Assembly: GCA_006503475.1 (NCBI GenBank) | Contig: RSEH01000292.1 | Span: 1 to 54,554 of the forward strand | Source: Stentor roeselii | Taxonomy: Eukaryota; Ciliophora; Heterotrichea; Heterotrichida; Stentoridae | DNA: 54,554 nt | Direction: 5' to 3' | Shown: in pieces, positions 1 through 54,554 of the stretch | How positions within the stretch are numbered: position 1 is the first letter of the stretch | How the letters are laid out: every line of letters starts with the position of its first letter | Made by a program: the position numbers and the translations under genes | The notes under the pieces: generated by a model | What the model was told of the DNA's origin: nothing | The model's database searches: none | Seen by the model: only the letters and a program-made list of their open reading frames with translations

Positions 1-110
1 TAAGGCATGAAAAAGAGCTTTACTCTCAACTCTCCATGATTATTCATCCGAAGGTCTAAAAATTCAACCAATCTTTTCATATAAGTCATCAAATACTTGG
101 CCAGAAAACA
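1..110 (-). other. Possible gene fragment running off the left edge
   Basis: On the minus strand a frame stays open from about position 140 to the window edge with no stop. Its first usable Met is near position 92, giving about 30 residues. The stretch (…MKRLVEFLD…NNHGELRVKLFFMP) has a spacing reminiscent of the segment LKRYPMNLLMYFENKNEKK…LAPAL in the kinase-family protein at 2401-4146. It may be the start of a gene that continues to the left, or a decayed piece of that family. The stretch is short enough to be chance in AT-rich DNA, so this is only a suggestion. Confidence 0.2.
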
Positions 111-992
111 GTCGCAAAACAACCCACTTGCCAGTCTTTAATAGGTTTAAATTAGCTTTTAGATTTTTCCTGGCTTTTCCATTGAAAAATTTTAGTTTTC
201 AGTGAAACGATGCACTCTAAAAGTCCAACAATAATTGAAATGGGGTCAGCTCATTAATTTTGGATGAAAATGATGGAACTTACTGTTAATATTGACCAAT
301 TTTCAAAATTCTTCCCTTTCTTATTTGAATTTGATTACCTTGTAATCCCTTTTTCTTATATGAAAATTTTGACTGGTATCAGTAGAAAAATCGCTAATAT
401 AGTTAAAAGAAGAGTTTTATGCTGAAATTTTTATGGAGATAGTCTTCTAAGGTCTATTGAATTTGTTCGAATTCTTTAAATTTTGCATTCTTGATTAAGG
501 TCGGCTGCATCATGGAACTGTAAGAGATCTTTTTGAGACTCTTAATAATTTGATTTAAATGAACTTTTCTGCTTTGTTTGTAGTTGGATGATGAATAAGG
601 TGATTAGATTATTTTAAGGAGATAAAGCCATTGTTATGCACGATTAATCTTTTAGGATGCTAACGAAATTTTTTTTAGTAAGTGTCAACTTTTTCATGTT
701 AATAAACTTCAAACTTGTGATCCATGATGATATTTATTGAAATTTTGATGTCATTGATGTATTTCTCATGTATATCAAAAAATTATACAATAAGAATGAA
801 ATAAATGTAAAAGATAACACAAAATTTTATTTATAATTTCAATTGGTTTGCCATGGGTTAATTGATGAAACAATTTGGATGGATGATTAAGTGTTGAGGG
901 AATAATTAATTTGTAATTAAAGTCATCTAGTTTAGAAAAATTTATTTTCTAATTATTTAATATGATTCTAATCTAGATACCGTTTTCTGAAT
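111..992. other. Non-coding AT-rich stretch
   Basis: No frame longer than about 60 codons on either strand. It lies beyond the 3' end of the pseudokinase gene at 993-2006. I see no tRNA, repeat array or recognisable gene remnant. Confidence 0.6.
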
Positions 993-2006
993 CTAATTTT
1001 TCAAGTAGCTTAGAAAATCTTTCTTTACGTAAATGAAAATTTCGAATATGTAAGTGTATAGCATTTCTAGATTATTTTCATTTTCATAAACTGGAGTTTT
1101 ATATTGCTTGAGAACATTCTGCAACTTCTCAAGATTCATGATAATTTCAATAATATTTTCTTCTATCATCTTATTATCAAGAACTAAGAACTTTCTGAAG
1201 ATACTTATAATATGGTCTATCTCCTTGATATAGAAATCATCAATCAAAATTCTAATACAATCATAATATTTCATTCCTGATTCAATCATTTTTCTTATTT
1301 TTACAACAGCATCTTCAATTTGTTCACCAAAAACAGGAACTCCTTCATCATCAACATAGAGATGATCAGATCCTAAAAAAAGTTTTCTAGAGTTAAGATA
1401 CAATATTCCTTGAAAAATCTTCTCAAACATAATCTGAAAACTGAGGTAATTAAAGTCAGAGGTCATCAGATGGATATCCAAAGAGGTTGGATTGTAGGAG
1501 TAAACATAGTAAAGTTCAGTGCTTATTGTACCCCAGCCAATAAGTGGGATGATTGACTGATGTTTTAATGCAAATCTTCGAAATCTGTCATTATTTATCA
1601 TATAGTACTTCTGGTTCAGATCAACATTTCCAACTTTTTCGACGATTAAAAGTTGATTGTTTAATGAAGAAAGTTTAAATTTTCCTCGACCAATATCAAT
1701 AAAAGAATCTCGAATCAAATATTTCTTTCCATCAATAAATCCTTTCACCTTTTTATATCTTTTAACTTTTTTAAACCCTTTGACATACATCTTAGTAAGT
1801 TTCAAAAACCCTTCAATCTCTTTACCTATTCTCGGACTTTTTTCTACAATGCAAAAAATCTTAACACTTTCCAAACCTGAAGAGTAAGTAATTCCAGCAG
1901 ATACATCAACCGAAGGAACCTGATCATTTTCATCAGCCTCCTGAGAACCACCTGAAAGTTCCGTCTTGTTCCAAATCTCATGATCATTCTTCCCTCCAAC
2001 TATCAT
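993..2006 (-). CDS. Highly degenerate protein-kinase-like protein (pseudokinase)
   Basis: Predicted 337 residues. The fold of a protein kinase can be traced, but the catalytic signatures are gone. A glycine-loop remnant (IGRGKFKL) is followed by a beta-3-like LLIVEKV, a helix-C region, HQSIIPLIGWG, a hinge-like LYYVYSY and GILYLNSRKLFLGSDHLYVDDEGVPVFGEQ. In that last stretch the HRD aspartate is lost and DFG reads VFG. Known family logic says such a protein cannot phosphorylate normally and would act as a scaffold or allosteric partner; that role is inference. A slightly longer frame begins at TTG (2030); the first ATG, at 2006, is used here. It lies only 7 nt downstream of the stop of the preceding gene on the same strand. 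The C-terminal half is Ile/Lys-rich with no known domain. Stop is TAG. Confidence 0.6.
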   Translation of the reverse strand: MIVGGKNDHEIWNKTELSGGSQEADENDQVPSVDVSAGITYSSGLESVKIFCIVEKSPRIGKEIEGFLKLTKMYVKGFKKVKRYKKVKGFIDGKKYLIRDSFIDIGRGKFKLSSLNNQLLIVEKVGNVDLNQKYYMINNDRFRRFALKHQSIIPLIGWGTISTELYYVYSYNPTSLDIHLMTSDFNYLSFQIMFEKIFQGILYLNSRKLFLGSDHLYVDDEGVPVFGEQIEDAVVKIRKMIESGMKYYDCIRILIDDFYIKEIDHIISIFRKFLVLDNKMIEENIIEIIMNLEKLQNVLKQYKTPVYENENNLEMLYTYIFEIFIYVKKDFLSYLKN

Positions 2007-2013
2007 ATTATAT

Positions 2014-2388
2014 CTAATAATCCAAATCAATCCTATTAAAGATCGGGGTAATATTTCTAGAATGAACTCTAACTTTCATTAAAACTTCATTCTTATTCTT
2101 CTTCGCACTTGTAACTCTTTTCCTTTCAACTCTTTTCCAAGGAGGTACTGGGACCAGTCCTTCAATAGCAAGAGCAGGGTGTCTCTTTGGTGGTTGACTG
2201 GAAACCTTCGCATTTTGATCCTTTCCTGGCTTAACTTCTTGTCTATGAATTGATTTATAAAGACTTAGAAACATTCTTTTCTCTTTGATTTTCTGAGGCT
2301 GAGGAGTGGTTGGCAAGGAGATGGTTTTTAAGAAGTCGAACTTGGGACTTTCTACACGTTTTGAAGTGTTTAAAGCAGTGATTCGCAT
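2014..2388 (-). CDS. Small basic hypothetical protein
   Basis: 124 residues, strongly basic, rich in Lys, Arg and Pro (…PPKRHPALAIEGLVPVPPW, then RVERKRVTSAKKNK). No signal peptide, membrane segment or domain is seen. It is wedged between two genes on the same strand: its ATG is 12 nt after the stop of the pseudokinase at 2401-4146, and its TAG is 7 nt before the next ATG. No GT…AG of 15 or 16 nt is present that would join it to either neighbour, so I list it separately. The alternative is that it belongs to a neighbour through a longer or atypical intron, or that it is chance. Function unknown. Confidence 0.4.
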   Translation of the reverse strand: MRITALNTSKRVESPKFDFLKTISLPTTPQPQKIKEKRMFLSLYKSIHRQEVKPGKDQNAKVSSQPPKRHPALAIEGLVPVPPWKRVERKRVTSAKKNKNEVLMKVRVHSRNITPIFNRIDLDY

Positions 2389-2400
2389 AATAAGGTTAGA

Positions 2401-4146
2401 TTATATTGAGCTAATTCTAAGTTTTTTCACTATTTCTGCCATTGTAGGACGATTTTCTGCTGGAATACTGAGACAAGTGATTAGTAAGGAAATAAGTTCC
2501 TCGGGTAAAGGCAAACTTTCGATAAGAGGTCGCTTTTTGTTTTTTATTATTTCTGAATGGATTTGCTCTGAAAGTTCTAAAATGTTAAAACTTGTGGTTT
2601 TTTTTTGGAATTGGAATAGTTCAGGAGTTAGAACTCCGGAGTAAGGGTTAAGTTCTGTGAAGAGACTTATGAAGGTCACTGCCCAGCTCCAGACATCTGT
2701 GAAAAAACCTGCGGATCTTGAAATTAGTAACTCGGGATCGGTATACATTAGAGATGAATAACTGAAATGAGTTATTCTTGAAGATTTTGTCGCGTATTTC
2801 ATGTTAAGTAGTTTTCCTTTTGTTTTATTTGAGATTGCTATGGTCTTTGGGGTGATGTTTAGATGATAGATGCCTTTTGAATGGATTGATTGAAGACACT
2901 CAGCAATGTCTTTCATGATTTTTAATTTTTGATCAGTCGTCATTGACATGAACTGGTCTTGAAGTAGCTGCCCTCTTAAGTCCTCGCAAACAATTCCAAT
3001 TTTATGTCCAAACTTTAAAAGTCTAATTGGAGTGACCAAAAACCCACTATTCTGACACTCAAGTGTAAGTTGATACTCACGTTCAACTCTCGAGTTTTCA
3101 TTAGAAACAGGAAACTTTAACAAGACTTTCGACCCATTTAAAAGTTCATTTTCATATAAGGTATAAAAGTTACCTTCATCAATTTTTGATATTTTTGGGT
3201 TTTCATTGTATTTTAAATTCTTTAAAGGGAGAAAATCGTGAGCTGCTGGTGCAGGTGAAATATTCAAGCTTATTCTTTTCAGAATTTCATTTTTCAGGTC
3301 GAATTCAGTTAGATTTAAACTGAAATACTTATCAAACATTCCCTTATTTTGAAGAGCAGGGGCTAAAATCAATTTTTTCTCATTCTTGTTTTCGAAGTAC
3401 ATCAGCAAGTTCATCGGATATCTCTTAAGGTAAAGATCCATTCTATCTAGATCCATAATGAACCTGTCTATAATTGACTCAAAGTCTTGAGGAATTTTAC
3501 AAGTTCTCAGTTTATTTTCAAGTAAATCTCCTGGGTTAAAGTAGTATTCCGAGCTCATGTCATAATAAAAAACTTCACTAAAGTCAAAAATATCAGACCC
3601 TTTATATTTTTTCAGCTCTTTACAGACTTTAACAGTTTTTTCATCAGTTTCCATGACTTCTTCACACAAACAGTCTATCAACTCGAAATCACAGTCAGGG
3701 CAAGGTTCATCCAAGTCCTCCAGTTTTTCCATCAACTGATAAAATTCTGAAATAAGGGCCTTGACTATTTGAATGATGAAATCTTTATGAAAAGATTTGT
3801 CGATTATGTCAGTTTTAAATGAGTGAAAGATGCAAGTTGAAATTACATCTGCCTTGTCTTTCAATTTCTTCAAATGACCGAATTTCAATTTTTGATTGAG
3901 TTTCATGAAGTTACGATGGGAAATCTGTGATGTTTTTAGACGGTCTATTTCAGGCCAGATGTGAATGTAGTAACTTCCAGGAAGTTCTTTTACAAGCCAT
4001 TGACAATCGCCTAGGGTTTCTTTTAGAACTTTATCTTCGAAGGTTAGTGTGCATCTAAAGGTGTTTTTGTTGCTGCCTGGTATTGTTACTTCTTTCACCC
4101 TGTAAGGCGAGGTGAGGCTTTCTGAGAGTTCTTTAAAGTCTAGCAT
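2401..4146 (-). CDS. Pseudokinase of a local CxxC-kinase family
   Basis: 581 residues. The N-terminal half (about 1-290) is shared with the kinase at 19170-21125 and carries a Cys knuckle, C-x2-C-x6-C-x-C (CPDCDFELIDCLC), possibly zinc-binding. The C-terminal 270 residues have a kinase fold that is catalytically broken. The beta-3 Lys is kept (K344, KVLLKFP). The HRD motif reads HLN (428-430), so the catalytic Asp is Asn. DFG is unrecognisable (LNMKYA), and the Gly loop is reduced to DEGNFYTL. The structural DVWSWAVTF motif of helix F and the NRPTM motif near the C-terminus survive, so the fold is probably intact. I infer a non-catalytic partner or decoy of the active paralogue. It starts at the only suitable ATG (4146) and ends TAA. 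The next gene starts 12 nt on. Confidence 0.75.
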   Translation of the reverse strand: MLDFKELSESLTSPYRVKEVTIPGSNKNTFRCTLTFEDKVLKETLGDCQWLVKELPGSYYIHIWPEIDRLKTSQISHRNFMKLNQKLKFGHLKKLKDKADVISTCIFHSFKTDIIDKSFHKDFIIQIVKALISEFYQLMEKLEDLDEPCPDCDFELIDCLCEEVMETDEKTVKVCKELKKYKGSDIFDFSEVFYYDMSSEYYFNPGDLLENKLRTCKIPQDFESIIDRFIMDLDRMDLYLKRYPMNLLMYFENKNEKKLILAPALQNKGMFDKYFSLNLTEFDLKNEILKRISLNISPAPAAHDFLPLKNLKYNENPKISKIDEGNFYTLYENELLNGSKVLLKFPVSNENSRVEREYQLTLECQNSGFLVTPIRLLKFGHKIGIVCEDLRGQLLQDQFMSMTTDQKLKIMKDIAECLQSIHSKGIYHLNITPKTIAISNKTKGKLLNMKYATKSSRITHFSYSSLMYTDPELLISRSAGFFTDVWSWAVTFISLFTELNPYSGVLTPELFQFQKKTTSFNILELSEQIHSEIIKNKKRPLIESLPLPEELISLLITCLSIPAENRPTMAEIVKKLRISSI

Positions 4147-4220
4147 ATTTATTCTAATAGAATTTTTAGTTAAGTTTTAAGTTCATTTATCAACTAGGGT
4201 AAAAATTTTATTGGGTTATT

Positions 4221-4598
4221 CTAGATAAAATTATCGTAATTGTTAAATGCCAAACTTTCGTTTGATGATCCTTCACCTAGGTTAATATTTTGAGTTTCCT
4301 CCTCTTCTTCATTCTGAGAACGAATATTATCGATCTCACCAAGGACTTCAACTTCTCGATAAGAAGCAGGTTCTGGATATTTAGTCTCCTCGTTTGCATA
4401 GTCAGAAACTAATTCATCAAAATTGACTTCAGCGAATTTCCATCCATTTTGAAATTCTGATAAATGTTGACTTGATTCGCTAATATTTTTCAGGTTTCTA
4501 ACAAGATTTGGATTTATTTCTTCTAGATTGGACTGGCTTGAAGCTAATGTAGAGTCTGTTTTTCCTCTATTAGAACTGTTGAGTTTTTCATTATTCAT
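4221..4598 (-). CDS. Small acidic Ser/Asn/Glu-rich hypothetical protein
   Basis: 125 residues, low complexity, rich in Asn, Ser and Glu with a run of five Glu near residue 100. It has no hydrophobic segment and is predicted to be disordered. It lies between two kinase-family genes on the same strand, with gaps of 74 nt and 79 nt. It resembles neither and has no recognisable homologue. Clean ATG and TAG. It could be a real short protein or a fortuitous frame; the spacing and a 125-codon open frame in AT-rich DNA favour real. Confidence 0.45.
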   Translation of the reverse strand: MNNEKLNSSNRGKTDSTLASSQSNLEEINPNLVRNLKNISESSQHLSEFQNGWKFAEVNFDELVSDYANEETKYPEPASYREVEVLGEIDNIRSQNEEEEETQNINLGEGSSNESLAFNNYDNFI

Positions 4599-4677
4599 TA
4601 ATATTCCAATCGAAAACTTAGAAAATTATCAGGAATGATCATCTTATCGATAGTTATTAATGTTGTTTATTATTAAA

Positions 4678-7143
4678 TTAAAAATTTTCTAAGGTCAAAT
4701 ATTGCTCTTGATACCTTCTCGTGATGTAATATTCGGATTCAGTTGTGTCTAATTCAGTCAATGATTCCAAGTTGAAATCTGAAAATAATGAAATTTCTAA
4801 ACTATTATATTCGGATTCAGAACATTCGGTGATTTTTGGATTATCGCTGGTAAATGGAATGGCATTTACATTGTTATGAATTATTTCAGATGAATAATCA
4901 GTATTCGAAAAATGTTCTTTATATCGTAAAATATTGTTTTTTTCTCCAGGTTTTGTATTAATTATATTGAAATCATCAATTTCTTCGAATTTAAAGCTAT
5001 TTTTTTGTTTTTTATAGAAATAAAACTTTTTTAATCTGTTCCACACAGACTTGATCTTTTTTAATATGAATTCTTTATGAAATCTTTCTATAAATAATAA
5101 ATAATACTGATTTATGCTGAAAAAGAAATGATTTAGAGTAGATTCATTGATTATTGATTCTGTGAATTTTTTAGATTTTCCTGAAAGTTTATCTAAAGAA
5201 GTAAAATTATAATAGTCCTGAGATACTGTTAATGCAGTATCTTGTGTTGAGAAAGTATCATCCTGAGAGTTACTCAAGCATAAAAATTCAACTGAATTTC
5301 CATTAAAGTTCATAAATTTCTTAAATAATCCGATAACAAAAATCCCTAAATTTTTTGATAGGCGATAGGAAAAAAGTTTTTTTTTCTTAACTTCAAAAAA
5401 AATTTTTTGAATAGAGGAAAGTTTTTCCAAGCCTTCCTCGTTTCGATCTGATAGAAAGTTATTCGTATCGATGAGATCTTTATAAGGTTTAAGTTGCATG
5501 AAAATATTCACAAAAGCGAAAGCCAAGCTCCAGACATCCACAGGTTTTCCAGGATTATTTTTCTTCAAATAATTAGGATTGGTATATTCATAACTAAACC
5601 CAAGACACTGGTTGATAGACTCTTTTTCAACAGCAGAGCCAAACAAAACAATTTTTGATTTTCCATTGTACCAAATGATATTCGAAGGTTTGATATCCTG
5701 GTGCACGTAGATCTGTGCATTCATATGAGAAAGTCCCTGAGCCACTTGGGTCATTGCTTGAATTTTCTGTTGAAGAGTCATTGAAATCATGTTATTCTTC
5801 AAGCTTTTGCCTTTTAATAGTTTCATAAACGCGCTAAGTTTTACCAGGTCTTGACTTTCAGATTTTATTTCTAAGACCCTGCAGACCTCAGTGAAACTTG
5901 GATGTTTTAGTTGTTTTAATTCATAATACTCGTATTCTAGTCGCAGTCTTGACATCAAGGCACTTTCTTTCTTTAAATGAGGGATTTTCAAAGCACACTT
6001 TTGTTTAAATTGTTTTTGTGAGTTAATTAAATGGTTAGAATAAACGTTTGCGAAGCTACCTTCTCCTAGTTTCAATGAAGTATCTGTTACTTTACTCTCA
6101 ATGAAACTCTGAAGATTGATGAAATTTTTATTCTTGAAAGTCTTTTTATTTAGGTTTGATAAGACAGTTTCATAGTCATTCATTATGGTTTTTTTATTTT
6201 GAATTGAAAATAATTCAAGTTCTTGCTGATCAGATGAAAAATTTGTAAAAAAATATTTTTTTAAATCGCTCTTTGTCCCTAGACAATGATCCAGATAGAA
6301 GTCCCTTATGGTCTCCTTTTCAATTGAAAATATTAGAATATTCATTGGTAATATACTGAAGTACAACTGTCTATCATCTACTTTCGCAAGAAAGATCTCA
6401 AAACGAAGAACCGTCTCACAAGTTAATAATAAAAACTTTGAGTTGTTGAATAACAAGCCCTTCACCTTGAATAAATAATTTTTATTAGTTTCTGAGTAAA
6501 AAGGTGAGCCAAGGTAAAATCTTTCTGCGTATTTTTCGAAGATTTCAACATATTTTAAGACTTTCGTTTTGAAATTCTCGTCTTTTCCCCAGAAACATTC
6601 AAAATTTTCAACCTTTGAATTTTTATATATTTTTTTCTGCTGTAGTGCGAAAGCTTTGCTGTTTTGAATTGATTCAGACTTGTGATTCAGACAATGAAAA
6701 TATTTGAAAACTTCACATCTGAATTTTTCATTTATATAAGTTTTCTGAAGTGCTGAACATGTCTGATAGATTAACAAAAAGGTTTTAAAGGCAATTTTTG
6801 TTATTTTCTTTTTACTCTTAGAGAAGTACTGATCAACTTGGTTCAGGCACCTCGTGTTTGAGAGAATTTCTTTGATGAAACTGATAAAAAATATCCTTTT
6901 AAGGTCTTGGTTTAAGTTTTTGTATTTTTTTTGCAAATGTTCTGAATTGGTTATTATCAAATCGTAGCAACAAGATGCTAAGTCCTTGTTGAAGTAAGAT
7001 TTGCTTATAAAATTTGGGATTTCAAGAGTTTTCGAGATTTGGCTGGGTTTTAATTTTAATAATTCTGATAATATGCATATGATGAGTAGCTGTGCTTTCT
7101 GCAAACTTGTTTTTGCTGTTTTTGTTGTCTTACTTTTTTTCAT
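4678..7143 (-). CDS. Kinase-family protein with DFG Asp lost (probable pseudokinase)
   Basis: 821 residues. From about 265 to 590 it is closely similar to the kinase at 19170-21125, for example KLGEGSFANVYSNHLINSQK and ALKIPHLKKESALMSRLR. The beta-3 Lys (K386) and the catalytic-loop Asp (HQD, 481-483, followed by IKPSN) are kept. The DFG triplet is LFG (500-502), so the magnesium-binding Asp is missing. The Cys knuckle of its relatives is also eroded: the position equivalent to FDCIC reads FECFW. It has a family-specific N-terminus of about 170 residues and an extra acidic C-terminal tail of about 190 residues not found in the paralogue. It is probably inactive, though some kinases work without a full Mg site. 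The 489-bp stretch upstream presumably holds its promoter. Confidence 0.75.
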   Translation of the reverse strand: MKKSKTTKTAKTSLQKAQLLIICILSELLKLKPSQISKTLEIPNFISKSYFNKDLASCCYDLIITNSEHLQKKYKNLNQDLKRIFFISFIKEILSNTRCLNQVDQYFSKSKKKITKIAFKTFLLIYQTCSALQKTYINEKFRCEVFKYFHCLNHKSESIQNSKAFALQQKKIYKNSKVENFECFWGKDENFKTKVLKYVEIFEKYAERFYLGSPFYSETNKNYLFKVKGLLFNNSKFLLLTCETVLRFEIFLAKVDDRQLYFSILPMNILIFSIEKETIRDFYLDHCLGTKSDLKKYFFTNFSSDQQELELFSIQNKKTIMNDYETVLSNLNKKTFKNKNFINLQSFIESKVTDTSLKLGEGSFANVYSNHLINSQKQFKQKCALKIPHLKKESALMSRLRLEYEYYELKQLKHPSFTEVCRVLEIKSESQDLVKLSAFMKLLKGKSLKNNMISMTLQQKIQAMTQVAQGLSHMNAQIYVHQDIKPSNIIWYNGKSKIVLFGSAVEKESINQCLGFSYEYTNPNYLKKNNPGKPVDVWSLAFAFVNIFMQLKPYKDLIDTNNFLSDRNEEGLEKLSSIQKIFFEVKKKKLFSYRLSKNLGIFVIGLFKKFMNFNGNSVEFLCLSNSQDDTFSTQDTALTVSQDYYNFTSLDKLSGKSKKFTESIINESTLNHFFFSINQYYLLFIERFHKEFILKKIKSVWNRLKKFYFYKKQKNSFKFEEIDDFNIINTKPGEKNNILRYKEHFSNTDYSSEIIHNNVNAIPFTSDNPKITECSESEYNSLEISLFSDFNLESLTELDTTESEYYITRRYQEQYLTLENF

Positions 7144-7632
7144 TTTATTATTAGTCCTTCAAGTAAAAATTTTAAGTCATTTTTACTGTATTTATTGTCG
7201 ATATTTACTATTTTAAGATGTTTAATATGATTATTAAATTTTTGATAATCTAAGTATTTAAATAGTGATATCTCCTTCAGTTCATTTATAAGAAATCTAA
7301 TTATTAAAATCTTAAGTAAGATTTTTCAGAAATTGAAATGCTATTCCAAAGTTAATTTATTAATCTTACTTAATTTGCAACTACTTGTTTTATAATTATT
7401 TTAAATTTTTGGTTTATAAAAGTATTTTGATTATAGGATCTAATCCAAGAAACATAATATTGAGAACCTAAAGCAGTTAAACACCTAATTTTAGTTGAAC
7501 ATTAATCTTAATAATATCTTTACCGAACCAAAATTTTTATTAAGAAAAGTACCAGGCTCTGATTACCTCCAAGCACAAAAAAAATCACATGAACTAAACT
7601 AATACTAATAAAACTATTCAAATAACTAAAAT
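7144..7632. other. Intergenic stretch, AT-rich
   Basis: 489 bp between the start of the kinase-family gene at 4678-7143 and the stop of the cysteine-rich receptor gene, both on the minus strand. It must contain the 5' control region of the former and the 3' end signals of the latter. No distinct motif, repeat or RNA gene is seen. Confidence 0.6.
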
Positions 7633-10600
7633 TTATCCATTTGTTAGCTTCTTGACCTTCTCAACTCTCCTCAATTTAACCTTAATAATAATACTTTTAA
7701 TATCCTTCACAAGAATAATAAAAGCAACCAAATAATGACTGGCAAAGCAAATCATTAAAACCGAAATAAAAATAACATCAAAAGTCTCTTCAGAGAGAGC
7801 ATCAGGTCTTAACCACATCACCAAAACTTCAGCAAAAATAATCGAAATAAACCCTTGAGTGACAATACTCGAGACCATAATAATCTTATCTTTAAAAGGT
7901 CTAACAATCAGCAGATAAAAAAACAGAACACAAGAAAAAACCAAATTCGAACTTCTTTGAAAAACAGGAAATTCATTGAAACTGACTTGAGAAAAACCAT
8001 AAGCAAGTCGATTTAAGGTGAACAAAGGATAATAAATCATGCACTGAAATCCTTGATCTTGTTTTAACTCAGTGATAACAGAGCTGAACCTTCGAACAAA
8101 AATCACATCAGCTGAATTTTCGATTTTTCCGTAGTTGAGAAACAAGCCGAAGAGAAGGATAAAAGGAGTTAAAATAAAAAAGGTCTAAATGAAAGATACA
8201 AGGTAAATATAAGAGAAAGTATTTGAAACATGGAACCAAGGACCTCCTGTCAAGGCATCCTGCTTAATAATTACGGATTGAGAACTGATTATCGCGAAAA
8301 CTCCGAAACTTAAGTAACTTTGTATCCAGAACCTGATAAAAACATCGTATCTGTACTCATGAAGCTTTTCTTCAAATTTCTTGCTGAATTTCCCTAATTT
8401 CATCGAAGATACCAGGTAAATAAAAGGCAAAAAACATAAAAAAACTATTAAAACCGTCAGATCTGTTGCAATATTCAATAAAAACACAGATGTTTCTATT
8501 CCTATAATTTGAGCTTGCTGATAAGGAGGTTCTGACAAGTTCTTATCCAAGTAATCCTCAAGTAAATTAGGAATCATTCCAAATGAACCGATGGAAGTGC
8601 AGTACTGAGTCATCACCGGTGTCAAGGCATCTTTCGCAAGAGGTAAAAAAGAAATCACTTGAATAGTGTTCAGCAGCGCCCACGCTGCTGAAGGGTTAGA
8701 AATGAATGAAATTGAAATAGAAGTTGAACCTCCTACCTGATTAACAGATTTTGACTTGGAAATGACTGATTTAATGTTTTCGTCGATGTAGTCCATTTTA
8801 AATAGTTTCAATTTGTATTCTAAGGAAAAAAGAACTTCATTTGAGATACTTAATAAGTGATTTTTGAACTTCAGATTTAGAATTGATCCTTCTTTCACGT
8901 GGTCTTTAAATGAAGGAATTATCATGTACTTTGAATTTGAAAGGGAAAGGAATTTGAAGGAGGATTTTTTTATGGGGAGATGGACTGATATGTTTGATAA
9001 ATTGAGTGATTCGTTTAGTGCTGATGTGAATTTCAACAATAGTCGATTGGATTTACTCACTTTTATATTCAGGTAGAAGAAACTAGGTAAACATTCAGTT
9101 TCACTCATTTGATATCCAATATCACAAACACAACTGTGATTATAAAACCGTTGATATTTTCCGCATACTGGATCACAATATCCGTTTTTAAGTTTATAAC
9201 CCTCTTGACATGAACTACACACAACTCCTTGGGTTATCGATATATCCTCAATACAGCTTAAACAAGTTTTAGGACAGGCTTTACAATCTTTATTATTTCT
9301 TAAGTAGTACCCTTGAAAACATTTACATACTCCGTTGACTATTACTGAATTTTTTAATCGACACTCAGTACAATTATCGAAAGAAGTGCAATCATCACAA
9401 TCGTCTTGACATTTTAGGCATTGATTTGAAGGTAATTGAGAATCAGGATAATAGCCTTTCAGACATCTGCATTTACCATTTTTATCTAAAAATGTGTTTG
9501 AAAATTTGCATTTTGTGCACTTTGATTGGCTTTGGCATGTTTCACATTCTATTGAACAACTTTGACATGTTAAAATATCTGAGAATTTTTTGTAAAAGCC
9601 TTCGAAACATTTACATCTTCCAGTTTCATCTAAGTATGAGTTTTCGGTTTTACATGATGTGCAATTTTGTGAATTTTGGCATGTTTCACATTCTTCTAAA
9701 CAGCTGAGACAAGTAAAATTTTCTGAATCATCAGAATAAAAGCCTTTAGAGCATTTACATCTTCCACTTTCATCTAAGTATGAGTTTTCAGTTTTGCATG
9801 ATGTACAATTTTGTGAATTTTGGCATGTTTCACATTCTTCTAAGCAGCTGAGACAAGTAGGATTGACTGAATCATTAAAATAAAAGCCTTTAGAACATTT
9901 GCATCTTCCAATCTCATCTAAATATGAGTTTTCTGCTTTACATGATGTGCAATTTTGTGAATTTTTGCATGTTTCACATTCTTCTAAACAGCTGAGACAT
10001 GTAAAATTTACTGAATCATCAGAATAAAAGCCTTTAGAGCATTTACATCTTCCACTTTCATCTAAGTATGAGTTTTCAGTTTTGCATGATATGCAATTTT
10101 GTGAATTTTGGCATGTTTCACATTCTTCTAAACAGCTGAGACAAGTAAAATTTACTGAATCATCAGAATAAAAGCCTTTAGAACATTTACATCTTCCACT
10201 TTCATCTAAATATGAATTTTCTGCCAAACAAGATGTACAGTTTAATGAGTTTCTACATGTCTCACATTCATTCAAACAACTAAAACATTCTATACCTTCT
10301 ACTCCAGAATCATAAAACCCTTTAGAGCATTCGCACCTCCCCGTTTGATTTAAGCTCATATTAACATTTTTACAAGAAGTGCAACCAAAAAAATCTTCAC
10401 AAGTTTCACATTCTTCTAAACAACTTAAACATTCAAACCCCTTAAAATACGAAGCATAAAACCCATTAAAGCACTTACATCTTCCAAACTCATCTAAATA
10501 CGAGTTATAATCCTTACACGATGTGCAATTTAACGGATATTTGCATGTTTTGCATTCATAAATGCAACTCAAGCATTCATCCTTATCCGAGTAAAACCCT

Positions 10601-11955
10601 AACTGATTCGGTTTATTCAAAAAGTACCCATCAATGCAAAGACATCTCTGATTGACAGGACTTCCTGAAACACATTTAAAACAAACAGTCTTTGACAAGC
10701 ATTCAGTGCATTCAACAGGACAAGGTTTACAAGAGTTGCTAACAACAATAGAAGTTTCTGAATAATACCCCGAAATACATTTACATCTTTGAAAAACATC
10801 AAGTTTAGCTAAAGGTTCAATGCAAGAAGTGCAGTTATTCCCTGACAAGCAAGTCCGACATTCATCTAAACATTTCGCACATTGCAGATAAACACCATAA
10901 AAAATCTTATAATTGTAAAATCCTTCATTACAAGTGCAGTTGGTGGTTTTATATGAAGAATTCCAGTCATAACAATTTAAACATTCTTGGTTCTTTGTGC
11001 ATGAACACCCTGTCGCGCAACATCCTTGCCCAGTCCCTTGACAATCAGCAGTGATCTGCAAAGAGAGATTATTTAAATAGTCTATGCATTCAGCCTTTCC
11101 GCTTAAATCTAAAGAACAAGACTTAGAAGGACATAAACAATTCAAATAGACGGAACCTTTGCATGGAGACTTGCTGCAAACTTGACCTTGGGCATTTTGG
11201 GATATGTTTGATGAATTCGGAACACATCCTATACCAAGGTCTTCTAAATTCATTGATGGGTTGCAACTGCATGTTCCTAGGTAGCAGGTGTTGGAGTTTG
11301 TGAAATTTATGTAATTTAGGTGCTGGTTTGCACCTGGAACAATTAAAAAATTCCACATGAAGAATTTTATTGATGGATGGACGTTGAAGCCAATTGTTGA
11401 ATTTTGACAGGGTTGGGTTAAATCTATTGCTTTGCTTAGAGAATTTTTGTAGTGAATGTAGTCATTTGATCTGAAGATTAGAGTGTTTTGGCTGATTTCG
11501 TAAGAGAGCAGCATCCATTTGTCTAAATAGAAGATACAGGTTGAAATCAGTAACGGGTTTTGGGAATACAATGATTGACCTTGAAAAGCCCAGAGATGGA
11601 AGGTGGTAGAATTATGCCTGTGAATACCTATAAGATAAGAAGTACAATATCGGACAAATATCTGCCCAATTGAATTATTCATGCTTATCCAAAAAAGTAT
11701 TGTCACTGGATTAGGAAGGGTAAAAGTCTGAGAAAGTTCATTGGGTGGAAGTTTAATAGATTTTTTTTCTTCCATGAATAGACCTCGATCAGTCATGGTT
11801 GCAACTTGGGTGGTATCTGCAAGAGAGAGACCATTAATGGCATGCCGTCCATTAAGTGAATAGTCAAAGAAAACCTTTCCGTAGTTCTTCCAAAACTTAT
11901 ACTCAACAACCTTCGTTGCGAATGAAGAAGCGATTAAAACAAAAACAAAAGCCAT
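7633..11955 (-). CDS. Large cysteine-rich surface receptor with multi-TM C-terminus (one 15-nt intron)
   Basis: Two exons (11955-8200 and 8184-7633) give 1435 residues. An N-terminal signal peptide (MAFVFVLIASSFA) is followed by a region of about 200 residues resembling a concanavalin/LamG-type fold. Next comes a long growth-factor-receptor-like cysteine-rich region of repeating CxxC…C…CxC units (about 300-950). A non-Cys beta-rich spacer follows, then about seven hydrophobic helices in the last 330 residues. Such furin/GFR-like ectodomains on polytopic proteins are common in ciliates. The role as a surface receptor or adhesion protein is inferred. At least five 48-residue units around the middle are nearly identical, indicating recent expansion or homogenisation. 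Without removal of the intron at 8185-8199 the frame stops in a membrane helix; splicing restores a continuous hydrophobic segment (SYIYL-TFFILTPFILLFG). Ends TAA. Confidence 0.85.
8185..8199 (-). other. 15-nt spliceosomal intron
   Basis: Minus-strand sequence GTATCTTTCATTTAG, phase 0. It begins GTA, ends TTAG and has an A at position 10, as do the other two introns here. If retained, it places an in-frame TAG between two membrane helices of the receptor; removed, the frame continues for 183 more codons with four or five further helices. Confidence 0.9.
9560..10275 (-). repeat. 144-bp tandem coding repeats
   Basis: About five consecutive 144-bp units (48 codons) inside the cysteine-rich receptor gene. 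Each encodes CLSCLEECETC…SQNCTSC…ENSYLDESGRCKC…GFY with only scattered substitutions. More diverged copies of the same unit flank them on both sides. Confidence 0.85.
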
Positions 11956-12501
11956 TAATTATAACTTATAGAAGGTTTAGATGATAAGTTACTAAAATTT
12001 TGAAAGATCTTCTCAATATCTTAAAGATTAGTAGACTTTTGTTATTTGACAATTCTTCTTGAATTTCACAGTTTGTTTTAAAAAAAAAACCAAACCAAAT
12101 TCTTTGGTTAAACTAGAATCACTGATGTTTAATGAAGGTCTTAGAATGGTTTTATATTGCAATAATACCTTGATTTCTGATTTCAAATAATAAATTATTT
12201 ATTAGAATCTTTAGAATGATTAGATCTGGTTCTATCATATTTTCTCCAGATAATATTTCTCAAACAATTATAATTTTATGATAATGAGACTTAATTATAT
12301 TTCTGAGTATTTGTGATGGTCAAATTATCAAGATTCAAAATAAGACGGTATTGTTTCTTCAATAAATTATATTAAATTATTATCTCTAAGTTTCTCAAAC
12401 ATTCCACAGATTATGCAAAATAATAGTGCGTAAAACTTCAAAGTTAAATATAATTATATAAAAATTCTCTGAAATGATTAAAAACTTCTACCCACATCTA
12501 A
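11956..12501. other. Intergenic stretch with a small inverted repeat
   Basis: 546 bp between two minus-strand genes, upstream of the cysteine-rich receptor. It is AT-rich without open frames. A perfect 7-bp hairpin, AACCAAA-TTC-TTTGGTT, lies at 12093-12109, about 138 bp upstream of the receptor ATG. Its meaning is unknown. Confidence 0.5.
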
Positions 12502-14529
12502 CTAATCTAAAAATTCAATGAACTCTGCTTTTAAATAGCTGTACAAACTAATCCAATCAGCAGTTTCTCTAGAATTATTAAAAACAGGTTCAAAACTTAA
12601 AGGATTAAAGCTCCAAACACGAATCCCATCATAAGAATTACCAGAAACCAAATACTTATCATCCATTGTGAATAAAACTTTCCAGATGGGCTGTGAATGT
12701 CCTTCAAATATAGCATGAACGTTTTTAGCTCCTATATCCCAGACAATAATCTTTAAATCTGATCCTCCAGAAACAGCGAAATTCACCTTACTTGAGATTT
12801 TCACAGAATTAACTGATCCTTGATGTTTACTTAACACAGTTTCATATAACAAAAGATTCAAATTCCAGATTAATATTTTTCCATCGAAATCACCTGAAAT
12901 CGCGATCGAGTCATCTTTGGCAACATCAACACAAATAACCGAATTTTTATGTCCATTTAGTTCAACTTTAGCGAAGTTTTTGCTAATATCCCAGAAAATA
13001 AGATTTTTTCTTACTCCTTCAGATGAAGATATCAAAAACTTACTACAAGATGAGAAACAAGTAGCATAGACCTGCCCTTCATGTCCATCTAATACAACAA
13101 CATCGGCATTTTGCAAGACATCAAAAACCACAACACACTTAAACCATCCATAAGCAATAAAAAAGTCTTTGACATTTTCAGACCCAGTGAAAAAAGGTTG
13201 AGTTCCTAAAAAGGCTTGACATTTCAAAGAAGTCAAATTTGTGATTCCAATCATAGAGTCTCTAGATGCTGAAAAAATTAACATGTTGAAGACCTTGACA
13301 GAAAAAACAACATCTTGATGTACATGGAGCCGATGAGTTATACTCAATGACTTGATCTTCCACAACAGAATGTCTTTATCTTCAGACCCAGAAACAAGGT
13401 TGGCTTCGCCAGGGGTCACTACGAGTGACCTGACAGGTGCACTATGTCCAGCAAGGACACCATTATTAGAAAAATCCAGGCAATTCCAAACTTTTATCTT
13501 CGTATCTTCTGAACCTGTAAAAATCTTTTTTTTTCTATTCGCGAAGGCAATGGTCCAAATGGTTTTATCATGAGCTAAAACAGACTGTTGTCTAATGAAA
13601 GGAATTGAAACCATATCCCATAGTTCCAAGTATCGATTAGTCGCAGTGATCATCTGATAATCCCCAGTTTTCAGTAAAAACGTGATAATATCTGAAGTGA
13701 TAATCTTTTTCACTATGTTCTTATGGAAGATACTCCATATAATGATTTCATTAGCAACACTTCCAGAAACAATAAAATTCTTACTAAAAAAATCCAGACA
13801 ATAAACCGCGCCTTGATGTCCAGAAAAAACAGTCTCTAGTTGAAAAGTTGATAAATTCCAAAGGATTACTTTTTTATCTAAAGACCCACTGGCTAAAAAA
13901 CCTGAATCGCCTGACAACGACAAACATTGCACCTGGCCTTTATGCTCAGTGAAGCAAGTTGTTTGTTTCATTGTTGCCAAATCCCAGATCCGAACTGTTG
14001 AATCCTCTGAACCTGTAAAGGCGCTGTTCATGTCTGGAGAGATCTCCATGCAGATAAACCCACCGTTGTGAGTCTTTAGAAATTCTTGCTTTGCCCAAAG
14101 TTTTTGATCAGATTGGTCAGGGTCGAGACTTGTCAGGATCTTGGAGTAGAAGTTTCGGACTGAAAATAAAATTGAAGGCGAATTTAAGTATTTCAATGAT
14201 TTTTCGATGTTTAATTGTTTTGCTTTTTCGAGGGTTGATGAGTCGGGAAGGACTTTCCAGCTTAGGAGCCTTTTGAAGAGACGGATTTTGGATTTGATTG
14301 AATTTAATAAGGAAATGTGGCTCTGCTTTATTGAAGATAGAAGGGATTCTGTTTTTTGAATGAGGGATTTTTCGAGGAATTTTAGTTGTTGGAGTTTTTC
14401 GATTAGGAGGTTGATTTGGGTGTGCCAGTCTGTCTTGTCGGTGTACTTTTGGAGTGGTTTTGATATTATTGTCAGTAATTCATCAGGGTATATTGCACTG
14501 CCTATTTCATTTGTATTGGGAAAATCCAT
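12502..14529 (-). CDS. WD40-repeat protein, two beta-propellers
   Basis: 675 residues. The first 150 are helical and probably coiled-coil (INLLIEKLQQLKFLEKSLIQ…). The rest is about 12-14 WD40 repeats, enough for two propellers. Typical repeats read HKGQVQCLSLS…LASGSLDKKVILWNL and HSAPVRSLVVTPGE…VSGSEDKDILLWK, and there is a second set such as HEGQVYATCFS and HKNSVICVDVAKDDSIAISG. There is no enzymatic or membrane domain. Proteins of this build act as scaffolds, for example in ciliary or trafficking complexes, but I cannot assign an orthologue. Single exon, clean ATG at 14529, stop TAG. Confidence 0.85.
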   Translation of the reverse strand: MDFPNTNEIGSAIYPDELLTIISKPLQKYTDKTDWHTQINLLIEKLQQLKFLEKSLIQKTESLLSSIKQSHISLLNSIKSKIRLFKRLLSWKVLPDSSTLEKAKQLNIEKSLKYLNSPSILFSVRNFYSKILTSLDPDQSDQKLWAKQEFLKTHNGGFICMEISPDMNSAFTGSEDSTVRIWDLATMKQTTCFTEHKGQVQCLSLSGDSGFLASGSLDKKVILWNLSTFQLETVFSGHQGAVYCLDFFSKNFIVSGSVANEIIIWSIFHKNIVKKIITSDIITFLLKTGDYQMITATNRYLELWDMVSIPFIRQQSVLAHDKTIWTIAFANRKKKIFTGSEDTKIKVWNCLDFSNNGVLAGHSAPVRSLVVTPGEANLVSGSEDKDILLWKIKSLSITHRLHVHQDVVFSVKVFNMLIFSASRDSMIGITNLTSLKCQAFLGTQPFFTGSENVKDFFIAYGWFKCVVVFDVLQNADVVVLDGHEGQVYATCFSSCSKFLISSSEGVRKNLIFWDISKNFAKVELNGHKNSVICVDVAKDDSIAISGDFDGKILIWNLNLLLYETVLSKHQGSVNSVKISSKVNFAVSGGSDLKIIVWDIGAKNVHAIFEGHSQPIWKVLFTMDDKYLVSGNSYDGIRVWSFNPLSFEPVFNNSRETADWISLYSYLKAEFIEFLD

Positions 14530-15780
14530 TTCGTTTTTAAGATAATATAAACTCTTAGTTTGTAGATAGTTTTTAAGGTATTTATACAGATTAGCTTTTA
14601 TTTATTGAATAGGTTTGTTGAAATTGATGGAATCAATCAAGGTATTGAACTTTTTTTATTTTATAGATGATAATATGAAATTTAGATATTAGGATTTAGA
14701 TCTATATTCAAGATTAAAAGTAAAGAAACTTTAGATTAACTATATTCCTCTTTAAAGTTATAATGGAAATCATCTTTAGGTAAAATTTACATCAAGCTAA
14801 TACCCTTTCAAAGATATTAGAAATAAAACAAACTTTAAACCAGTAATAATCTCATTAATCTTATAGTTTTATGAAAATTTTTAGTTTGTTCAAATAATTA
14901 TTAAAATAGCTTTTCTAGTGTGTGTAGATCTTTTAGGTGTTCGATGGTAGAATAAGTAGGAAATTCATTCTATAAAAATATTCTATTATATCAAGTTGTA
15001 ATACTTGTAAAAGCTTTAAATATTCAACCGAATTATTCATCAGATTTTATTTTCTTTATTAACTTTTACGTATTTATAAAGCTTTTCAGAATACATAAAA
15101 TACTTCAAAATTATTATAAAAACATAATATCATTGAAGGTTCTTGAGAAATAAAACAAATATAAGAGTATTTTTTAAGAAATTTTAATCGAGAAGAAAGT
15201 TCTTTGCATAAGAATTTAAGTCTCCAATGAATAATCTCTTTTTTACTCCCCATAACGGTTTAAGCACTGGGCATGATGTTATCAAAACTATTTTTATTTT
15301 TAATATAATTGTTATATGATAATATTGGGCTTAGAACTAATTTTTATTAAGTACACTTGAAATTAGTTGTAAATTTCATACTATGTTTAAACAATCACCA
15401 AGGTTGTTAAATTGTTGAGATTTGTGATGAAAGTAAATTAAATCATTAATTTCTAGATATTGAGCAATTTCAAAAGCACTGATTTAATTTGATTTTAGAA
15501 GTTATTTAAATTAATCCTAGCTCTAGATTTTTTTGATCAACCCTTAAACCAATATCAGAAATGATCAAATATAAAGTATAATCTAAAAATCTTATAAAAT
15601 TCTCTACGTTGAAGTAAAATCTTTATCCATTAATACTACTCATCTTTCATTCTAATTCATTAACCACTTTTATAACAATCAAACATAAACTAGCATCGAA
15701 AAATTTCACATAATTTCTAGTATTCAAGTATGATATATAATCCTCTTACTACTAATTATTCATTTCTATTATAATTTAAA
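14530..15780. other. Divergent intergenic region with a diverged direct repeat
   Basis: 1251 bp between divergently transcribed genes, very AT-rich and with no open frame of note. The 220 bp next to the plus-strand gene contain two diverged direct copies of about 114 bp (starting near 15564 and 15678). They share blocks such as ATCAAA-ATAAA, AAAAAT, TACTACT and CATT. No RNA gene is recognised. Confidence 0.5.
15564..15780. repeat. Diverged tandem direct repeat upstream of a gene start
   Basis: Two copies offset by about 114 bp, matching over most of their length with many substitutions. The second copy ends at the ATG of the gene at 15781. It may be a duplicated promoter segment; recognised by eye only. 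Confidence 0.4.
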
Positions 15781-17649
15781 ATGTCCGGGGGGCTTCTTTA
15801 TATTTCTACAGATAAAACCACTTTTTCATCAAATGATTTGTTCCCAAGGCCGTCTCAGCCACTTGCTTCACCTGTAAAAACTCGAAAATCAATACGAGCA
15901 CTCAGTGATAGTGAAGAAGAAATTTCATACGAATTTGAAGACAAGAGGCAAAGTCTAAGGTGTAAAAGGAAGAAAAGAGCAAACCTACTGCATGAGAAAG
16001 AGTTAAAGCCAGTGCTAAAAAAGATGTGTAACCAGAAAGTCTATATTCCTGCAGAGAATGAAGAAGTATTCATAGAGAAAGTGATTGAAAATTTAACTCC
16101 AAAACTAAATTCAGTCATTAGTGAACGTTTTAACGCTAGGAATGACCTTCTTCTTGAAAAAATATCTCAATTATCACTTGAAAATACTTTACTGAAAGAA
16201 AGGATCTTCATGCTGGAAGAACAGCAAAAAAGTAAATTAGAAGAGATTTTTAGCTTTTTTCAGGTATGTGTTGAAACTACAGCTGAATCAATTTACGGTA
16301 AAACAGATGAAGTAAAAGAGTTGATTTCGACAACTATAAAAAAAATGGATGAAATGAAAAATATTCTAGAAAGAATATCAACTTCATTGGAAGGATGTGC
16401 TAAATTTAATAGATTAAGGATCAGAAAGTGTTTTCAGGCTTTCAAAGATAATAAAAATGAGAAATCAACTGAAAGACCAGAAAATAACAAATATTTTGAA
16501 AGAAAACATGAAGATAGTGAATATAATTTTAATCATAGCATTTCGATACTCGAACTTGAAGGAGATATCATTGAAGCCAACGAAATATATTTGAGTGGAA
16601 AAATCACTCAACATAAAAAATGGATAATCACGAATGAACTTGAGCAGCCACTTCATTGCATTCGAGAAGTATCAAATTTTCTGAATTATTATACACAAAG
16701 TCACTTTAATTCACAGTACAATCATAATTTTCACAAAAGACTTTTTCATTATACTGGGTACAGGAAAATAAGTTTTATTAACTCTTCAAATTATTTATTC
16801 TTGAAAAATAGCTGGCAATGGAAACCAAATTTTGAAAAAATGAGCAAATATCAGCAGCTTAAAATAATTCTTTCATTGAAAATTTACGACCCTATCACTG
16901 CAAATTTCATTCATAACTACGGGTCGATAAACCGTTTAAGATTTATTCTAACTTTAAAACATTTTCCATATCAAGTAACATATATCAATTATCTTAAGCA
17001 AGAAACTACAAAATGGAAGTCCACCATCGAAATTGTGATTAAAGATTTAGGCTTTGGATTGATTGAAAAAAGACTAAAAAAATTTATTCTGAAGGGAAAA
17101 ACATTCAAAATTTTTAGGAAAGGTGAAAATACCCTAGGATTTAAATCCATGAATGAAACTGATGAAGAACTAGATAAAAACTGCTCAAGTCAAATAAAGA
17201 AAAATAAATCCAACTATTTTAATAAATCGACCACTGCAATCGTTACCAGTACCTCTCAGAAGAATCTTATAAATGAAGAAAGAGAAAATATTTCTGCATC
17301 TTCTCAAAAATTGTATTTAGTCCTTGGAGGTTTTTCTTTAGACTCTAAAAAGCATTATTTAAAACAAAAAAATGAGAAAATGTCTGGTCTTGAACTTCAA
17401 TCTGAAATATTTACGCAAAACGCAAAATCGATTTTAAAACATGAGATGACTAATCAGGATAACTTTATCGATAGAGAATATGAGGAAAATGCAGGAAATT
17501 CTAGATATGGGAGATTAACAACTAAAAGCAATTCTTCTGGGAATTTGAGTATTTATCATTCAAGAATTTTCGGAGAAGTGACTATTATAGACCAGCATAC
17601 CGATAAATGGAATAAAAATCTTGAAAAATGGAAAAAATCGACGTGGTAA
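15781..17649 (+). CDS. Hypothetical coiled-coil protein
   Basis: 622 residues, unrecognised. Residues 1-110 are Ser/Lys-rich with basic clusters (KRKKRANLL) that could serve as a nuclear localisation signal. Residues about 105-200 form heptad-like coiled coil (…LLLEKISQLSLENTLLKERI…). The middle is rich in aromatic residues and Asn, with no known domain. The C-terminal 200 residues are Ser/Asn-rich and probably disordered. Single exon, ATG at the first Met after an in-frame stop, stop TAA. A diverged direct repeat lies immediately upstream. No neighbour suggests a function. Confidence 0.7.
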   Translation: MSGGLLYISTDKTTFSSNDLFPRPSQPLASPVKTRKSIRALSDSEEEISYEFEDKRQSLRCKRKKRANLLHEKELKPVLKKMCNQKVYIPAENEEVFIEKVIENLTPKLNSVISERFNARNDLLLEKISQLSLENTLLKERIFMLEEQQKSKLEEIFSFFQVCVETTAESIYGKTDEVKELISTTIKKMDEMKNILERISTSLEGCAKFNRLRIRKCFQAFKDNKNEKSTERPENNKYFERKHEDSEYNFNHSISILELEGDIIEANEIYLSGKITQHKKWIITNELEQPLHCIREVSNFLNYYTQSHFNSQYNHNFHKRLFHYTGYRKISFINSSNYLFLKNSWQWKPNFEKMSKYQQLKIILSLKIYDPITANFIHNYGSINRLRFILTLKHFPYQVTYINYLKQETTKWKSTIEIVIKDLGFGLIEKRLKKFILKGKTFKIFRKGENTLGFKSMNETDEELDKNCSSQIKKNKSNYFNKSTTAIVTSTSQKNLINEERENISASSQKLYLVLGGFSLDSKKHYLKQKNEKMSGLELQSEIFTQNAKSILKHEMTNQDNFIDREYEENAGNSRYGRLTTKSNSSGNLSIYHSRIFGEVTIIDQHTDKWNKNLEKWKKSTW

Positions 17650-19169
17650 TCGATAAAAGTAAGAAATAACTAAGTAATTATATACTAATAAAATATAGCA
17701 AGTAACATATTATATGAGTAACCTAAATATATTTGAATTTTTTCGATTGATACATATTTACGATCAATGTTTACTTAACCTTCTATCTAATGTTCTAATT
17801 TTAAACTATTCAGAATATTCAAAATAGAGAGAGAACTATTTTCAAAGATTATTTAATAGTTCAGACATTCTATATTCTCATCACTACATTCAAATTATCC
17901 ATGAGATATCTTAATATGAAAAGTTGAGCTCCTACACAGTTATTTCATACCTTCTGGTAAATCCCCAACACTAAATATGGTTCTATTGTTTTTTTTTAAA
18001 TAATTTCTTCCAATTTTACCTGAAAAATCATAATGATATTTTCGAGGTCCTATCTTTATCAATGTTTATTATCATAATTGAAGTAGTTTTAAAAAGATAT
18101 CGAAGCTCTAAAATAGGATATAAAGGTTTGGTATTACTTTTAGTAAAAGCTAAGACTTTTTCGATGAAACTATGACTTAATTTTTGTCGCATCAGCTGCA
18201 GTAGTTGCTGTTATAAAATTTTCTTCTATTGGATTAAAAGTTTTGGCCAAACAACTTACTGGGTGAAAGTAGATTTTAGATTAATTCATAGAGTTTTTAT
18301 CTTTAGGGAAAATATTTCATTTTATCAACATCAGGATGATATGGATCGACTAGGCTTGGGGATGGTTTGACAGGGACTCAAGGTGTCTAGGATGAAGAAA
18401 TTCTATTCATGAAATGAAACCTACTTGCAGTTTCTATTAATAAGAAAATATTTGAATAAGATTATATTTTTTTTGAGGTATTAATGAAAGTGATTGAAGT
18501 AAGGATTTCATAGAATTAATTTCAAACGAATCAATGAATTGATGCGAAATTTATAATTCCTATATCCTGAAAATTAAAACTTTATGGGATTTTTAAAAAG
18601 GGATTGTGCGCAGGCCGGCCGGGGTATAAGCTCTCTATTATAATCTCTTAATTCAATAAAATCAGAATTATAATTAAAATCTTTGAGAATATCAAATATT
18701 TAGCTTTCCACAGCAATATCAATCGAATCATATAATTAAATTATGATTAAATTGATTATCAAGAGCTAATTAATAAACTTAAATTTTACTATCTATGAGA
18801 TAATATTGTAAGAAAGATTTGGAATAAACTTGAAATGATATTGATATATCGTATTGATGATTTAAACTTTTAGGAATAAAAGTACATTAACAATACTATT
18901 TAATGTATATATTTATAGTTCTAGTAAATGCATACTTGATGAAGATTCAAATAATCAATTTTTTTGAAGTTGAACGGAGTATTACAAGATATCAGATATC
19001 ATTTATTATAAGTCCACATACAACTTTAACAATTTCATTGAATAATGGAATCTTTATAAAAACAGGAGTTTATTCTACATAATCCTATAATATGTATACT
19101 CTATAAAAACTCAAAATATCAGGAAACCAATGATTAAAATCTCAATGAGCCTCTTGGAAAATTATTTCT
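17650..19169. other. Long intergenic region with a short GC-rich patch
   Basis: 1520 bp between two plus-strand genes. It is mostly AT-rich with short broken frames only. Around 18340-18400 the base composition is more even, but no gene or structured RNA is recognised. A sharply GC-rich patch containing the palindrome GGCCGGCC lies at 18604-18632. Confidence 0.6.
18604..18632. other. Isolated GC-rich patch (contains GGCCGGCC)
   Basis: About 20 of 29 bases are G or C, against mostly A/T on both sides. It contains the 8-bp palindrome GGCCGGCC followed by GGGTATAAGC. It has no coding context. It could be a functional site, a foreign insertion or an assembly or cloning artefact. Confidence 0.5.
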
Positions 19170-21125
19170 ATGTTTCAAAAAGTAATTTATGAGTCTTTGC
19201 ATCAAGCATTTATAATGAAAATTAACTTAGAGAGAATCATAAAATCAATGCGGGTAAACTGGACCTTCGATGGCTTTATGAATCATTCGACTACAGATAC
19301 ACACAATGAAATAAGTTTTCATATAAACGTAAATGAAAATATACCCAAATCAAAAATCACAAAATTCATTTGCATCATTTCTGTGAATGAAGACTTAAGA
19401 CTGGATCTTTACCCTGAATTCGAATCGAAAATAGATATTTCAATAATAGAAATAGAAAAATTGAACAAAGATCTAAAATGCGGGTGTGTTAAATTATCAT
19501 CAAAAAAAAAAAAGAATTACATTCACTACTTTATCCCAAATAAATGCTTCAACCCAGAATCTTTATTGGAAATAATCCAAAAAACTCTTGAAAAGTTTGT
19601 GGATTACTTCGAAATATTTCTTGATGATCAAGACGATATTTGTGGTTCAAATGAAAGTAAAGTTATCAAAAGCACAAAAGGTTCAATTCAAATCGAAAAA
19701 AAATACAAGTTTCAAGAAGAAGAGATCTGTGAGGAATGCGAATGTGAAATCTTCGACTGCATCTGTGAAAAAGACGAGAGATTTAAAAGAGAGAACTTCA
19801 TGGTGATTCAGATCTTTAAAAAATACCCTGAAGTCTTTGACATGGATTCGAATTTTTACTCAGAATCTTACAATATTTATGCATATGAGCCTAAGAACTT
19901 ACTTGTTAACAACTTGAAGTCTTTTAAAGTAACTAAACAGACACTTGAAGATTTTGAAAGCTTACTTGCTAAACTTGAAGCTAATAAGTTGTACTTCAAA
20001 AGATTACCGATTAGCATCCTCATGTGTTCTATCAAAAATAAGACCATCAGGCACTTCTTTCTAGCTCCTTGTCTAAGAACAGCAAATGAATTCAACCATT
20101 ATTTTGATTCAGATTTTCCATCTGATCCTCAAGAACTTGAATTATTTTCAATTAAAACTAAAAAGACCATCATGAATGACTTCTATAAACTTGTCTCATC
20201 AAACCTAAATAAAAAGACTCTGAAAAATGAAGATTTCATCAATCTTCAGAGTTTCACTGAAAGTAACGTAACAGATACTTCATTGAAACTAGGAGAAGGT
20301 GGCTTTGCAAACGTTTATTCTAACCATTTAATTAACTCACAAAAACAATTTACACAAAAATGCGCTTTAAAAATCCCTCATTTAAAGAAAGAAAGTGCCT
20401 TGATGTCAAGACTACGAGTAGAATACGAGTATTACGCATTAAAACAACTGAAACATTCAAGTTTCACTGAGGTCTACGGGGTCTTTGAAGTAGAAGATGA
20501 AGATCAAAAAAGCCTGATAAAACTCGGCATCTGTATGGAACTATTAGAAGGCAAAAGCTTGAAAGAAAACGTGAACTCAATGACTTCTCAAGAGAAAATT
20601 CAAGCAATGACCCAAGTGGCTCAAGGCCTTTCTCATATGCATGCACAGGGCTACGTGCACCAGGATATAAAACCTTCGAATATCATTTGGCACAACGGAA
20701 AAGCAAAAATTATTGACTTTGGCTTTGCTGTTGAAGAAGAGTCTATTAATCAGTGTATTGGGTTTAGTTATGAATATGCAGATCCTAATCATTTGAAGAA
20801 AAATAGTCCTGGAAAACCGGCAGATGTATGGAGTTGGGCTGTTACTTTTGTTAGTATTTTTATGAAACTTGAACCGTATAAAGATGTTGTTGATCGTAAT
20901 GTGTTTAGAATTGATCCAAATGCGAAGGGACCTGGAAAAATTTCTATTATTGAAGGAATTTATTTGGAACTTGAAGTTAAGAAAAAAAGACCTTTTTTTT
21001 ATAGATTGGAAAATGAGTTAGGGATTGTTATTATTGAATTATTGAAGAGTTGTATGAACTCTAACTATCGGAATAGACCACAAATGAGTGAAATTGCTAA
21101 AACTTTAGAAAGATTAGAGTCTTAA
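19170..21125 (+). CDS. Ser/Thr-type protein kinase with N-terminal Cys-knuckle domain
   Basis: 651 residues, the apparently active member of the local family. The N-terminal part (about 40-340) has a C-x2-C-x6-C-x-C knuckle (CEECECEIFDCIC) near residue 190. The kinase domain starts near 370 with LGEGGFANV; the beta-3 Lys is K401 (ALKIPHL). The hinge is CMELLEG. The catalytic loop is HQDIKPSN (497-504), with Gln in place of the Arg of HRD, followed by DFG at 516-518 and DVWSWAVTF. The activation segment ends ADPN rather than APE. All residues needed for phosphotransfer are present; a non-RD loop suggests no activation-loop phosphorylation switch. The substrate is unknown. A run of 12 A at 19502 encodes Lys. 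ATG at 19170, stop TAA, single exon. Confidence 0.85.
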   Translation: MFQKVIYESLHQAFIMKINLERIIKSMRVNWTFDGFMNHSTTDTHNEISFHINVNENIPKSKITKFICIISVNEDLRLDLYPEFESKIDISIIEIEKLNKDLKCGCVKLSSKKKKNYIHYFIPNKCFNPESLLEIIQKTLEKFVDYFEIFLDDQDDICGSNESKVIKSTKGSIQIEKKYKFQEEEICEECECEIFDCICEKDERFKRENFMVIQIFKKYPEVFDMDSNFYSESYNIYAYEPKNLLVNNLKSFKVTKQTLEDFESLLAKLEANKLYFKRLPISILMCSIKNKTIRHFFLAPCLRTANEFNHYFDSDFPSDPQELELFSIKTKKTIMNDFYKLVSSNLNKKTLKNEDFINLQSFTESNVTDTSLKLGEGGFANVYSNHLINSQKQFTQKCALKIPHLKKESALMSRLRVEYEYYALKQLKHSSFTEVYGVFEVEDEDQKSLIKLGICMELLEGKSLKENVNSMTSQEKIQAMTQVAQGLSHMHAQGYVHQDIKPSNIIWHNGKAKIIDFGFAVEEESINQCIGFSYEYADPNHLKKNSPGKPADVWSWAVTFVSIFMKLEPYKDVVDRNVFRIDPNAKGPGKISIIEGIYLELEVKKKRPFFYRLENELGIVIIELLKSCMNSNYRNRPQMSEIAKTLERLES

Positions 21126-21519
21126 TAATTAGTGAGAATAATCTTTTAATGAATAGATTTATAAGCTTATAAATACTGAAGTTCTATTATTTATCTTATG
21201 TTTAATGATCATATTTATGCTTATCAATAGAAAATTTTATCATAACTTTAATATCTTCTTTTTAGTATTCAATTAAATTTAAACTTTATATAAAAATCCA
21301 TTAATAATCAAAATTCTTTATTTTGATTAAACCTTAAAAAATCCACTTTAAACTTTATATCAAAATCCATTAATAATCAAAATTCTTTATTTTGATTAAA
21401 CCTTAAAAAATCCACTTTCAACTTTATATAAAAATCCATCAATAATCAAAATTCTTTATTTGATTAAACTCTAAAACTCCTTAAACTATCTCTAAACTCA
21501 ATTACTTATCACTTCTCAA
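21126..21519. other. Convergent 3'-3' intergenic region with tandem hairpins
   Basis: 394 bp between the 3' ends of the kinase gene (plus) and the nucleotidyltransferase-like gene (minus). About half is a 69-bp tandem repeat; the rest is plain AT-rich DNA. Confidence 0.7.
21281..21480. repeat. 69-bp tandem repeat, three copies, each with a hairpin
   Basis: Copies start at 21281, 21350 and 21419. The first two are nearly identical; the third is diverged and slightly shorter. Each contains an inverted repeat, TAATCAAAA…TTTTGATTA, with a 7-nt loop (arms 21305-21313 and 21321-21329 in copy 1). In copy 3 one T of the right arm is lost, yet an 8-bp pairing remains. Both flanking genes end here, so a role in 3'-end formation for both strands is possible. 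Confidence 0.85.
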
Positions 21520-23964
21520 CTACTCCATCTTCAAAATATCTGCAAGCCTCTGATTCCTAAGAATCATTTCAAAACTTTCCTTCAGTGCCAAGGCAAGCCT
21601 ATCCTCCACATCATTCTCACCGACCCTCTCAACAATATCTCCAGTAAAAGGATGTAAAGCCCTAAACTTTCCATCCCCATGATAAAACTTGCCATTTTTC
21701 AAATCAGCCAGAAATACCGAAAAGTCCTGAAAAAAGTGAAAAAAATGATAAATTAACTGCCCAATATTCCAGATATTTTTTCCAACAGCAGCCTGTTCAT
21801 GGTCAAACCAGACATCAACCCCTTCAACAATTTTCTCACGATGGTCCTTTTGCTGCAAGTTGACAACAAGTATAGGATCCGTATTCAAACAAAACACAAG
21901 AGCGACAAGTGTAAATTCAAATCCACTAACATTAAAAATTTTCCAGTTCTTAGCCCAAAGTTTAACAAACATGATCAGTTCATTAACCCTGGAGTCAACA
22001 AGACAGTACTTTTTAATGAGTGAAGCAACTTCAGTCTGAAACATGTTTTTTGTATGAATAAAAAAACCATGTCGTACTTTTTCAAGTCGGAGAAAATAAA
22101 GACTTTCTGAACGTCTTTCAATTGAAGGAAAAGCCTGATATAGATAAGAAGATACTTCAAAAGACTTGTCAGTCAAAAGCAGGTCTAAATGTCCTTCTTT
22201 CAAACTAGTCCCAATTGCAGCGCTTCCGATGAAAGAGAGCTTCGCAGAAGGTGAGTAAGTTTTAAGCACTGTTCTTAAATGCTTCGTCGATCCGTTCATC
22301 TCGTCGAGGATCTCTTGAGTCATTGAGTTTTCTCTCAGGTATAAAAGACAGTCCTCTGAAAGTTTAGAGATGTACAAAGAAAGTGCTTGGTACTCGGAAG
22401 ACATCGGGTCTATCTTCGCTGCAGCCTTCTGAGGAGGGTCTTTCATTCGCTTTTCAGGACCTGGGAACTTCTTTTGAGGCTTTGAAAGAATTGGACTTGA
22501 TTTTTCAAGACGGTTTTGAAGTTTTTGAAGGGATTTTTTCTGTTCTTGTGAAAGAGTTGGAAGCTTTTCGAAGATTGGGGAAAAGTTTCTCCAGAATTTC
22601 GCGTTTTCAGTGCTGGTTTCGTCGTATTCCATCATTTCGGAGAGAATTTCGAAGAGTAGGGTGTTATTTTCTCCTAGGTTTAGATTTAGGAGTTTCTGTT
22701 CAAGGATGTTTTGAGGAATTTCTTTGTTTTCGAAGAAAAGATTTGAGGACCAAGCGATGATGTTTTGAATTGCATCTTCTGGATTTTCAGTTTGGGGATT
22801 TTGGAGGTTTTTCAATATTTCTGGATTTTTATTCGGGGGATTTTCGAGGTTTTTCACTATTTCTGAATTTTTAATCGGGGGATTCTGGAGGTTTTTCGCT
22901 ATTTCTGGATTTTTAATCAGGGGATTTTCGAGGTTTTTCGCTATTTCTGGATTTTTAATCAGGGGATTTTCGAGGTTTTTCACTATTTCTGGATTTTTAT
23001 TCAGGGGATTTTCAAGGTTTTTCACTTTTTCTGGATTTTTATTCACGGGATTTTCAAGGTTTTTCACTTTTTCTTGATTTTTATTCACCGGATTTTCGAG
23101 GTTTTCAAGATTTTCAAAGTTTTCAAGATTCTCCGCTGCTCTAATCGAGTCATTCAGCTCATCAATTGCATTTTTTATCGAAATTTTCTCCATGAACAGG
23201 TCTTCAACAGGTCTAAAATGGATCCATGCGACTTTTTCCGAGAATTTCAAAAAACAACTGATAATTTTTTTCTTATCTTCAGGTAAAAACATTTGAAAAT
23301 TAACAATCAACTCATAGCTGAGCTGATTTGCATGAAAAAGAGTAGCTTTTTTATCAAAAAGGTAAACAAAGCAGCTAACAACAATTTTATAAAGCGTTTC
23401 TTCAAACTTCTGTTGAAGCCTTTCACAGATTTTCATGAGAGCAGTGCACCCTTCAATAATTTCCGCACTTTCCACAAGACTTACCAATTTTTCCGTTTCC
23501 ACTTCACTTAAAACATTCTCCTTAACTTCTGGAAAGACCTGAGGAAACCTTTTCCCACACTGAACAATTTTCACTAGACTTACATGTTCACAAAAAGCCT
23601 TTTTCACTTTTTCATAACTTTCCGAAGCAATTTTTCCGAATTCCTGAGAAAAACCTTCAGCAAAAGCAAGTAATTCAAGAAAATCCACGAAATCCTTGAC
23701 ATAAACTCCAAGGTTCTTCCCTTTAACTTCAAAAAGTGCCTGTTCAAGACTTCCAGCTAAAAAAAATGCAAGAGTTCCAATCAAATCTTTTCTTTTTCTC
23801 ATAACCTTCGCCACTTCCTTCAACTTCTCAAACATTCCCTGTTTAGATTGAACAATAAGAGCAACAAGTAACCCAGTCGAAAAGTCATCATTCAACCGTC
23901 TTTCCAGATATTTTCCAGAGAAATCTTCAGGTTTTTCAAGAAAAGTGTGTAGAATCAAATCCAT
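21520..23964 (-). CDS. Terminal nucleotidyltransferase-like (TUTase/PAP) protein, catalytic Asp residues lost
   Basis: 814 residues. The N-terminal 270 are helical and unrecognised. Residues about 285-400 are a 14-residue tandem repeat (NLENPxxKNPEIxK). The C-terminal 300 residues match non-canonical poly(A)/poly(U) polymerases: FIGSAAIGTSLKEGHLDLLL is the Pol-beta nucleotidyltransferase motif, then YCLVDSRVNELIMFVKLWAK is the central domain, and NIGQLIYHFFHFF plus a C-terminal PAP-associated segment follow. The usual SDLDL reads GHLDL, so the first catalytic Asp is His. The third Asp, expected near GFFIHTKN, is also absent. By family rules this is probably inactive and may bind RNA or a partner. 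ATG at 23964 lies 12 bp from the divergent ATG at 23977. Stop TAG. Confidence 0.75.
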   Translation of the reverse strand: MDLILHTFLEKPEDFSGKYLERRLNDDFSTGLLVALIVQSKQGMFEKLKEVAKVMRKRKDLIGTLAFFLAGSLEQALFEVKGKNLGVYVKDFVDFLELLAFAEGFSQEFGKIASESYEKVKKAFCEHVSLVKIVQCGKRFPQVFPEVKENVLSEVETEKLVSLVESAEIIEGCTALMKICERLQQKFEETLYKIVVSCFVYLFDKKATLFHANQLSYELIVNFQMFLPEDKKKIISCFLKFSEKVAWIHFRPVEDLFMEKISIKNAIDELNDSIRAAENLENFENLENLENPVNKNQEKVKNLENPVNKNPEKVKNLENPLNKNPEIVKNLENPLIKNPEIAKNLENPLIKNPEIAKNLQNPPIKNSEIVKNLENPPNKNPEILKNLQNPQTENPEDAIQNIIAWSSNLFFENKEIPQNILEQKLLNLNLGENNTLLFEILSEMMEYDETSTENAKFWRNFSPIFEKLPTLSQEQKKSLQKLQNRLEKSSPILSKPQKKFPGPEKRMKDPPQKAAAKIDPMSSEYQALSLYISKLSEDCLLYLRENSMTQEILDEMNGSTKHLRTVLKTYSPSAKLSFIGSAAIGTSLKEGHLDLLLTDKSFEVSSYLYQAFPSIERRSESLYFLRLEKVRHGFFIHTKNMFQTEVASLIKKYCLVDSRVNELIMFVKLWAKNWKIFNVSGFEFTLVALVFCLNTDPILVVNLQQKDHREKIVEGVDVWFDHEQAAVGKNIWNIGQLIYHFFHFFQDFSVFLADLKNGKFYHGDGKFRALHPFTGDIVERVGENDVEDRLALALKESFEMILRNQRLADILKME
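22768..23103 (-). repeat. 42-bp tandem coding repeat, about eight copies
   Basis: Period 42 bp, encoding the 14-residue unit NLENPLIKNPEIAK and variants within the nucleotidyltransferase-like gene. Copies differ by a few codons. It looks like a disordered, Asn/Pro-rich linker that varies by unequal exchange. Confidence 0.85.
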
Positions 23965-23976
23965 TAATGGCTTATA

Positions 23977-24891
23977 ATGTATTCAGTTCTGTTCTTTTCT
24001 TCTCTTGTCTCTGCGAATCCGCCTTCCTTCGAGACTTTCGACCCGCAGTACTTGGGCGAGTTCGCGAATGGGTTCTTTTCGGGAGTCACAAATGGAAATC
24101 AACAATGTGGACAAGCCGTGAGTCAACTTGTCAACTCGCTTTACAATTTGGTCGACGATGTTAAGGCTTATGACGGGTCTTATGTTCAGGTCTTGGCTGA
24201 CTTGTCGGCGTTGAGTCAGAAGACGACTGAGACTCAAGATGATTGCGATGTTCATTCACTTGTCATTCAGGTTCATAAAATTTTAGGACCCGCTGGAAAA
24301 GCTATTGTTATGAAGAATTATTTCATGAACTCTCAGGTTATCACTGATGATCTTTCTAGAATTCAAACTTGCTCTAGGGATTTCTTTAGTTGTGGAAAAG
24401 ATGCTGGAGAAGTTTTTAGGTTACTCACTGGGTATAGCTTGGATGCGGAGAGGCTGGAAATAGTGAATGCTCATGATTTGATTGATTTAGTTCAAGGCTT
24501 CATGTCGTCAGTTCAGTGGGCAGTTACTGAACATTGCGATGAAATGGCAAAAAATTTCGTTGACCTGAAAACTCTGAAAAAAGACGTGGAAAGGACTGTT
24601 GAAGGCCCTGTAACTGAATACGTGAAAACTTTGCAAATGGTTTTAGGAGTTTGGGGAAAAGATCCCGATGTGATCGACTGTGCAATGGAATACGGAGGAA
24701 TGGCTCTTTACGTGCTTCCTACAATTCTAAGCAGCAAAAACGTCTGGAACCTAGCCTGGGAGTCGGAAGCTGACAACTTGAAGAGGATCTTAAACCAGTT
24801 GACTGTCAACTGCCATAAAGACTACGCCGCTTGCGGCAAGTTGGCCGGGCAGCTGTTCAACACTGTGGCTCCTTACGCTGACGACCTTTAG
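23977..24891 (+). CDS. Secreted helical protein with repeated CGK-x-AG motif
   Basis: 304 residues with an N-terminal signal peptide (MYSVLFFSSLVSA). It has no membrane segment afterwards, so it is probably secreted or vesicular. The mature part is helical with about 10 Cys. A motif occurs twice: DFFSCGKDAGEVFRLL near the middle and DYAACGKLAGQLFNTV at the C-terminus, each preceded by another Cys 6-7 residues earlier. A weaker copy (NQQCGQAVSQLVNSL) lies near the N-terminus, so the protein may be an internal duplication. I do not recognise the family. A competing ATG at 23968 is in another frame and gives only a short peptide; the signal peptide supports 23977. Stop TAG. Confidence 0.75.
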   Translation: MYSVLFFSSLVSANPPSFETFDPQYLGEFANGFFSGVTNGNQQCGQAVSQLVNSLYNLVDDVKAYDGSYVQVLADLSALSQKTTETQDDCDVHSLVIQVHKILGPAGKAIVMKNYFMNSQVITDDLSRIQTCSRDFFSCGKDAGEVFRLLTGYSLDAERLEIVNAHDLIDLVQGFMSSVQWAVTEHCDEMAKNFVDLKTLKKDVERTVEGPVTEYVKTLQMVLGVWGKDPDVIDCAMEYGGMALYVLPTILSSKNVWNLAWESEADNLKRILNQLTVNCHKDYAACGKLAGQLFNTVAPYADDL

Positions 24892-24924
24892 ATAGATAAA
24901 TGAGGTTAAAAATATTTTTAAAAG

Positions 24925-26661
24925 ATGAAGCGCCACACGTCAAGCTCTTCGCTTAGCAAAGGATTTAATGAGTCGAGGATCTATGAAGTCTTCGAACCTG
25001 AACAAGTAGATGTTCCTGTTAGAATACGCAGCTCTGACCGTGAGGAAAAGTTCTGCATTCTTCACATCGCCATCTCTATGAATAATGTCTCCGGAACTCA
25101 TCATCAGGTACTTGTTATTGAAGTCACTGATGATACTGACCCTTTTTTCTTGTATGCTCTCGAATGTGGAGAGTCAGAGTTTCACACTTTAAAAAAAGAA
25201 CAAGCGATCCTCGTCGACTTCCTGACTTTTCCTCACAAACTCATCGAGCTTCTTCAAATGTGCACTAAAAAGCTAGAAGACTCTCCAAAGTTCATCTGCA
25301 ACTTGGAAAAAGGAAGTGGCTTTGAAGGAACTCTGAACATTTGCGAAAACAACTTATTCCGGCAAATAACTCACTTGTCACTTCGACTGAGAAGTGGCAG
25401 TGACGAGATCATTAAAAAGCATTTGGCAGGAAAGTTGAAAGAATACAAAAATCTTTGTGAAAACCTTGAAACTCGACTTTCACAAACAGAGGAAAGTCTT
25501 ATGTTGAAAAATGCTGAATATTCAGATACTGTCAGACAATTTGAAATCTTGAGCACTGAATTTGAAAGAAAAGTAGAAGAAACTAAATTGATGTGGCAGG
25601 AAAAAATGAATACTATGAAACAGCAGATGATTGACTCGCAACAGAGAAGTACTCAGATGCTTGAACAAGAAAAAAGAATTTCTTTTGAAAAATTGGAAAG
25701 ACAACTGGATGAGATGACCCGTAAATTCGACCATGTCCAATCACAGCTACACGATCTCTCAGCCGAGAAGTACTCAGTAGAAGGTCGAGAAAAAGAACTT
25801 TCACTAAAATACAAGCAACTTCAACACGAGCTCGAACTTTCAACCAACGAGCTTCAGCACCTACGAAAAGCGAACAAGTCCTTAGACACAAACATGTTCG
25901 ACCAAGAAAAGTCCTTAACCGAGTACCGTCTGAAAGTGCAGAGTCTCGAGCGTCAACTTCAAGACAAAGAAGAGCTAAACCAAAAGCTTTCAACTTTAGT
26001 CCAAACCAACTCGGAGTTCAAAGGCCAACAAGAAGACACCTTGTCCCTTTTAAAAGCAACAATAAGCAAACTAGAAGACAAGCTTCAGCAAAGTGCTTCT
26101 GAAATAAACAAAGGCAACTCAATAATCCAAAAGCTGCAAAGTGATGTGAAATCAGGAAAACAGAAGTTAAAGTTAAAAAACAGTGTCGTATTACAGCAAG
26201 AAAATGTAATTCAACAGAAAAGTGAATTATGTGACAACCTAGACAAACAGATATACCAGTTAAAACGTGAAACTGATAAAAAAGATGAACAAGTCAGAGG
26301 ACTTGAAAGACTCGTCAATGATTTAAAGACTAAACTAGAAGAGAACCACAAGGCACTTGACAGCAACGTTCAAACAATTCAATATCTAAATAACCGTATC
26401 ACAGAAATGGAAAGAGCGAAAATGCCTTACTCCAGTACTTATAAACCTACAACCAACCCGAATACTGTCGCTTTCAGACCTTCGCCACATTTAACTGAAC
26501 ACTTGATGACCACCACTCCTAGACTTTCTTCTCATTCTAGTCTTCCTGAGGCGAATGAACACTTGAGGACAAGGATTTCTTCAAGCATTCCTGACTCTGA
26601 CCCTTTGACAAGCTTTCTTAATCCTGCCAATCCTATCAAGTTTAAAGAACCTAATCCTTGA
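24925..26661 (+). CDS. SAS6: SAS-6 centriole/basal-body cartwheel protein
   Basis: 578 residues. The N-terminal globular domain (about 15-170) matches SAS-6: EQVDVPVRIRSS…EKFCILHIAIS, LVIEVTDDTDPFFLYALECG, EFHTLKKEQAILVDF, FPHKLIELL, and ITHLSLRLRSGSDEIIKKHL at the end of the head. It is followed by about 330 residues of uninterrupted coiled coil and a Pro/Ser-rich tail. SAS-6 dimers assemble through the head domain into the nine-fold cartwheel that seeds basal bodies, expected to be abundant in a ciliate. ATG lies 33 nt after the previous stop on the same strand. It ends with TGA, one of three clear TGA stops here, followed by another stop 10 codons later. Confidence 0.95.
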   Translation: MKRHTSSSSLSKGFNESRIYEVFEPEQVDVPVRIRSSDREEKFCILHIAISMNNVSGTHHQVLVIEVTDDTDPFFLYALECGESEFHTLKKEQAILVDFLTFPHKLIELLQMCTKKLEDSPKFICNLEKGSGFEGTLNICENNLFRQITHLSLRLRSGSDEIIKKHLAGKLKEYKNLCENLETRLSQTEESLMLKNAEYSDTVRQFEILSTEFERKVEETKLMWQEKMNTMKQQMIDSQQRSTQMLEQEKRISFEKLERQLDEMTRKFDHVQSQLHDLSAEKYSVEGREKELSLKYKQLQHELELSTNELQHLRKANKSLDTNMFDQEKSLTEYRLKVQSLERQLQDKEELNQKLSTLVQTNSEFKGQQEDTLSLLKATISKLEDKLQQSASEINKGNSIIQKLQSDVKSGKQKLKLKNSVVLQQENVIQQKSELCDNLDKQIYQLKRETDKKDEQVRGLERLVNDLKTKLEENHKALDSNVQTIQYLNNRITEMERAKMPYSSTYKPTTNPNTVAFRPSPHLTEHLMTTTPRLSSHSSLPEANEHLRTRISSSIPDSDPLTSFLNPANPIKFKEPNP

Positions 26662-26687
26662 GTAATTAATCCAGATAAGTCTTTAGT

Positions 26688-26942
26688 CTAACTAGTTTTT
26701 GCTTTTCTTGGACAAAAAATTGTCAAGGTTGCCAAAAGAAGCAAGAGAGAGACTCCTGAAGCTAGAAGGAATTGAGGAATTAGAATTGCCCACTTCTTGT
26801 CTAGGAAGAATGGTTGAAGCCAGTGAGTCGTGTCTAGAAATGGCTGTGTAAAGAGTACTATTATGAAAATCCAGGTGGAGTAGTAGAAAAATATCATCGC
26901 ACCGAGACTTGCTAGGCCACTGCCTATCACTTGTGAAGACAT
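26688..26942 (-). CDS. DPM2: DPM2, dolichol-phosphate mannosyltransferase subunit 2
   Basis: 84 residues, the usual length of DPM2. It has two hydrophobic helices. The first holds the family pattern GLASLGAMIFFYYSTWIFII; a loop with FLDTTHWLQPFFLDKKWAI follows, then PQFLLASGVSLLLLLATL. DPM2 is an ER membrane protein that stabilises the DPM1-DPM3 synthase making dolichol-phosphate-mannose for N-glycans, GPI anchors and O-mannose. The gene converges with SAS-6 (26 nt between stops) and starts 44 nt after the stop of the next gene upstream on its own strand. Stop TAG. Confidence 0.85.
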   Translation of the reverse strand: MSSQVIGSGLASLGAMIFFYYSTWIFIIVLFTQPFLDTTHWLQPFFLDKKWAILIPQFLLASGVSLLLLLATLTIFCPRKAKTS

Positions 26943-26986
26943 TTATGTATCTAAAGTTTACTTATACCAAAATCGCTTAAAAAATT

Positions 26987-28090
26987 TTAAATAAAGTTGA
27001 TCGAAGATTTATCAGTAAAAGAAACATCCGGCAAAAAGGTAGAATTTTCATAAAACGATTCCGAATCCAAGTCTCTCGAAACGCTTGCCAAATTCCTAAC
27101 AATTTTCGAAATATGTTCAAAATTAGATTTCTGCACAAGTTCCATATTAAACTTCAAGCCCTTCATTCCTTTCAAGTACTCCCTGATAGCACTTTTATAC
27201 TTTGCCTGACTTTGCGAAAGAATTCCTTTATAAAACTGTTCCTGTTCTAATTTTTCACTTTCCAATTCTCTAATACGAGCCCTGAGCATAGAATTAACAG
27301 TTTCAGCTGAAGTGACTCCAGCTTCCAAAAGTTTATCTTCGCATTTTTGGATAAACTTCGAGTAAGTCCCTTGCCGGTCCTGGGTCAATATCAGTGACTT
27401 GAGGTGCTGGTAACTTTTGAATGAAGTCGCAAGGATGTTGCATTGTTTGTTCATAAGAGTTCCTGCTAGTTCAAGTTGACCCTTTTTTTTGTCTTTCCAG
27501 ATCCGGTAGATTTTTTGGACTTTGATGATTCTTTTTCTTACTGTGGGAAAATAACCGAAATGTTTACGGACGAGGTAGCCTCTGAATACTCTTTGGATTT
27601 CAGTGGCGGCTAATATGTAGTAATCGTATTCGAATAATACTGACCGGTGAGTCCGATAAGCACTAGGATTCCTTCTCTGACTCATAGGAAGAGGCAGTTC
27701 CAAGTAAAGACTTTTCGATTTCTTCTTAACAGGCGATGGTGAAATATTAGTTCCAGGTGTTTCTTCAATATCAAGTTCTTTTTCAATCAACAAAATCCTA
27801 CTTCTAAATTCTTCTTCTTGTTCTCTGAGCATTTTTTCAATAAAAAGTTCTTTGAACTTCTTTCTCTGTAGATATCCTCTGAAGTGTTTCTGAATAATGA
27901 TAGCAAAAGGATCAAAGCTAGAAGAAAGTCGAGGTCTTCGTCGTTTTCGATAAATAGGAGGCTTTCTCTTAGGCATGATGTTTTTCAATCTAATCTCAAA
28001 ACATCTGCTCTGGCGATGAAGTTGTCTTCGGCAAAGCCAGCCTCGAACAACTTTTTGAATTTTAGTCGCTGCCTGTCGACGGTCGGACAT
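26987..28090 (-). CDS. IQ-motif (calmodulin-binding) protein
   Basis: 367 residues, basic. Four IQ-type motifs are visible: residues 8-27 (ATKIQKVVRGWLCRR), 63-80 (AIIIQKHFRGYLQRK), 161-180 (ATEIQRVFRGYLVRK) and a weaker one at 189-200 (VQKIYRIWK). IQ motifs bind calmodulin or centrin-like EF-hand proteins, which suggests a cytoskeletal or ciliary role. A short coiled-coil region near residues 80-110 and a helical C-terminal part follow. No motor or kinase domain. Clean ATG and TAA. It begins 27 nt after the stop of the cyclic-nucleotide-binding gene on the same strand. Confidence 0.8.
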   Translation of the reverse strand: MSDRRQAATKIQKVVRGWLCRRQLHRQSRCFEIRLKNIMPKRKPPIYRKRRRPRLSSSFDPFAIIIQKHFRGYLQRKKFKELFIEKMLREQEEEFRSRILLIEKELDIEETPGTNISPSPVKKKSKSLYLELPLPMSQRRNPSAYRTHRSVLFEYDYYILAATEIQRVFRGYLVRKHFGYFPTVRKRIIKVQKIYRIWKDKKKGQLELAGTLMNKQCNILATSFKSYQHLKSLILTQDRQGTYSKFIQKCEDKLLEAGVTSAETVNSMLRARIRELESEKLEQEQFYKGILSQSQAKYKSAIREYLKGMKGLKFNMELVQKSNFEHISKIVRNLASVSRDLDSESFYENSTFLPDVSFTDKSSINFI

Positions 28091-28117
28091 CTTAACGAAT
28101 TATTTAAACTAAGAAAA

Positions 28118-29299
28118 TCATATATTCCTGAATGTAGGAGTTTTTAAATTTTTTCTTAGTTTTAATTGGGTTGATGAACGTGTTGATAGCTTGGGAAGGT
28201 GGATATTTTCTAGATTAAGGTTCTTGTTTGGAATGCGAATTGGACTTCGGTCTGAGAGGAATGTTTTACGGTTTATGGTTTTTTGCATTTGAATGTTTTC
28301 AATAAGTTTCTTTTTATAAATATTCCACTTAATATCCCTAAAATAATTCCTCTTAACCGCTCGATCCGTCCGATAAGGTTCCAAAGATTCCTTAAATCGA
28401 TTTAAAGTCTCAACATCAATCTTTTCAAAAATATACTTATCAAAAACAAAAACCTGACAAGGCATGCTACAAACAGCTGAATACTGCATAGGAACATTAA
28501 AAAAAAACTCATACCCTCCAATAATAAACCCTTGATGAACTTCTTCCAAAAACACCTTTTCAAACCTAGCCCTATCTCTAAACCCAGGAGTCCTAGCGCG
28601 ACTTTCAGTATCATCACTATCAGTGACCCTGAATTCAATTTCCCTAAAAAGTTTGATCGATCCAGAATAAACCAAAAAAATATGTCCAGGAGCTTCTCCC
28701 TGCACAGCAATAGCTTGAGAAGCTGAAAATCTTCTTAACTGAGAGATCTGAGCAAGGTACTTGGCAGATAACTTACTCATATTATTGAACAAAGGAATAG
28801 ACCTTAAAAAGTTGAAGTGGTCATTTCCAAGTGATGTATGAATTTTCTAAATTTACTTTACTTTGATGATCTGTTCATAAGAGTCTTTACAAAGCGTTAT
28901 CAATTCTGTCTTCTCTAAAACACTCGCTGTTCCTGAACGTGGCTGGCCGAATAAAAGTGAAAGTTCTCCAAATGAATCTCCTTTTTTAAGCTCTGAAACT
29001 AATCCTTTATTCCCGATACTAATTCCTATTCTTCCTTCGTATATTATGTAAAACTTGTCACCGATGTCACCTTCTTTAAATAGCACCTCGCCTTGCTCGA
29101 AAAACTCAAGGTTCATTAATTGGATTAAGTTTTTTAATTCGTTGTTTTCCACGAATTTAGAGAGGAATGGGTTGAATTGAAGGACTTCTGAAGCTTCGGA
29201 AATTTCTGAATCGCTTCGGGAGGATCGATGCTTCATCAGTGTTCGTCTCATTCGGAATCTTTTGAAGTCGTAGTTGCTGGGGTCTGAGAAAAGTTTCAT
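28118..29299 (-). CDS. Tandem cyclic-nucleotide-binding-domain protein (one 15-nt intron)
   Basis: Exons 29299-28862 and 28846-28118 give 388 residues. The first CNB domain (about 40-148) is canonical: FFEQGEVLFKEGDIGDKFYI, then the phosphate-binding cassette FGELSLLFGQPRSGTASV with its Glu and Arg. The second (about 160-290), beginning FLRSIPLFNNMS, is degenerate and has no good phosphate-binding cassette. The C-terminal 90 residues are basic. The layout resembles PKA regulatory subunits or CNBD2-like proteins. No pseudosubstrate sequence or dimerisation domain is evident, so a cAMP/cGMP sensor other than PKA-R is likelier. The intron is needed to join the two domains. Stop is TGA. Confidence 0.85.
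28847..28861 (-). other. 15-nt spliceosomal intron
   Basis: Minus-strand GTAAAGTAAATTTAG, phase 0, with an in-frame TAA (third codon) and TAG (fifth codon). Splicing joins EQIIK to KIHTSLGNDHFNFLRSIPLF, linking the two cyclic-nucleotide-binding domains. Confidence 0.9.
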
Positions 29300-29360
29300 A
29301 TTTGGAGGTTTGAAGATTATTTGGATTAAATTTTAAGGATTTTTTATTATTTTTGTTGAG

Positions 29361-32300
29361 TTAATGAAGGTCTTTTAAAGAGAATAGTGATTCTTCGATT
29401 TCTGTGAAGGTCTTTTCGATGGTTTTTAGATTTTTGGTTAGTGATTCTTCTTCAAGAAGGCAAAGTTGAATGGAATTTAAAGACTTTTTTAATAGGGTTA
29501 ACTTGGAGTGAACAGTGGGTTTGCATAACTGGAAATAATGATTTTTTTTCATGTTTCTCTTCCAAAAGAACATTTTTTCTAGTTCAATAAGAATTCCTGT
29601 GATTTCAATCAAGTCATTTTCCAGTTTGTATTTATAAGAAGTAAGTCCTAAAATAAAAGCAAGTAAGAAAAAAGACAAGACCATCAAAAAAACATTATGA
29701 AAAACAAGAAGTTTTTCAAATCCAATCCAATATTGAGCAGAATCAAGAACAAAATGAAGAGTTCCCAAAAGATAAGCCAAGACAATCATAAAGTTAAAAA
29801 CTCGAATCACCATTTTAACGAGTTTTTTAGTGAGAAGTCTTGTTGAGGTAAACAAAGCAAAGTAATAAATTCCTTGAACACAAGACAAAATCACGACCAA
29901 AATCAAGACAACTTCAATTTCAGTCTTATTATTAGTAAAATTTTCAATAGTATAAACAATAAGCAGTAGTTGTCTGAAGATATCAACAATATTCCAACCA
30001 GAAAGCCTCGCAATCAAGAAAATTTTTATCAACATCACAGTAGAAATAACCACACTGATAACATTCATAAAAATAAGTGACTCATAACTCCTTAAATAAA
30101 CAATACTTCCAATCATCTGAGCCAAATAAGCCAAAAAAATTCCTCCTTCAAGTCTTAAAAGCCATCTACTTTTCGACCATTTAAATAAAAGCACTTGTTG
30201 TATATAGTCCGATGTGAAGACTTTTTTATTTCCAACAGGAAGACTTTCAAGAAATTTTATGCTTTCACTAGTTCCACAACTGACAGGAAACATGTTCAAA
30301 GTACTAAAATAACTGATTTCAAATCCTGAGTCATTTCCTGAGATCTTGTTGAAAAAATTCAAAGATGTTATCGAAGGGCTATTCGACTTGAAAATACTGG
30401 GAAAGACTTCAGGAGTTGAGGAGTATTTAGGAAAGACTGCAAGTGACTCATACCACATCAGTTCATAAAGAGCTTCTAATTCATTCACACCACTAGAGTT
30501 AACTTTAATCAAATCTTCATTCGTTAAATTCCGAAACTGCAGTGGGTAAAAGCGAGTTTTATTAGAAACTTCTAAAATCACTGAAGCTGAATTCATATGT
30601 TTCTCGTTTAAAGCCAGTAATAAAGGGTGTTGGTTATTCACTGAACTGAAAATCGCGCATCCGCTCATCAGGGCTGATGCGAGATGGTCAGTTAATCCGA
30701 AAAACGCGTAGAAATGACAAATGTTGTACTGATAAGGAAGGACTACAAAGCTGTTTAAATGTTTTTCGTACTTTAAAGGATTTCCATTCATCATCTCCAC
30801 AACATGCTGCATAAATGTAAACCCTCCCCCATTGCCCCACACGGAAACTGTCGAGTCCCATAAAGGATTTTTAATGAAGAATTTTTTGCTTTTGTTGATA
30901 AGGATTTGCTTTCCCTGGCATTCAAGCTGAAAACAATCAATCAAAGTCGAAACCGAAGCGAATCCAACTAAAGCAAAACTAAGCAAGTCCCAAATCAACA
31001 ACTTATCAGGCAGACCGACCATTAAAGACCTGTCCCAAACGGCGATTCCTACAACTTTCAACTCCAAGTTAATCGTGTGGAACAAGCTGCAACTTTTCCA
31101 GTCCCAAACTTTAACAGTCTGGTCAAGACTTCCTGAAATAAGCCAGTCTTCAAAGGCTGCTAAACAAGTAACAGCAGCGATGTGACCTCTCAACAAGCCA
31201 ACACAAATTTTTTCAGAATAGTTCCAAATCCTTATATCAAAGTCAGCACTTCCTGAAGCACAAATTGAATCATTTAAGGTCAAGATGCAAGTGACTAGGT
31301 CTTCATGTCCACTTAAAAAAAAGGTCTTCTTGCTGTGAGTTTGAGTCACTTTTATATTGGAAGATACCCCGATATGAAAGACAAGGTCTTCAAAGGGCTT
31401 CAAAAAACTGTTAAAGGATAAATCGACTTCAGAGAAACTTTTGAAATTCACAAGTTTTGAACTTTTTGGGAATTTTATAGTCACCAACTTCTGCCCGGAA
31501 CAAAGGAAGATCTTTGAAGAATCTCCTGAAATTTGAAGACTTTTACATGTTTCTGACTCGATTGGAATTCGGAGAAGTTGGTCGCTTGAAGGACATGAAA
31601 GGACCAGTAATGAGAAGTTGTTGAGATAGAGAAGAGCGTATTTGTCGTCAGGGGAAAATGAAACTAGTAAAATTTCAGCTTCTAGAGAAATTTTACTGAT
31701 TCTTTCTAACTTGTTTTTGTAGGATATCTTGAAAAGGTGACGGTTGTAAAGGGAAAAGTAACGATTTGTACTGCTTGTTGATATCTTGTAGGGAGCGTTT
31801 ATTTCGATTTTTCTCTCGAATTGCTTTTCTAGGTTTGGGTTGAAGAGTGAAAGGTGCTTGAAAAAACAAAGGAAAAGGCTGTCGGGGGTTACTGCGAAAT
31901 CGATCACTGGTGAATCTTTGATTAGGGTTTTTGAATCGAATGTGGTTGATAGTGATAGGTTAAGAAGACGTCCTGAGGAAAATTTGATAAAGCAGGAACT
32001 CTCTTCGAAGGAAAGAGCTGTACGCTCGATGATACCGTATTTAGACTTAAAAGTTACGGATCTTGATAGGTATAGGGTGCTTGTGTCTAAGATGTGGATT
32101 GTGGATTCTTCAACTGCGAGCACGAAGTTGTCATTAGAGAACAACAATAACTCATAAATTAAATTTTCTGAAACCTTTTGCACCTTCATATTCATGCTCA
32201 CAACATTCAAAAACAAAACAGCTCCAGAGCAAGCAGCAACAGCAAATTCTTCATTCCTCAAAAACCTCAAACAACTAAACCCCACATGAAAATTCTGAAA

Positions 32301-32366
32301 AACCGGAAGACTTTCTCTAAAATGACTTAAAACAGGTTCAAAGGACTTTCTAAACCCATCACCCAT
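29361..32366 (-). CDS. WD40 / ankyrin-like / TRP-like channel fusion protein
   Basis: About 1001 residues from the ATG at 32366 (the frame extends four codons upstream to a TTG). Residues about 1-500 form WD40 propeller repeats, clearest at HEDLVTCILTLNDSICASGSADFDIRIWN and HIAAVTCLAAF…SGSLDQTVKVWDW. Residues about 530-620 look ankyrin-like (HPLLLALNEKHMNSASVILE). Residues about 715-915 hold five or six hydrophobic helices ending in FLLAFILGLTSYKYKLENDL, reminiscent of the S6/TRP-box end of TRP and polycystin-type channels. A helical tail follows. I infer a cation channel of ciliate type with a large cytosolic WD40 head. No clear pore motif was identified, so conduction is unproven. The start is 18 bp from the divergent ATG at 32385. 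Stop TAA. Confidence 0.75.
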   Translation of the reverse strand: MGDGFRKSFEPVLSHFRESLPVFQNFHVGFSCLRFLRNEEFAVAACSGAVLFLNVVSMNMKVQKVSENLIYELLLFSNDNFVLAVEESTIHILDTSTLYLSRSVTFKSKYGIIERTALSFEESSCFIKFSSGRLLNLSLSTTFDSKTLIKDSPVIDFAVTPDSLFLCFFKHLSLFNPNLEKQFERKIEINAPYKISTSSTNRYFSLYNRHLFKISYKNKLERISKISLEAEILLVSFSPDDKYALLYLNNFSLLVLSCPSSDQLLRIPIESETCKSLQISGDSSKIFLCSGQKLVTIKFPKSSKLVNFKSFSEVDLSFNSFLKPFEDLVFHIGVSSNIKVTQTHSKKTFFLSGHEDLVTCILTLNDSICASGSADFDIRIWNYSEKICVGLLRGHIAAVTCLAAFEDWLISGSLDQTVKVWDWKSCSLFHTINLELKVVGIAVWDRSLMVGLPDKLLIWDLLSFALVGFASVSTLIDCFQLECQGKQILINKSKKFFIKNPLWDSTVSVWGNGGGFTFMQHVVEMMNGNPLKYEKHLNSFVVLPYQYNICHFYAFFGLTDHLASALMSGCAIFSSVNNQHPLLLALNEKHMNSASVILEVSNKTRFYPLQFRNLTNEDLIKVNSSGVNELEALYELMWYESLAVFPKYSSTPEVFPSIFKSNSPSITSLNFFNKISGNDSGFEISYFSTLNMFPVSCGTSESIKFLESLPVGNKKVFTSDYIQQVLLFKWSKSRWLLRLEGGIFLAYLAQMIGSIVYLRSYESLIFMNVISVVISTVMLIKIFLIARLSGWNIVDIFRQLLLIVYTIENFTNNKTEIEVVLILVVILSCVQGIYYFALFTSTRLLTKKLVKMVIRVFNFMIVLAYLLGTLHFVLDSAQYWIGFEKLLVFHNVFLMVLSFFLLAFILGLTSYKYKLENDLIEITGILIELEKMFFWKRNMKKNHYFQLCKPTVHSKLTLLKKSLNSIQLCLLEEESLTKNLKTIEKTFTEIEESLFSLKDLH

Positions 32367-32384
32367 ATTTACATCCAATTTAAA

Positions 32385-33449
32385 ATGTTTTTTCTAATCA
32401 TTCTACTCCAAGTCCAAAGTGAATTCGAAGCCCGAACCTACTGCAGCATTTACAACTGCGCTCCTAAAACCCTTCCAATGAACATTTCAACCTGCATCTA
32501 CCCTGACATCCGTCACTCGACTTACAACCTTCAAACCTGTCCACGAAGTAAGCCACATTGCAAAAGAGACTTATTCGCGACTTCCAACATTACCTGTTCA
32601 GCGACGGCTCCTTCGATGAACCTGACGTCATATCCAGGAGAAGCTTGCGAATCCTCCAAAGACTGCGTCTTTGGTTATTGTCTTTCAGGAGTTTGCTTCG
32701 GTTTCAACCAAGACGAGAACTGCACAAGTCACTTTCAATGTAATCCAGGCCTGCGCTGTAGCGCAGGCAAATGTAAAAGTCTTTTAAAAACTGGAGATAT
32801 CGGATGTGATAGTGATTTTGACTGTGATGGGAAATCAGGTTGTAATAAAAATGCAACTACTGGAAGATGTGTGCCTTTTTTTTCACTGAGAAATGATGTA
32901 AGGGTCAGTAGTTGCAATAAACAAGGACAAGGAGGATTTTCTTATTTGTGCTCGACGGGGGTTTGTTTGAATACTAATGTGAAGACTGCTGCAGGGATTT
33001 GCAGTCAGGCTCCTATTTCGGCACATGGGAACCCGAAAGAGTGCTTTTATAACTCGGACTGTAAAGGGTATACTGATGCTTTTAACTTCACTGGTAATTG
33101 TATCTGTGGAGTTAATAAATACGCTGCAAGTTATTGTCAACCTTTTATTGGAGATTTGCAAGGAGCGGCTTTTATGAATAGCTTTAAAGAATTCTTGAAA
33201 ACTGGACTTGTTGAACAGTGCAACACTGCTCGAAGGTATACTGAACCTTGCTGGAAACTTTTCAATGGGAACAAGTTTTATCTTGCGATGATTGCAGATA
33301 AATTTACGTTTGATAATTACCCGAAGTTACAGAATAATGATTATTGTGTCCAGACGATATTTTTTAATGAATTTTATCAGAATGATTTCAGCTTTGGTGA
33401 AATGATGAGAAATGTGATGGGTTTGTTGATCATTAGTTTAATTGTTTAG
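32385..33449 (+). CDS. Secreted Cys-rich protein, possible GPI anchor
   Basis: 354 residues. A short signal peptide (MFFLIILLQVQS) is followed by about 28 Cys in a mostly disulphide-bonded ectodomain. Paired motifs such as CESSKDCVFGYCLSGVC, CTSHFQCNPGLRC and CDSDFDCDGKSGC suggest small repeated disulphide modules (Dickkopf/EGF-like spacing). There are several N-glycosylation sites (NIS, NIT, NLT, NCT, NAT). It ends with a short hydrophobic tail (MGLLIISLIV) and no charged residues after it, which fits a GPI-attachment signal. It is probably a surface protein; family and ligand are unknown. Stop TAG. Confidence 0.75.
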   Translation: MFFLIILLQVQSEFEARTYCSIYNCAPKTLPMNISTCIYPDIRHSTYNLQTCPRSKPHCKRDLFATSNITCSATAPSMNLTSYPGEACESSKDCVFGYCLSGVCFGFNQDENCTSHFQCNPGLRCSAGKCKSLLKTGDIGCDSDFDCDGKSGCNKNATTGRCVPFFSLRNDVRVSSCNKQGQGGFSYLCSTGVCLNTNVKTAAGICSQAPISAHGNPKECFYNSDCKGYTDAFNFTGNCICGVNKYAASYCQPFIGDLQGAAFMNSFKEFLKTGLVEQCNTARRYTEPCWKLFNGNKFYLAMIADKFTFDNYPKLQNNDYCVQTIFFNEFYQNDFSFGEMMRNVMGLLIISLIV

Positions 33450-33532
33450 AAGTTAATTAGAAAAATTTTGTGGAAAATTTTTGGTTTAGATTTTTTTGGT
33501 TTTTGATTGAGAATGAATTTGGTCTTAGAAAA

Positions 33533-35038
33533 ATGGAGTCGATTAGTCAGTTAAAACAACGGGCTGACAAACTTTACTGCTCTAGAGTTGAGTCTCAGTG
33601 GGAGTCACTCAAAGAAGTTAGCAGTGTTCCTAAGATTGATAAACTCTCTCGAAAGGTCGCTGAACTTGTCACTCAGAAAGAATTGGAAGTTCTTGGAATT
33701 AAGCCTAGTGAGTCACCTTCGAAAAAGCCTTTATATTCAATTAGCAATCTGGAAACACCATTAAAGTCTACCAAAAAAACTGGGTTACAACCTTCGCAAG
33801 ATATTCCTAGGCAGAGTACACCTGAAATGAAAAGTGAGGTTAAAGTTGTTGTCAGTTCTTTGAATCCTCTTGGTAAAGCTGAACTCTTGAACACTGCTGA
33901 GGTCCCTGCTTCATCTCTAGAAGAGCCAAAAGATCAACAACAAGACCCAAGTTTAAAACCCGAAGAATCCGGAGAAAAGGCTCAAGAATCTCCAGAAAAA
34001 CACGTAGAAATGTTAAACAACCTAGAGCACATAGAAGCCTTCAAAGAAGAGCTTCACAGAGACTACCCTGAACTCGGTCTAAACAACTCAGTAGAAGGTT
34101 CCTCATTCCACACAAACGAGTTGCACGAGCTAGAAGAAGCCTGCAAAGAAATGAACGCCGAAAAATCAGACGCTCGTCTTGCAGGTCACTCAAAAGGTCT
34201 TCATCCAAGCAAAGAAGAGAAGCAAGAACTTGAAAAGCTTTCAAACATGACAGATCACGGCAGCTTAAAAGTAAACGACCCGCAGTTACTACGAGTTCCA
34301 AGTCTTTCTTCAAGCAAAGACCTTGACGTGCGAGGACAGGGTTTCACAGATTCTACAAAAAACGACAGAAGTCATCCTTTTCACCGTAATCGAAGTGATG
34401 GCTTCATCGGACATTCGAAGACTTTCAGCCTTACAAGTGAAAATAAGGACTTTAACTTGCAGAACTCTTATTTAAAAGCGTCTTTTTTACATTCAGTTCA
34501 AGAAAATGTTTCAAAAGCAGTTCCTAGGTGTCATGTTAACCTTGCAACTAACAAGGTTTCTCCTATTTACTTTAATGTTAGAGTCGCGAAGGACTCAAGG
34601 GTAAAAAATCCGAATGGCCTTGGACCTGCTGATTGTTTGAGGAAGTTGCTGTTGAAGAATGATGAAGTTACACCTGTTGATGACTCTTCTGATATTTATG
34701 CAAGGACTTCTAGATGGCTGAAAAACAGGGAAGATAAAAGGAAAAAAATCAAGGAAGACCAAATAAGTCTCGATTTGCAAAATTGCACTTTTGACCCGTT
34801 TTATAAGAAAAAACATGCAAGGACTAATAGTGAACCTTTCATTAAGTTCTCTGTTAGTTTAACGAAGTACTCGGTTTCTGAGACTTTGAACATGGAAAAG
34901 CCGAAAAATACTTTAAAGTATGAAGGCCTCTCACCTGCTGATAGTCTTGTTAGATATGAAAAAGGAGTTGACCGTGAAAAGTTCAGAGATAAGGCAAAAC
35001 CGATGGTCAATTATAGACAGATTAACCATTTAGCTTAA
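33533..35038 (+). CDS. Hypothetical Ser/Glu-rich protein with ciliate-type repeat motif
   Basis: 501 residues from the ATG at 33533; an upstream in-frame extension begins only at a GTG and is Phe/Trp-rich, so it is rejected. Residues 1-300 are Ser, Glu and Pro rich and probably disordered with short helices. The C-terminal 150 residues carry TSRWLKNREDKRKKIKE…NCTFDP, a pattern of basic helix followed by CTF-x-P seen in many protist cytoskeletal proteins, and two related stretches GLGPADCLRKLL and GLSPADSLVRYE. No enzyme domain. The location could be cytoskeletal or ciliary, by inference. Stop TAA. Confidence 0.7.
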   Translation: MESISQLKQRADKLYCSRVESQWESLKEVSSVPKIDKLSRKVAELVTQKELEVLGIKPSESPSKKPLYSISNLETPLKSTKKTGLQPSQDIPRQSTPEMKSEVKVVVSSLNPLGKAELLNTAEVPASSLEEPKDQQQDPSLKPEESGEKAQESPEKHVEMLNNLEHIEAFKEELHRDYPELGLNNSVEGSSFHTNELHELEEACKEMNAEKSDARLAGHSKGLHPSKEEKQELEKLSNMTDHGSLKVNDPQLLRVPSLSSSKDLDVRGQGFTDSTKNDRSHPFHRNRSDGFIGHSKTFSLTSENKDFNLQNSYLKASFLHSVQENVSKAVPRCHVNLATNKVSPIYFNVRVAKDSRVKNPNGLGPADCLRKLLLKNDEVTPVDDSSDIYARTSRWLKNREDKRKKIKEDQISLDLQNCTFDPFYKKKHARTNSEPFIKFSVSLTKYSVSETLNMEKPKNTLKYEGLSPADSLVRYEKGVDREKFRDKAKPMVNYRQINHLA

Positions 35039-35226
35039 TTAACGACTTAATTAAAAGATTATGATTAGATTAATTAAGCGAGTTTCTTTATGTTTTTTTA
35101 AGTTTTTTATCATTTTTTAACTGCTGAAATAATAAAACTTGGATTTTTTTTATTAACTTAACTAATCAAACTTAAATCGCTAAATATCTAAAATTTTCAA
35201 AACATCTAAAAGTAAATTATTAATAA

Positions 35227-35481
35227 TTAATCTTCATCAACACAATGCAGCTCAATAATCTGAGTCCTTGATTTGAAATGTGCAGCAAGAAAGGCCTTTT
35301 CAAAGCTATTGACTGTATTAGTAAAGCTTGAATGCAAATTTTTAGAATTTTCTAACAAATTCTGACTTTCGCTTTCAGAATAAATACTGATGCTATCAAA
35401 AGACGACTTTTGCATCTCTTCTTGTTTATCATGGAACAAGACAAAGTCAGTGCTGATGAATTTATTTTCGCAGCAACCCAT
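35227..35481 (-). CDS. Small lipid-anchored protein (MGCC start)
   Basis: 84 residues beginning MGCCENKF. Gly2 fits N-myristoylation and Cys3/Cys4 fit palmitoylation, so the protein is probably bound to the plasma or ciliary membrane. The rest is Ser/Glu-rich with a helix near the C-terminus (NTVNSFEKAFLAAHFKSR). No domain is recognised. The ATG lies 18 nt before the stop of the C2 protein gene transcribed in the same direction. It is short, but the acylation signal, ATG and TAA support it. Confidence 0.6.
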   Translation of the reverse strand: MGCCENKFISTDFVLFHDKQEEMQKSSFDSISIYSESESQNLLENSKNLHSSFTNTVNSFEKAFLAAHFKSRTQIIELHCVDED

Positions 35482-35499
35482 TTTTATATTAGTTTACAA

Positions 35500-36180
35500 C
35501 TAAACAGTCAAGACCGAAACTTTTCTCATCACTTCATTAATCTCTTCGATAAAATCCAGACATTTTTTCTCAAAGTTCTTGTAAAGCATTTTCTCATCAT
35601 AAATACTCTGAACTCTAATTGAAAGACTATCGTTTTTATCTTGATTCAACGAAAACCACCCTTGATGCACGTTTTGATCAGACAAGTCTTTGATTTTTAT
35701 TGAAAAACTTCCGTAAGAGTCAAGAGATCCTTCGAGTTTCACTTCAAATTTAATGGTCTGGAAAGTGAGAAGAGTTTTAAAGTGAATCATTTTGTACCAC
35801 TTTGGACGGAAATAATCTCCTGCGAAAGTTGACTGAGAAGGACCGTTAGGCTCTAATGAAACTACAACGAATGGCTTTTTTTGGTTGAAGCAAAAAGTTC
35901 CTTGGTCTAGATTCACTGCTTTTTGAACCTCGATGAGAAATTGTTGGATTCCAGGTGATTGAGATGGAAGATTTTCAGACTTTTTTATGTATTCTTTGTA
36001 TTTTTTTTCGTATAATAGTTTACGAGTTTCTAAAACTTTCTGGCTTGTTTCTGAGGTTATTAAACGTGATTGGTCGTCTGCTTGAGGAATTGTTTTGAAA
36101 TAACGGTCGTTTTTTCGGTTGAATTCTGAGAAATGGGCTTCCATTTCAGATGGAGTTGGCCTGCTTGCGCAATCTCCCAT
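35500..36180 (-). CDS. N-acylated C2-domain protein
   Basis: 226 residues, starting MGDCASRP, a likely myristoylation plus palmitoylation signal. Residues about 75-180 look like a C2 beta-sandwich: FLIEVQKAVNLD, KPFVVVSLEPNG, the central strands FQTIKFEVKLEG and GSFSIKIKDLSD, and HQGWFSL. The acidic loop residues that bind calcium in synaptotagmin-type C2 domains are not clearly present, so binding may be calcium-independent. A helical C-terminal segment of about 30 residues follows. It probably tethers something to membranes. It sits just upstream of the MGCC protein on the same strand (18 nt). Stop TAG. Confidence 0.7.
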   Translation of the reverse strand: MGDCASRPTPSEMEAHFSEFNRKNDRYFKTIPQADDQSRLITSETSQKVLETRKLLYEKKYKEYIKKSENLPSQSPGIQQFLIEVQKAVNLDQGTFCFNQKKPFVVVSLEPNGPSQSTFAGDYFRPKWYKMIHFKTLLTFQTIKFEVKLEGSLDSYGSFSIKIKDLSDQNVHQGWFSLNQDKNDSLSIRVQSIYDEKMLYKNFEKKCLDFIEEINEVMRKVSVLTV

Positions 36181-36298
36181 TTATTAGTTCATTTTTGAAA
36201 CTTTTAAAGATCTTTCATTAAATACTAACTTAATTGTAAATAATCCCATTCGTAAAATTATTAATCTTAATTAACGATCTTCATGAATATCTTATTAT

Positions 36299-37144
36299 TT
36301 ACTCACTAATAAACAACAAGAAAATCCCCAAAGGTACAAGCCCAAAACAAAACGCAATGAACTTTGATACCTTGCTTCCTTCATTGTGCATTTCTTCAGG
36401 AAGTATTTCAGTGCATCCAATGTAAATAAAAGTTCCAGCACTGATACTCAAAAAGACTCCTTCAATACCTGGATACCCAAGATCTGATAAAAAGATGCCA
36501 ATCATGATGCTAACAGGTGATGACAAGACAAAAGCAGCCATAAGTATAGAATAAACCCATTTCCTAATCCCTTTCATTTTAATCCCCAAGGCAATAGCAG
36601 CAGGAATATTATGAATCAAAACAGCCGTACACAAAGTAACAGTACTAGTCTTACTTTTCAACAATCCAAGTGCAATCCCTTCAAAAGTCGAATGAACAAC
36701 AAGAGCTCCAGATAAAATAGCAGCAGGAACAATTTTCGTTTTATCCATATCATCCTCAGTATTACTACTAGTGATAACTCCTTCCTCATCATTATTAATC
36801 AAAGGATTCGTAGCCAATTTAAGATCTTCCTCATCATCCAGTGAATGACTATGAGAAAACAAGATATTTTCAATAAAAAAAATCATCAAATACCCAACAG
36901 CCGCCAAGACATAAGCGAGAGGCATATGTTCCCCAACAGCTTCAGCTAAACTCTTCTGAGCATCAGGCAACAAGCCAGCAAGACCCGTGATGACAAAAAT
37001 TCCAGCAGCGAAGCAATTTCCAAGTATCAAGAACTTCTTATTTGAATGAAAAACCGGGGTCATGACTGGCAAGAATCCAGAAAGTCCAGCAGAGATAAGC
37101 ATGGCGAAGATGAAAATGATCTTGATGATCAGTACTTCTTTCAT
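36299..37144 (-). CDS. ZIP-family (SLC39) metal transporter
   Basis: 281 residues from the ATG at 37144 (an upstream in-frame TTG would overlap the neighbouring gene). About eight membrane helices. The metal-site helices are recognisable: VVHSTFEGIALGL (TM4, with His and Glu) and LIHNIPAAIALGI (TM5, with His), plus SAGTFIYIGCTEILPEEM (TM6). The long loop before TM4 is acidic (DDEEDLK…EDDMDKTK) and contains HSHSL. The family moves zinc and sometimes iron or manganese into the cytosol. It is closest to the ZIP1/2/3 type by length. It starts 13 nt after the stop of the small membrane protein gene upstream. Stop TAA. Confidence 0.9.
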   Translation of the reverse strand: MKEVLIIKIIFIFAMLISAGLSGFLPVMTPVFHSNKKFLILGNCFAAGIFVITGLAGLLPDAQKSLAEAVGEHMPLAYVLAAVGYLMIFFIENILFSHSHSLDDEEDLKLATNPLINNDEEGVITSSNTEDDMDKTKIVPAAILSGALVVHSTFEGIALGLLKSKTSTVTLCTAVLIHNIPAAIALGIKMKGIRKWVYSILMAAFVLSSPVSIMIGIFLSDLGYPGIEGVFLSISAGTFIYIGCTEILPEEMHNEGSKVSKFIAFCFGLVPLGIFLLFISE

Positions 37145-37157
37145 TTTTATTAGAAAT

Positions 37158-37520
37158 TTAAGAATCTTCACTGAACTTGCCAAGCATCTCGATTGAAGAT
37201 GATATGGAATGAACGCTGCAGACTTGAAGGTAAAGAAGAAGAAATAGGACTTGAGATGGCGTCGATGTCAGGCAAAGGTAAAAAAGACTACCGACTAGGC
37301 AGGAGATTGTTGAAGAGCTGCTGAGGAGGAAGGAAAGGAATATGAGGGATGGGGTTGAGGTCTGGGATAACTGCAATAAAGGAACTAGAATGTGGTTGGA
37401 GATAATTAGTAGAAATGTTGAAATCAGCCAAAATGATGCAGTTGTTGAAGGGGAAAGAAAAAGGTAAAAGATACCTGATGTCATCCCGATAAGAGAATAA
37501 TATCGCAGATGGTTCAACAT
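37158..37520 (-). CDS. Small four-helix membrane protein
   Basis: 120 residues, strongly hydrophobic, with four probable membrane helices (for example FWLISTFLLIISNHILVPLL and VLFLLLYLQVCSV) and short Ser/Thr-rich loops. The size and topology resemble small ciliary or ER membrane proteins, but no diagnostic motif lets me name it. The gene is packed between a coiled-coil gene (27 nt) and the ZIP transporter (13 nt), all in the same direction. ATG and TAA are clear. Confidence 0.6.
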   Translation of the reverse strand: MLNHLRYYSLIGMTSGIFYLFLSPSTTASFWLISTFLLIISNHILVPLLQLSQTSTPSLIFLSFLLSSSSTISCLVGSLFYLCLTSTPSQVLFLLLYLQVCSVHSISSSIEMLGKFSEDS

Positions 37521-37547
37521 AAATTATTATAAAAGTTTATCATGGTT

Positions 37548-38492
37548 TTATTCACTTTTTGTTAGAAAATTGTATCCCAGGGTATGCTCTTGGCACTCTA
37601 ACTCATTTAAGATTCGATTTGAGTTGATGATTTCTTCTGATAATAAACGATTCGCTAACTCTAAAGTGAAGACTTGAATGAATTCTTGATTTTCAATGCT
37701 TTTCGTTGTGATGCTGTGAATATGGAGGTCTAGAGGGCTTTTGCTGTTCAACACACTTGAAACCTCAGCATTTTCCTCATCCTCTTCGTCAAATCCTAAA
37801 CTATTTTCCAAGTTTTTTCCAATGATTTCTGAAATCAAAGGATCATAGTTTTTATTTAAAATTTTTTCAGTCCCTGCTAAAAACTTGGGTTTTTCAACTT
37901 TTATCTTTTTACAGAATTTTTCAGCTTTTTTTTCAAGATCTTTGCATTTTTTTACCAGGTTTTTTTGAAGAATTTTCTGAAATTTTAGTTCTTTTTTAAC
38001 ATTATTGAGGATTTTAAGAGTTTCTTTCATGATTTTTTCAGGTTGGTTAAGTTCTTCATTGAGGTAGTTTTTATAAACTTCGTTGATAGTAGCAGAGTAC
38101 TTTTCTACATTGCGAGTTTCATCTTCCTTGATCAACAACTGTTCTCTAAGTTGCATTATTTCCCTTTTAAATCGAGCAGAGAACTCTTTTTTCCGTTTGC
38201 GACTTTCAGCGATTTTTTGTTCATTAATCTGAAGCGAATCCTGTGCTTCATTAGTTTCTATCTGCATTCTTCTAATAGAGTCTGCAATTCTTTCATTTTC
38301 CAAGTTGATTCCAGCGAGGACTTTAAAAGAAATAAGTCCATTATCAGTGTCTTCCTGTTCTTTTTTTTTAAGTTCCAGGACTTCTTTTAAAATCTGTTTG
38401 TTGAGAAGAAGACTCGTGTCAAGGTCTTCGAGGCTGATTTTTAATTCTTTTGGAATACTTTGAATTACTTTTCTCTCTGAAAGCGAATGCAT
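37548..38492 (-). CDS. Coiled-coil protein
   Basis: 314 residues, Lys/Glu-rich, almost entirely helical. Coiled coil is likely from about residue 20 to 210 (…ENERIADSIRRMQIETNEAQ…). An acidic patch (FDEEDEENAE) and a C-terminal helix follow. No other domain. Proteins like this in ciliates are often axonemal or basal-body components; that is inference from type and not from a recognised family. Clean ATG and TAA. It starts 38 nt after the arrestin gene stop on the same strand. Confidence 0.7.
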   Translation of the reverse strand: MHSLSERKVIQSIPKELKISLEDLDTSLLLNKQILKEVLELKKKEQEDTDNGLISFKVLAGINLENERIADSIRRMQIETNEAQDSLQINEQKIAESRKRKKEFSARFKREIMQLREQLLIKEDETRNVEKYSATINEVYKNYLNEELNQPEKIMKETLKILNNVKKELKFQKILQKNLVKKCKDLEKKAEKFCKKIKVEKPKFLAGTEKILNKNYDPLISEIIGKNLENSLGFDEEDEENAEVSSVLNSKSPLDLHIHSITTKSIENQEFIQVFTLELANRLLSEEIINSNRILNELECQEHTLGYNFLTKSE

Positions 38493-38530
38493 TTATCAGA
38501 AGAAAATGAATTACCTTAAATTATGAAGAC

Positions 38531-39529
38531 TCAATGATTTGATGACTCATTTGAATAATCAACGCATTCTGGCAACTCGACAGGGTTCCAGTCTTCAGGA
38601 GCCGAAGGCGCTGATTGGATGATTTCATTTGGGAAGATTAGGACTGGAACGTCTACGATCGGACCATTAGTGCGAAAAGTTCCTAAAAAAGCACTGACTT
38701 CCACTTGGTACCGACATCGAATGATTTTTCCGTCTGTTGTTGCTGTTAAAGATAGACTGTGCTTTTTTTGAGAGATGTTTAAGGAAAGGTCTAATGAATT
38801 TTCCATCAATGAGTCTGAACGAAACCTGACTTTGGATTTTTTTTCGGTTAGAACTTTTCGGAAGACTTGTGAGTAGCCTCCTTTTGATGCGAGATTTAAC
38901 ACCCTAACAAGCCGAACCCTGACACTCGTAACTCGAGCAGAAGTCTTTGAATGGTCAAAAGCGATTTTCACTATAATATCCTCTCCAGGCAAGTAGGCAT
39001 TTTTATCTAAATGAGCACTCATCCTGCATACCCCTTGATCAAAGCAAGAGCAACAGCGAACTGAAGACTCAGCACTTCCCATGATCGAAATTCTCGCCGT
39101 ATCAATCGCCTGTTTCACAATCAGCAAGACTTTATGCGAAGTCAAGTTTTGATTAGTCGAAAAGAGTCTTCCTTCAACTCGATATTTAATCTTTCCTAAA
39201 CTTTTCCTAGAAAGACAACTAAAAGTCCCTGGAATTGACTTTGGAGTCGAGATTTTAAATGGAATTGAGTAGTTCCCTGCAAGAATCTTTCCACCTTGAG
39301 TTGAGAAAAGGACTTGCTTGTGATTTAAGATGAAGACCTTGTCTTCAATTACTTGATTTTGGAGACGAAATGAATTTTTTTCAATGCCTTTCAAGTATAA
39401 GACTACTGAAAAGTCTTGATATGTTTGAGGAATCTTGAAATTCGCTGTTCCTGTCAAGAATTCCCCGGCGATGATGGAAGAGTGCCCGAGGACCAGTTGG
39501 ATTACAGGGTGATTCTGTTGATTTCCCAT
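38531..39529 (-). CDS. Arrestin-domain protein
   Basis: 332 residues, the length of a minimal alpha-arrestin. The N-domain contains IIAGEFLTGTANFKI, a strand FSVVLYLKGIE and the characteristic GNYSIPFKIS…IPGTFSC. It continues KIKYRVEGRLF…HKVLLIVKQ, typical of arrestin N-terminal domains. The C-domain follows: AHLDKNAYLPGEDIIVKIAFDHS and VTSVRVRLVRVL, ending near VDVPVLIFPNEI. It starts MGNQQNHP, a possible myristoylation signal unusual for arrestins. There is no PPxY motif for HECT ligases in the short tail. The likely role is cargo adaptor in receptor trafficking. Divergent from the next gene (36 bp). Stop is TGA. Confidence 0.85.
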   Translation of the reverse strand: MGNQQNHPVIQLVLGHSSIIAGEFLTGTANFKIPQTYQDFSVVLYLKGIEKNSFRLQNQVIEDKVFILNHKQVLFSTQGGKILAGNYSIPFKISTPKSIPGTFSCLSRKSLGKIKYRVEGRLFSTNQNLTSHKVLLIVKQAIDTARISIMGSAESSVRCCSCFDQGVCRMSAHLDKNAYLPGEDIIVKIAFDHSKTSARVTSVRVRLVRVLNLASKGGYSQVFRKVLTEKKSKVRFRSDSLMENSLDLSLNISQKKHSLSLTATTDGKIIRCRYQVEVSAFLGTFRTNGPIVDVPVLIFPNEIIQSAPSAPEDWNPVELPECVDYSNESSNH

Positions 39530-39565
39530 TATTTTATATAGGTTTTAAAGATCTGGTGGATTATA

Positions 39566-40357
39566 ATGGAAAAAGAAGAGTTTAAACCTAAAACACTTTC
39601 TATCAAAGAACATACATATGAAAAACTTTTTAATCAAGGATTCAGAAAAGCAAAGTCATGTGGTATTGGAGTTCAAGGGTTTAAAGTCGCCTTCGCGATT
39701 GGGTATCTGGAAGGTCTTATTCTTAAAAAAGACTTTCATTCAAACAATATCATTTTTTTGTACCCTCTGTAAGGACAAGTTAGATTACAAAAATTAGAGC
39801 AAGATACAAATCTTCAAATGATTTTCGAGGTGGTTTCCATGATCAGACAATCTACAATTTCTCATGAAGAACTTGTTATAAAGTTCAAAGATGACAAGCA
39901 ATTTCGTCTACAATTGAATAATTTCTCAAATCTTCTCTTTGATCTCAATGAAGAGTCAGACATCAGCTATGAAGACCTTCTAAAGTCTTCAAGTTTTCAA
40001 TCCACACTTTCAGAGTTGAATGTAAGTTTGATAATTTATTACAATAAAGGTGAAGAACATCAAAGAGAGGAAATATTTTTAAATCACTTCAGTCATCCTA
40101 TACAACTAACCCTGCTTTATGTACCTGACAACAAAATATCGTATTTTTACAACTTGTATAAGAAGGAATATTCTCATATTTGTGAAGAAAATTTAAACAC
40201 TTCTAAAAAATGCTACTTGATTCCTAGTGAACCTTTTTTAGTTGATCATTTGAAAAAGTTATCAAAAGTTATTATTAACTCAATTGAAACTTCTGGAGAG
40301 GAACCTGGTGCAGAGATTAGAAGTTTGGTTGATGAGCTTAGGGCTTTGGTTGATTAG
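39566..40357 (+). CDS. Hypothetical protein with one 15-nt intron
   Basis: Exons 39566-39768 and 39784-40357 give 258 residues. The N-terminal part FNQGFRKAKSCGIGVQGFKVAFAIGYLEGL has spaced glycines and looks faintly like the Yae1/Lto1 GX3 repeat region, but the period is irregular and I do not claim it. The remainder is helical and acidic with no known domain. The intron is required: unspliced, the first exon stops at codon 69, while spliced, the frame runs cleanly to TAG. The next gene starts only 9 nt after this stop, the tightest same-strand gap in the dense block. Confidence 0.7.
39769..39783 (+). other. 15-nt spliceosomal intron
   Basis: GTAAGGACAAGTTAG, phase 2 (splits a Leu codon, CT|A). 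It begins GTA, has A at position 10 and ends TTAG. Retention gives an immediate in-frame TAA; splicing gives …FLYPLLQKLEQDTNLQ…. Confidence 0.9.
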
Positions 40358-40366
40358 ATAGTAATT

Positions 40367-43300
40367 ATGGGAAATTGTATCTCTCCTAGTAAAAAACTCA
40401 AACAACCTAGTCTTCCTCAGATGAAAGACTCTGAACATGCGTTACTTGATCGCATTGGAATTGGACAGATTGAAATGCTTAGGTCTAAATTTAATCAGCA
40501 TGAAAATCAAGGAGGTATTGATCAGGCTGGATTCAAAAAAATAATGCCATACATAAGCAAACTACCAAACGACCTAATAGAAAGCGCTTTCAACATCTTC
40601 CGTGCCTACACAAAAGAAAGAATCTCCTGGACCACCTTCTGCGCGACAGTATCCCAATACATCCTGGGTAGCCGAAGTGAAAAATGCCGTTTCTTATTCG
40701 ATGTCTTCGACAAAAAGCAGCGAGGATTTCTCGGTAAAGAAGAAATCAACCTTCTAAAAAGACACTTATTCGTCATGTTAAACACAAACTCAAAGACACA
40801 AATCGACAAATCAAGTTTCGAAAAAATCTGTTCCCAAAAGTCAAACGTGATAAAATTCGAGGTATTCCGAGACTGGGCAATGGAAAACATCGACTTACAC
40901 AAAGCCTTACAACCATTCGAAATCATTCCATCTCCTATTTCAGAGAAAGAATTTTACTTGAAAGGCCAAAACGACTTAAAAACAAAAGGATACGTCGTCA
41001 AAGAAATGTATTTTTTAGTTTCAAATGAATGGCTTAAAGTCTGGAAAAGTTATGTCAGGCTTAATTCAGATGAACAAGAGTTACAAGAATCTGAAATCAA
41101 TAATCGATACAGATCGACTTCTTTTAAAAGTGGAGCTAGGCCTATTGAGATCAGAAATTCAGATATTTTAGACAGTGAAAGTCATGTCAGGGTTTTGCCT
41201 GGCATGAAAGAAGGGACTCATTTTGAAATTCTTTGCAAAGAGGTCTGGCAGGATTTTTTGAAATGGTATGCTGGAGGACCTGAGGTGATGAGAGAAGCAA
41301 TAGATGAAAACGGCCAAGTGACTATAAAAATCCATCCAAATATCCTGAAAGTTGTTTTTAAGAAATCAGGAAATGGTTCAAAAGACCCTATTTACATCGT
41401 TTTAACTTCTCAACATACAATAAAATCAGTTGTTGATAACCTGAAGTCAAAACTTTCCCTCGAAGGTGATTATCGACTAGTTCTAAAAGGTACTGAAATA
41501 ATCGAGCTAGACTACGAAAAGCACTTCGAGGACTACCCTCTTCAAGAGATAACGACCTGCACCTTAGAACTAGCTCAATCCGACTACTCAATCCAGCCAG
41601 AAGAGACCCAGAAGTTCAACGTGGAAGACAACGTCGAGTACTTAGAAAACGGTTACTGGGTATCAGCTTCCATAAAATCAACCACATCAGATTCCTACAT
41701 CCTTGGAACAGGTTGGCATAAAAAGCAAATCGAAATCCCGAAGACTGACTTCCACCTTCTTCGTAAACCTTCAATGATTCCTCTGTCAACAAAAGGTTTA
41801 TCATTCAGCACTGGGATCTTAAACATTGGAAACACTTGTTACATGAATTCAATTCTTCAATGCTTAGCACATTCACCTCTTATCAATCAGTACTTCTCAG
41901 GTCGGGACTATGGAGACTTAAAGCGTCGCTGTAGAAATAGCGCAAAGTTTAAAACAGTTGAAGAAGTTGAAAACTTGTTAACTGAACTTCAAAGTAGCAA
42001 AGATTTAAGCATTCGTCCTGATAGGTTTTACGTGGAATTCACTAAAGTGCATAAACAGTTCCAAGGCTTTGAACAACATGACACTCATGAGTTTCTTAGT
42101 ATTTTACTTGGAAGTCTTCATGAAGACTTGAAACTTTCAGCGGTAAGCTTTTCACAAACTATTACTTTGAAGGGAAAAACACAGGAGGAAGAGAGAAAGA
42201 CCAGTGATGAACAGTGGGATAAGTATAGAGGTCCTAGTGGTTCAGTTATTTCACAGATTTGTGGAGGACAGACTAGAAATCAACTGACTTGTAAGAATTG
42301 TTTGGAAAAATCTGTGATTTTTGAAGTTTTTAATGATTTTAGCATTCCTATTCCTATCAAACAGTATGACTCAGAAGTACTTGTCACTGTGATTCGGGTA
42401 AATATGAAGGAAAGTAAGAAGGTCTTGATAAAAATTAACAAAAAGGATGATATTGTTGATTTTTTAAGTAAAATTGAAGAAATTTCAGGATTTCCTGCTA
42501 GTGACTTGGTCTTTGCCTTTGTTTTTGACTCGTTTTTTGAAGAGACTTTTATTCCTGAGTCACTTGAAGAGGTGCTTCAGGAGGATCAGGGCGATTTACA
42601 CGCTTTTGAAGTGATCAGGTCAATAGAAAAATGTGAAGAACTAGGAAAAAAGACTTTAGTAAAAGAAAAACCTTCAGATTGGCGTGAAAACTTGAAACCT
42701 CTCGACATGATAGACGTTCGTCACAACAACCACTGGCAAGTAGGCCAAATAAAAGAAATAAAATGCAAAGACCAACTCAATATTTCCATTCAAAAAGCCG
42801 ATGCACTAAACGTCTTCCATTCAATAAACAGTCCAAAAGTCAAGTACTACCGTTCAAGAACTCGTTGTTCCAATCGCATCTTGCAAATCCCTCTTTTTCA
42901 CTGTGAATTCTCCAACAAATCAATAACTTTCATCAGTAGTCCTCAAATTATCTCCATCGGGTCCTGGTTCAACTTACTTGATTTGAACTTATTTCTTGAA
43001 AAAAGATGTTCAGCCTTTTTAAGCAGAAAAGGAAAGAAAAAGTTCAAGTTTTACATGTACCAAGGAAATAAAATATGCAGAATTTGTCAGAAAAGAAAAT
43101 GCAGGTCTTGTCGATTGCCTTGCACGAATCAGTTACTTGAATCGATTTCTACTGATGATAAGTTTTATGTTGTTTGTGATTGGACTGATGTTTCTAGTTT
43201 TAATGAAAATTACTTGGATGACCCTGATGATACGGAAGTTTGTTCTATTCATGATTGTTTCACGAAATTCACTGAAAGTGAAATTATTGAATTTAAATGT

Positions 43301-43753
43301 GAAAGTTGTGGACATCATTTGCAGGAAAGTCAAGTTGAGGTTTGGAGACTTCCTGATCTTTTGATTATTCATCTCAAGAGGTTTAGCTTTAAGAACTTGA
43401 AACTTATGAAGATTAGTCATTTGGTTAAGTTTCCTTTGGTTGGACTTGATTTGAGCTTTTGGATGCTTAACTCGAAGAAAAAGAAAGGAAATACTATTAA
43501 AACTACAAGAGAGAATAACTTGTATGATTTGTATGCGGTTGTTAATCATACTGGAGGAATCTCTGGAGGACATTATACAAGTTTTTGTAAGATGAATGAC
43601 GGGTACTGGCTTTACTTCGACGACGACAAAGTATTCCAGGTAACAGGCGAGGCCGAAGAGGAGATAGTAACAAAAAAGGCTTACATTTTATTTTACAAGC
43701 GTCAGAGGTTCAGGTCCAGCAATGTAGTGAAAACGATGTCAATCGGTAAGTAA
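40367..43753 (+). CDS. USP32-like ubiquitin-specific protease with EF-hand and DUSP regions
   Basis: 1128 residues, single exon. It starts MGNCISPSKK (likely myristoylation and palmitoylation). Residues about 25-190 are EF-hand-like; the clearest loop, DKKQRGFLGKEE, lacks acidic residues at positions 3 and 5, so calcium binding is doubtful. Residues about 200-310 match a DUSP domain (VKEMYFLVSNEWLKVWKSYV…WQDFLKWYAGGP), followed by a ubiquitin-like region. The USP catalytic core runs from about 480: Cys box NIGNTCYMNSILQCL (Cys491), a Zn-ribbon with CRICQ/CRSC and CESCG, LLIIHLKRFSF, and the His box HTGGISGGHYTSF (His1069) with YWLYFDDDKV. The catalytic residues are present, so it should cleave ubiquitin from proteins. 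The architecture matches animal USP32, which is membrane-bound through C-terminal prenylation; here the lipid signal is N-terminal. Confidence 0.9.
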   Translation: MGNCISPSKKLKQPSLPQMKDSEHALLDRIGIGQIEMLRSKFNQHENQGGIDQAGFKKIMPYISKLPNDLIESAFNIFRAYTKERISWTTFCATVSQYILGSRSEKCRFLFDVFDKKQRGFLGKEEINLLKRHLFVMLNTNSKTQIDKSSFEKICSQKSNVIKFEVFRDWAMENIDLHKALQPFEIIPSPISEKEFYLKGQNDLKTKGYVVKEMYFLVSNEWLKVWKSYVRLNSDEQELQESEINNRYRSTSFKSGARPIEIRNSDILDSESHVRVLPGMKEGTHFEILCKEVWQDFLKWYAGGPEVMREAIDENGQVTIKIHPNILKVVFKKSGNGSKDPIYIVLTSQHTIKSVVDNLKSKLSLEGDYRLVLKGTEIIELDYEKHFEDYPLQEITTCTLELAQSDYSIQPEETQKFNVEDNVEYLENGYWVSASIKSTTSDSYILGTGWHKKQIEIPKTDFHLLRKPSMIPLSTKGLSFSTGILNIGNTCYMNSILQCLAHSPLINQYFSGRDYGDLKRRCRNSAKFKTVEEVENLLTELQSSKDLSIRPDRFYVEFTKVHKQFQGFEQHDTHEFLSILLGSLHEDLKLSAVSFSQTITLKGKTQEEERKTSDEQWDKYRGPSGSVISQICGGQTRNQLTCKNCLEKSVIFEVFNDFSIPIPIKQYDSEVLVTVIRVNMKESKKVLIKINKKDDIVDFLSKIEEISGFPASDLVFAFVFDSFFEETFIPESLEEVLQEDQGDLHAFEVIRSIEKCEELGKKTLVKEKPSDWRENLKPLDMIDVRHNNHWQVGQIKEIKCKDQLNISIQKADALNVFHSINSPKVKYYRSRTRCSNRILQIPLFHCEFSNKSITFISSPQIISIGSWFNLLDLNLFLEKRCSAFLSRKGKKKFKFYMYQGNKICRICQKRKCRSCRLPCTNQLLESISTDDKFYVVCDWTDVSSFNENYLDDPDDTEVCSIHDCFTKFTESEIIEFKCESCGHHLQESQVEVWRLPDLLIIHLKRFSFKNLKLMKISHLVKFPLVGLDLSFWMLNSKKKKGNTIKTTRENNLYDLYAVVNHTGGISGGHYTSFCKMNDGYWLYFDDDKVFQVTGEAEEEIVTKKAYILFYKRQRFRSSNVVKTMSIGK

Positions 43754-43779
43754 CTAATGCGAATTTAATCATAATATTG

Positions 43780-45867
43780 ATGTCAGATAAACATGAGGGA
43801 GTCTTCAATGCGATCCTAACGGGCAACGAAGAAAGTCTATTGTTGGCCTTGTTCAACTCATACGCCGACCACCTTAACCACATCTCAATCAAGGAGTTCT
43901 TCAAGTTCTGCCTTGACAAGCAACTAGTCACCAACATCAGCCCTTTGCATTTGATGCAGAAAATATTTTTTCAAGCGGCTGGAGACAAGCCTTACTTTAA
44001 CAAGCCCAGGTTTTTTTTTGCTATTAATTTACTTGCGAGAGTACTTCATAAAGATGAACTCTTTCCGTTGGATCCTATGTTAAATAACTTGCTTTATACT
44101 AAAACTAAAGAAAATCTTGAAGAAACACCAGTTTTTGATGATGAAACTGAAATTTTAATTAGTGAAGGAATACTTGAGTTATTTGAAAAGACTGAAGATG
44201 GGTTTTTTTCTATTCTTGCTACTTTTAATAAGGATAATGTTCAGAAAGGGAGAAAGGTTGTGGGAATTCAAGAAATCAAAAATAAGAATCTTGGGATTAG
44301 TCCTAGGGATTTGATTAGGTATTTGAAATTCAAAGGAGGAGTATTCGAATCAGTTCTATCAATTCAGGAATTTCAAAGAATAATTCAAGAAGTTAAGCCG
44401 CCTCAAACTGACATGGCAAAGAAATATTTTTTATATGGGCATCTTCGAAAGTTTTATGAAAAAAATAACCAAACTTCTGAAATATCGAGGCTGAAAAAGA
44501 TTCTGGCAGAGCCTGAGATACGCCTTCATGAACTGCAAATAATTTTAGGAAAAATTGCTTTAAGAGGATTTCAATCAATAGATGGAGCATATGATCGCGT
44601 ATTTGAGCTTTTAGAAACAAAACTTTCATTGTCTTCGAATAAAGATATTCCAATTCAATACTCTTTAGAGCAAGATCTTTATATTCCATTTGGAGAGATT
44701 GAGTCTCGAAAACAAATTTTATCTCAAATAGAAAAAAACGAATACACTAAAGTTGAAACCCCAAATGAAAAGTTCAATATTCTCGAAATACTGAGCCAGA
44801 TCCCACCTTACCCAGGCACAGATCAAATCGAGAAGCTGTTCGACCAAGAAAGAGTCCCTCCTATTCCAGACGAGCCTAAAACCATCCAAGAAAACCCTCC
44901 ACCTTTTCTCCTTCCAGCAATATTGCATCCTTTGAAATCTCCTAACTCAAAAGACCGTGACCCAAAATCAGAAAATCGTTTAGGAAGGTCAGAAACGCCA
45001 AACTCAAAGCTAAAATTCGTTCAAATGCCAGGATTTTTCCAATGTAAAAGTCCTCAACAATCCCGTTTCGACAGTTTCGAAAAAATCCGTCGAACTTTAA
45101 ACTCAAACCTTCTTCCAGAGCCATTCCCCCAGATGTTAGGAAATCCATCAACAAATCCCTGCCTAATAAAAGAAGTTTTTTCCCTTCCAGAAACATTCGA
45201 CTCAGTATCAAAAAAAGTTCAAAGTTGTTACACGTTTATTTCAAAAGGCGAGTTAAAAAACGCGATTCTTTCAATTTCCAAAGCAAAAAACGAGAATATC
45301 CGACTAGAAGGAAAAACATTAAAACCAGAATTATTTTTATTCTTTGAATTGACTCTAGCATCAATTTTTGAATCTTGTAAGAAATACAAACTTGCTCTAG
45401 GAAGTTATTTTTCTTTAAAAAATACATTTAATGCTCTTTCTTTCAATCATCCTGACCAGGCCTTGTTTTATTGTGGACTGGGATACGCTTTGCATCATGT
45501 TGGAGATGCTCGTCTAGCGACTCGCAGTTATTTGATGGCGAAAAGGATCAGGGAGAGGTGCATTGGAGGTGATACTCTGGAGACTGCAAATGTTTATAAT
45601 AATCTTGGTGTTTGCATGTTTAGCCTTGGAAGGTTTCATGAAGCTTTGGCTTATTTTCAGCTTTGTGAAGCTATTTTTTATAAGTTTCTTGGACCTCGAG
45701 ACTCGAAAACTGCGATTGTTTCTCAGAATATTGCGAAGGTTAAAAGACAGAACTTTTTACCTGCTCCTGAATTTAAAAGTCTCTGGGCAAAACAGTTTGA
45801 AGACCCTTTTGCAGTGAAAAAGAAAAAAAAGGAGAAGAAAAAAGGGAAAAAAGGAAATATTAAGTAA
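43780..45867 (+). CDS. TPR-containing protein
   Basis: 695 residues from the ATG at 43780, preceded directly by an in-frame TTG. The N-terminal 340 residues are helical without a named domain. A Pro/Ser-rich linker (about 340-460) follows. The C-terminal part contains at least three tetratricopeptide repeats (LFYCGLGYALHHVGDARLAT, ANVYNNLGVCMFSLGRFHEA, and a preceding one). It ends in a Lys-rich tail (KKKKKEKKKGKKGNIK). TPRs mediate protein-protein contacts; similar mixed proteins occur in ciliary and basal-body complexes. No orthologue recognised. Stop TAA; converges with the next gene at 31 bp. Confidence 0.75.
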   Translation: MSDKHEGVFNAILTGNEESLLLALFNSYADHLNHISIKEFFKFCLDKQLVTNISPLHLMQKIFFQAAGDKPYFNKPRFFFAINLLARVLHKDELFPLDPMLNNLLYTKTKENLEETPVFDDETEILISEGILELFEKTEDGFFSILATFNKDNVQKGRKVVGIQEIKNKNLGISPRDLIRYLKFKGGVFESVLSIQEFQRIIQEVKPPQTDMAKKYFLYGHLRKFYEKNNQTSEISRLKKILAEPEIRLHELQIILGKIALRGFQSIDGAYDRVFELLETKLSLSSNKDIPIQYSLEQDLYIPFGEIESRKQILSQIEKNEYTKVETPNEKFNILEILSQIPPYPGTDQIEKLFDQERVPPIPDEPKTIQENPPPFLLPAILHPLKSPNSKDRDPKSENRLGRSETPNSKLKFVQMPGFFQCKSPQQSRFDSFEKIRRTLNSNLLPEPFPQMLGNPSTNPCLIKEVFSLPETFDSVSKKVQSCYTFISKGELKNAILSISKAKNENIRLEGKTLKPELFLFFELTLASIFESCKKYKLALGSYFSLKNTFNALSFNHPDQALFYCGLGYALHHVGDARLATRSYLMAKRIRERCIGGDTLETANVYNNLGVCMFSLGRFHEALAYFQLCEAIFYKFLGPRDSKTAIVSQNIAKVKRQNFLPAPEFKSLWAKQFEDPFAVKKKKKEKKKGKKGNIK

Positions 45868-45898
45868 AAGTTTTAATGGTTTTTTTAGGATTTTAGGA

Positions 45899-47206
45899 TT
45901 ATTTTCGGTCTTTCATTGAGAGCTTGTAGAGCATTTCGTTTCTTGATTCTGATTTTTTCTTTTCTTGGTTCATGCTGACCCAGTCGTCATCGTCAAACTC
46001 AGACTGATACTTACTTCCCCCGATCCACTTCGAGGTCTTCGAAGATGCGAGACTAGAATTCGAAGAAATCGTGTTCAGCTTCTTAGACTTAACCGGAGTA
46101 ACCGATTTCTTCTGTGAAGGTCGAGTCTGCATTGGTTTTTTTACCTGAACAGGTTGTTTTTGCTTTTCCTGAAGTTTTAAATATTCCTGCAAAAACTGAT
46201 AAACAGCAGCGATTTGAGTATTTCCAACAAGTTGATTATTTTTTCCTAGTTTTTCTTGAGTTTTTTTTAGTAAAGCTTTGATTTTATGCTCGACAGAAGC
46301 GGATTTGAAGTCTTTATTGACTTGGTCCATCATTTCAAGAAGTTCTTTTTCGAGACTTTCGACTCCTTCAGCAGTGGGAATGAGAGGACTGGCGGACTTG
46401 GAAGGGTTGAAAGGGTCGGCCCTGGAGACTGAGTTTTCGAAGGCAGGCTGTTCAGTAAAACAATGCGAAACCGACGCTTTTTCCTTAAACGACGGGTCTT
46501 TCACAAGATTCGGCGGCACCAACGCTGCAGTGACTTGACTTCTAAAGACCAAGCCCCTCGTAAAGTCCGAGGCTTCTTTCCAAGTAATCACAGAAAGGTC
46601 ATCAATACTTAAATCTTCCATCACCAAATGAAACAAGCTAAAAATATGACTTTCATGAAAATTCGCTTCTTTCAAGTACCTTTCTTCTTCTTTTTCATCC
46701 AAATTGCATAAAAAACGAGTAACTGGCGATAAATCACTGAAAAATCGAAGAGAATTACGTGATCCTGCAGGTTTAAATGACTGTGAATCGCTTGTTAACA
46801 TTGAAAACTGCTCGAAACGATCTGGAATCGCTTCTGGGGCTCCTGAAGTGAAAGGAACGTCTTGCATTGACCAGATCTCTGAAGATTTCAAGGATGTTCG
46901 GTCTTTTTGATGCTCTGAACGTGGAATTTCAAGGTTTTTTAAACCGAAGTCGAATTTTGATGAAAGGGTTGGAGTTTTTGAACGGACTTCAGAGGATATT
47001 GATTGGAGGAATTGAGAACGCAGGTCTTCGTAGTCTTTTTTTACTGATATTTCGGATTGGTAAGGCTTTTTGTCGAGGTTTACTTGACGGACTGAGTAGA
47101 AGTTGTTGAAGATCCTGGATTTTATTTCTTCGTTTTTTAATTTATCGGCTTGGCCCAGTCCTCTCAACTTCATCAAACTAACCCATTCTTCCTTCAATCC
47201 TGACAT
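45899..47206 (-). CDS. Hypothetical Ser/Lys-rich protein
   Basis: 435 residues from the ATG at 47206 (the frame extends four codons upstream to a TTG). The composition is Ser, Lys, Glu and Phe rich. Short helices and a coiled-coil stretch near residues 280-350 are visible, and a basic disordered C-terminus contains the acidic spot SEFDDDDW. No recognised domain, signal peptide or membrane segment. It lies 45 nt after the stop of the coiled-coil gene upstream on the same strand. Function unknown. Confidence 0.65.
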   Translation of the reverse strand: MSGLKEEWVSLMKLRGLGQADKLKNEEIKSRIFNNFYSVRQVNLDKKPYQSEISVKKDYEDLRSQFLQSISSEVRSKTPTLSSKFDFGLKNLEIPRSEHQKDRTSLKSSEIWSMQDVPFTSGAPEAIPDRFEQFSMLTSDSQSFKPAGSRNSLRFFSDLSPVTRFLCNLDEKEEERYLKEANFHESHIFSLFHLVMEDLSIDDLSVITWKEASDFTRGLVFRSQVTAALVPPNLVKDPSFKEKASVSHCFTEQPAFENSVSRADPFNPSKSASPLIPTAEGVESLEKELLEMMDQVNKDFKSASVEHKIKALLKKTQEKLGKNNQLVGNTQIAAVYQFLQEYLKLQEKQKQPVQVKKPMQTRPSQKKSVTPVKSKKLNTISSNSSLASSKTSKWIGGSKYQSEFDDDDWVSMNQEKKKSESRNEMLYKLSMKDRK

Positions 47207-47251
47207 TTCTAAACCCAAAATCTAAGAAACCCCGCAAGCTAAAAATAAAGA

Positions 47252-48298
47252 TTAACTATTTTTCTCTGAAAAATGTTGATACAACTTTTCAATCCTATTC
47301 TTCCTCTCAGTCTTTTTCTTCACTTTCATTTCTTCCTTCTTCTCCTTCCCCTTACTTTTTTCCGAAGGACTAGCAGATCGTTTTCTAGTCGATCGATTTT
47401 CCGGGTCCTTCGAATTTTCCCTGGAATTTTTTTCACTTTTTCCTTTTTCCACCTGTCCAGACCTTTCAGAAAAATTGGGAAAAGTGGCTCCAAAAGAAAA
47501 AACTCCAGGATTTTTATCTTCCCAGAACTTTTCCTTCATTTCTTTGATTTCATTTCCAATGACTTCCTGAGTTTTCGCGTAATTTTTCATGAGTCCAGCA
47601 AGACTTTCAATAGACTGATCAAGTCTTTTCATGACTTTAGTTTCGACGTCATCAAGGTCAGGTTCATATCTTTCCAAAGTGTTTTGAACGTCTTTGATTC
47701 TTTTTTCACATCCAGAGATTCTCATCAAGGCATCTTCTGCGAGTTTATTACAAGTTTGTTGAGCGATCCAAGCATTTTCAGCTGCTTCTTTTACTATTTT
47801 TTCCCTTTCACGAGAAAGTGAATCAAGAGATTCTCCAGCAAAGCTGAAATTTCCACTTCCTTTTTTAATTTTTTCTTCACAGTCTTCAACAAGTTTAGCA
47901 ATTTTTTTTTCTGTTTCTTTTAAAGCTCTTTCAACATCATCTGAAAAAGACTGAAAAGATTCATGTTTGACTTTTTGTACCTGTTCTAAAGTTAAGAGTC
48001 TTTCTTCAAGTCTATTTAAACTCCCGGTATTAAAATTTTCAGAAAAGTCACTTGCTTGAAGTTTAATCAACCTTGCCAAATTCGCTACTTTTTCATCTGT
48101 TGTGTTAAGTTGTCTTTGAAGCTGGTCTATTCTTTCTGCGAAAGTTTGCATTAAGATAGTTGAAGATGAAGTTTTTTCGAGTTGTGTCTCGAGAGAAGTG
48201 ATATAAGCTTGCTTGTCACTTGTATGAGTCGGAGTTTTGCATGATCTTTCAGGTTTAAGTCTTTTTTCTTGGTATTTTTCCCAGTATTTCCCGGACAT
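47252..48298 (-). CDS. Coiled-coil protein with basic tail
   Basis: 348 residues. Coiled coil from about residue 30 to 265 (ITSLETQLEKTSSST, QRQLNTTDEKVANLARLIKL, VETKVMKRLDQSIESL) followed by a Ser/Lys/Glu-rich basic tail. It starts MSGKYWEKYQEKR. The length and the long coil suggest a structural protein of the cytoskeleton or basal body, but no family is recognised. ATG lies 12 nt after the stop of the Cys-module gene on the same strand. Stop TAA. Confidence 0.7.
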   Translation of the reverse strand: MSGKYWEKYQEKRLKPERSCKTPTHTSDKQAYITSLETQLEKTSSSTILMQTFAERIDQLQRQLNTTDEKVANLARLIKLQASDFSENFNTGSLNRLEERLLTLEQVQKVKHESFQSFSDDVERALKETEKKIAKLVEDCEEKIKKGSGNFSFAGESLDSLSREREKIVKEAAENAWIAQQTCNKLAEDALMRISGCEKRIKDVQNTLERYEPDLDDVETKVMKRLDQSIESLAGLMKNYAKTQEVIGNEIKEMKEKFWEDKNPGVFSFGATFPNFSERSGQVEKGKSEKNSRENSKDPENRSTRKRSASPSEKSKGKEKKEEMKVKKKTERKNRIEKLYQHFSEKNS

Positions 48299-48310
48299 GA
48301 TTTATGTTAA

Positions 48311-49996
48311 TTAACTAAATTGGACTGTAAGGAGAAAACAAGATTTAAATTTGAGGATGTCTGGAATTGTTTGATTTGGGAAGATTATCACGGATTGGAT
48401 TGAATTTGGACCTTCTGTTTTCTCAACATCGTCGGATTCGGTATATTTGAACATGTATCTGCAATTTAAAAGAACAAGGTAAATGTTTACTAAGTCACTG
48501 TTGCAGGCTTTACATCGAAGTTCAAAGTGTTGGAAGTTGAAATTTCCTAAACCTTTAGAAAATACTGGGATTTCATTTGAATTGCAGTTGTTTGATTGGC
48601 AGTGATAGAGAAAGTTTAAACCATTTTGGATGATTACTGATTCTGATGAATTTTTAAATGTTTGGTGATTTGGAAGAAGTGAGGATAGATGATAAGATGG
48701 ATCTGGAAGTTGAATGTCGGATAAGTAAATGTTTCCTTCTTCTAAGTATTGGACTGTTTTGTCGTCGATGGTCATGTCGTGTGAATCACTTGTGAAGAAA
48801 ACTTTTTGATGATGTTTGTTGAAGAAGATTGAGGATTGGTACTTTAGTTTGGATAACTCGTAAGAGCTATCAAATGAAAAAAATTCACTTTTGTTTGAGT
48901 AGCTGATTAGAATGTTTTTTAAAAGTTCTAAATTGTCTTCTTTTATGTAAAGTATTGAGTCAGGAAGATCAGATAAAGGATCTAAAAAGCTTACTTGTTG
49001 ATTTTTATTCGAATACAAAGAAATCTGCGTTCGAAAATAATTCCTACAGTTAAACATCTGCCGCATTTTTATCAGCAAATCAAAAACAGTCATAATCTGT
49101 GTATTATTCATAGGAACCCAATACTCCTTCTTCTTACTTTCAAAATTAACCCTAAAAAAAACAGATTCACGTTCCGAAAAGTCAATCAAATCAATAAACT
49201 CATTTCTTTCAAACTTTTGATCTTTACTCACATAATAAATTTGCTGATTTTTATAAAAAAACTTCTGATTTTCACGAGCAATATAAAAAAAATTCTCAAT
49301 TTCAGAAGCTTTTTCACTGAGATGAATCTCTGAATCAAAGACCTGAAATTCAAACCTATTATTTGTTTCATTGTTTCCAATAGGAATCCACAAAATTTCT
49401 TTATTTTTGCTGATAATTTCTTCAGTTCTATCACATTCACATTTACTTTCATCGATATCTGAATAAGTAATACTTTCATCTTTTAATTTCATTTGAGAGA
49501 TGTTCAAATCAGCATAAGACTTAACTAGAGATTCATAGGATAATAACTGGTCTTCCCTCAGTTCATTCAAATTAATGTCTTGTAAACTCTTGCTGATTTG
49601 ATTTACTTCTTTAGGATTCTCAACATTTCCTGAGGGCATGAAATTCTTTGAGTCCAAATTAGGATTTTCATATTCCGGTTTGAGTTTTGTGACACTTATA
49701 CGCAAAGAGGCAATATCTTTCATTTGAATTTTCAAGTAGAAATATTCTTGATTCTGAGAAAATTCATATTTTTCTTTTGTGGATTGATTCGCACCTTTCA
49801 GTGAGAGATAAGAGTTTTTTACATGAAGTTCTACATTTTCAATAATTTTGTTTTTGCAACAAGGGATGTCAACACAGTACCTGATCAGTTCGAAGGTCTT
49901 GTAACTGAGGTGAGTTTTTATTTCTTGAGAATATAAGGCACAGTTAGCGTTTAAACATTTGTAAACAAGACTAAGACCGTCTTCGATGCTTTCCAT
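48311..49996 (-). CDS. Protein with two Cys modules (possible zinc-binding) and ubiquitin-like middle
   Basis: 561 residues, no named family. Two related Cys modules occur at the ends. The N-terminal one begins GLSLVYKCLNANC (C14-x4-C19) with a second Cys group PCCKNK near residue 47. The C-terminal one begins GLNFLYHCQSNNC with CKAC about 36 residues later. Each starts with a Gly-Leu-x-hydrophobic-Tyr lead, so they look like duplicated zinc-binding domains of a type seen next to ubiquitin-like domains in protist proteins. Between them, KKEYWVPMNNTQIMTVFDLLIKMRQMF…DPLSDLPDS has the shape of a ubiquitin-like fold, and a similar stretch precedes it. The link to ubiquitin signalling is inference. 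Start ATG at 49996, stop TAA. Confidence 0.7.
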   Translation of the reverse strand: MESIEDGLSLVYKCLNANCALYSQEIKTHLSYKTFELIRYCVDIPCCKNKIIENVELHVKNSYLSLKGANQSTKEKYEFSQNQEYFYLKIQMKDIASLRISVTKLKPEYENPNLDSKNFMPSGNVENPKEVNQISKSLQDINLNELREDQLLSYESLVKSYADLNISQMKLKDESITYSDIDESKCECDRTEEIISKNKEILWIPIGNNETNNRFEFQVFDSEIHLSEKASEIENFFYIARENQKFFYKNQQIYYVSKDQKFERNEFIDLIDFSERESVFFRVNFESKKKEYWVPMNNTQIMTVFDLLIKMRQMFNCRNYFRTQISLYSNKNQQVSFLDPLSDLPDSILYIKEDNLELLKNILISYSNKSEFFSFDSSYELSKLKYQSSIFFNKHHQKVFFTSDSHDMTIDDKTVQYLEEGNIYLSDIQLPDPSYHLSSLLPNHQTFKNSSESVIIQNGLNFLYHCQSNNCNSNEIPVFSKGLGNFNFQHFELRCKACNSDLVNIYLVLLNCRYMFKYTESDDVEKTEGPNSIQSVIIFPNQTIPDILKFKSCFLLTVQFS

Positions 49997-50264
49997 TTAT
50001 ATTTATAGATGATTTGTTAGGACTCTGAAAGAATTCAGAATTTCATTATTGTAGAGGATTGGAATAAACTAAGTTTTGCTTTTGTAGGAGTAGTTTTATG
50101 AGGGTTCTCTTGAGTAAGGATTAAACAAGATTATGGATAATTAGAGTTTTAGATATTTTGCTTATTTAATCTAATACAAAGTTTTTCAAGAATTTGCATC
50201 GAGGATTATATAAAATAAGCATATAGAATTTTAACTTTCTCTCATACGATGGAGTGTCTCTTTC
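49997..50264. other. Intergenic stretch
   Basis: AT-rich DNA upstream of the minus-strand gene ending the dense block. It presumably contains that gene's promoter; no motif is recognised. It marks the switch from dense to loose packing. Confidence 0.5.
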
Positions 50265-50730
50265 CCTAATACTCAGATAGTTTATGGTTTTAAGATCATA
50301 GAAATTATTGATTTTCTGCTTAAAAGTTACCAATATGCCACCCTAGAGAAGCTTTTAGCAGATGGAATTTAATTTCTTCGTTTTATAATGAATTATAAAT
50401 CAGAACTAAGTATCGGCTTTTTGTGCTCATCAGGAAGATAAAGTTCCTGGTTTCTTTAGTGCTTTCAGAAAGTTCATGAAAATTTGATTTATTTAGAATC
50501 AATAAGGAAAGTTTTTGAATGTTAGCTTCATCTGGGATTATTCGAGTTTTCATGTACTGACCTTATTAATCGTTCGCCTCTCACAATTTTGTCATTTCTT
50601 CATCTTGTTGTATGTAGTCTCGCCTTCAATAATATCAGTCTTGCTATTTTGTCTGCCTCAAATATTTTCCTTTGCTACTAAGCAACCTATTCGAGTTTCA
50701 AGGTTAATATTTCCTAGTTTTTAGGTTATT
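50265..50730 (+). pseudogene. Decayed fragment of an ABCC-type transporter gene
   Basis: This stretch aligns by eye, in the same orientation, with the first membrane domain of the intact ABC transporter gene downstream (about 51980-52480). Shared blocks include GAAATTATTGATT…, AGTATCG-CTT-TG, CTGGTTTC-TTA, CATGTAC, TATGTAGTCTCGCCTTCA against TATGTTGTGTCGCCTTCA, and TTTCAAGGTTAATATTT against CTTGAGAATCAAATATTT. In the matching frame TGA at 50558-50560 and TAA at 50567-50569 interrupt it, with several small indels. The 70-codon frame at 50515-50724 is a remnant, not a gene. There is no sign of the nucleotide-binding domain. It is probably an old tandem duplicate, separated from its source by the ARF-like gene. 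Confidence 0.75.
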
Positions 50731-50792
50731 TACTCAACTAAAACTAGTTTTTCCATATCTTATTCCTTATCAACCTAAAATTTAAACTTGAA

Positions 50793-51362
50793 TTACTTTA
50801 TACTTAATCTAATAAAATCAAATTGTATTTCAAGTTTCTTGAATAACCATTCTAGTCCTTCAATAATTCCATCTCCAGTGATTCCACAAGTTTTTTGGAT
50901 AAACCAGTCCACATCTCTATTATGTATAAGACTGAGTCTATAAGAAATTTCATCAACAGTAATTGCATCAGGTAAGTCTTGCTTATTAGCTAAAACTAGA
51001 AGAGCAATTCCTCTTAATAAGTCATGATTCAAAATAATAAAAAGTTCTTCATATGCATCATTCATTTGCTCTGTATCAACTGAATCGATAACAAAAATTA
51101 TTCCTCTGGTATTTTGGTACAATTGATGGCTGTAATATCTTCTAGTTCTAGAACGAAAGGTATCCCATGATAAAATCGAAATATTTTGAATATTAATTTG
51201 TTCATAAGTAAATCCAATAGAAACAAATATCTCATTAAGTTTTCCAAAGTTTAATTTTTTTAAAATTGTTGACTTTCCTGCGTTATCAAGTCCTAACATC
51301 AAAATTTTAACTTCATCATATCTGAACACTCTCTTCCAAATTTTTGAAAATAATAAACCCAT
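50793..51362 (-). CDS. ARF-family small GTPase with missing GGQ motif
   Basis: 189 residues, collinear with ARF1 so that numbering is the same through the switch regions. It starts MGLLFSKIW, an N-myristoylated amphipathic helix typical of ARFs. The P-loop GLDNAGKST (24-32) and NKQD are intact, so nucleotide binding is expected. Switch I reads FVSIGF instead of the usual IPTIGF (Thr48 to Ser). Switch II WDVGGQD reads WDTFRSR (66-72), so the Gly-Gly and catalytic Gln71 are replaced by Phe-Arg-Ser; the downstream YQNTRG is normal. Established ARF biochemistry predicts very low GTP hydrolysis and altered effector contacts. It could be a constitutively GTP-bound or decoy ARL. Stop TAA. Confidence 0.85.
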   Translation of the reverse strand: MGLLFSKIWKRVFRYDEVKILMLGLDNAGKSTILKKLNFGKLNEIFVSIGFTYEQINIQNISILSWDTFRSRTRRYYSHQLYQNTRGIIFVIDSVDTEQMNDAYEELFIILNHDLLRGIALLVLANKQDLPDAITVDEISYRLSLIHNRDVDWFIQKTCGITGDGIIEGLEWLFKKLEIQFDFIRLSIK

Positions 51363-51705
51363 TTATATTCAAATTATAAGATATACTTAATCTGCAGTAT
51401 ACAATAGAAAATTTGTGAAATAGCATGTGAGAGAAGAGATAGGCATTATGTGGATGAATTTATATTTTCAAACTTTTTATTTGGAAACAGTTGTTGTAAT
51501 TCTTCGAAGTGATTATAAACAAAATCACTAAAATTAATTACTAAATATATAATTTTCCTATTTTTGCAAGCACCATATGATAATAAAAAATAGCACTCTA
51601 TTCAAAACTCAACCAAATATACAAAAAATTCTATATAATCTTAAAAAGTAATCAATAAAAACCAGGCATCTTATTCATAATGAAAACCTAAAAAAACCTT
51701 TAAAA
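51363..51705. other. Divergent intergenic region
   Basis: 343 bp between the ARF-like gene (minus) and the ABC transporter gene (plus). AT-rich, without open frames. Presumably both promoters lie here; no motif recognised. Confidence 0.5.
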
Positions 51706-54554
51706 ATGCAACCAAAAAATTTAAAAACCCTCTGCATTCGTTGGGACTGTCTCTTTACCTGGATATTCAAACATCTAAAAAATTCCAAAGACCCTGGACT
51801 TTGCGAGATCCCCAAAGACCTCGACCTTCAGCCTTCCCTATCAAAACTCCAAAACTACTGGAATCTCGAACTTCAAAAGCCATTTCCCTCCTTTCAAAGA
51901 GCATTACTAAAGCTTATCTGGCCAGAGATACTCTTCTGCAGCTTGACTCACTCATTTGCAACGACTCAAAAAGCCTTAATGGCCGTGATGATAAAAGAAA
52001 TAATCGACTACCTTCAAGATCAATCCCAAGATGTAACAAAAGGCAATCTTTTAATATCAGGAATAATTCTCTCATCATTTTTAATGATAACATTAAAATC
52101 AAACGCCGAGTATCGACTTCTGCTTTTAATTGGAAAGATAAAATGCCTGGTTTCCTTAATGATCTCTGAAAAATCAATGAAAATTCATTCAAGTTCAGGA
52201 AAAGAAGGGAAAATTTTAAATGTTTTAAGTGGAGATCTGGAGTTATTTGAACTTTTTATGTACTCGCCTTATCTTATAGGCTCGCCTTTTAATATCTTAG
52301 CTGTTTCTTTGATTTTAGCTTATGTTGTGTCGCCTTCAGCTATACTTGGACTTGCGATTTCAGTTTTTCATATGCCGATCATTTTCTTTTTAGCTGTTGC
52401 TGGAGGGAAGGCCAGGGCAAAGATCAACAAATTTGGAGACTTGAGAATCAAATATTTGACTAATTTTATTGAAGGTATCAAAATTTTTAAGTTTTATGCT
52501 TGGGAAATCGCTTATGTAGGGAAAATTTGTGAAATTAGGAAAATGGAAATTGGACAGAGATATCTTTTGTCGAATTTAAATGGGTTGATTGGAGTTTTTA
52601 GTTTAGGAGGACTGGGATTTTGTATTTTTGTTACGTTTTTTGTTTATTTGGAGGTTTTAGAGGTTAATTTGACATTAGGAGAGATGTATTTGATTATTTT
52701 GATTTACTTTAGCAGTCATTTATCACTTGTTCATATGGGAACTATCTCTATTCTTACCTTGATCGTTGTTAAAGATGGACTGAAGAGAATTGGAGATATT
52801 TTGTTGTTACCTGAATTTTCACAGATGTTGATGAAGGAAAATGAGAAGAAAGCTGTTTCTCTTTTGCGTTGTGCAGTTTCAAATAAACCTGGAAAAATTA
52901 TTGAGGTCGTTGAGACTAAAGGTTTAGTTGAGGATGAACCGAGTAGTTTAATTTTTCAGAATTTGGATCTTGAGATTGAAACTGGACAGCTCTTGATGAT
53001 TATTGGTTCAGTGGGTTGTGGAAAGACCTGTTTTTTGAAATCCCTTCTTCAAGAATTTTACATAATCCAAGGATCAATATCAATAAACGGAAAAACCTCC
53101 TACAGCTCTGAAGTCCCATGGATAATATCTTCAACCATAAAAGAAAACATATTAATGGGCAGCGAGATGGATTCAGAGAGATACTCAAAAGTGATAGAGT
53201 CAACCGCTCTCGATAAAGATTTAGAAGGATTCCTAATGAAAGATGAAACCTGGATAGGCGATCGAGGAGTAACTCTAAGTGGAGGTCAAAAAGCTAGAAT
53301 CAACTTAGCTCGAGCTTTATACAGACCCTTTGATATTCTTCTCCTTGATGACCCTCTAAGTTCAGTCGATCCACAAGTTGCGAATCATATTTTTGAAAAT
53401 TGCATCTTAAAGTTAAAAAATGAAGGAAAAACTATTGTTTTAGTTACTCATCAACTTCAGTTTCTCAGCAAGGCAGATAAGATTTTATTGTTGGAAAATA
53501 GATTAATGAAGTTTTTAGGAAATTTTGAAGAATTGAATTATCATCAAGAGTTTCTTTCGAATATTCAACAAAAAGAATTTGGTGAAATTGTTGATGGGAA
53601 AGATAATTTGATGATATATTTGGAGAGAAATGAAAAAGATAAGGATTTTGAAGAGGAAATGAATGAAAGTTTAAAAATGAAAAGTGTTTATAAATATTTT
53701 ATTTCTGGATTTGGAAGCTTTTTTTTTATTTTTATTGGGTTTTTGATGGTTGTTGGAAATCAGGTTATTTTTCAAGAGTTTTTATACTGGAGCTCTCATA
53801 GAGAAAAACTTCCAGATAAATCAAATGAGTACTTTCTTGAAGGACTTAACTTCTGGATGATTGCTATTTATGTATCTCAAGCAATATCCGCTTTTTATAT
53901 TTTAAATTTCCTCACAAGATGCAATCATCAACTACATGATAGATCACTTAAAAGTCTTTCTTGCACATTTGTTTCTTTTTTCGACAACAATCCTTCAGGT
54001 CGTATAATAAACCGTTTTTCGAAAGATATCATAAACACTGATGGGCCTCTTCAGTTTTTCTTGTTCAATTCAACTAATTCCGTAGGCATGGTTATAGGTT
54101 CAATTTTTGTGCAACTAATAGTGATTCCATATATTTTAATTGTGATTCCATTTTACTTAATAGTGCAAGTTGTAATATTTTACAAGGTTTCTAATCTTTC
54201 AGCGAAACTCAGGAAAAAGGAAAACTTGGCAAAAGGTCCGATTCTTACATCAATGACTTCAATACTTGAAGGTCTTATAACCATTCGCTCTCAAAGACTT
54301 CAGCAAAAGTTTATAAATGAAATGAATCAAAAAGTTAATCATTATTATCAATGTTTCATTACTTATCAAACTTTCATGAGATTCAATCAACTTTATAGTG
54401 ACATGGCTGGACTTATTATTGTTATCGTCAATGTTATACTGATTGTCAAAGACCGAAATCTTGTTGAAGCCAGTTTTGCAGCTTATAGTCTTGCAGCTTC
54501 TATGAATATTGTTTCAATCTCTTCAAATGCTACAAAAGACTTACTTGAAATTTC
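51706..54554 (+). CDS. ABCC/MRP-CFTR-type ABC transporter (5' part, runs off right edge)
   Basis: An open frame of 949 codons from the first ATG after an in-frame TAA, still open at the window end. The layout is TMD1 (about 90-370), NBD1 (about 400-630) and the start of TMD2 (from about 665, including NNPSGRIINRFSKDI). NBD1 carries Walker A GSVGCGKT, signature LSGGQKAR, Walker B ILLLDDPLSSVD and H-loop VTHQ. The residue after Walker B Asp is Asp rather than Glu, as usual for the non-catalytic NBD1 of the ABCC class. The Q-loop is unusual: SYSSEVPWI has Glu where Gln is expected. No extra N-terminal TMD0 is present, so it is a short-type member like MRP4 or CFTR. The substrate cannot be told. 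A decayed partial copy lies about 1.5 kb upstream. Confidence 0.9.
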   Translation, partial: MQPKNLKTLCIRWDCLFTWIFKHLKNSKDPGLCEIPKDLDLQPSLSKLQNYWNLELQKPFPSFQRALLKLIWPEILFCSLTHSFATTQKALMAVMIKEIIDYLQDQSQDVTKGNLLISGIILSSFLMITLKSNAEYRLLLLIGKIKCLVSLMISEKSMKIHSSSGKEGKILNVLSGDLELFELFMYSPYLIGSPFNILAVSLILAYVVSPSAILGLAISVFHMPIIFFLAVAGGKARAKINKFGDLRIKYLTNFIEGIKIFKFYAWEIAYVGKICEIRKMEIGQRYLLSNLNGLIGVFSLGGLGFCIFVTFFVYLEVLEVNLTLGEMYLIILIYFSSHLSLVHMGTISILTLIVVKDGLKRIGDILLLPEFSQMLMKENEKKAVSLLRCAVSNKPGKIIEVVETKGLVEDEPSSLIFQNLDLEIETGQLLMIIGSVGCGKTCFLKSLLQEFYIIQGSISINGKTSYSSEVPWIISSTIKENILMGSEMDSERYSKVIESTALDKDLEGFLMKDETWIGDRGVTLSGGQKARINLARALYRPFDILLLDDPLSSVDPQVANHIFENCILKLKNEGKTIVLVTHQLQFLSKADKILLLENRLMKFLGNFEELNYHQEFLSNIQQKEFGEIVDGKDNLMIYLERNEKDKDFEEEMNESLKMKSVYKYFISGFGSFFFIFIGFLMVVGNQVIFQEFLYWSSHREKLPDKSNEYFLEGLNFWMIAIYVSQAISAFYILNFLTRCNHQLHDRSLKSLSCTFVSFFDNNPSGRIINRFSKDIINTDGPLQFFLFNSTNSVGMVIGSIFVQLIVIPYILIVIPFYLIVQVVIFYKVSNLSAKLRKKENLAKGPILTSMTSILEGLITIRSQRLQQKFINEMNQKVNHYYQCFITYQTFMRFNQLYSDMAGLIIVIVNVILIVKDRNLVEASFAAYSLAASMNIVSISSNATKDLLEI

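Follow-up and report, generated by a model that had tools for sequence, protein, structure and literature searches.

Three kinase genes on one contig of the ciliate Stentor roeselii (RSEH01000292.1, whose full 54,554 nt are the window analyzed here) preserve catalytic residues and an upstream cysteine knuckle in different combinations. This raises the question of whether they represent stages of one process of functional loss and whether catalysis and the knuckle have separable roles, as a preliminary description of the locus proposed. Dead or changed kinase copies beside an intact one are a common evolutionary route for signalling proteins.

A small family of knuckle-bearing kinases

The contig sequence confirms the three open frames, K24, K47 and K19 (Table 1), which are paralogous kinases with Pfam Pkinase (PF00069) scores of 68.9, 86.3 and 125.8 bits, respectively, all above the curated cut-off of 31.7 bits. 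The family comprises five members in the genome, including two knuckle-bearing relatives (C179 and C432) besides the contig copies. Its layout consists of an N-terminal domain, a putative zinc-binding Cys4 knuckle, a middle region and a kinase domain, with an HQD motif in the intact members. The C-x2-C-x6-C-x-C knuckle is complete in K19, K24, C179 and C432, which are only 18-31% identical over the N-region; K47 retains a single one of the four cysteines, the equivalent of C197. In unrooted trees of both regions, K19, K47 and K24 group apart from the other four sequences with ultrafast bootstrap values of 93 (kinase) and 94 (N-region). Homology, motifs and this grouping agree with the earlier assignment of the three paralogues to one family.

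Table 1. Features of the kinase cluster, with positions in the window.
Feature	Position	Strand	Basis
K24, 581-aa pseudokinase, knuckle intact	2401..4146	-	Pfam, motifs, site losses
K24 Cys knuckle	3664..3702	-	motif
K24 HLN replacing HxD	2857..2865	-	motif, alignment
K24 NMK replacing DFG	2797..2805	-	motif, alignment
Companion gene behind K24 (first ATG 2006; true start uncertain)	993..2030	-	genome search, pair score
Basic ORF, 124 aa, between K24 and companion	2014..2388	-	no relative found in genome
K47, 821-aa K19 relative, LFG, no knuckle, different ends	4678..7143	-	alignment, motifs, ω 0.84-1.02
K47 part homologous to K19 (K47 aa 156-615)	5299..6678	-	alignment
K47 LFG replacing DFG	5638..5646	-	motif
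K47 N-terminal 155 aa, no genome match at E <= 0.001	6679..7143	-	genome search, shuffles
K47 C-terminal 206-aa tail at expected kinase-domain end, no genome match at E <= 0.001	4678..5298	-	genome search
K19, 651 aa, intact: N-terminal domain, knuckle, middle region peculiar to the family, kinase domain	19170..21125	+	motifs, Pfam, codon model
K19 Cys knuckle C187/C190/C197/C199	19728..19766	+	C-x2-C-x6-C-x-C motif
K19 β3 Lys401	20370..20372	+	motif
K19 HQD catalytic-loop motif (497-499)	20658..20666	+	motif, alignment
K19 DFG (516-518)	20715..20723	+	motif, alignment
K19 low synonymous divergence from K47 (aa 315-535, limits by eye), probable gene-conversion tract	20112..20774	+	synonymous counts

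The very N-terminal domains of K19 and K24 show a weak likeness (score 54 against 34.4±6.0 for shuffled sequences, the largest of 300 shuffles reaching 61). The first 155 residues of K47, considered as a diverged version of this domain, score at the shuffle level against those of K19, K24, C179 and C432, and the candidate was rejected. Hence, the N-terminal region that had been ascribed to all three copies is weakly shared by K19 and K24 and does not extend to these residues of K47. For this domain, a YbjN-like or chaperone-like fold was considered and dropped, having found no support in Pfam and PDB sequence searches; a profile of the N-region gave a single match among PDB sequences, at E 1.4. 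Searching the contig collection with K19 recovered one relative, in a bacterial MAG, matching K19 residues 373-570, and the titles and abstract openings of the literature listed name no family with this knuckle-kinase layout.

Among the 30 loci scoring best in a genome search with K19, a set that includes K19, K47 and K24 themselves, 28 retain the aspartates of HxD and of DFG in pairwise alignment to K19; K24 and K47 therefore stand out as the sole two without both. The β3 position, in a raw reading of the same alignments, is lysine in 24 of the 30 and N, A or a gap in the other six. A 31st locus (L038), found with K24 as query and lying outside the best 30, reads HRN/DFR. K19 lacks none of the β3 Lys, HRD Asp and DFG Asp and has the knuckle, as first described, and is probably the catalytically competent local copy. 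Both aspartates are likewise kept in C179, C432, C111 and C83, and this distribution, together with the tree grouping, indicates that the catalytic residues of K24 and K47 were lost independently, so that the notion of stages of one loss process is not supported.

K24 was correctly described as keeping the knuckle and having HLN and no DFG; in addition, it retains the β3 Lys and the αC Glu, which went unmentioned. Of 30 sites that do not vary among the five intact members it has lost 11, and seven of these lie in the Gly loop, the catalytic loop and the DFG. A pseudokinase is defined by the absence of at least one of the β3 Lys, HRD Asp and DFG Asp (PMC4718504), and in sequence this applies both to K24, in which the two aspartates are absent, and to K47, in which the DFG Asp is. 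Neither gene has the in-frame stops or frameshifts of a pseudogene. K24 would be an old, probably dead kinase from which the nucleotide-site residues are gone and in which the knuckle is kept. Like the pseudokinases beside active paralogues treated in PMC4718504, the two copies have a Pfam-recognised domain, lack catalytic aspartates and lie near an intact paralogue. The family, here assigned to no described pseudokinase group, differs in its upstream Cys4 knuckle and in a companion gene at two of the five loci.

Relaxed constraint in K47

K47 corresponds to K19 from about K19 residue 170 onward and keeps the Gly loop, with the Lys, HQD, LFG and broken knuckle already described. The end of its kinase domain (the Arg-Pro of αI) is missing and replaced by a tail of its own. 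CASK can keep activity without the DFG Asp, making loss of this residue alone no proof of inactivity, and BSK8 carries CFG (PMC4718504). K47, with its Gly loop and β3 Lys, can be likened to both by motif alone, and it is unlike them in its ω of about 1 and its absent kinase-domain end; it is presumably inactive.

Codon models over K19 residues 183-632 gave, with C179, C432 and K24 as successive outgroups, ω of 0.03, 0.17 and 0.24 for K19 and 1.02, 0.88 and 0.84 for K47. Equal ω is rejected with all three (p = 3e-7, 9e-4 and 9e-4), and ω = 1 is not rejected for K47; with C179, the observed LRT of 26.2 compares with a maximum of 4.6 in 40 simulations under equal ω. Restricted to the kinase domain, the contrast is significant with one of the three outgroups. 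Branch lengths are similarly asymmetric, at 0.000 for K19 versus 0.42 for K47 in the kinase domain and 0.38 versus 1.10 in the N-region. At positions that are identical in C179 and C432 but not between K19 and K47, the kinase domain shows 13 losses in K47 and none in K19, and the N-region 19 and 6, respectively. Synonymous differences between K19 and K47 number 19/166 in the probable conversion tract, versus 18/53 upstream and 13/51 downstream. Outside the tract, ω of K47 is 0.56-0.69, with 1 rejected by one of three outgroups; inside it is 1.27-1.39, not significantly above 1 (p 0.29 to 1). K47 has changed at 7 of 28 invariant kinase sites and 57 of 208 others (p = 1); hence, its knuckle and DFG Asp appear to have been lost under a general relaxation.

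A companion gene behind K24

The companion gene behind K24 is newly reported here. A genome search recovered a single relative, which lies immediately behind the C432 kinase. Across the 44.4 Mb of the genome, each copy has the other as its best match (E 1.8e-5 and 1.4e-5). Their pair score is 129, against 45.6±7.5 for shuffled sequences, and none of 500 shuffles reached it. A post hoc estimate that assumes uniform placement puts the chance of such kinase-companion adjacency at about 2e-5. C179 and K19 have no such companion, and the cassette is therefore not general. The companion has no Pfam match. A profile comparison with kinases gives P 0.009 in a plausible register at a probability of 4.4%, five of its six PDB matches, which are weak (from E 0.058), are kinases, and pairwise comparison with seven kinases stays at shuffle level or little above (at best, 12 of 200 shuffles as high); its kinase-likeness is a lead only. 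It may be that K24 preserves an ancestral cassette, in which its product could pair with the companion's, and that catalysis stayed with K19, which has no partner.

The basic ORF between K24 and the companion could be either its own gene or the 5' part of the companion gene, and a search for relatives of another ORF, at 4221-4598, found none. GT..AG stretches 12-25 nt long that connect frames of at least 80 codons were surveyed, and eight intron candidates emerged; two measure 15 nt (at 28861 and 8199 on the minus strand) and no candidate measures 16 nt. By this rule, splicing of K24 to the ORFs behind it across a tiny intron is excluded near K24 for the 15- and 16-nt lengths only. The two 15-nt introns, together with standard stop codons and the gene content, point to a heterotrich, given the introns of Stentor.

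Proposed local expansion and its alternatives

We propose, at a probability of about 0.62, the following account of the three copies. The family would have expanded locally on the contig. K24 would most likely have a role that needs no phosphoryl transfer, that of a scaffold or allosteric partner bearing the knuckle, and would probably work with the companion gene's product, and K19 would be the local copy keeping catalytic competence. K47 would have arisen later from the K19 lineage, been rearranged and probably been re-homogenised in part by gene conversion. It would have lost nearly all amino-acid constraint with its frame staying open; either its protein has taken on a new role that tolerates sequence change, or the copy is heading for loss.

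That K47 is instead a plain pseudogene still awaiting its first stop or frameshift, with K24 as an older example, appears improbable. An ω not different from 1, which the preliminary description, together with absent expression, took as the mark of plain pseudogenes, fits this idea, as do replacements that do not spare invariant kinase sites and the loss of the knuckle and the kinase-domain end. However, there are no stops in 446 aligned codons of K47, where 7-16 would be expected under neutrality, and none of 12,000 neutral simulations is stop-free; its 155-codon N-part and 206-codon tail are also open (0 of 3000 stop-free shuffles for each). Neutrality over the last tenth of the branch only would allow the open frame (P = 0.11), but ω would then be well under 1. 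In K24, too, all 581 codons are free of stops, at a kinase-domain identity of 23-33% with the five intact members. With the expected stops missing, K47, the younger, fast-changing relative of K19, is probably no plain pseudogene. The open frame, the different N- and C-terminal parts and the retained Gly loop, Lys and HQD, in view of the activity possible in CASK (PMC4718504), could also reflect positive selection for a new role, for example as an ATP-binding decoy, with ω near 1 as a mix of adaptive and purifying change. In line with this, replacements number 6/71 from β1 to αC (K19 aa 357-427) versus 21/65 in the next stretch (Fisher p = 5e-4; permutation scan 66/5000), and residues 428-460 changed at 15/32, with like synonymous change; because of the spared stretch, K47 may not be wholly unconstrained. 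Such selection is nonetheless unlikely, as ω is nowhere significantly above 1, invariant sites are not spared overall and the block limits were chosen after looking.

It is possible, if doubtful, that the knuckle and catalysis have distinct roles as separable modules, with different copies each losing one of them alone. K24, with all four cysteines and neither aspartate, argues for this, as does the persistence of the knuckle in four of five members despite their divergent N-regions. Against it, K47 lost both, and since it changed equally at invariant and other sites, the absence of its knuckle is hardly informative on whether the roles are separable; in K24, the kinase part does not significantly outpace the middle part (P = 0.12, 100 bootstraps). 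The remaining support is a single event in one copy, the loss of catalysis in K24 with all four cysteines kept. We give little credence to a further scenario in which duplication split two jobs: K24, in the ancestral cassette, would have lost catalysis and kept knuckle and companion, the latter a remnant kinase-like fold forming a regulatory pair with it, partnerless K19 would have kept catalysis, and in K47 the frame, and hardly the sequence, would be under selection.

The kinome of Stentor coeruleus is expanded (PMC9371601), and duplicated kinases are to be expected in such kinase-rich heterotrichs; the kinome passages of that account make no mention of a knuckle family or a kinase-companion pair. 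The cluster in S. roeselii cautions that lost motifs in paralogues need not mean separable functions, as the losses in K47 belong to a general loss of constraint. Within a single genome it allows comparison of the intact kinase with both the old pseudokinase and the young copy that is changing fast, and the companion gene offers a concrete guess at the job of the presumably dead kinase.

The knuckle kinase family and its setting

Three open frames with Pkinase domains lie close together in the window: K19, an intact kinase, its LFG-bearing relative K47, and K24, a pseudokinase that keeps the four-cysteine knuckle (C-x2-C-x6-C-x-C). Their motifs are as the preliminary description had stated them, apart from some corrections that were needed. 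Searches with each protein of the genome (44,391,514 bases in 522 contigs, the window being the entire contig C222) returned the same five knuckle-type members, namely K19, K47, K24, C179:242907-244505 and C432:97724-99049; family counts are lower bounds, as the best candidates alone were scored. The next relatives, C111 and C83, are without the knuckle. N-terminal parts used as queries found family members only: K19 and K47 for K19 1-237, and K24, K19, C179 and C432 for K24 1-310. Both catalytic Asp residues are present in 28 of the 30 best loci for the K19 query, K19 included, the exceptions being K24 and K47. In the C179 kinase (L003 1273-3120), DLG replaces DFG, with the Asp retained. Unrooted trees built by maximum likelihood for the kinase domain and for the N-region ahead of it both split K19, K47 and K24 from C179, C432, C111 and C83, with ultrafast bootstrap support of 93 and 94.

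The window has eukaryotic gene content (WD40 proteins, a SAS-6 N-terminal domain and a ubiquitin hydrolase). All seven kinase genes that were read are open by the standard code and terminate in TAA, TAG or TGA. Two GT..AG introns of 15 nt link long frames on the minus strand; they are two of eight GT..AG candidates of 12-25 nt in a survey of the window's frames. We take these introns, the standard stops and the gene content together to match a Stentor-like heterotrich ciliate. The link draws in part on passages of PMC9371601 that mention unusually small introns.

Features of the window
Feature	Position	Strand	Description
Companion ORF	993-2030	-	Behind K24
124-aa ORF	2014-2388	-	Behind K24
K24	2401-4146	-	581 codons
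K47	4678-7143	-	821 codons
ORF	7633-8145		Continues the frame of the Cys-rich protein across the 15-nt intron
Cys-rich protein	8185-11955		144-bp tandem modules at 9593-10422
15-nt intron	8199	-	GTATCTTTCATTTAG
GC-rich stretch	18610-18631		GCAGGCCGGCCGGGGTATAAGC, very GC-rich amid AT-rich intergenic DNA; one copy in the window (<=3 mismatches), one in the genome (0 mismatches)
K19	19170-21125	+	651 codons
Tandem repeat	21278-21476		Just behind K19; 69-bp unit, 2.9 copies, 94% matches
ORF	21520-23964		Poly(A)-polymerase palm domain match, below cut-off
Tandem repeat	22777-23105		42-bp unit, within ORF 21520-23964
SAS-6 N-terminal domain protein	24925-26661		Centriole component
15-nt intron	28861	-	GTAAAGTAAATTTAG

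K24 and its companion gene

Of the 30 sites that do not vary among the five intact members (K19, C179, C432, C111 and C83, which keep both catalytic Asp), K24 has lost 11; it differs from K19 at 148 of the 213 variable sites. The losses comprise two glycines of the Gly loop, the HxD Asp, the catalytic-loop Lys and Asn, and the DFG Asp and Gly, seven in all, plus A399, H429, G437 and G531. The β3 Lys, αC Glu, αF Asp-x-Trp and αI Arg-Pro are retained, and identity to K19 across APE-αF is 20/38. As a control, each intact member was compared with the other four: of the 33 to 41 sites invariant among those four, it had lost 3 to 11; at sites invariant in C179, C432, C111 and C83, the losses are 11/41 in K19, 20/41 in K24 and 18/39 in K47. 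K24 looks like a classical pseudokinase: it retains several fold residues, but those of the nucleotide site are gone.

The proposed separability of knuckle and catalysis is suggested by one event, K24. However, the kinase part of K24 is not significantly faster than its middle region, taken here to start halfway through the knuckle: with the topology fixed, the branch lengths are 1.23 (237 gap-free columns) and 0.87 (149 gap-free columns), and the ratios to C179 + C432 have medians of 1.61 vs 1.18 (P 0.12, 100 bootstraps).

The 124-aa ORF found no relative in a genome search. The companion had one genome match beyond itself, C432:96989-97489 (E 1.8e-5); the reverse search with the C432 companion (L005 649-1434), which begins 24 nt behind the C432 kinase stop, returned C222:1314-1784 at E 1.4e-5, followed by a match at E 0.25. 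The chance of a random match <=400 bp behind one of four other family members is ~2e-5, assuming uniform placement and estimated after the fact. The kinase-companion pair is conserved at two loci of the genome, the window and L005. No companion lies beside K19 or C179, and a Pfam search with the companion gave no match. Because C432 falls outside the local K19/K47/K24 group, the pair is probably ancestral, with K24 as its local heir; companion loss at C179 must therefore be assumed.

History and selection of K19 and K47

K47 is a close relative of K19 (71% kinase-domain identity) in inverted orientation. In codons for identical residues, synonymous differences number 19/166 within K19 aa 315-535, a stretch with limits drawn by eye, vs 18/53 upstream and 13/51 downstream (Fisher p 0.0005 and 0.022, respectively). 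An identical run as long as the longest one, 46 nt, was attained in 5 of 2000 permutations. Synonymous divergence is uneven along the pair, and we read this as gene conversion across the central part of an older duplicate. At E <= 0.001, neither the N-terminal 155 residues of K47 nor its C-terminal 206 match anything elsewhere in the genome.

Across 554 aligned codons, the poorly aligned N-terminal part included, pairwise dN/dS (omega) comes to 0.55 (bootstrap 0.42-0.72). It was partitioned by a codon model that assigns equal time to both paralogues; the outgroup was C179, C432 or K24. For K19 183-632, omega is 0.033, 0.174 and 0.243 for K19, and 1.018, 0.884 and 0.843 for K47, respectively; equality is rejected (p 3e-7, 9e-4 and 9e-4), and a K47 value of 1 is not (p 0.92, 0.54 and 0.37). 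The kinase domain alone gives the same direction, significant with C179 only (p 0.0013; C432 0.15; K24 0.053). Outside the conversion tract, K47 has omega 0.56-0.69, with 1 rejected for one of three outgroups (p 0.13, 0.097 and 0.028). In 40 equal-omega simulations the two estimates agreed on average and the top LRT was 4.6, against 26.2 for the real data with C179; 12 simulations with omega 0.1 and 1.0 returned means of 0.13 and 0.90. Of the sites invariant across the five intact members, 7/28 have changed in K47, vs 57/208 of the other sites. Since the codon-model omega is about 1 and invariant sites are not spared, K47 as a whole, knuckle and DFG included, shows little apparent amino-acid constraint. 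Counter to general relaxation, the β1-αC stretch is spared (6/71 replacements vs 21/65 in the next block; scan 66/5000).

Yet K47, which seems little guarded in sequence, appears to be maintained in translation. There are 300 nucleotide differences in 446 aligned codons; with 50-100% of these placed neutrally, the mean number of in-frame stops ranges from 7.2 to 16.3, and none of 12,000 simulations (12 settings of 1000) was stop-free. In a separate run, the stop-free chance was 0/400 with half of the branch neutral, 0.010 with a quarter and 0.113 with a tenth. The N-terminal part and tail are likewise open, shuffles averaging 12.2 and 17.9 stops with 0/3000 stop-free for each. Codon usage in the tail is the best of six frames (z 4.7), and in the N-terminal part z is 2.6, with higher scores in 4/5 other frames; because it backs the N-terminal part less, the true start is uncertain.

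Proposed roles of the paralogues

Pseudokinases next to active paralogues are an already known kind; about 10% of human kinases are without a catalytic residue, and the same source describes MLKL as showing relaxed constraint or specialised functions of recent origin (PMC4718504). No mention of the knuckle kinase family itself turned up in the open-access literature searched. The observed part of the mechanism consists of the sequence-level steps alone. K47 would be a by-product, for which a use may or may not have been gained. Most likely, K19 would phosphorylate targets selected via its N-terminal half, and K24 would act by binding, together with its companion; K24 may compete with K19 or hold its partners.
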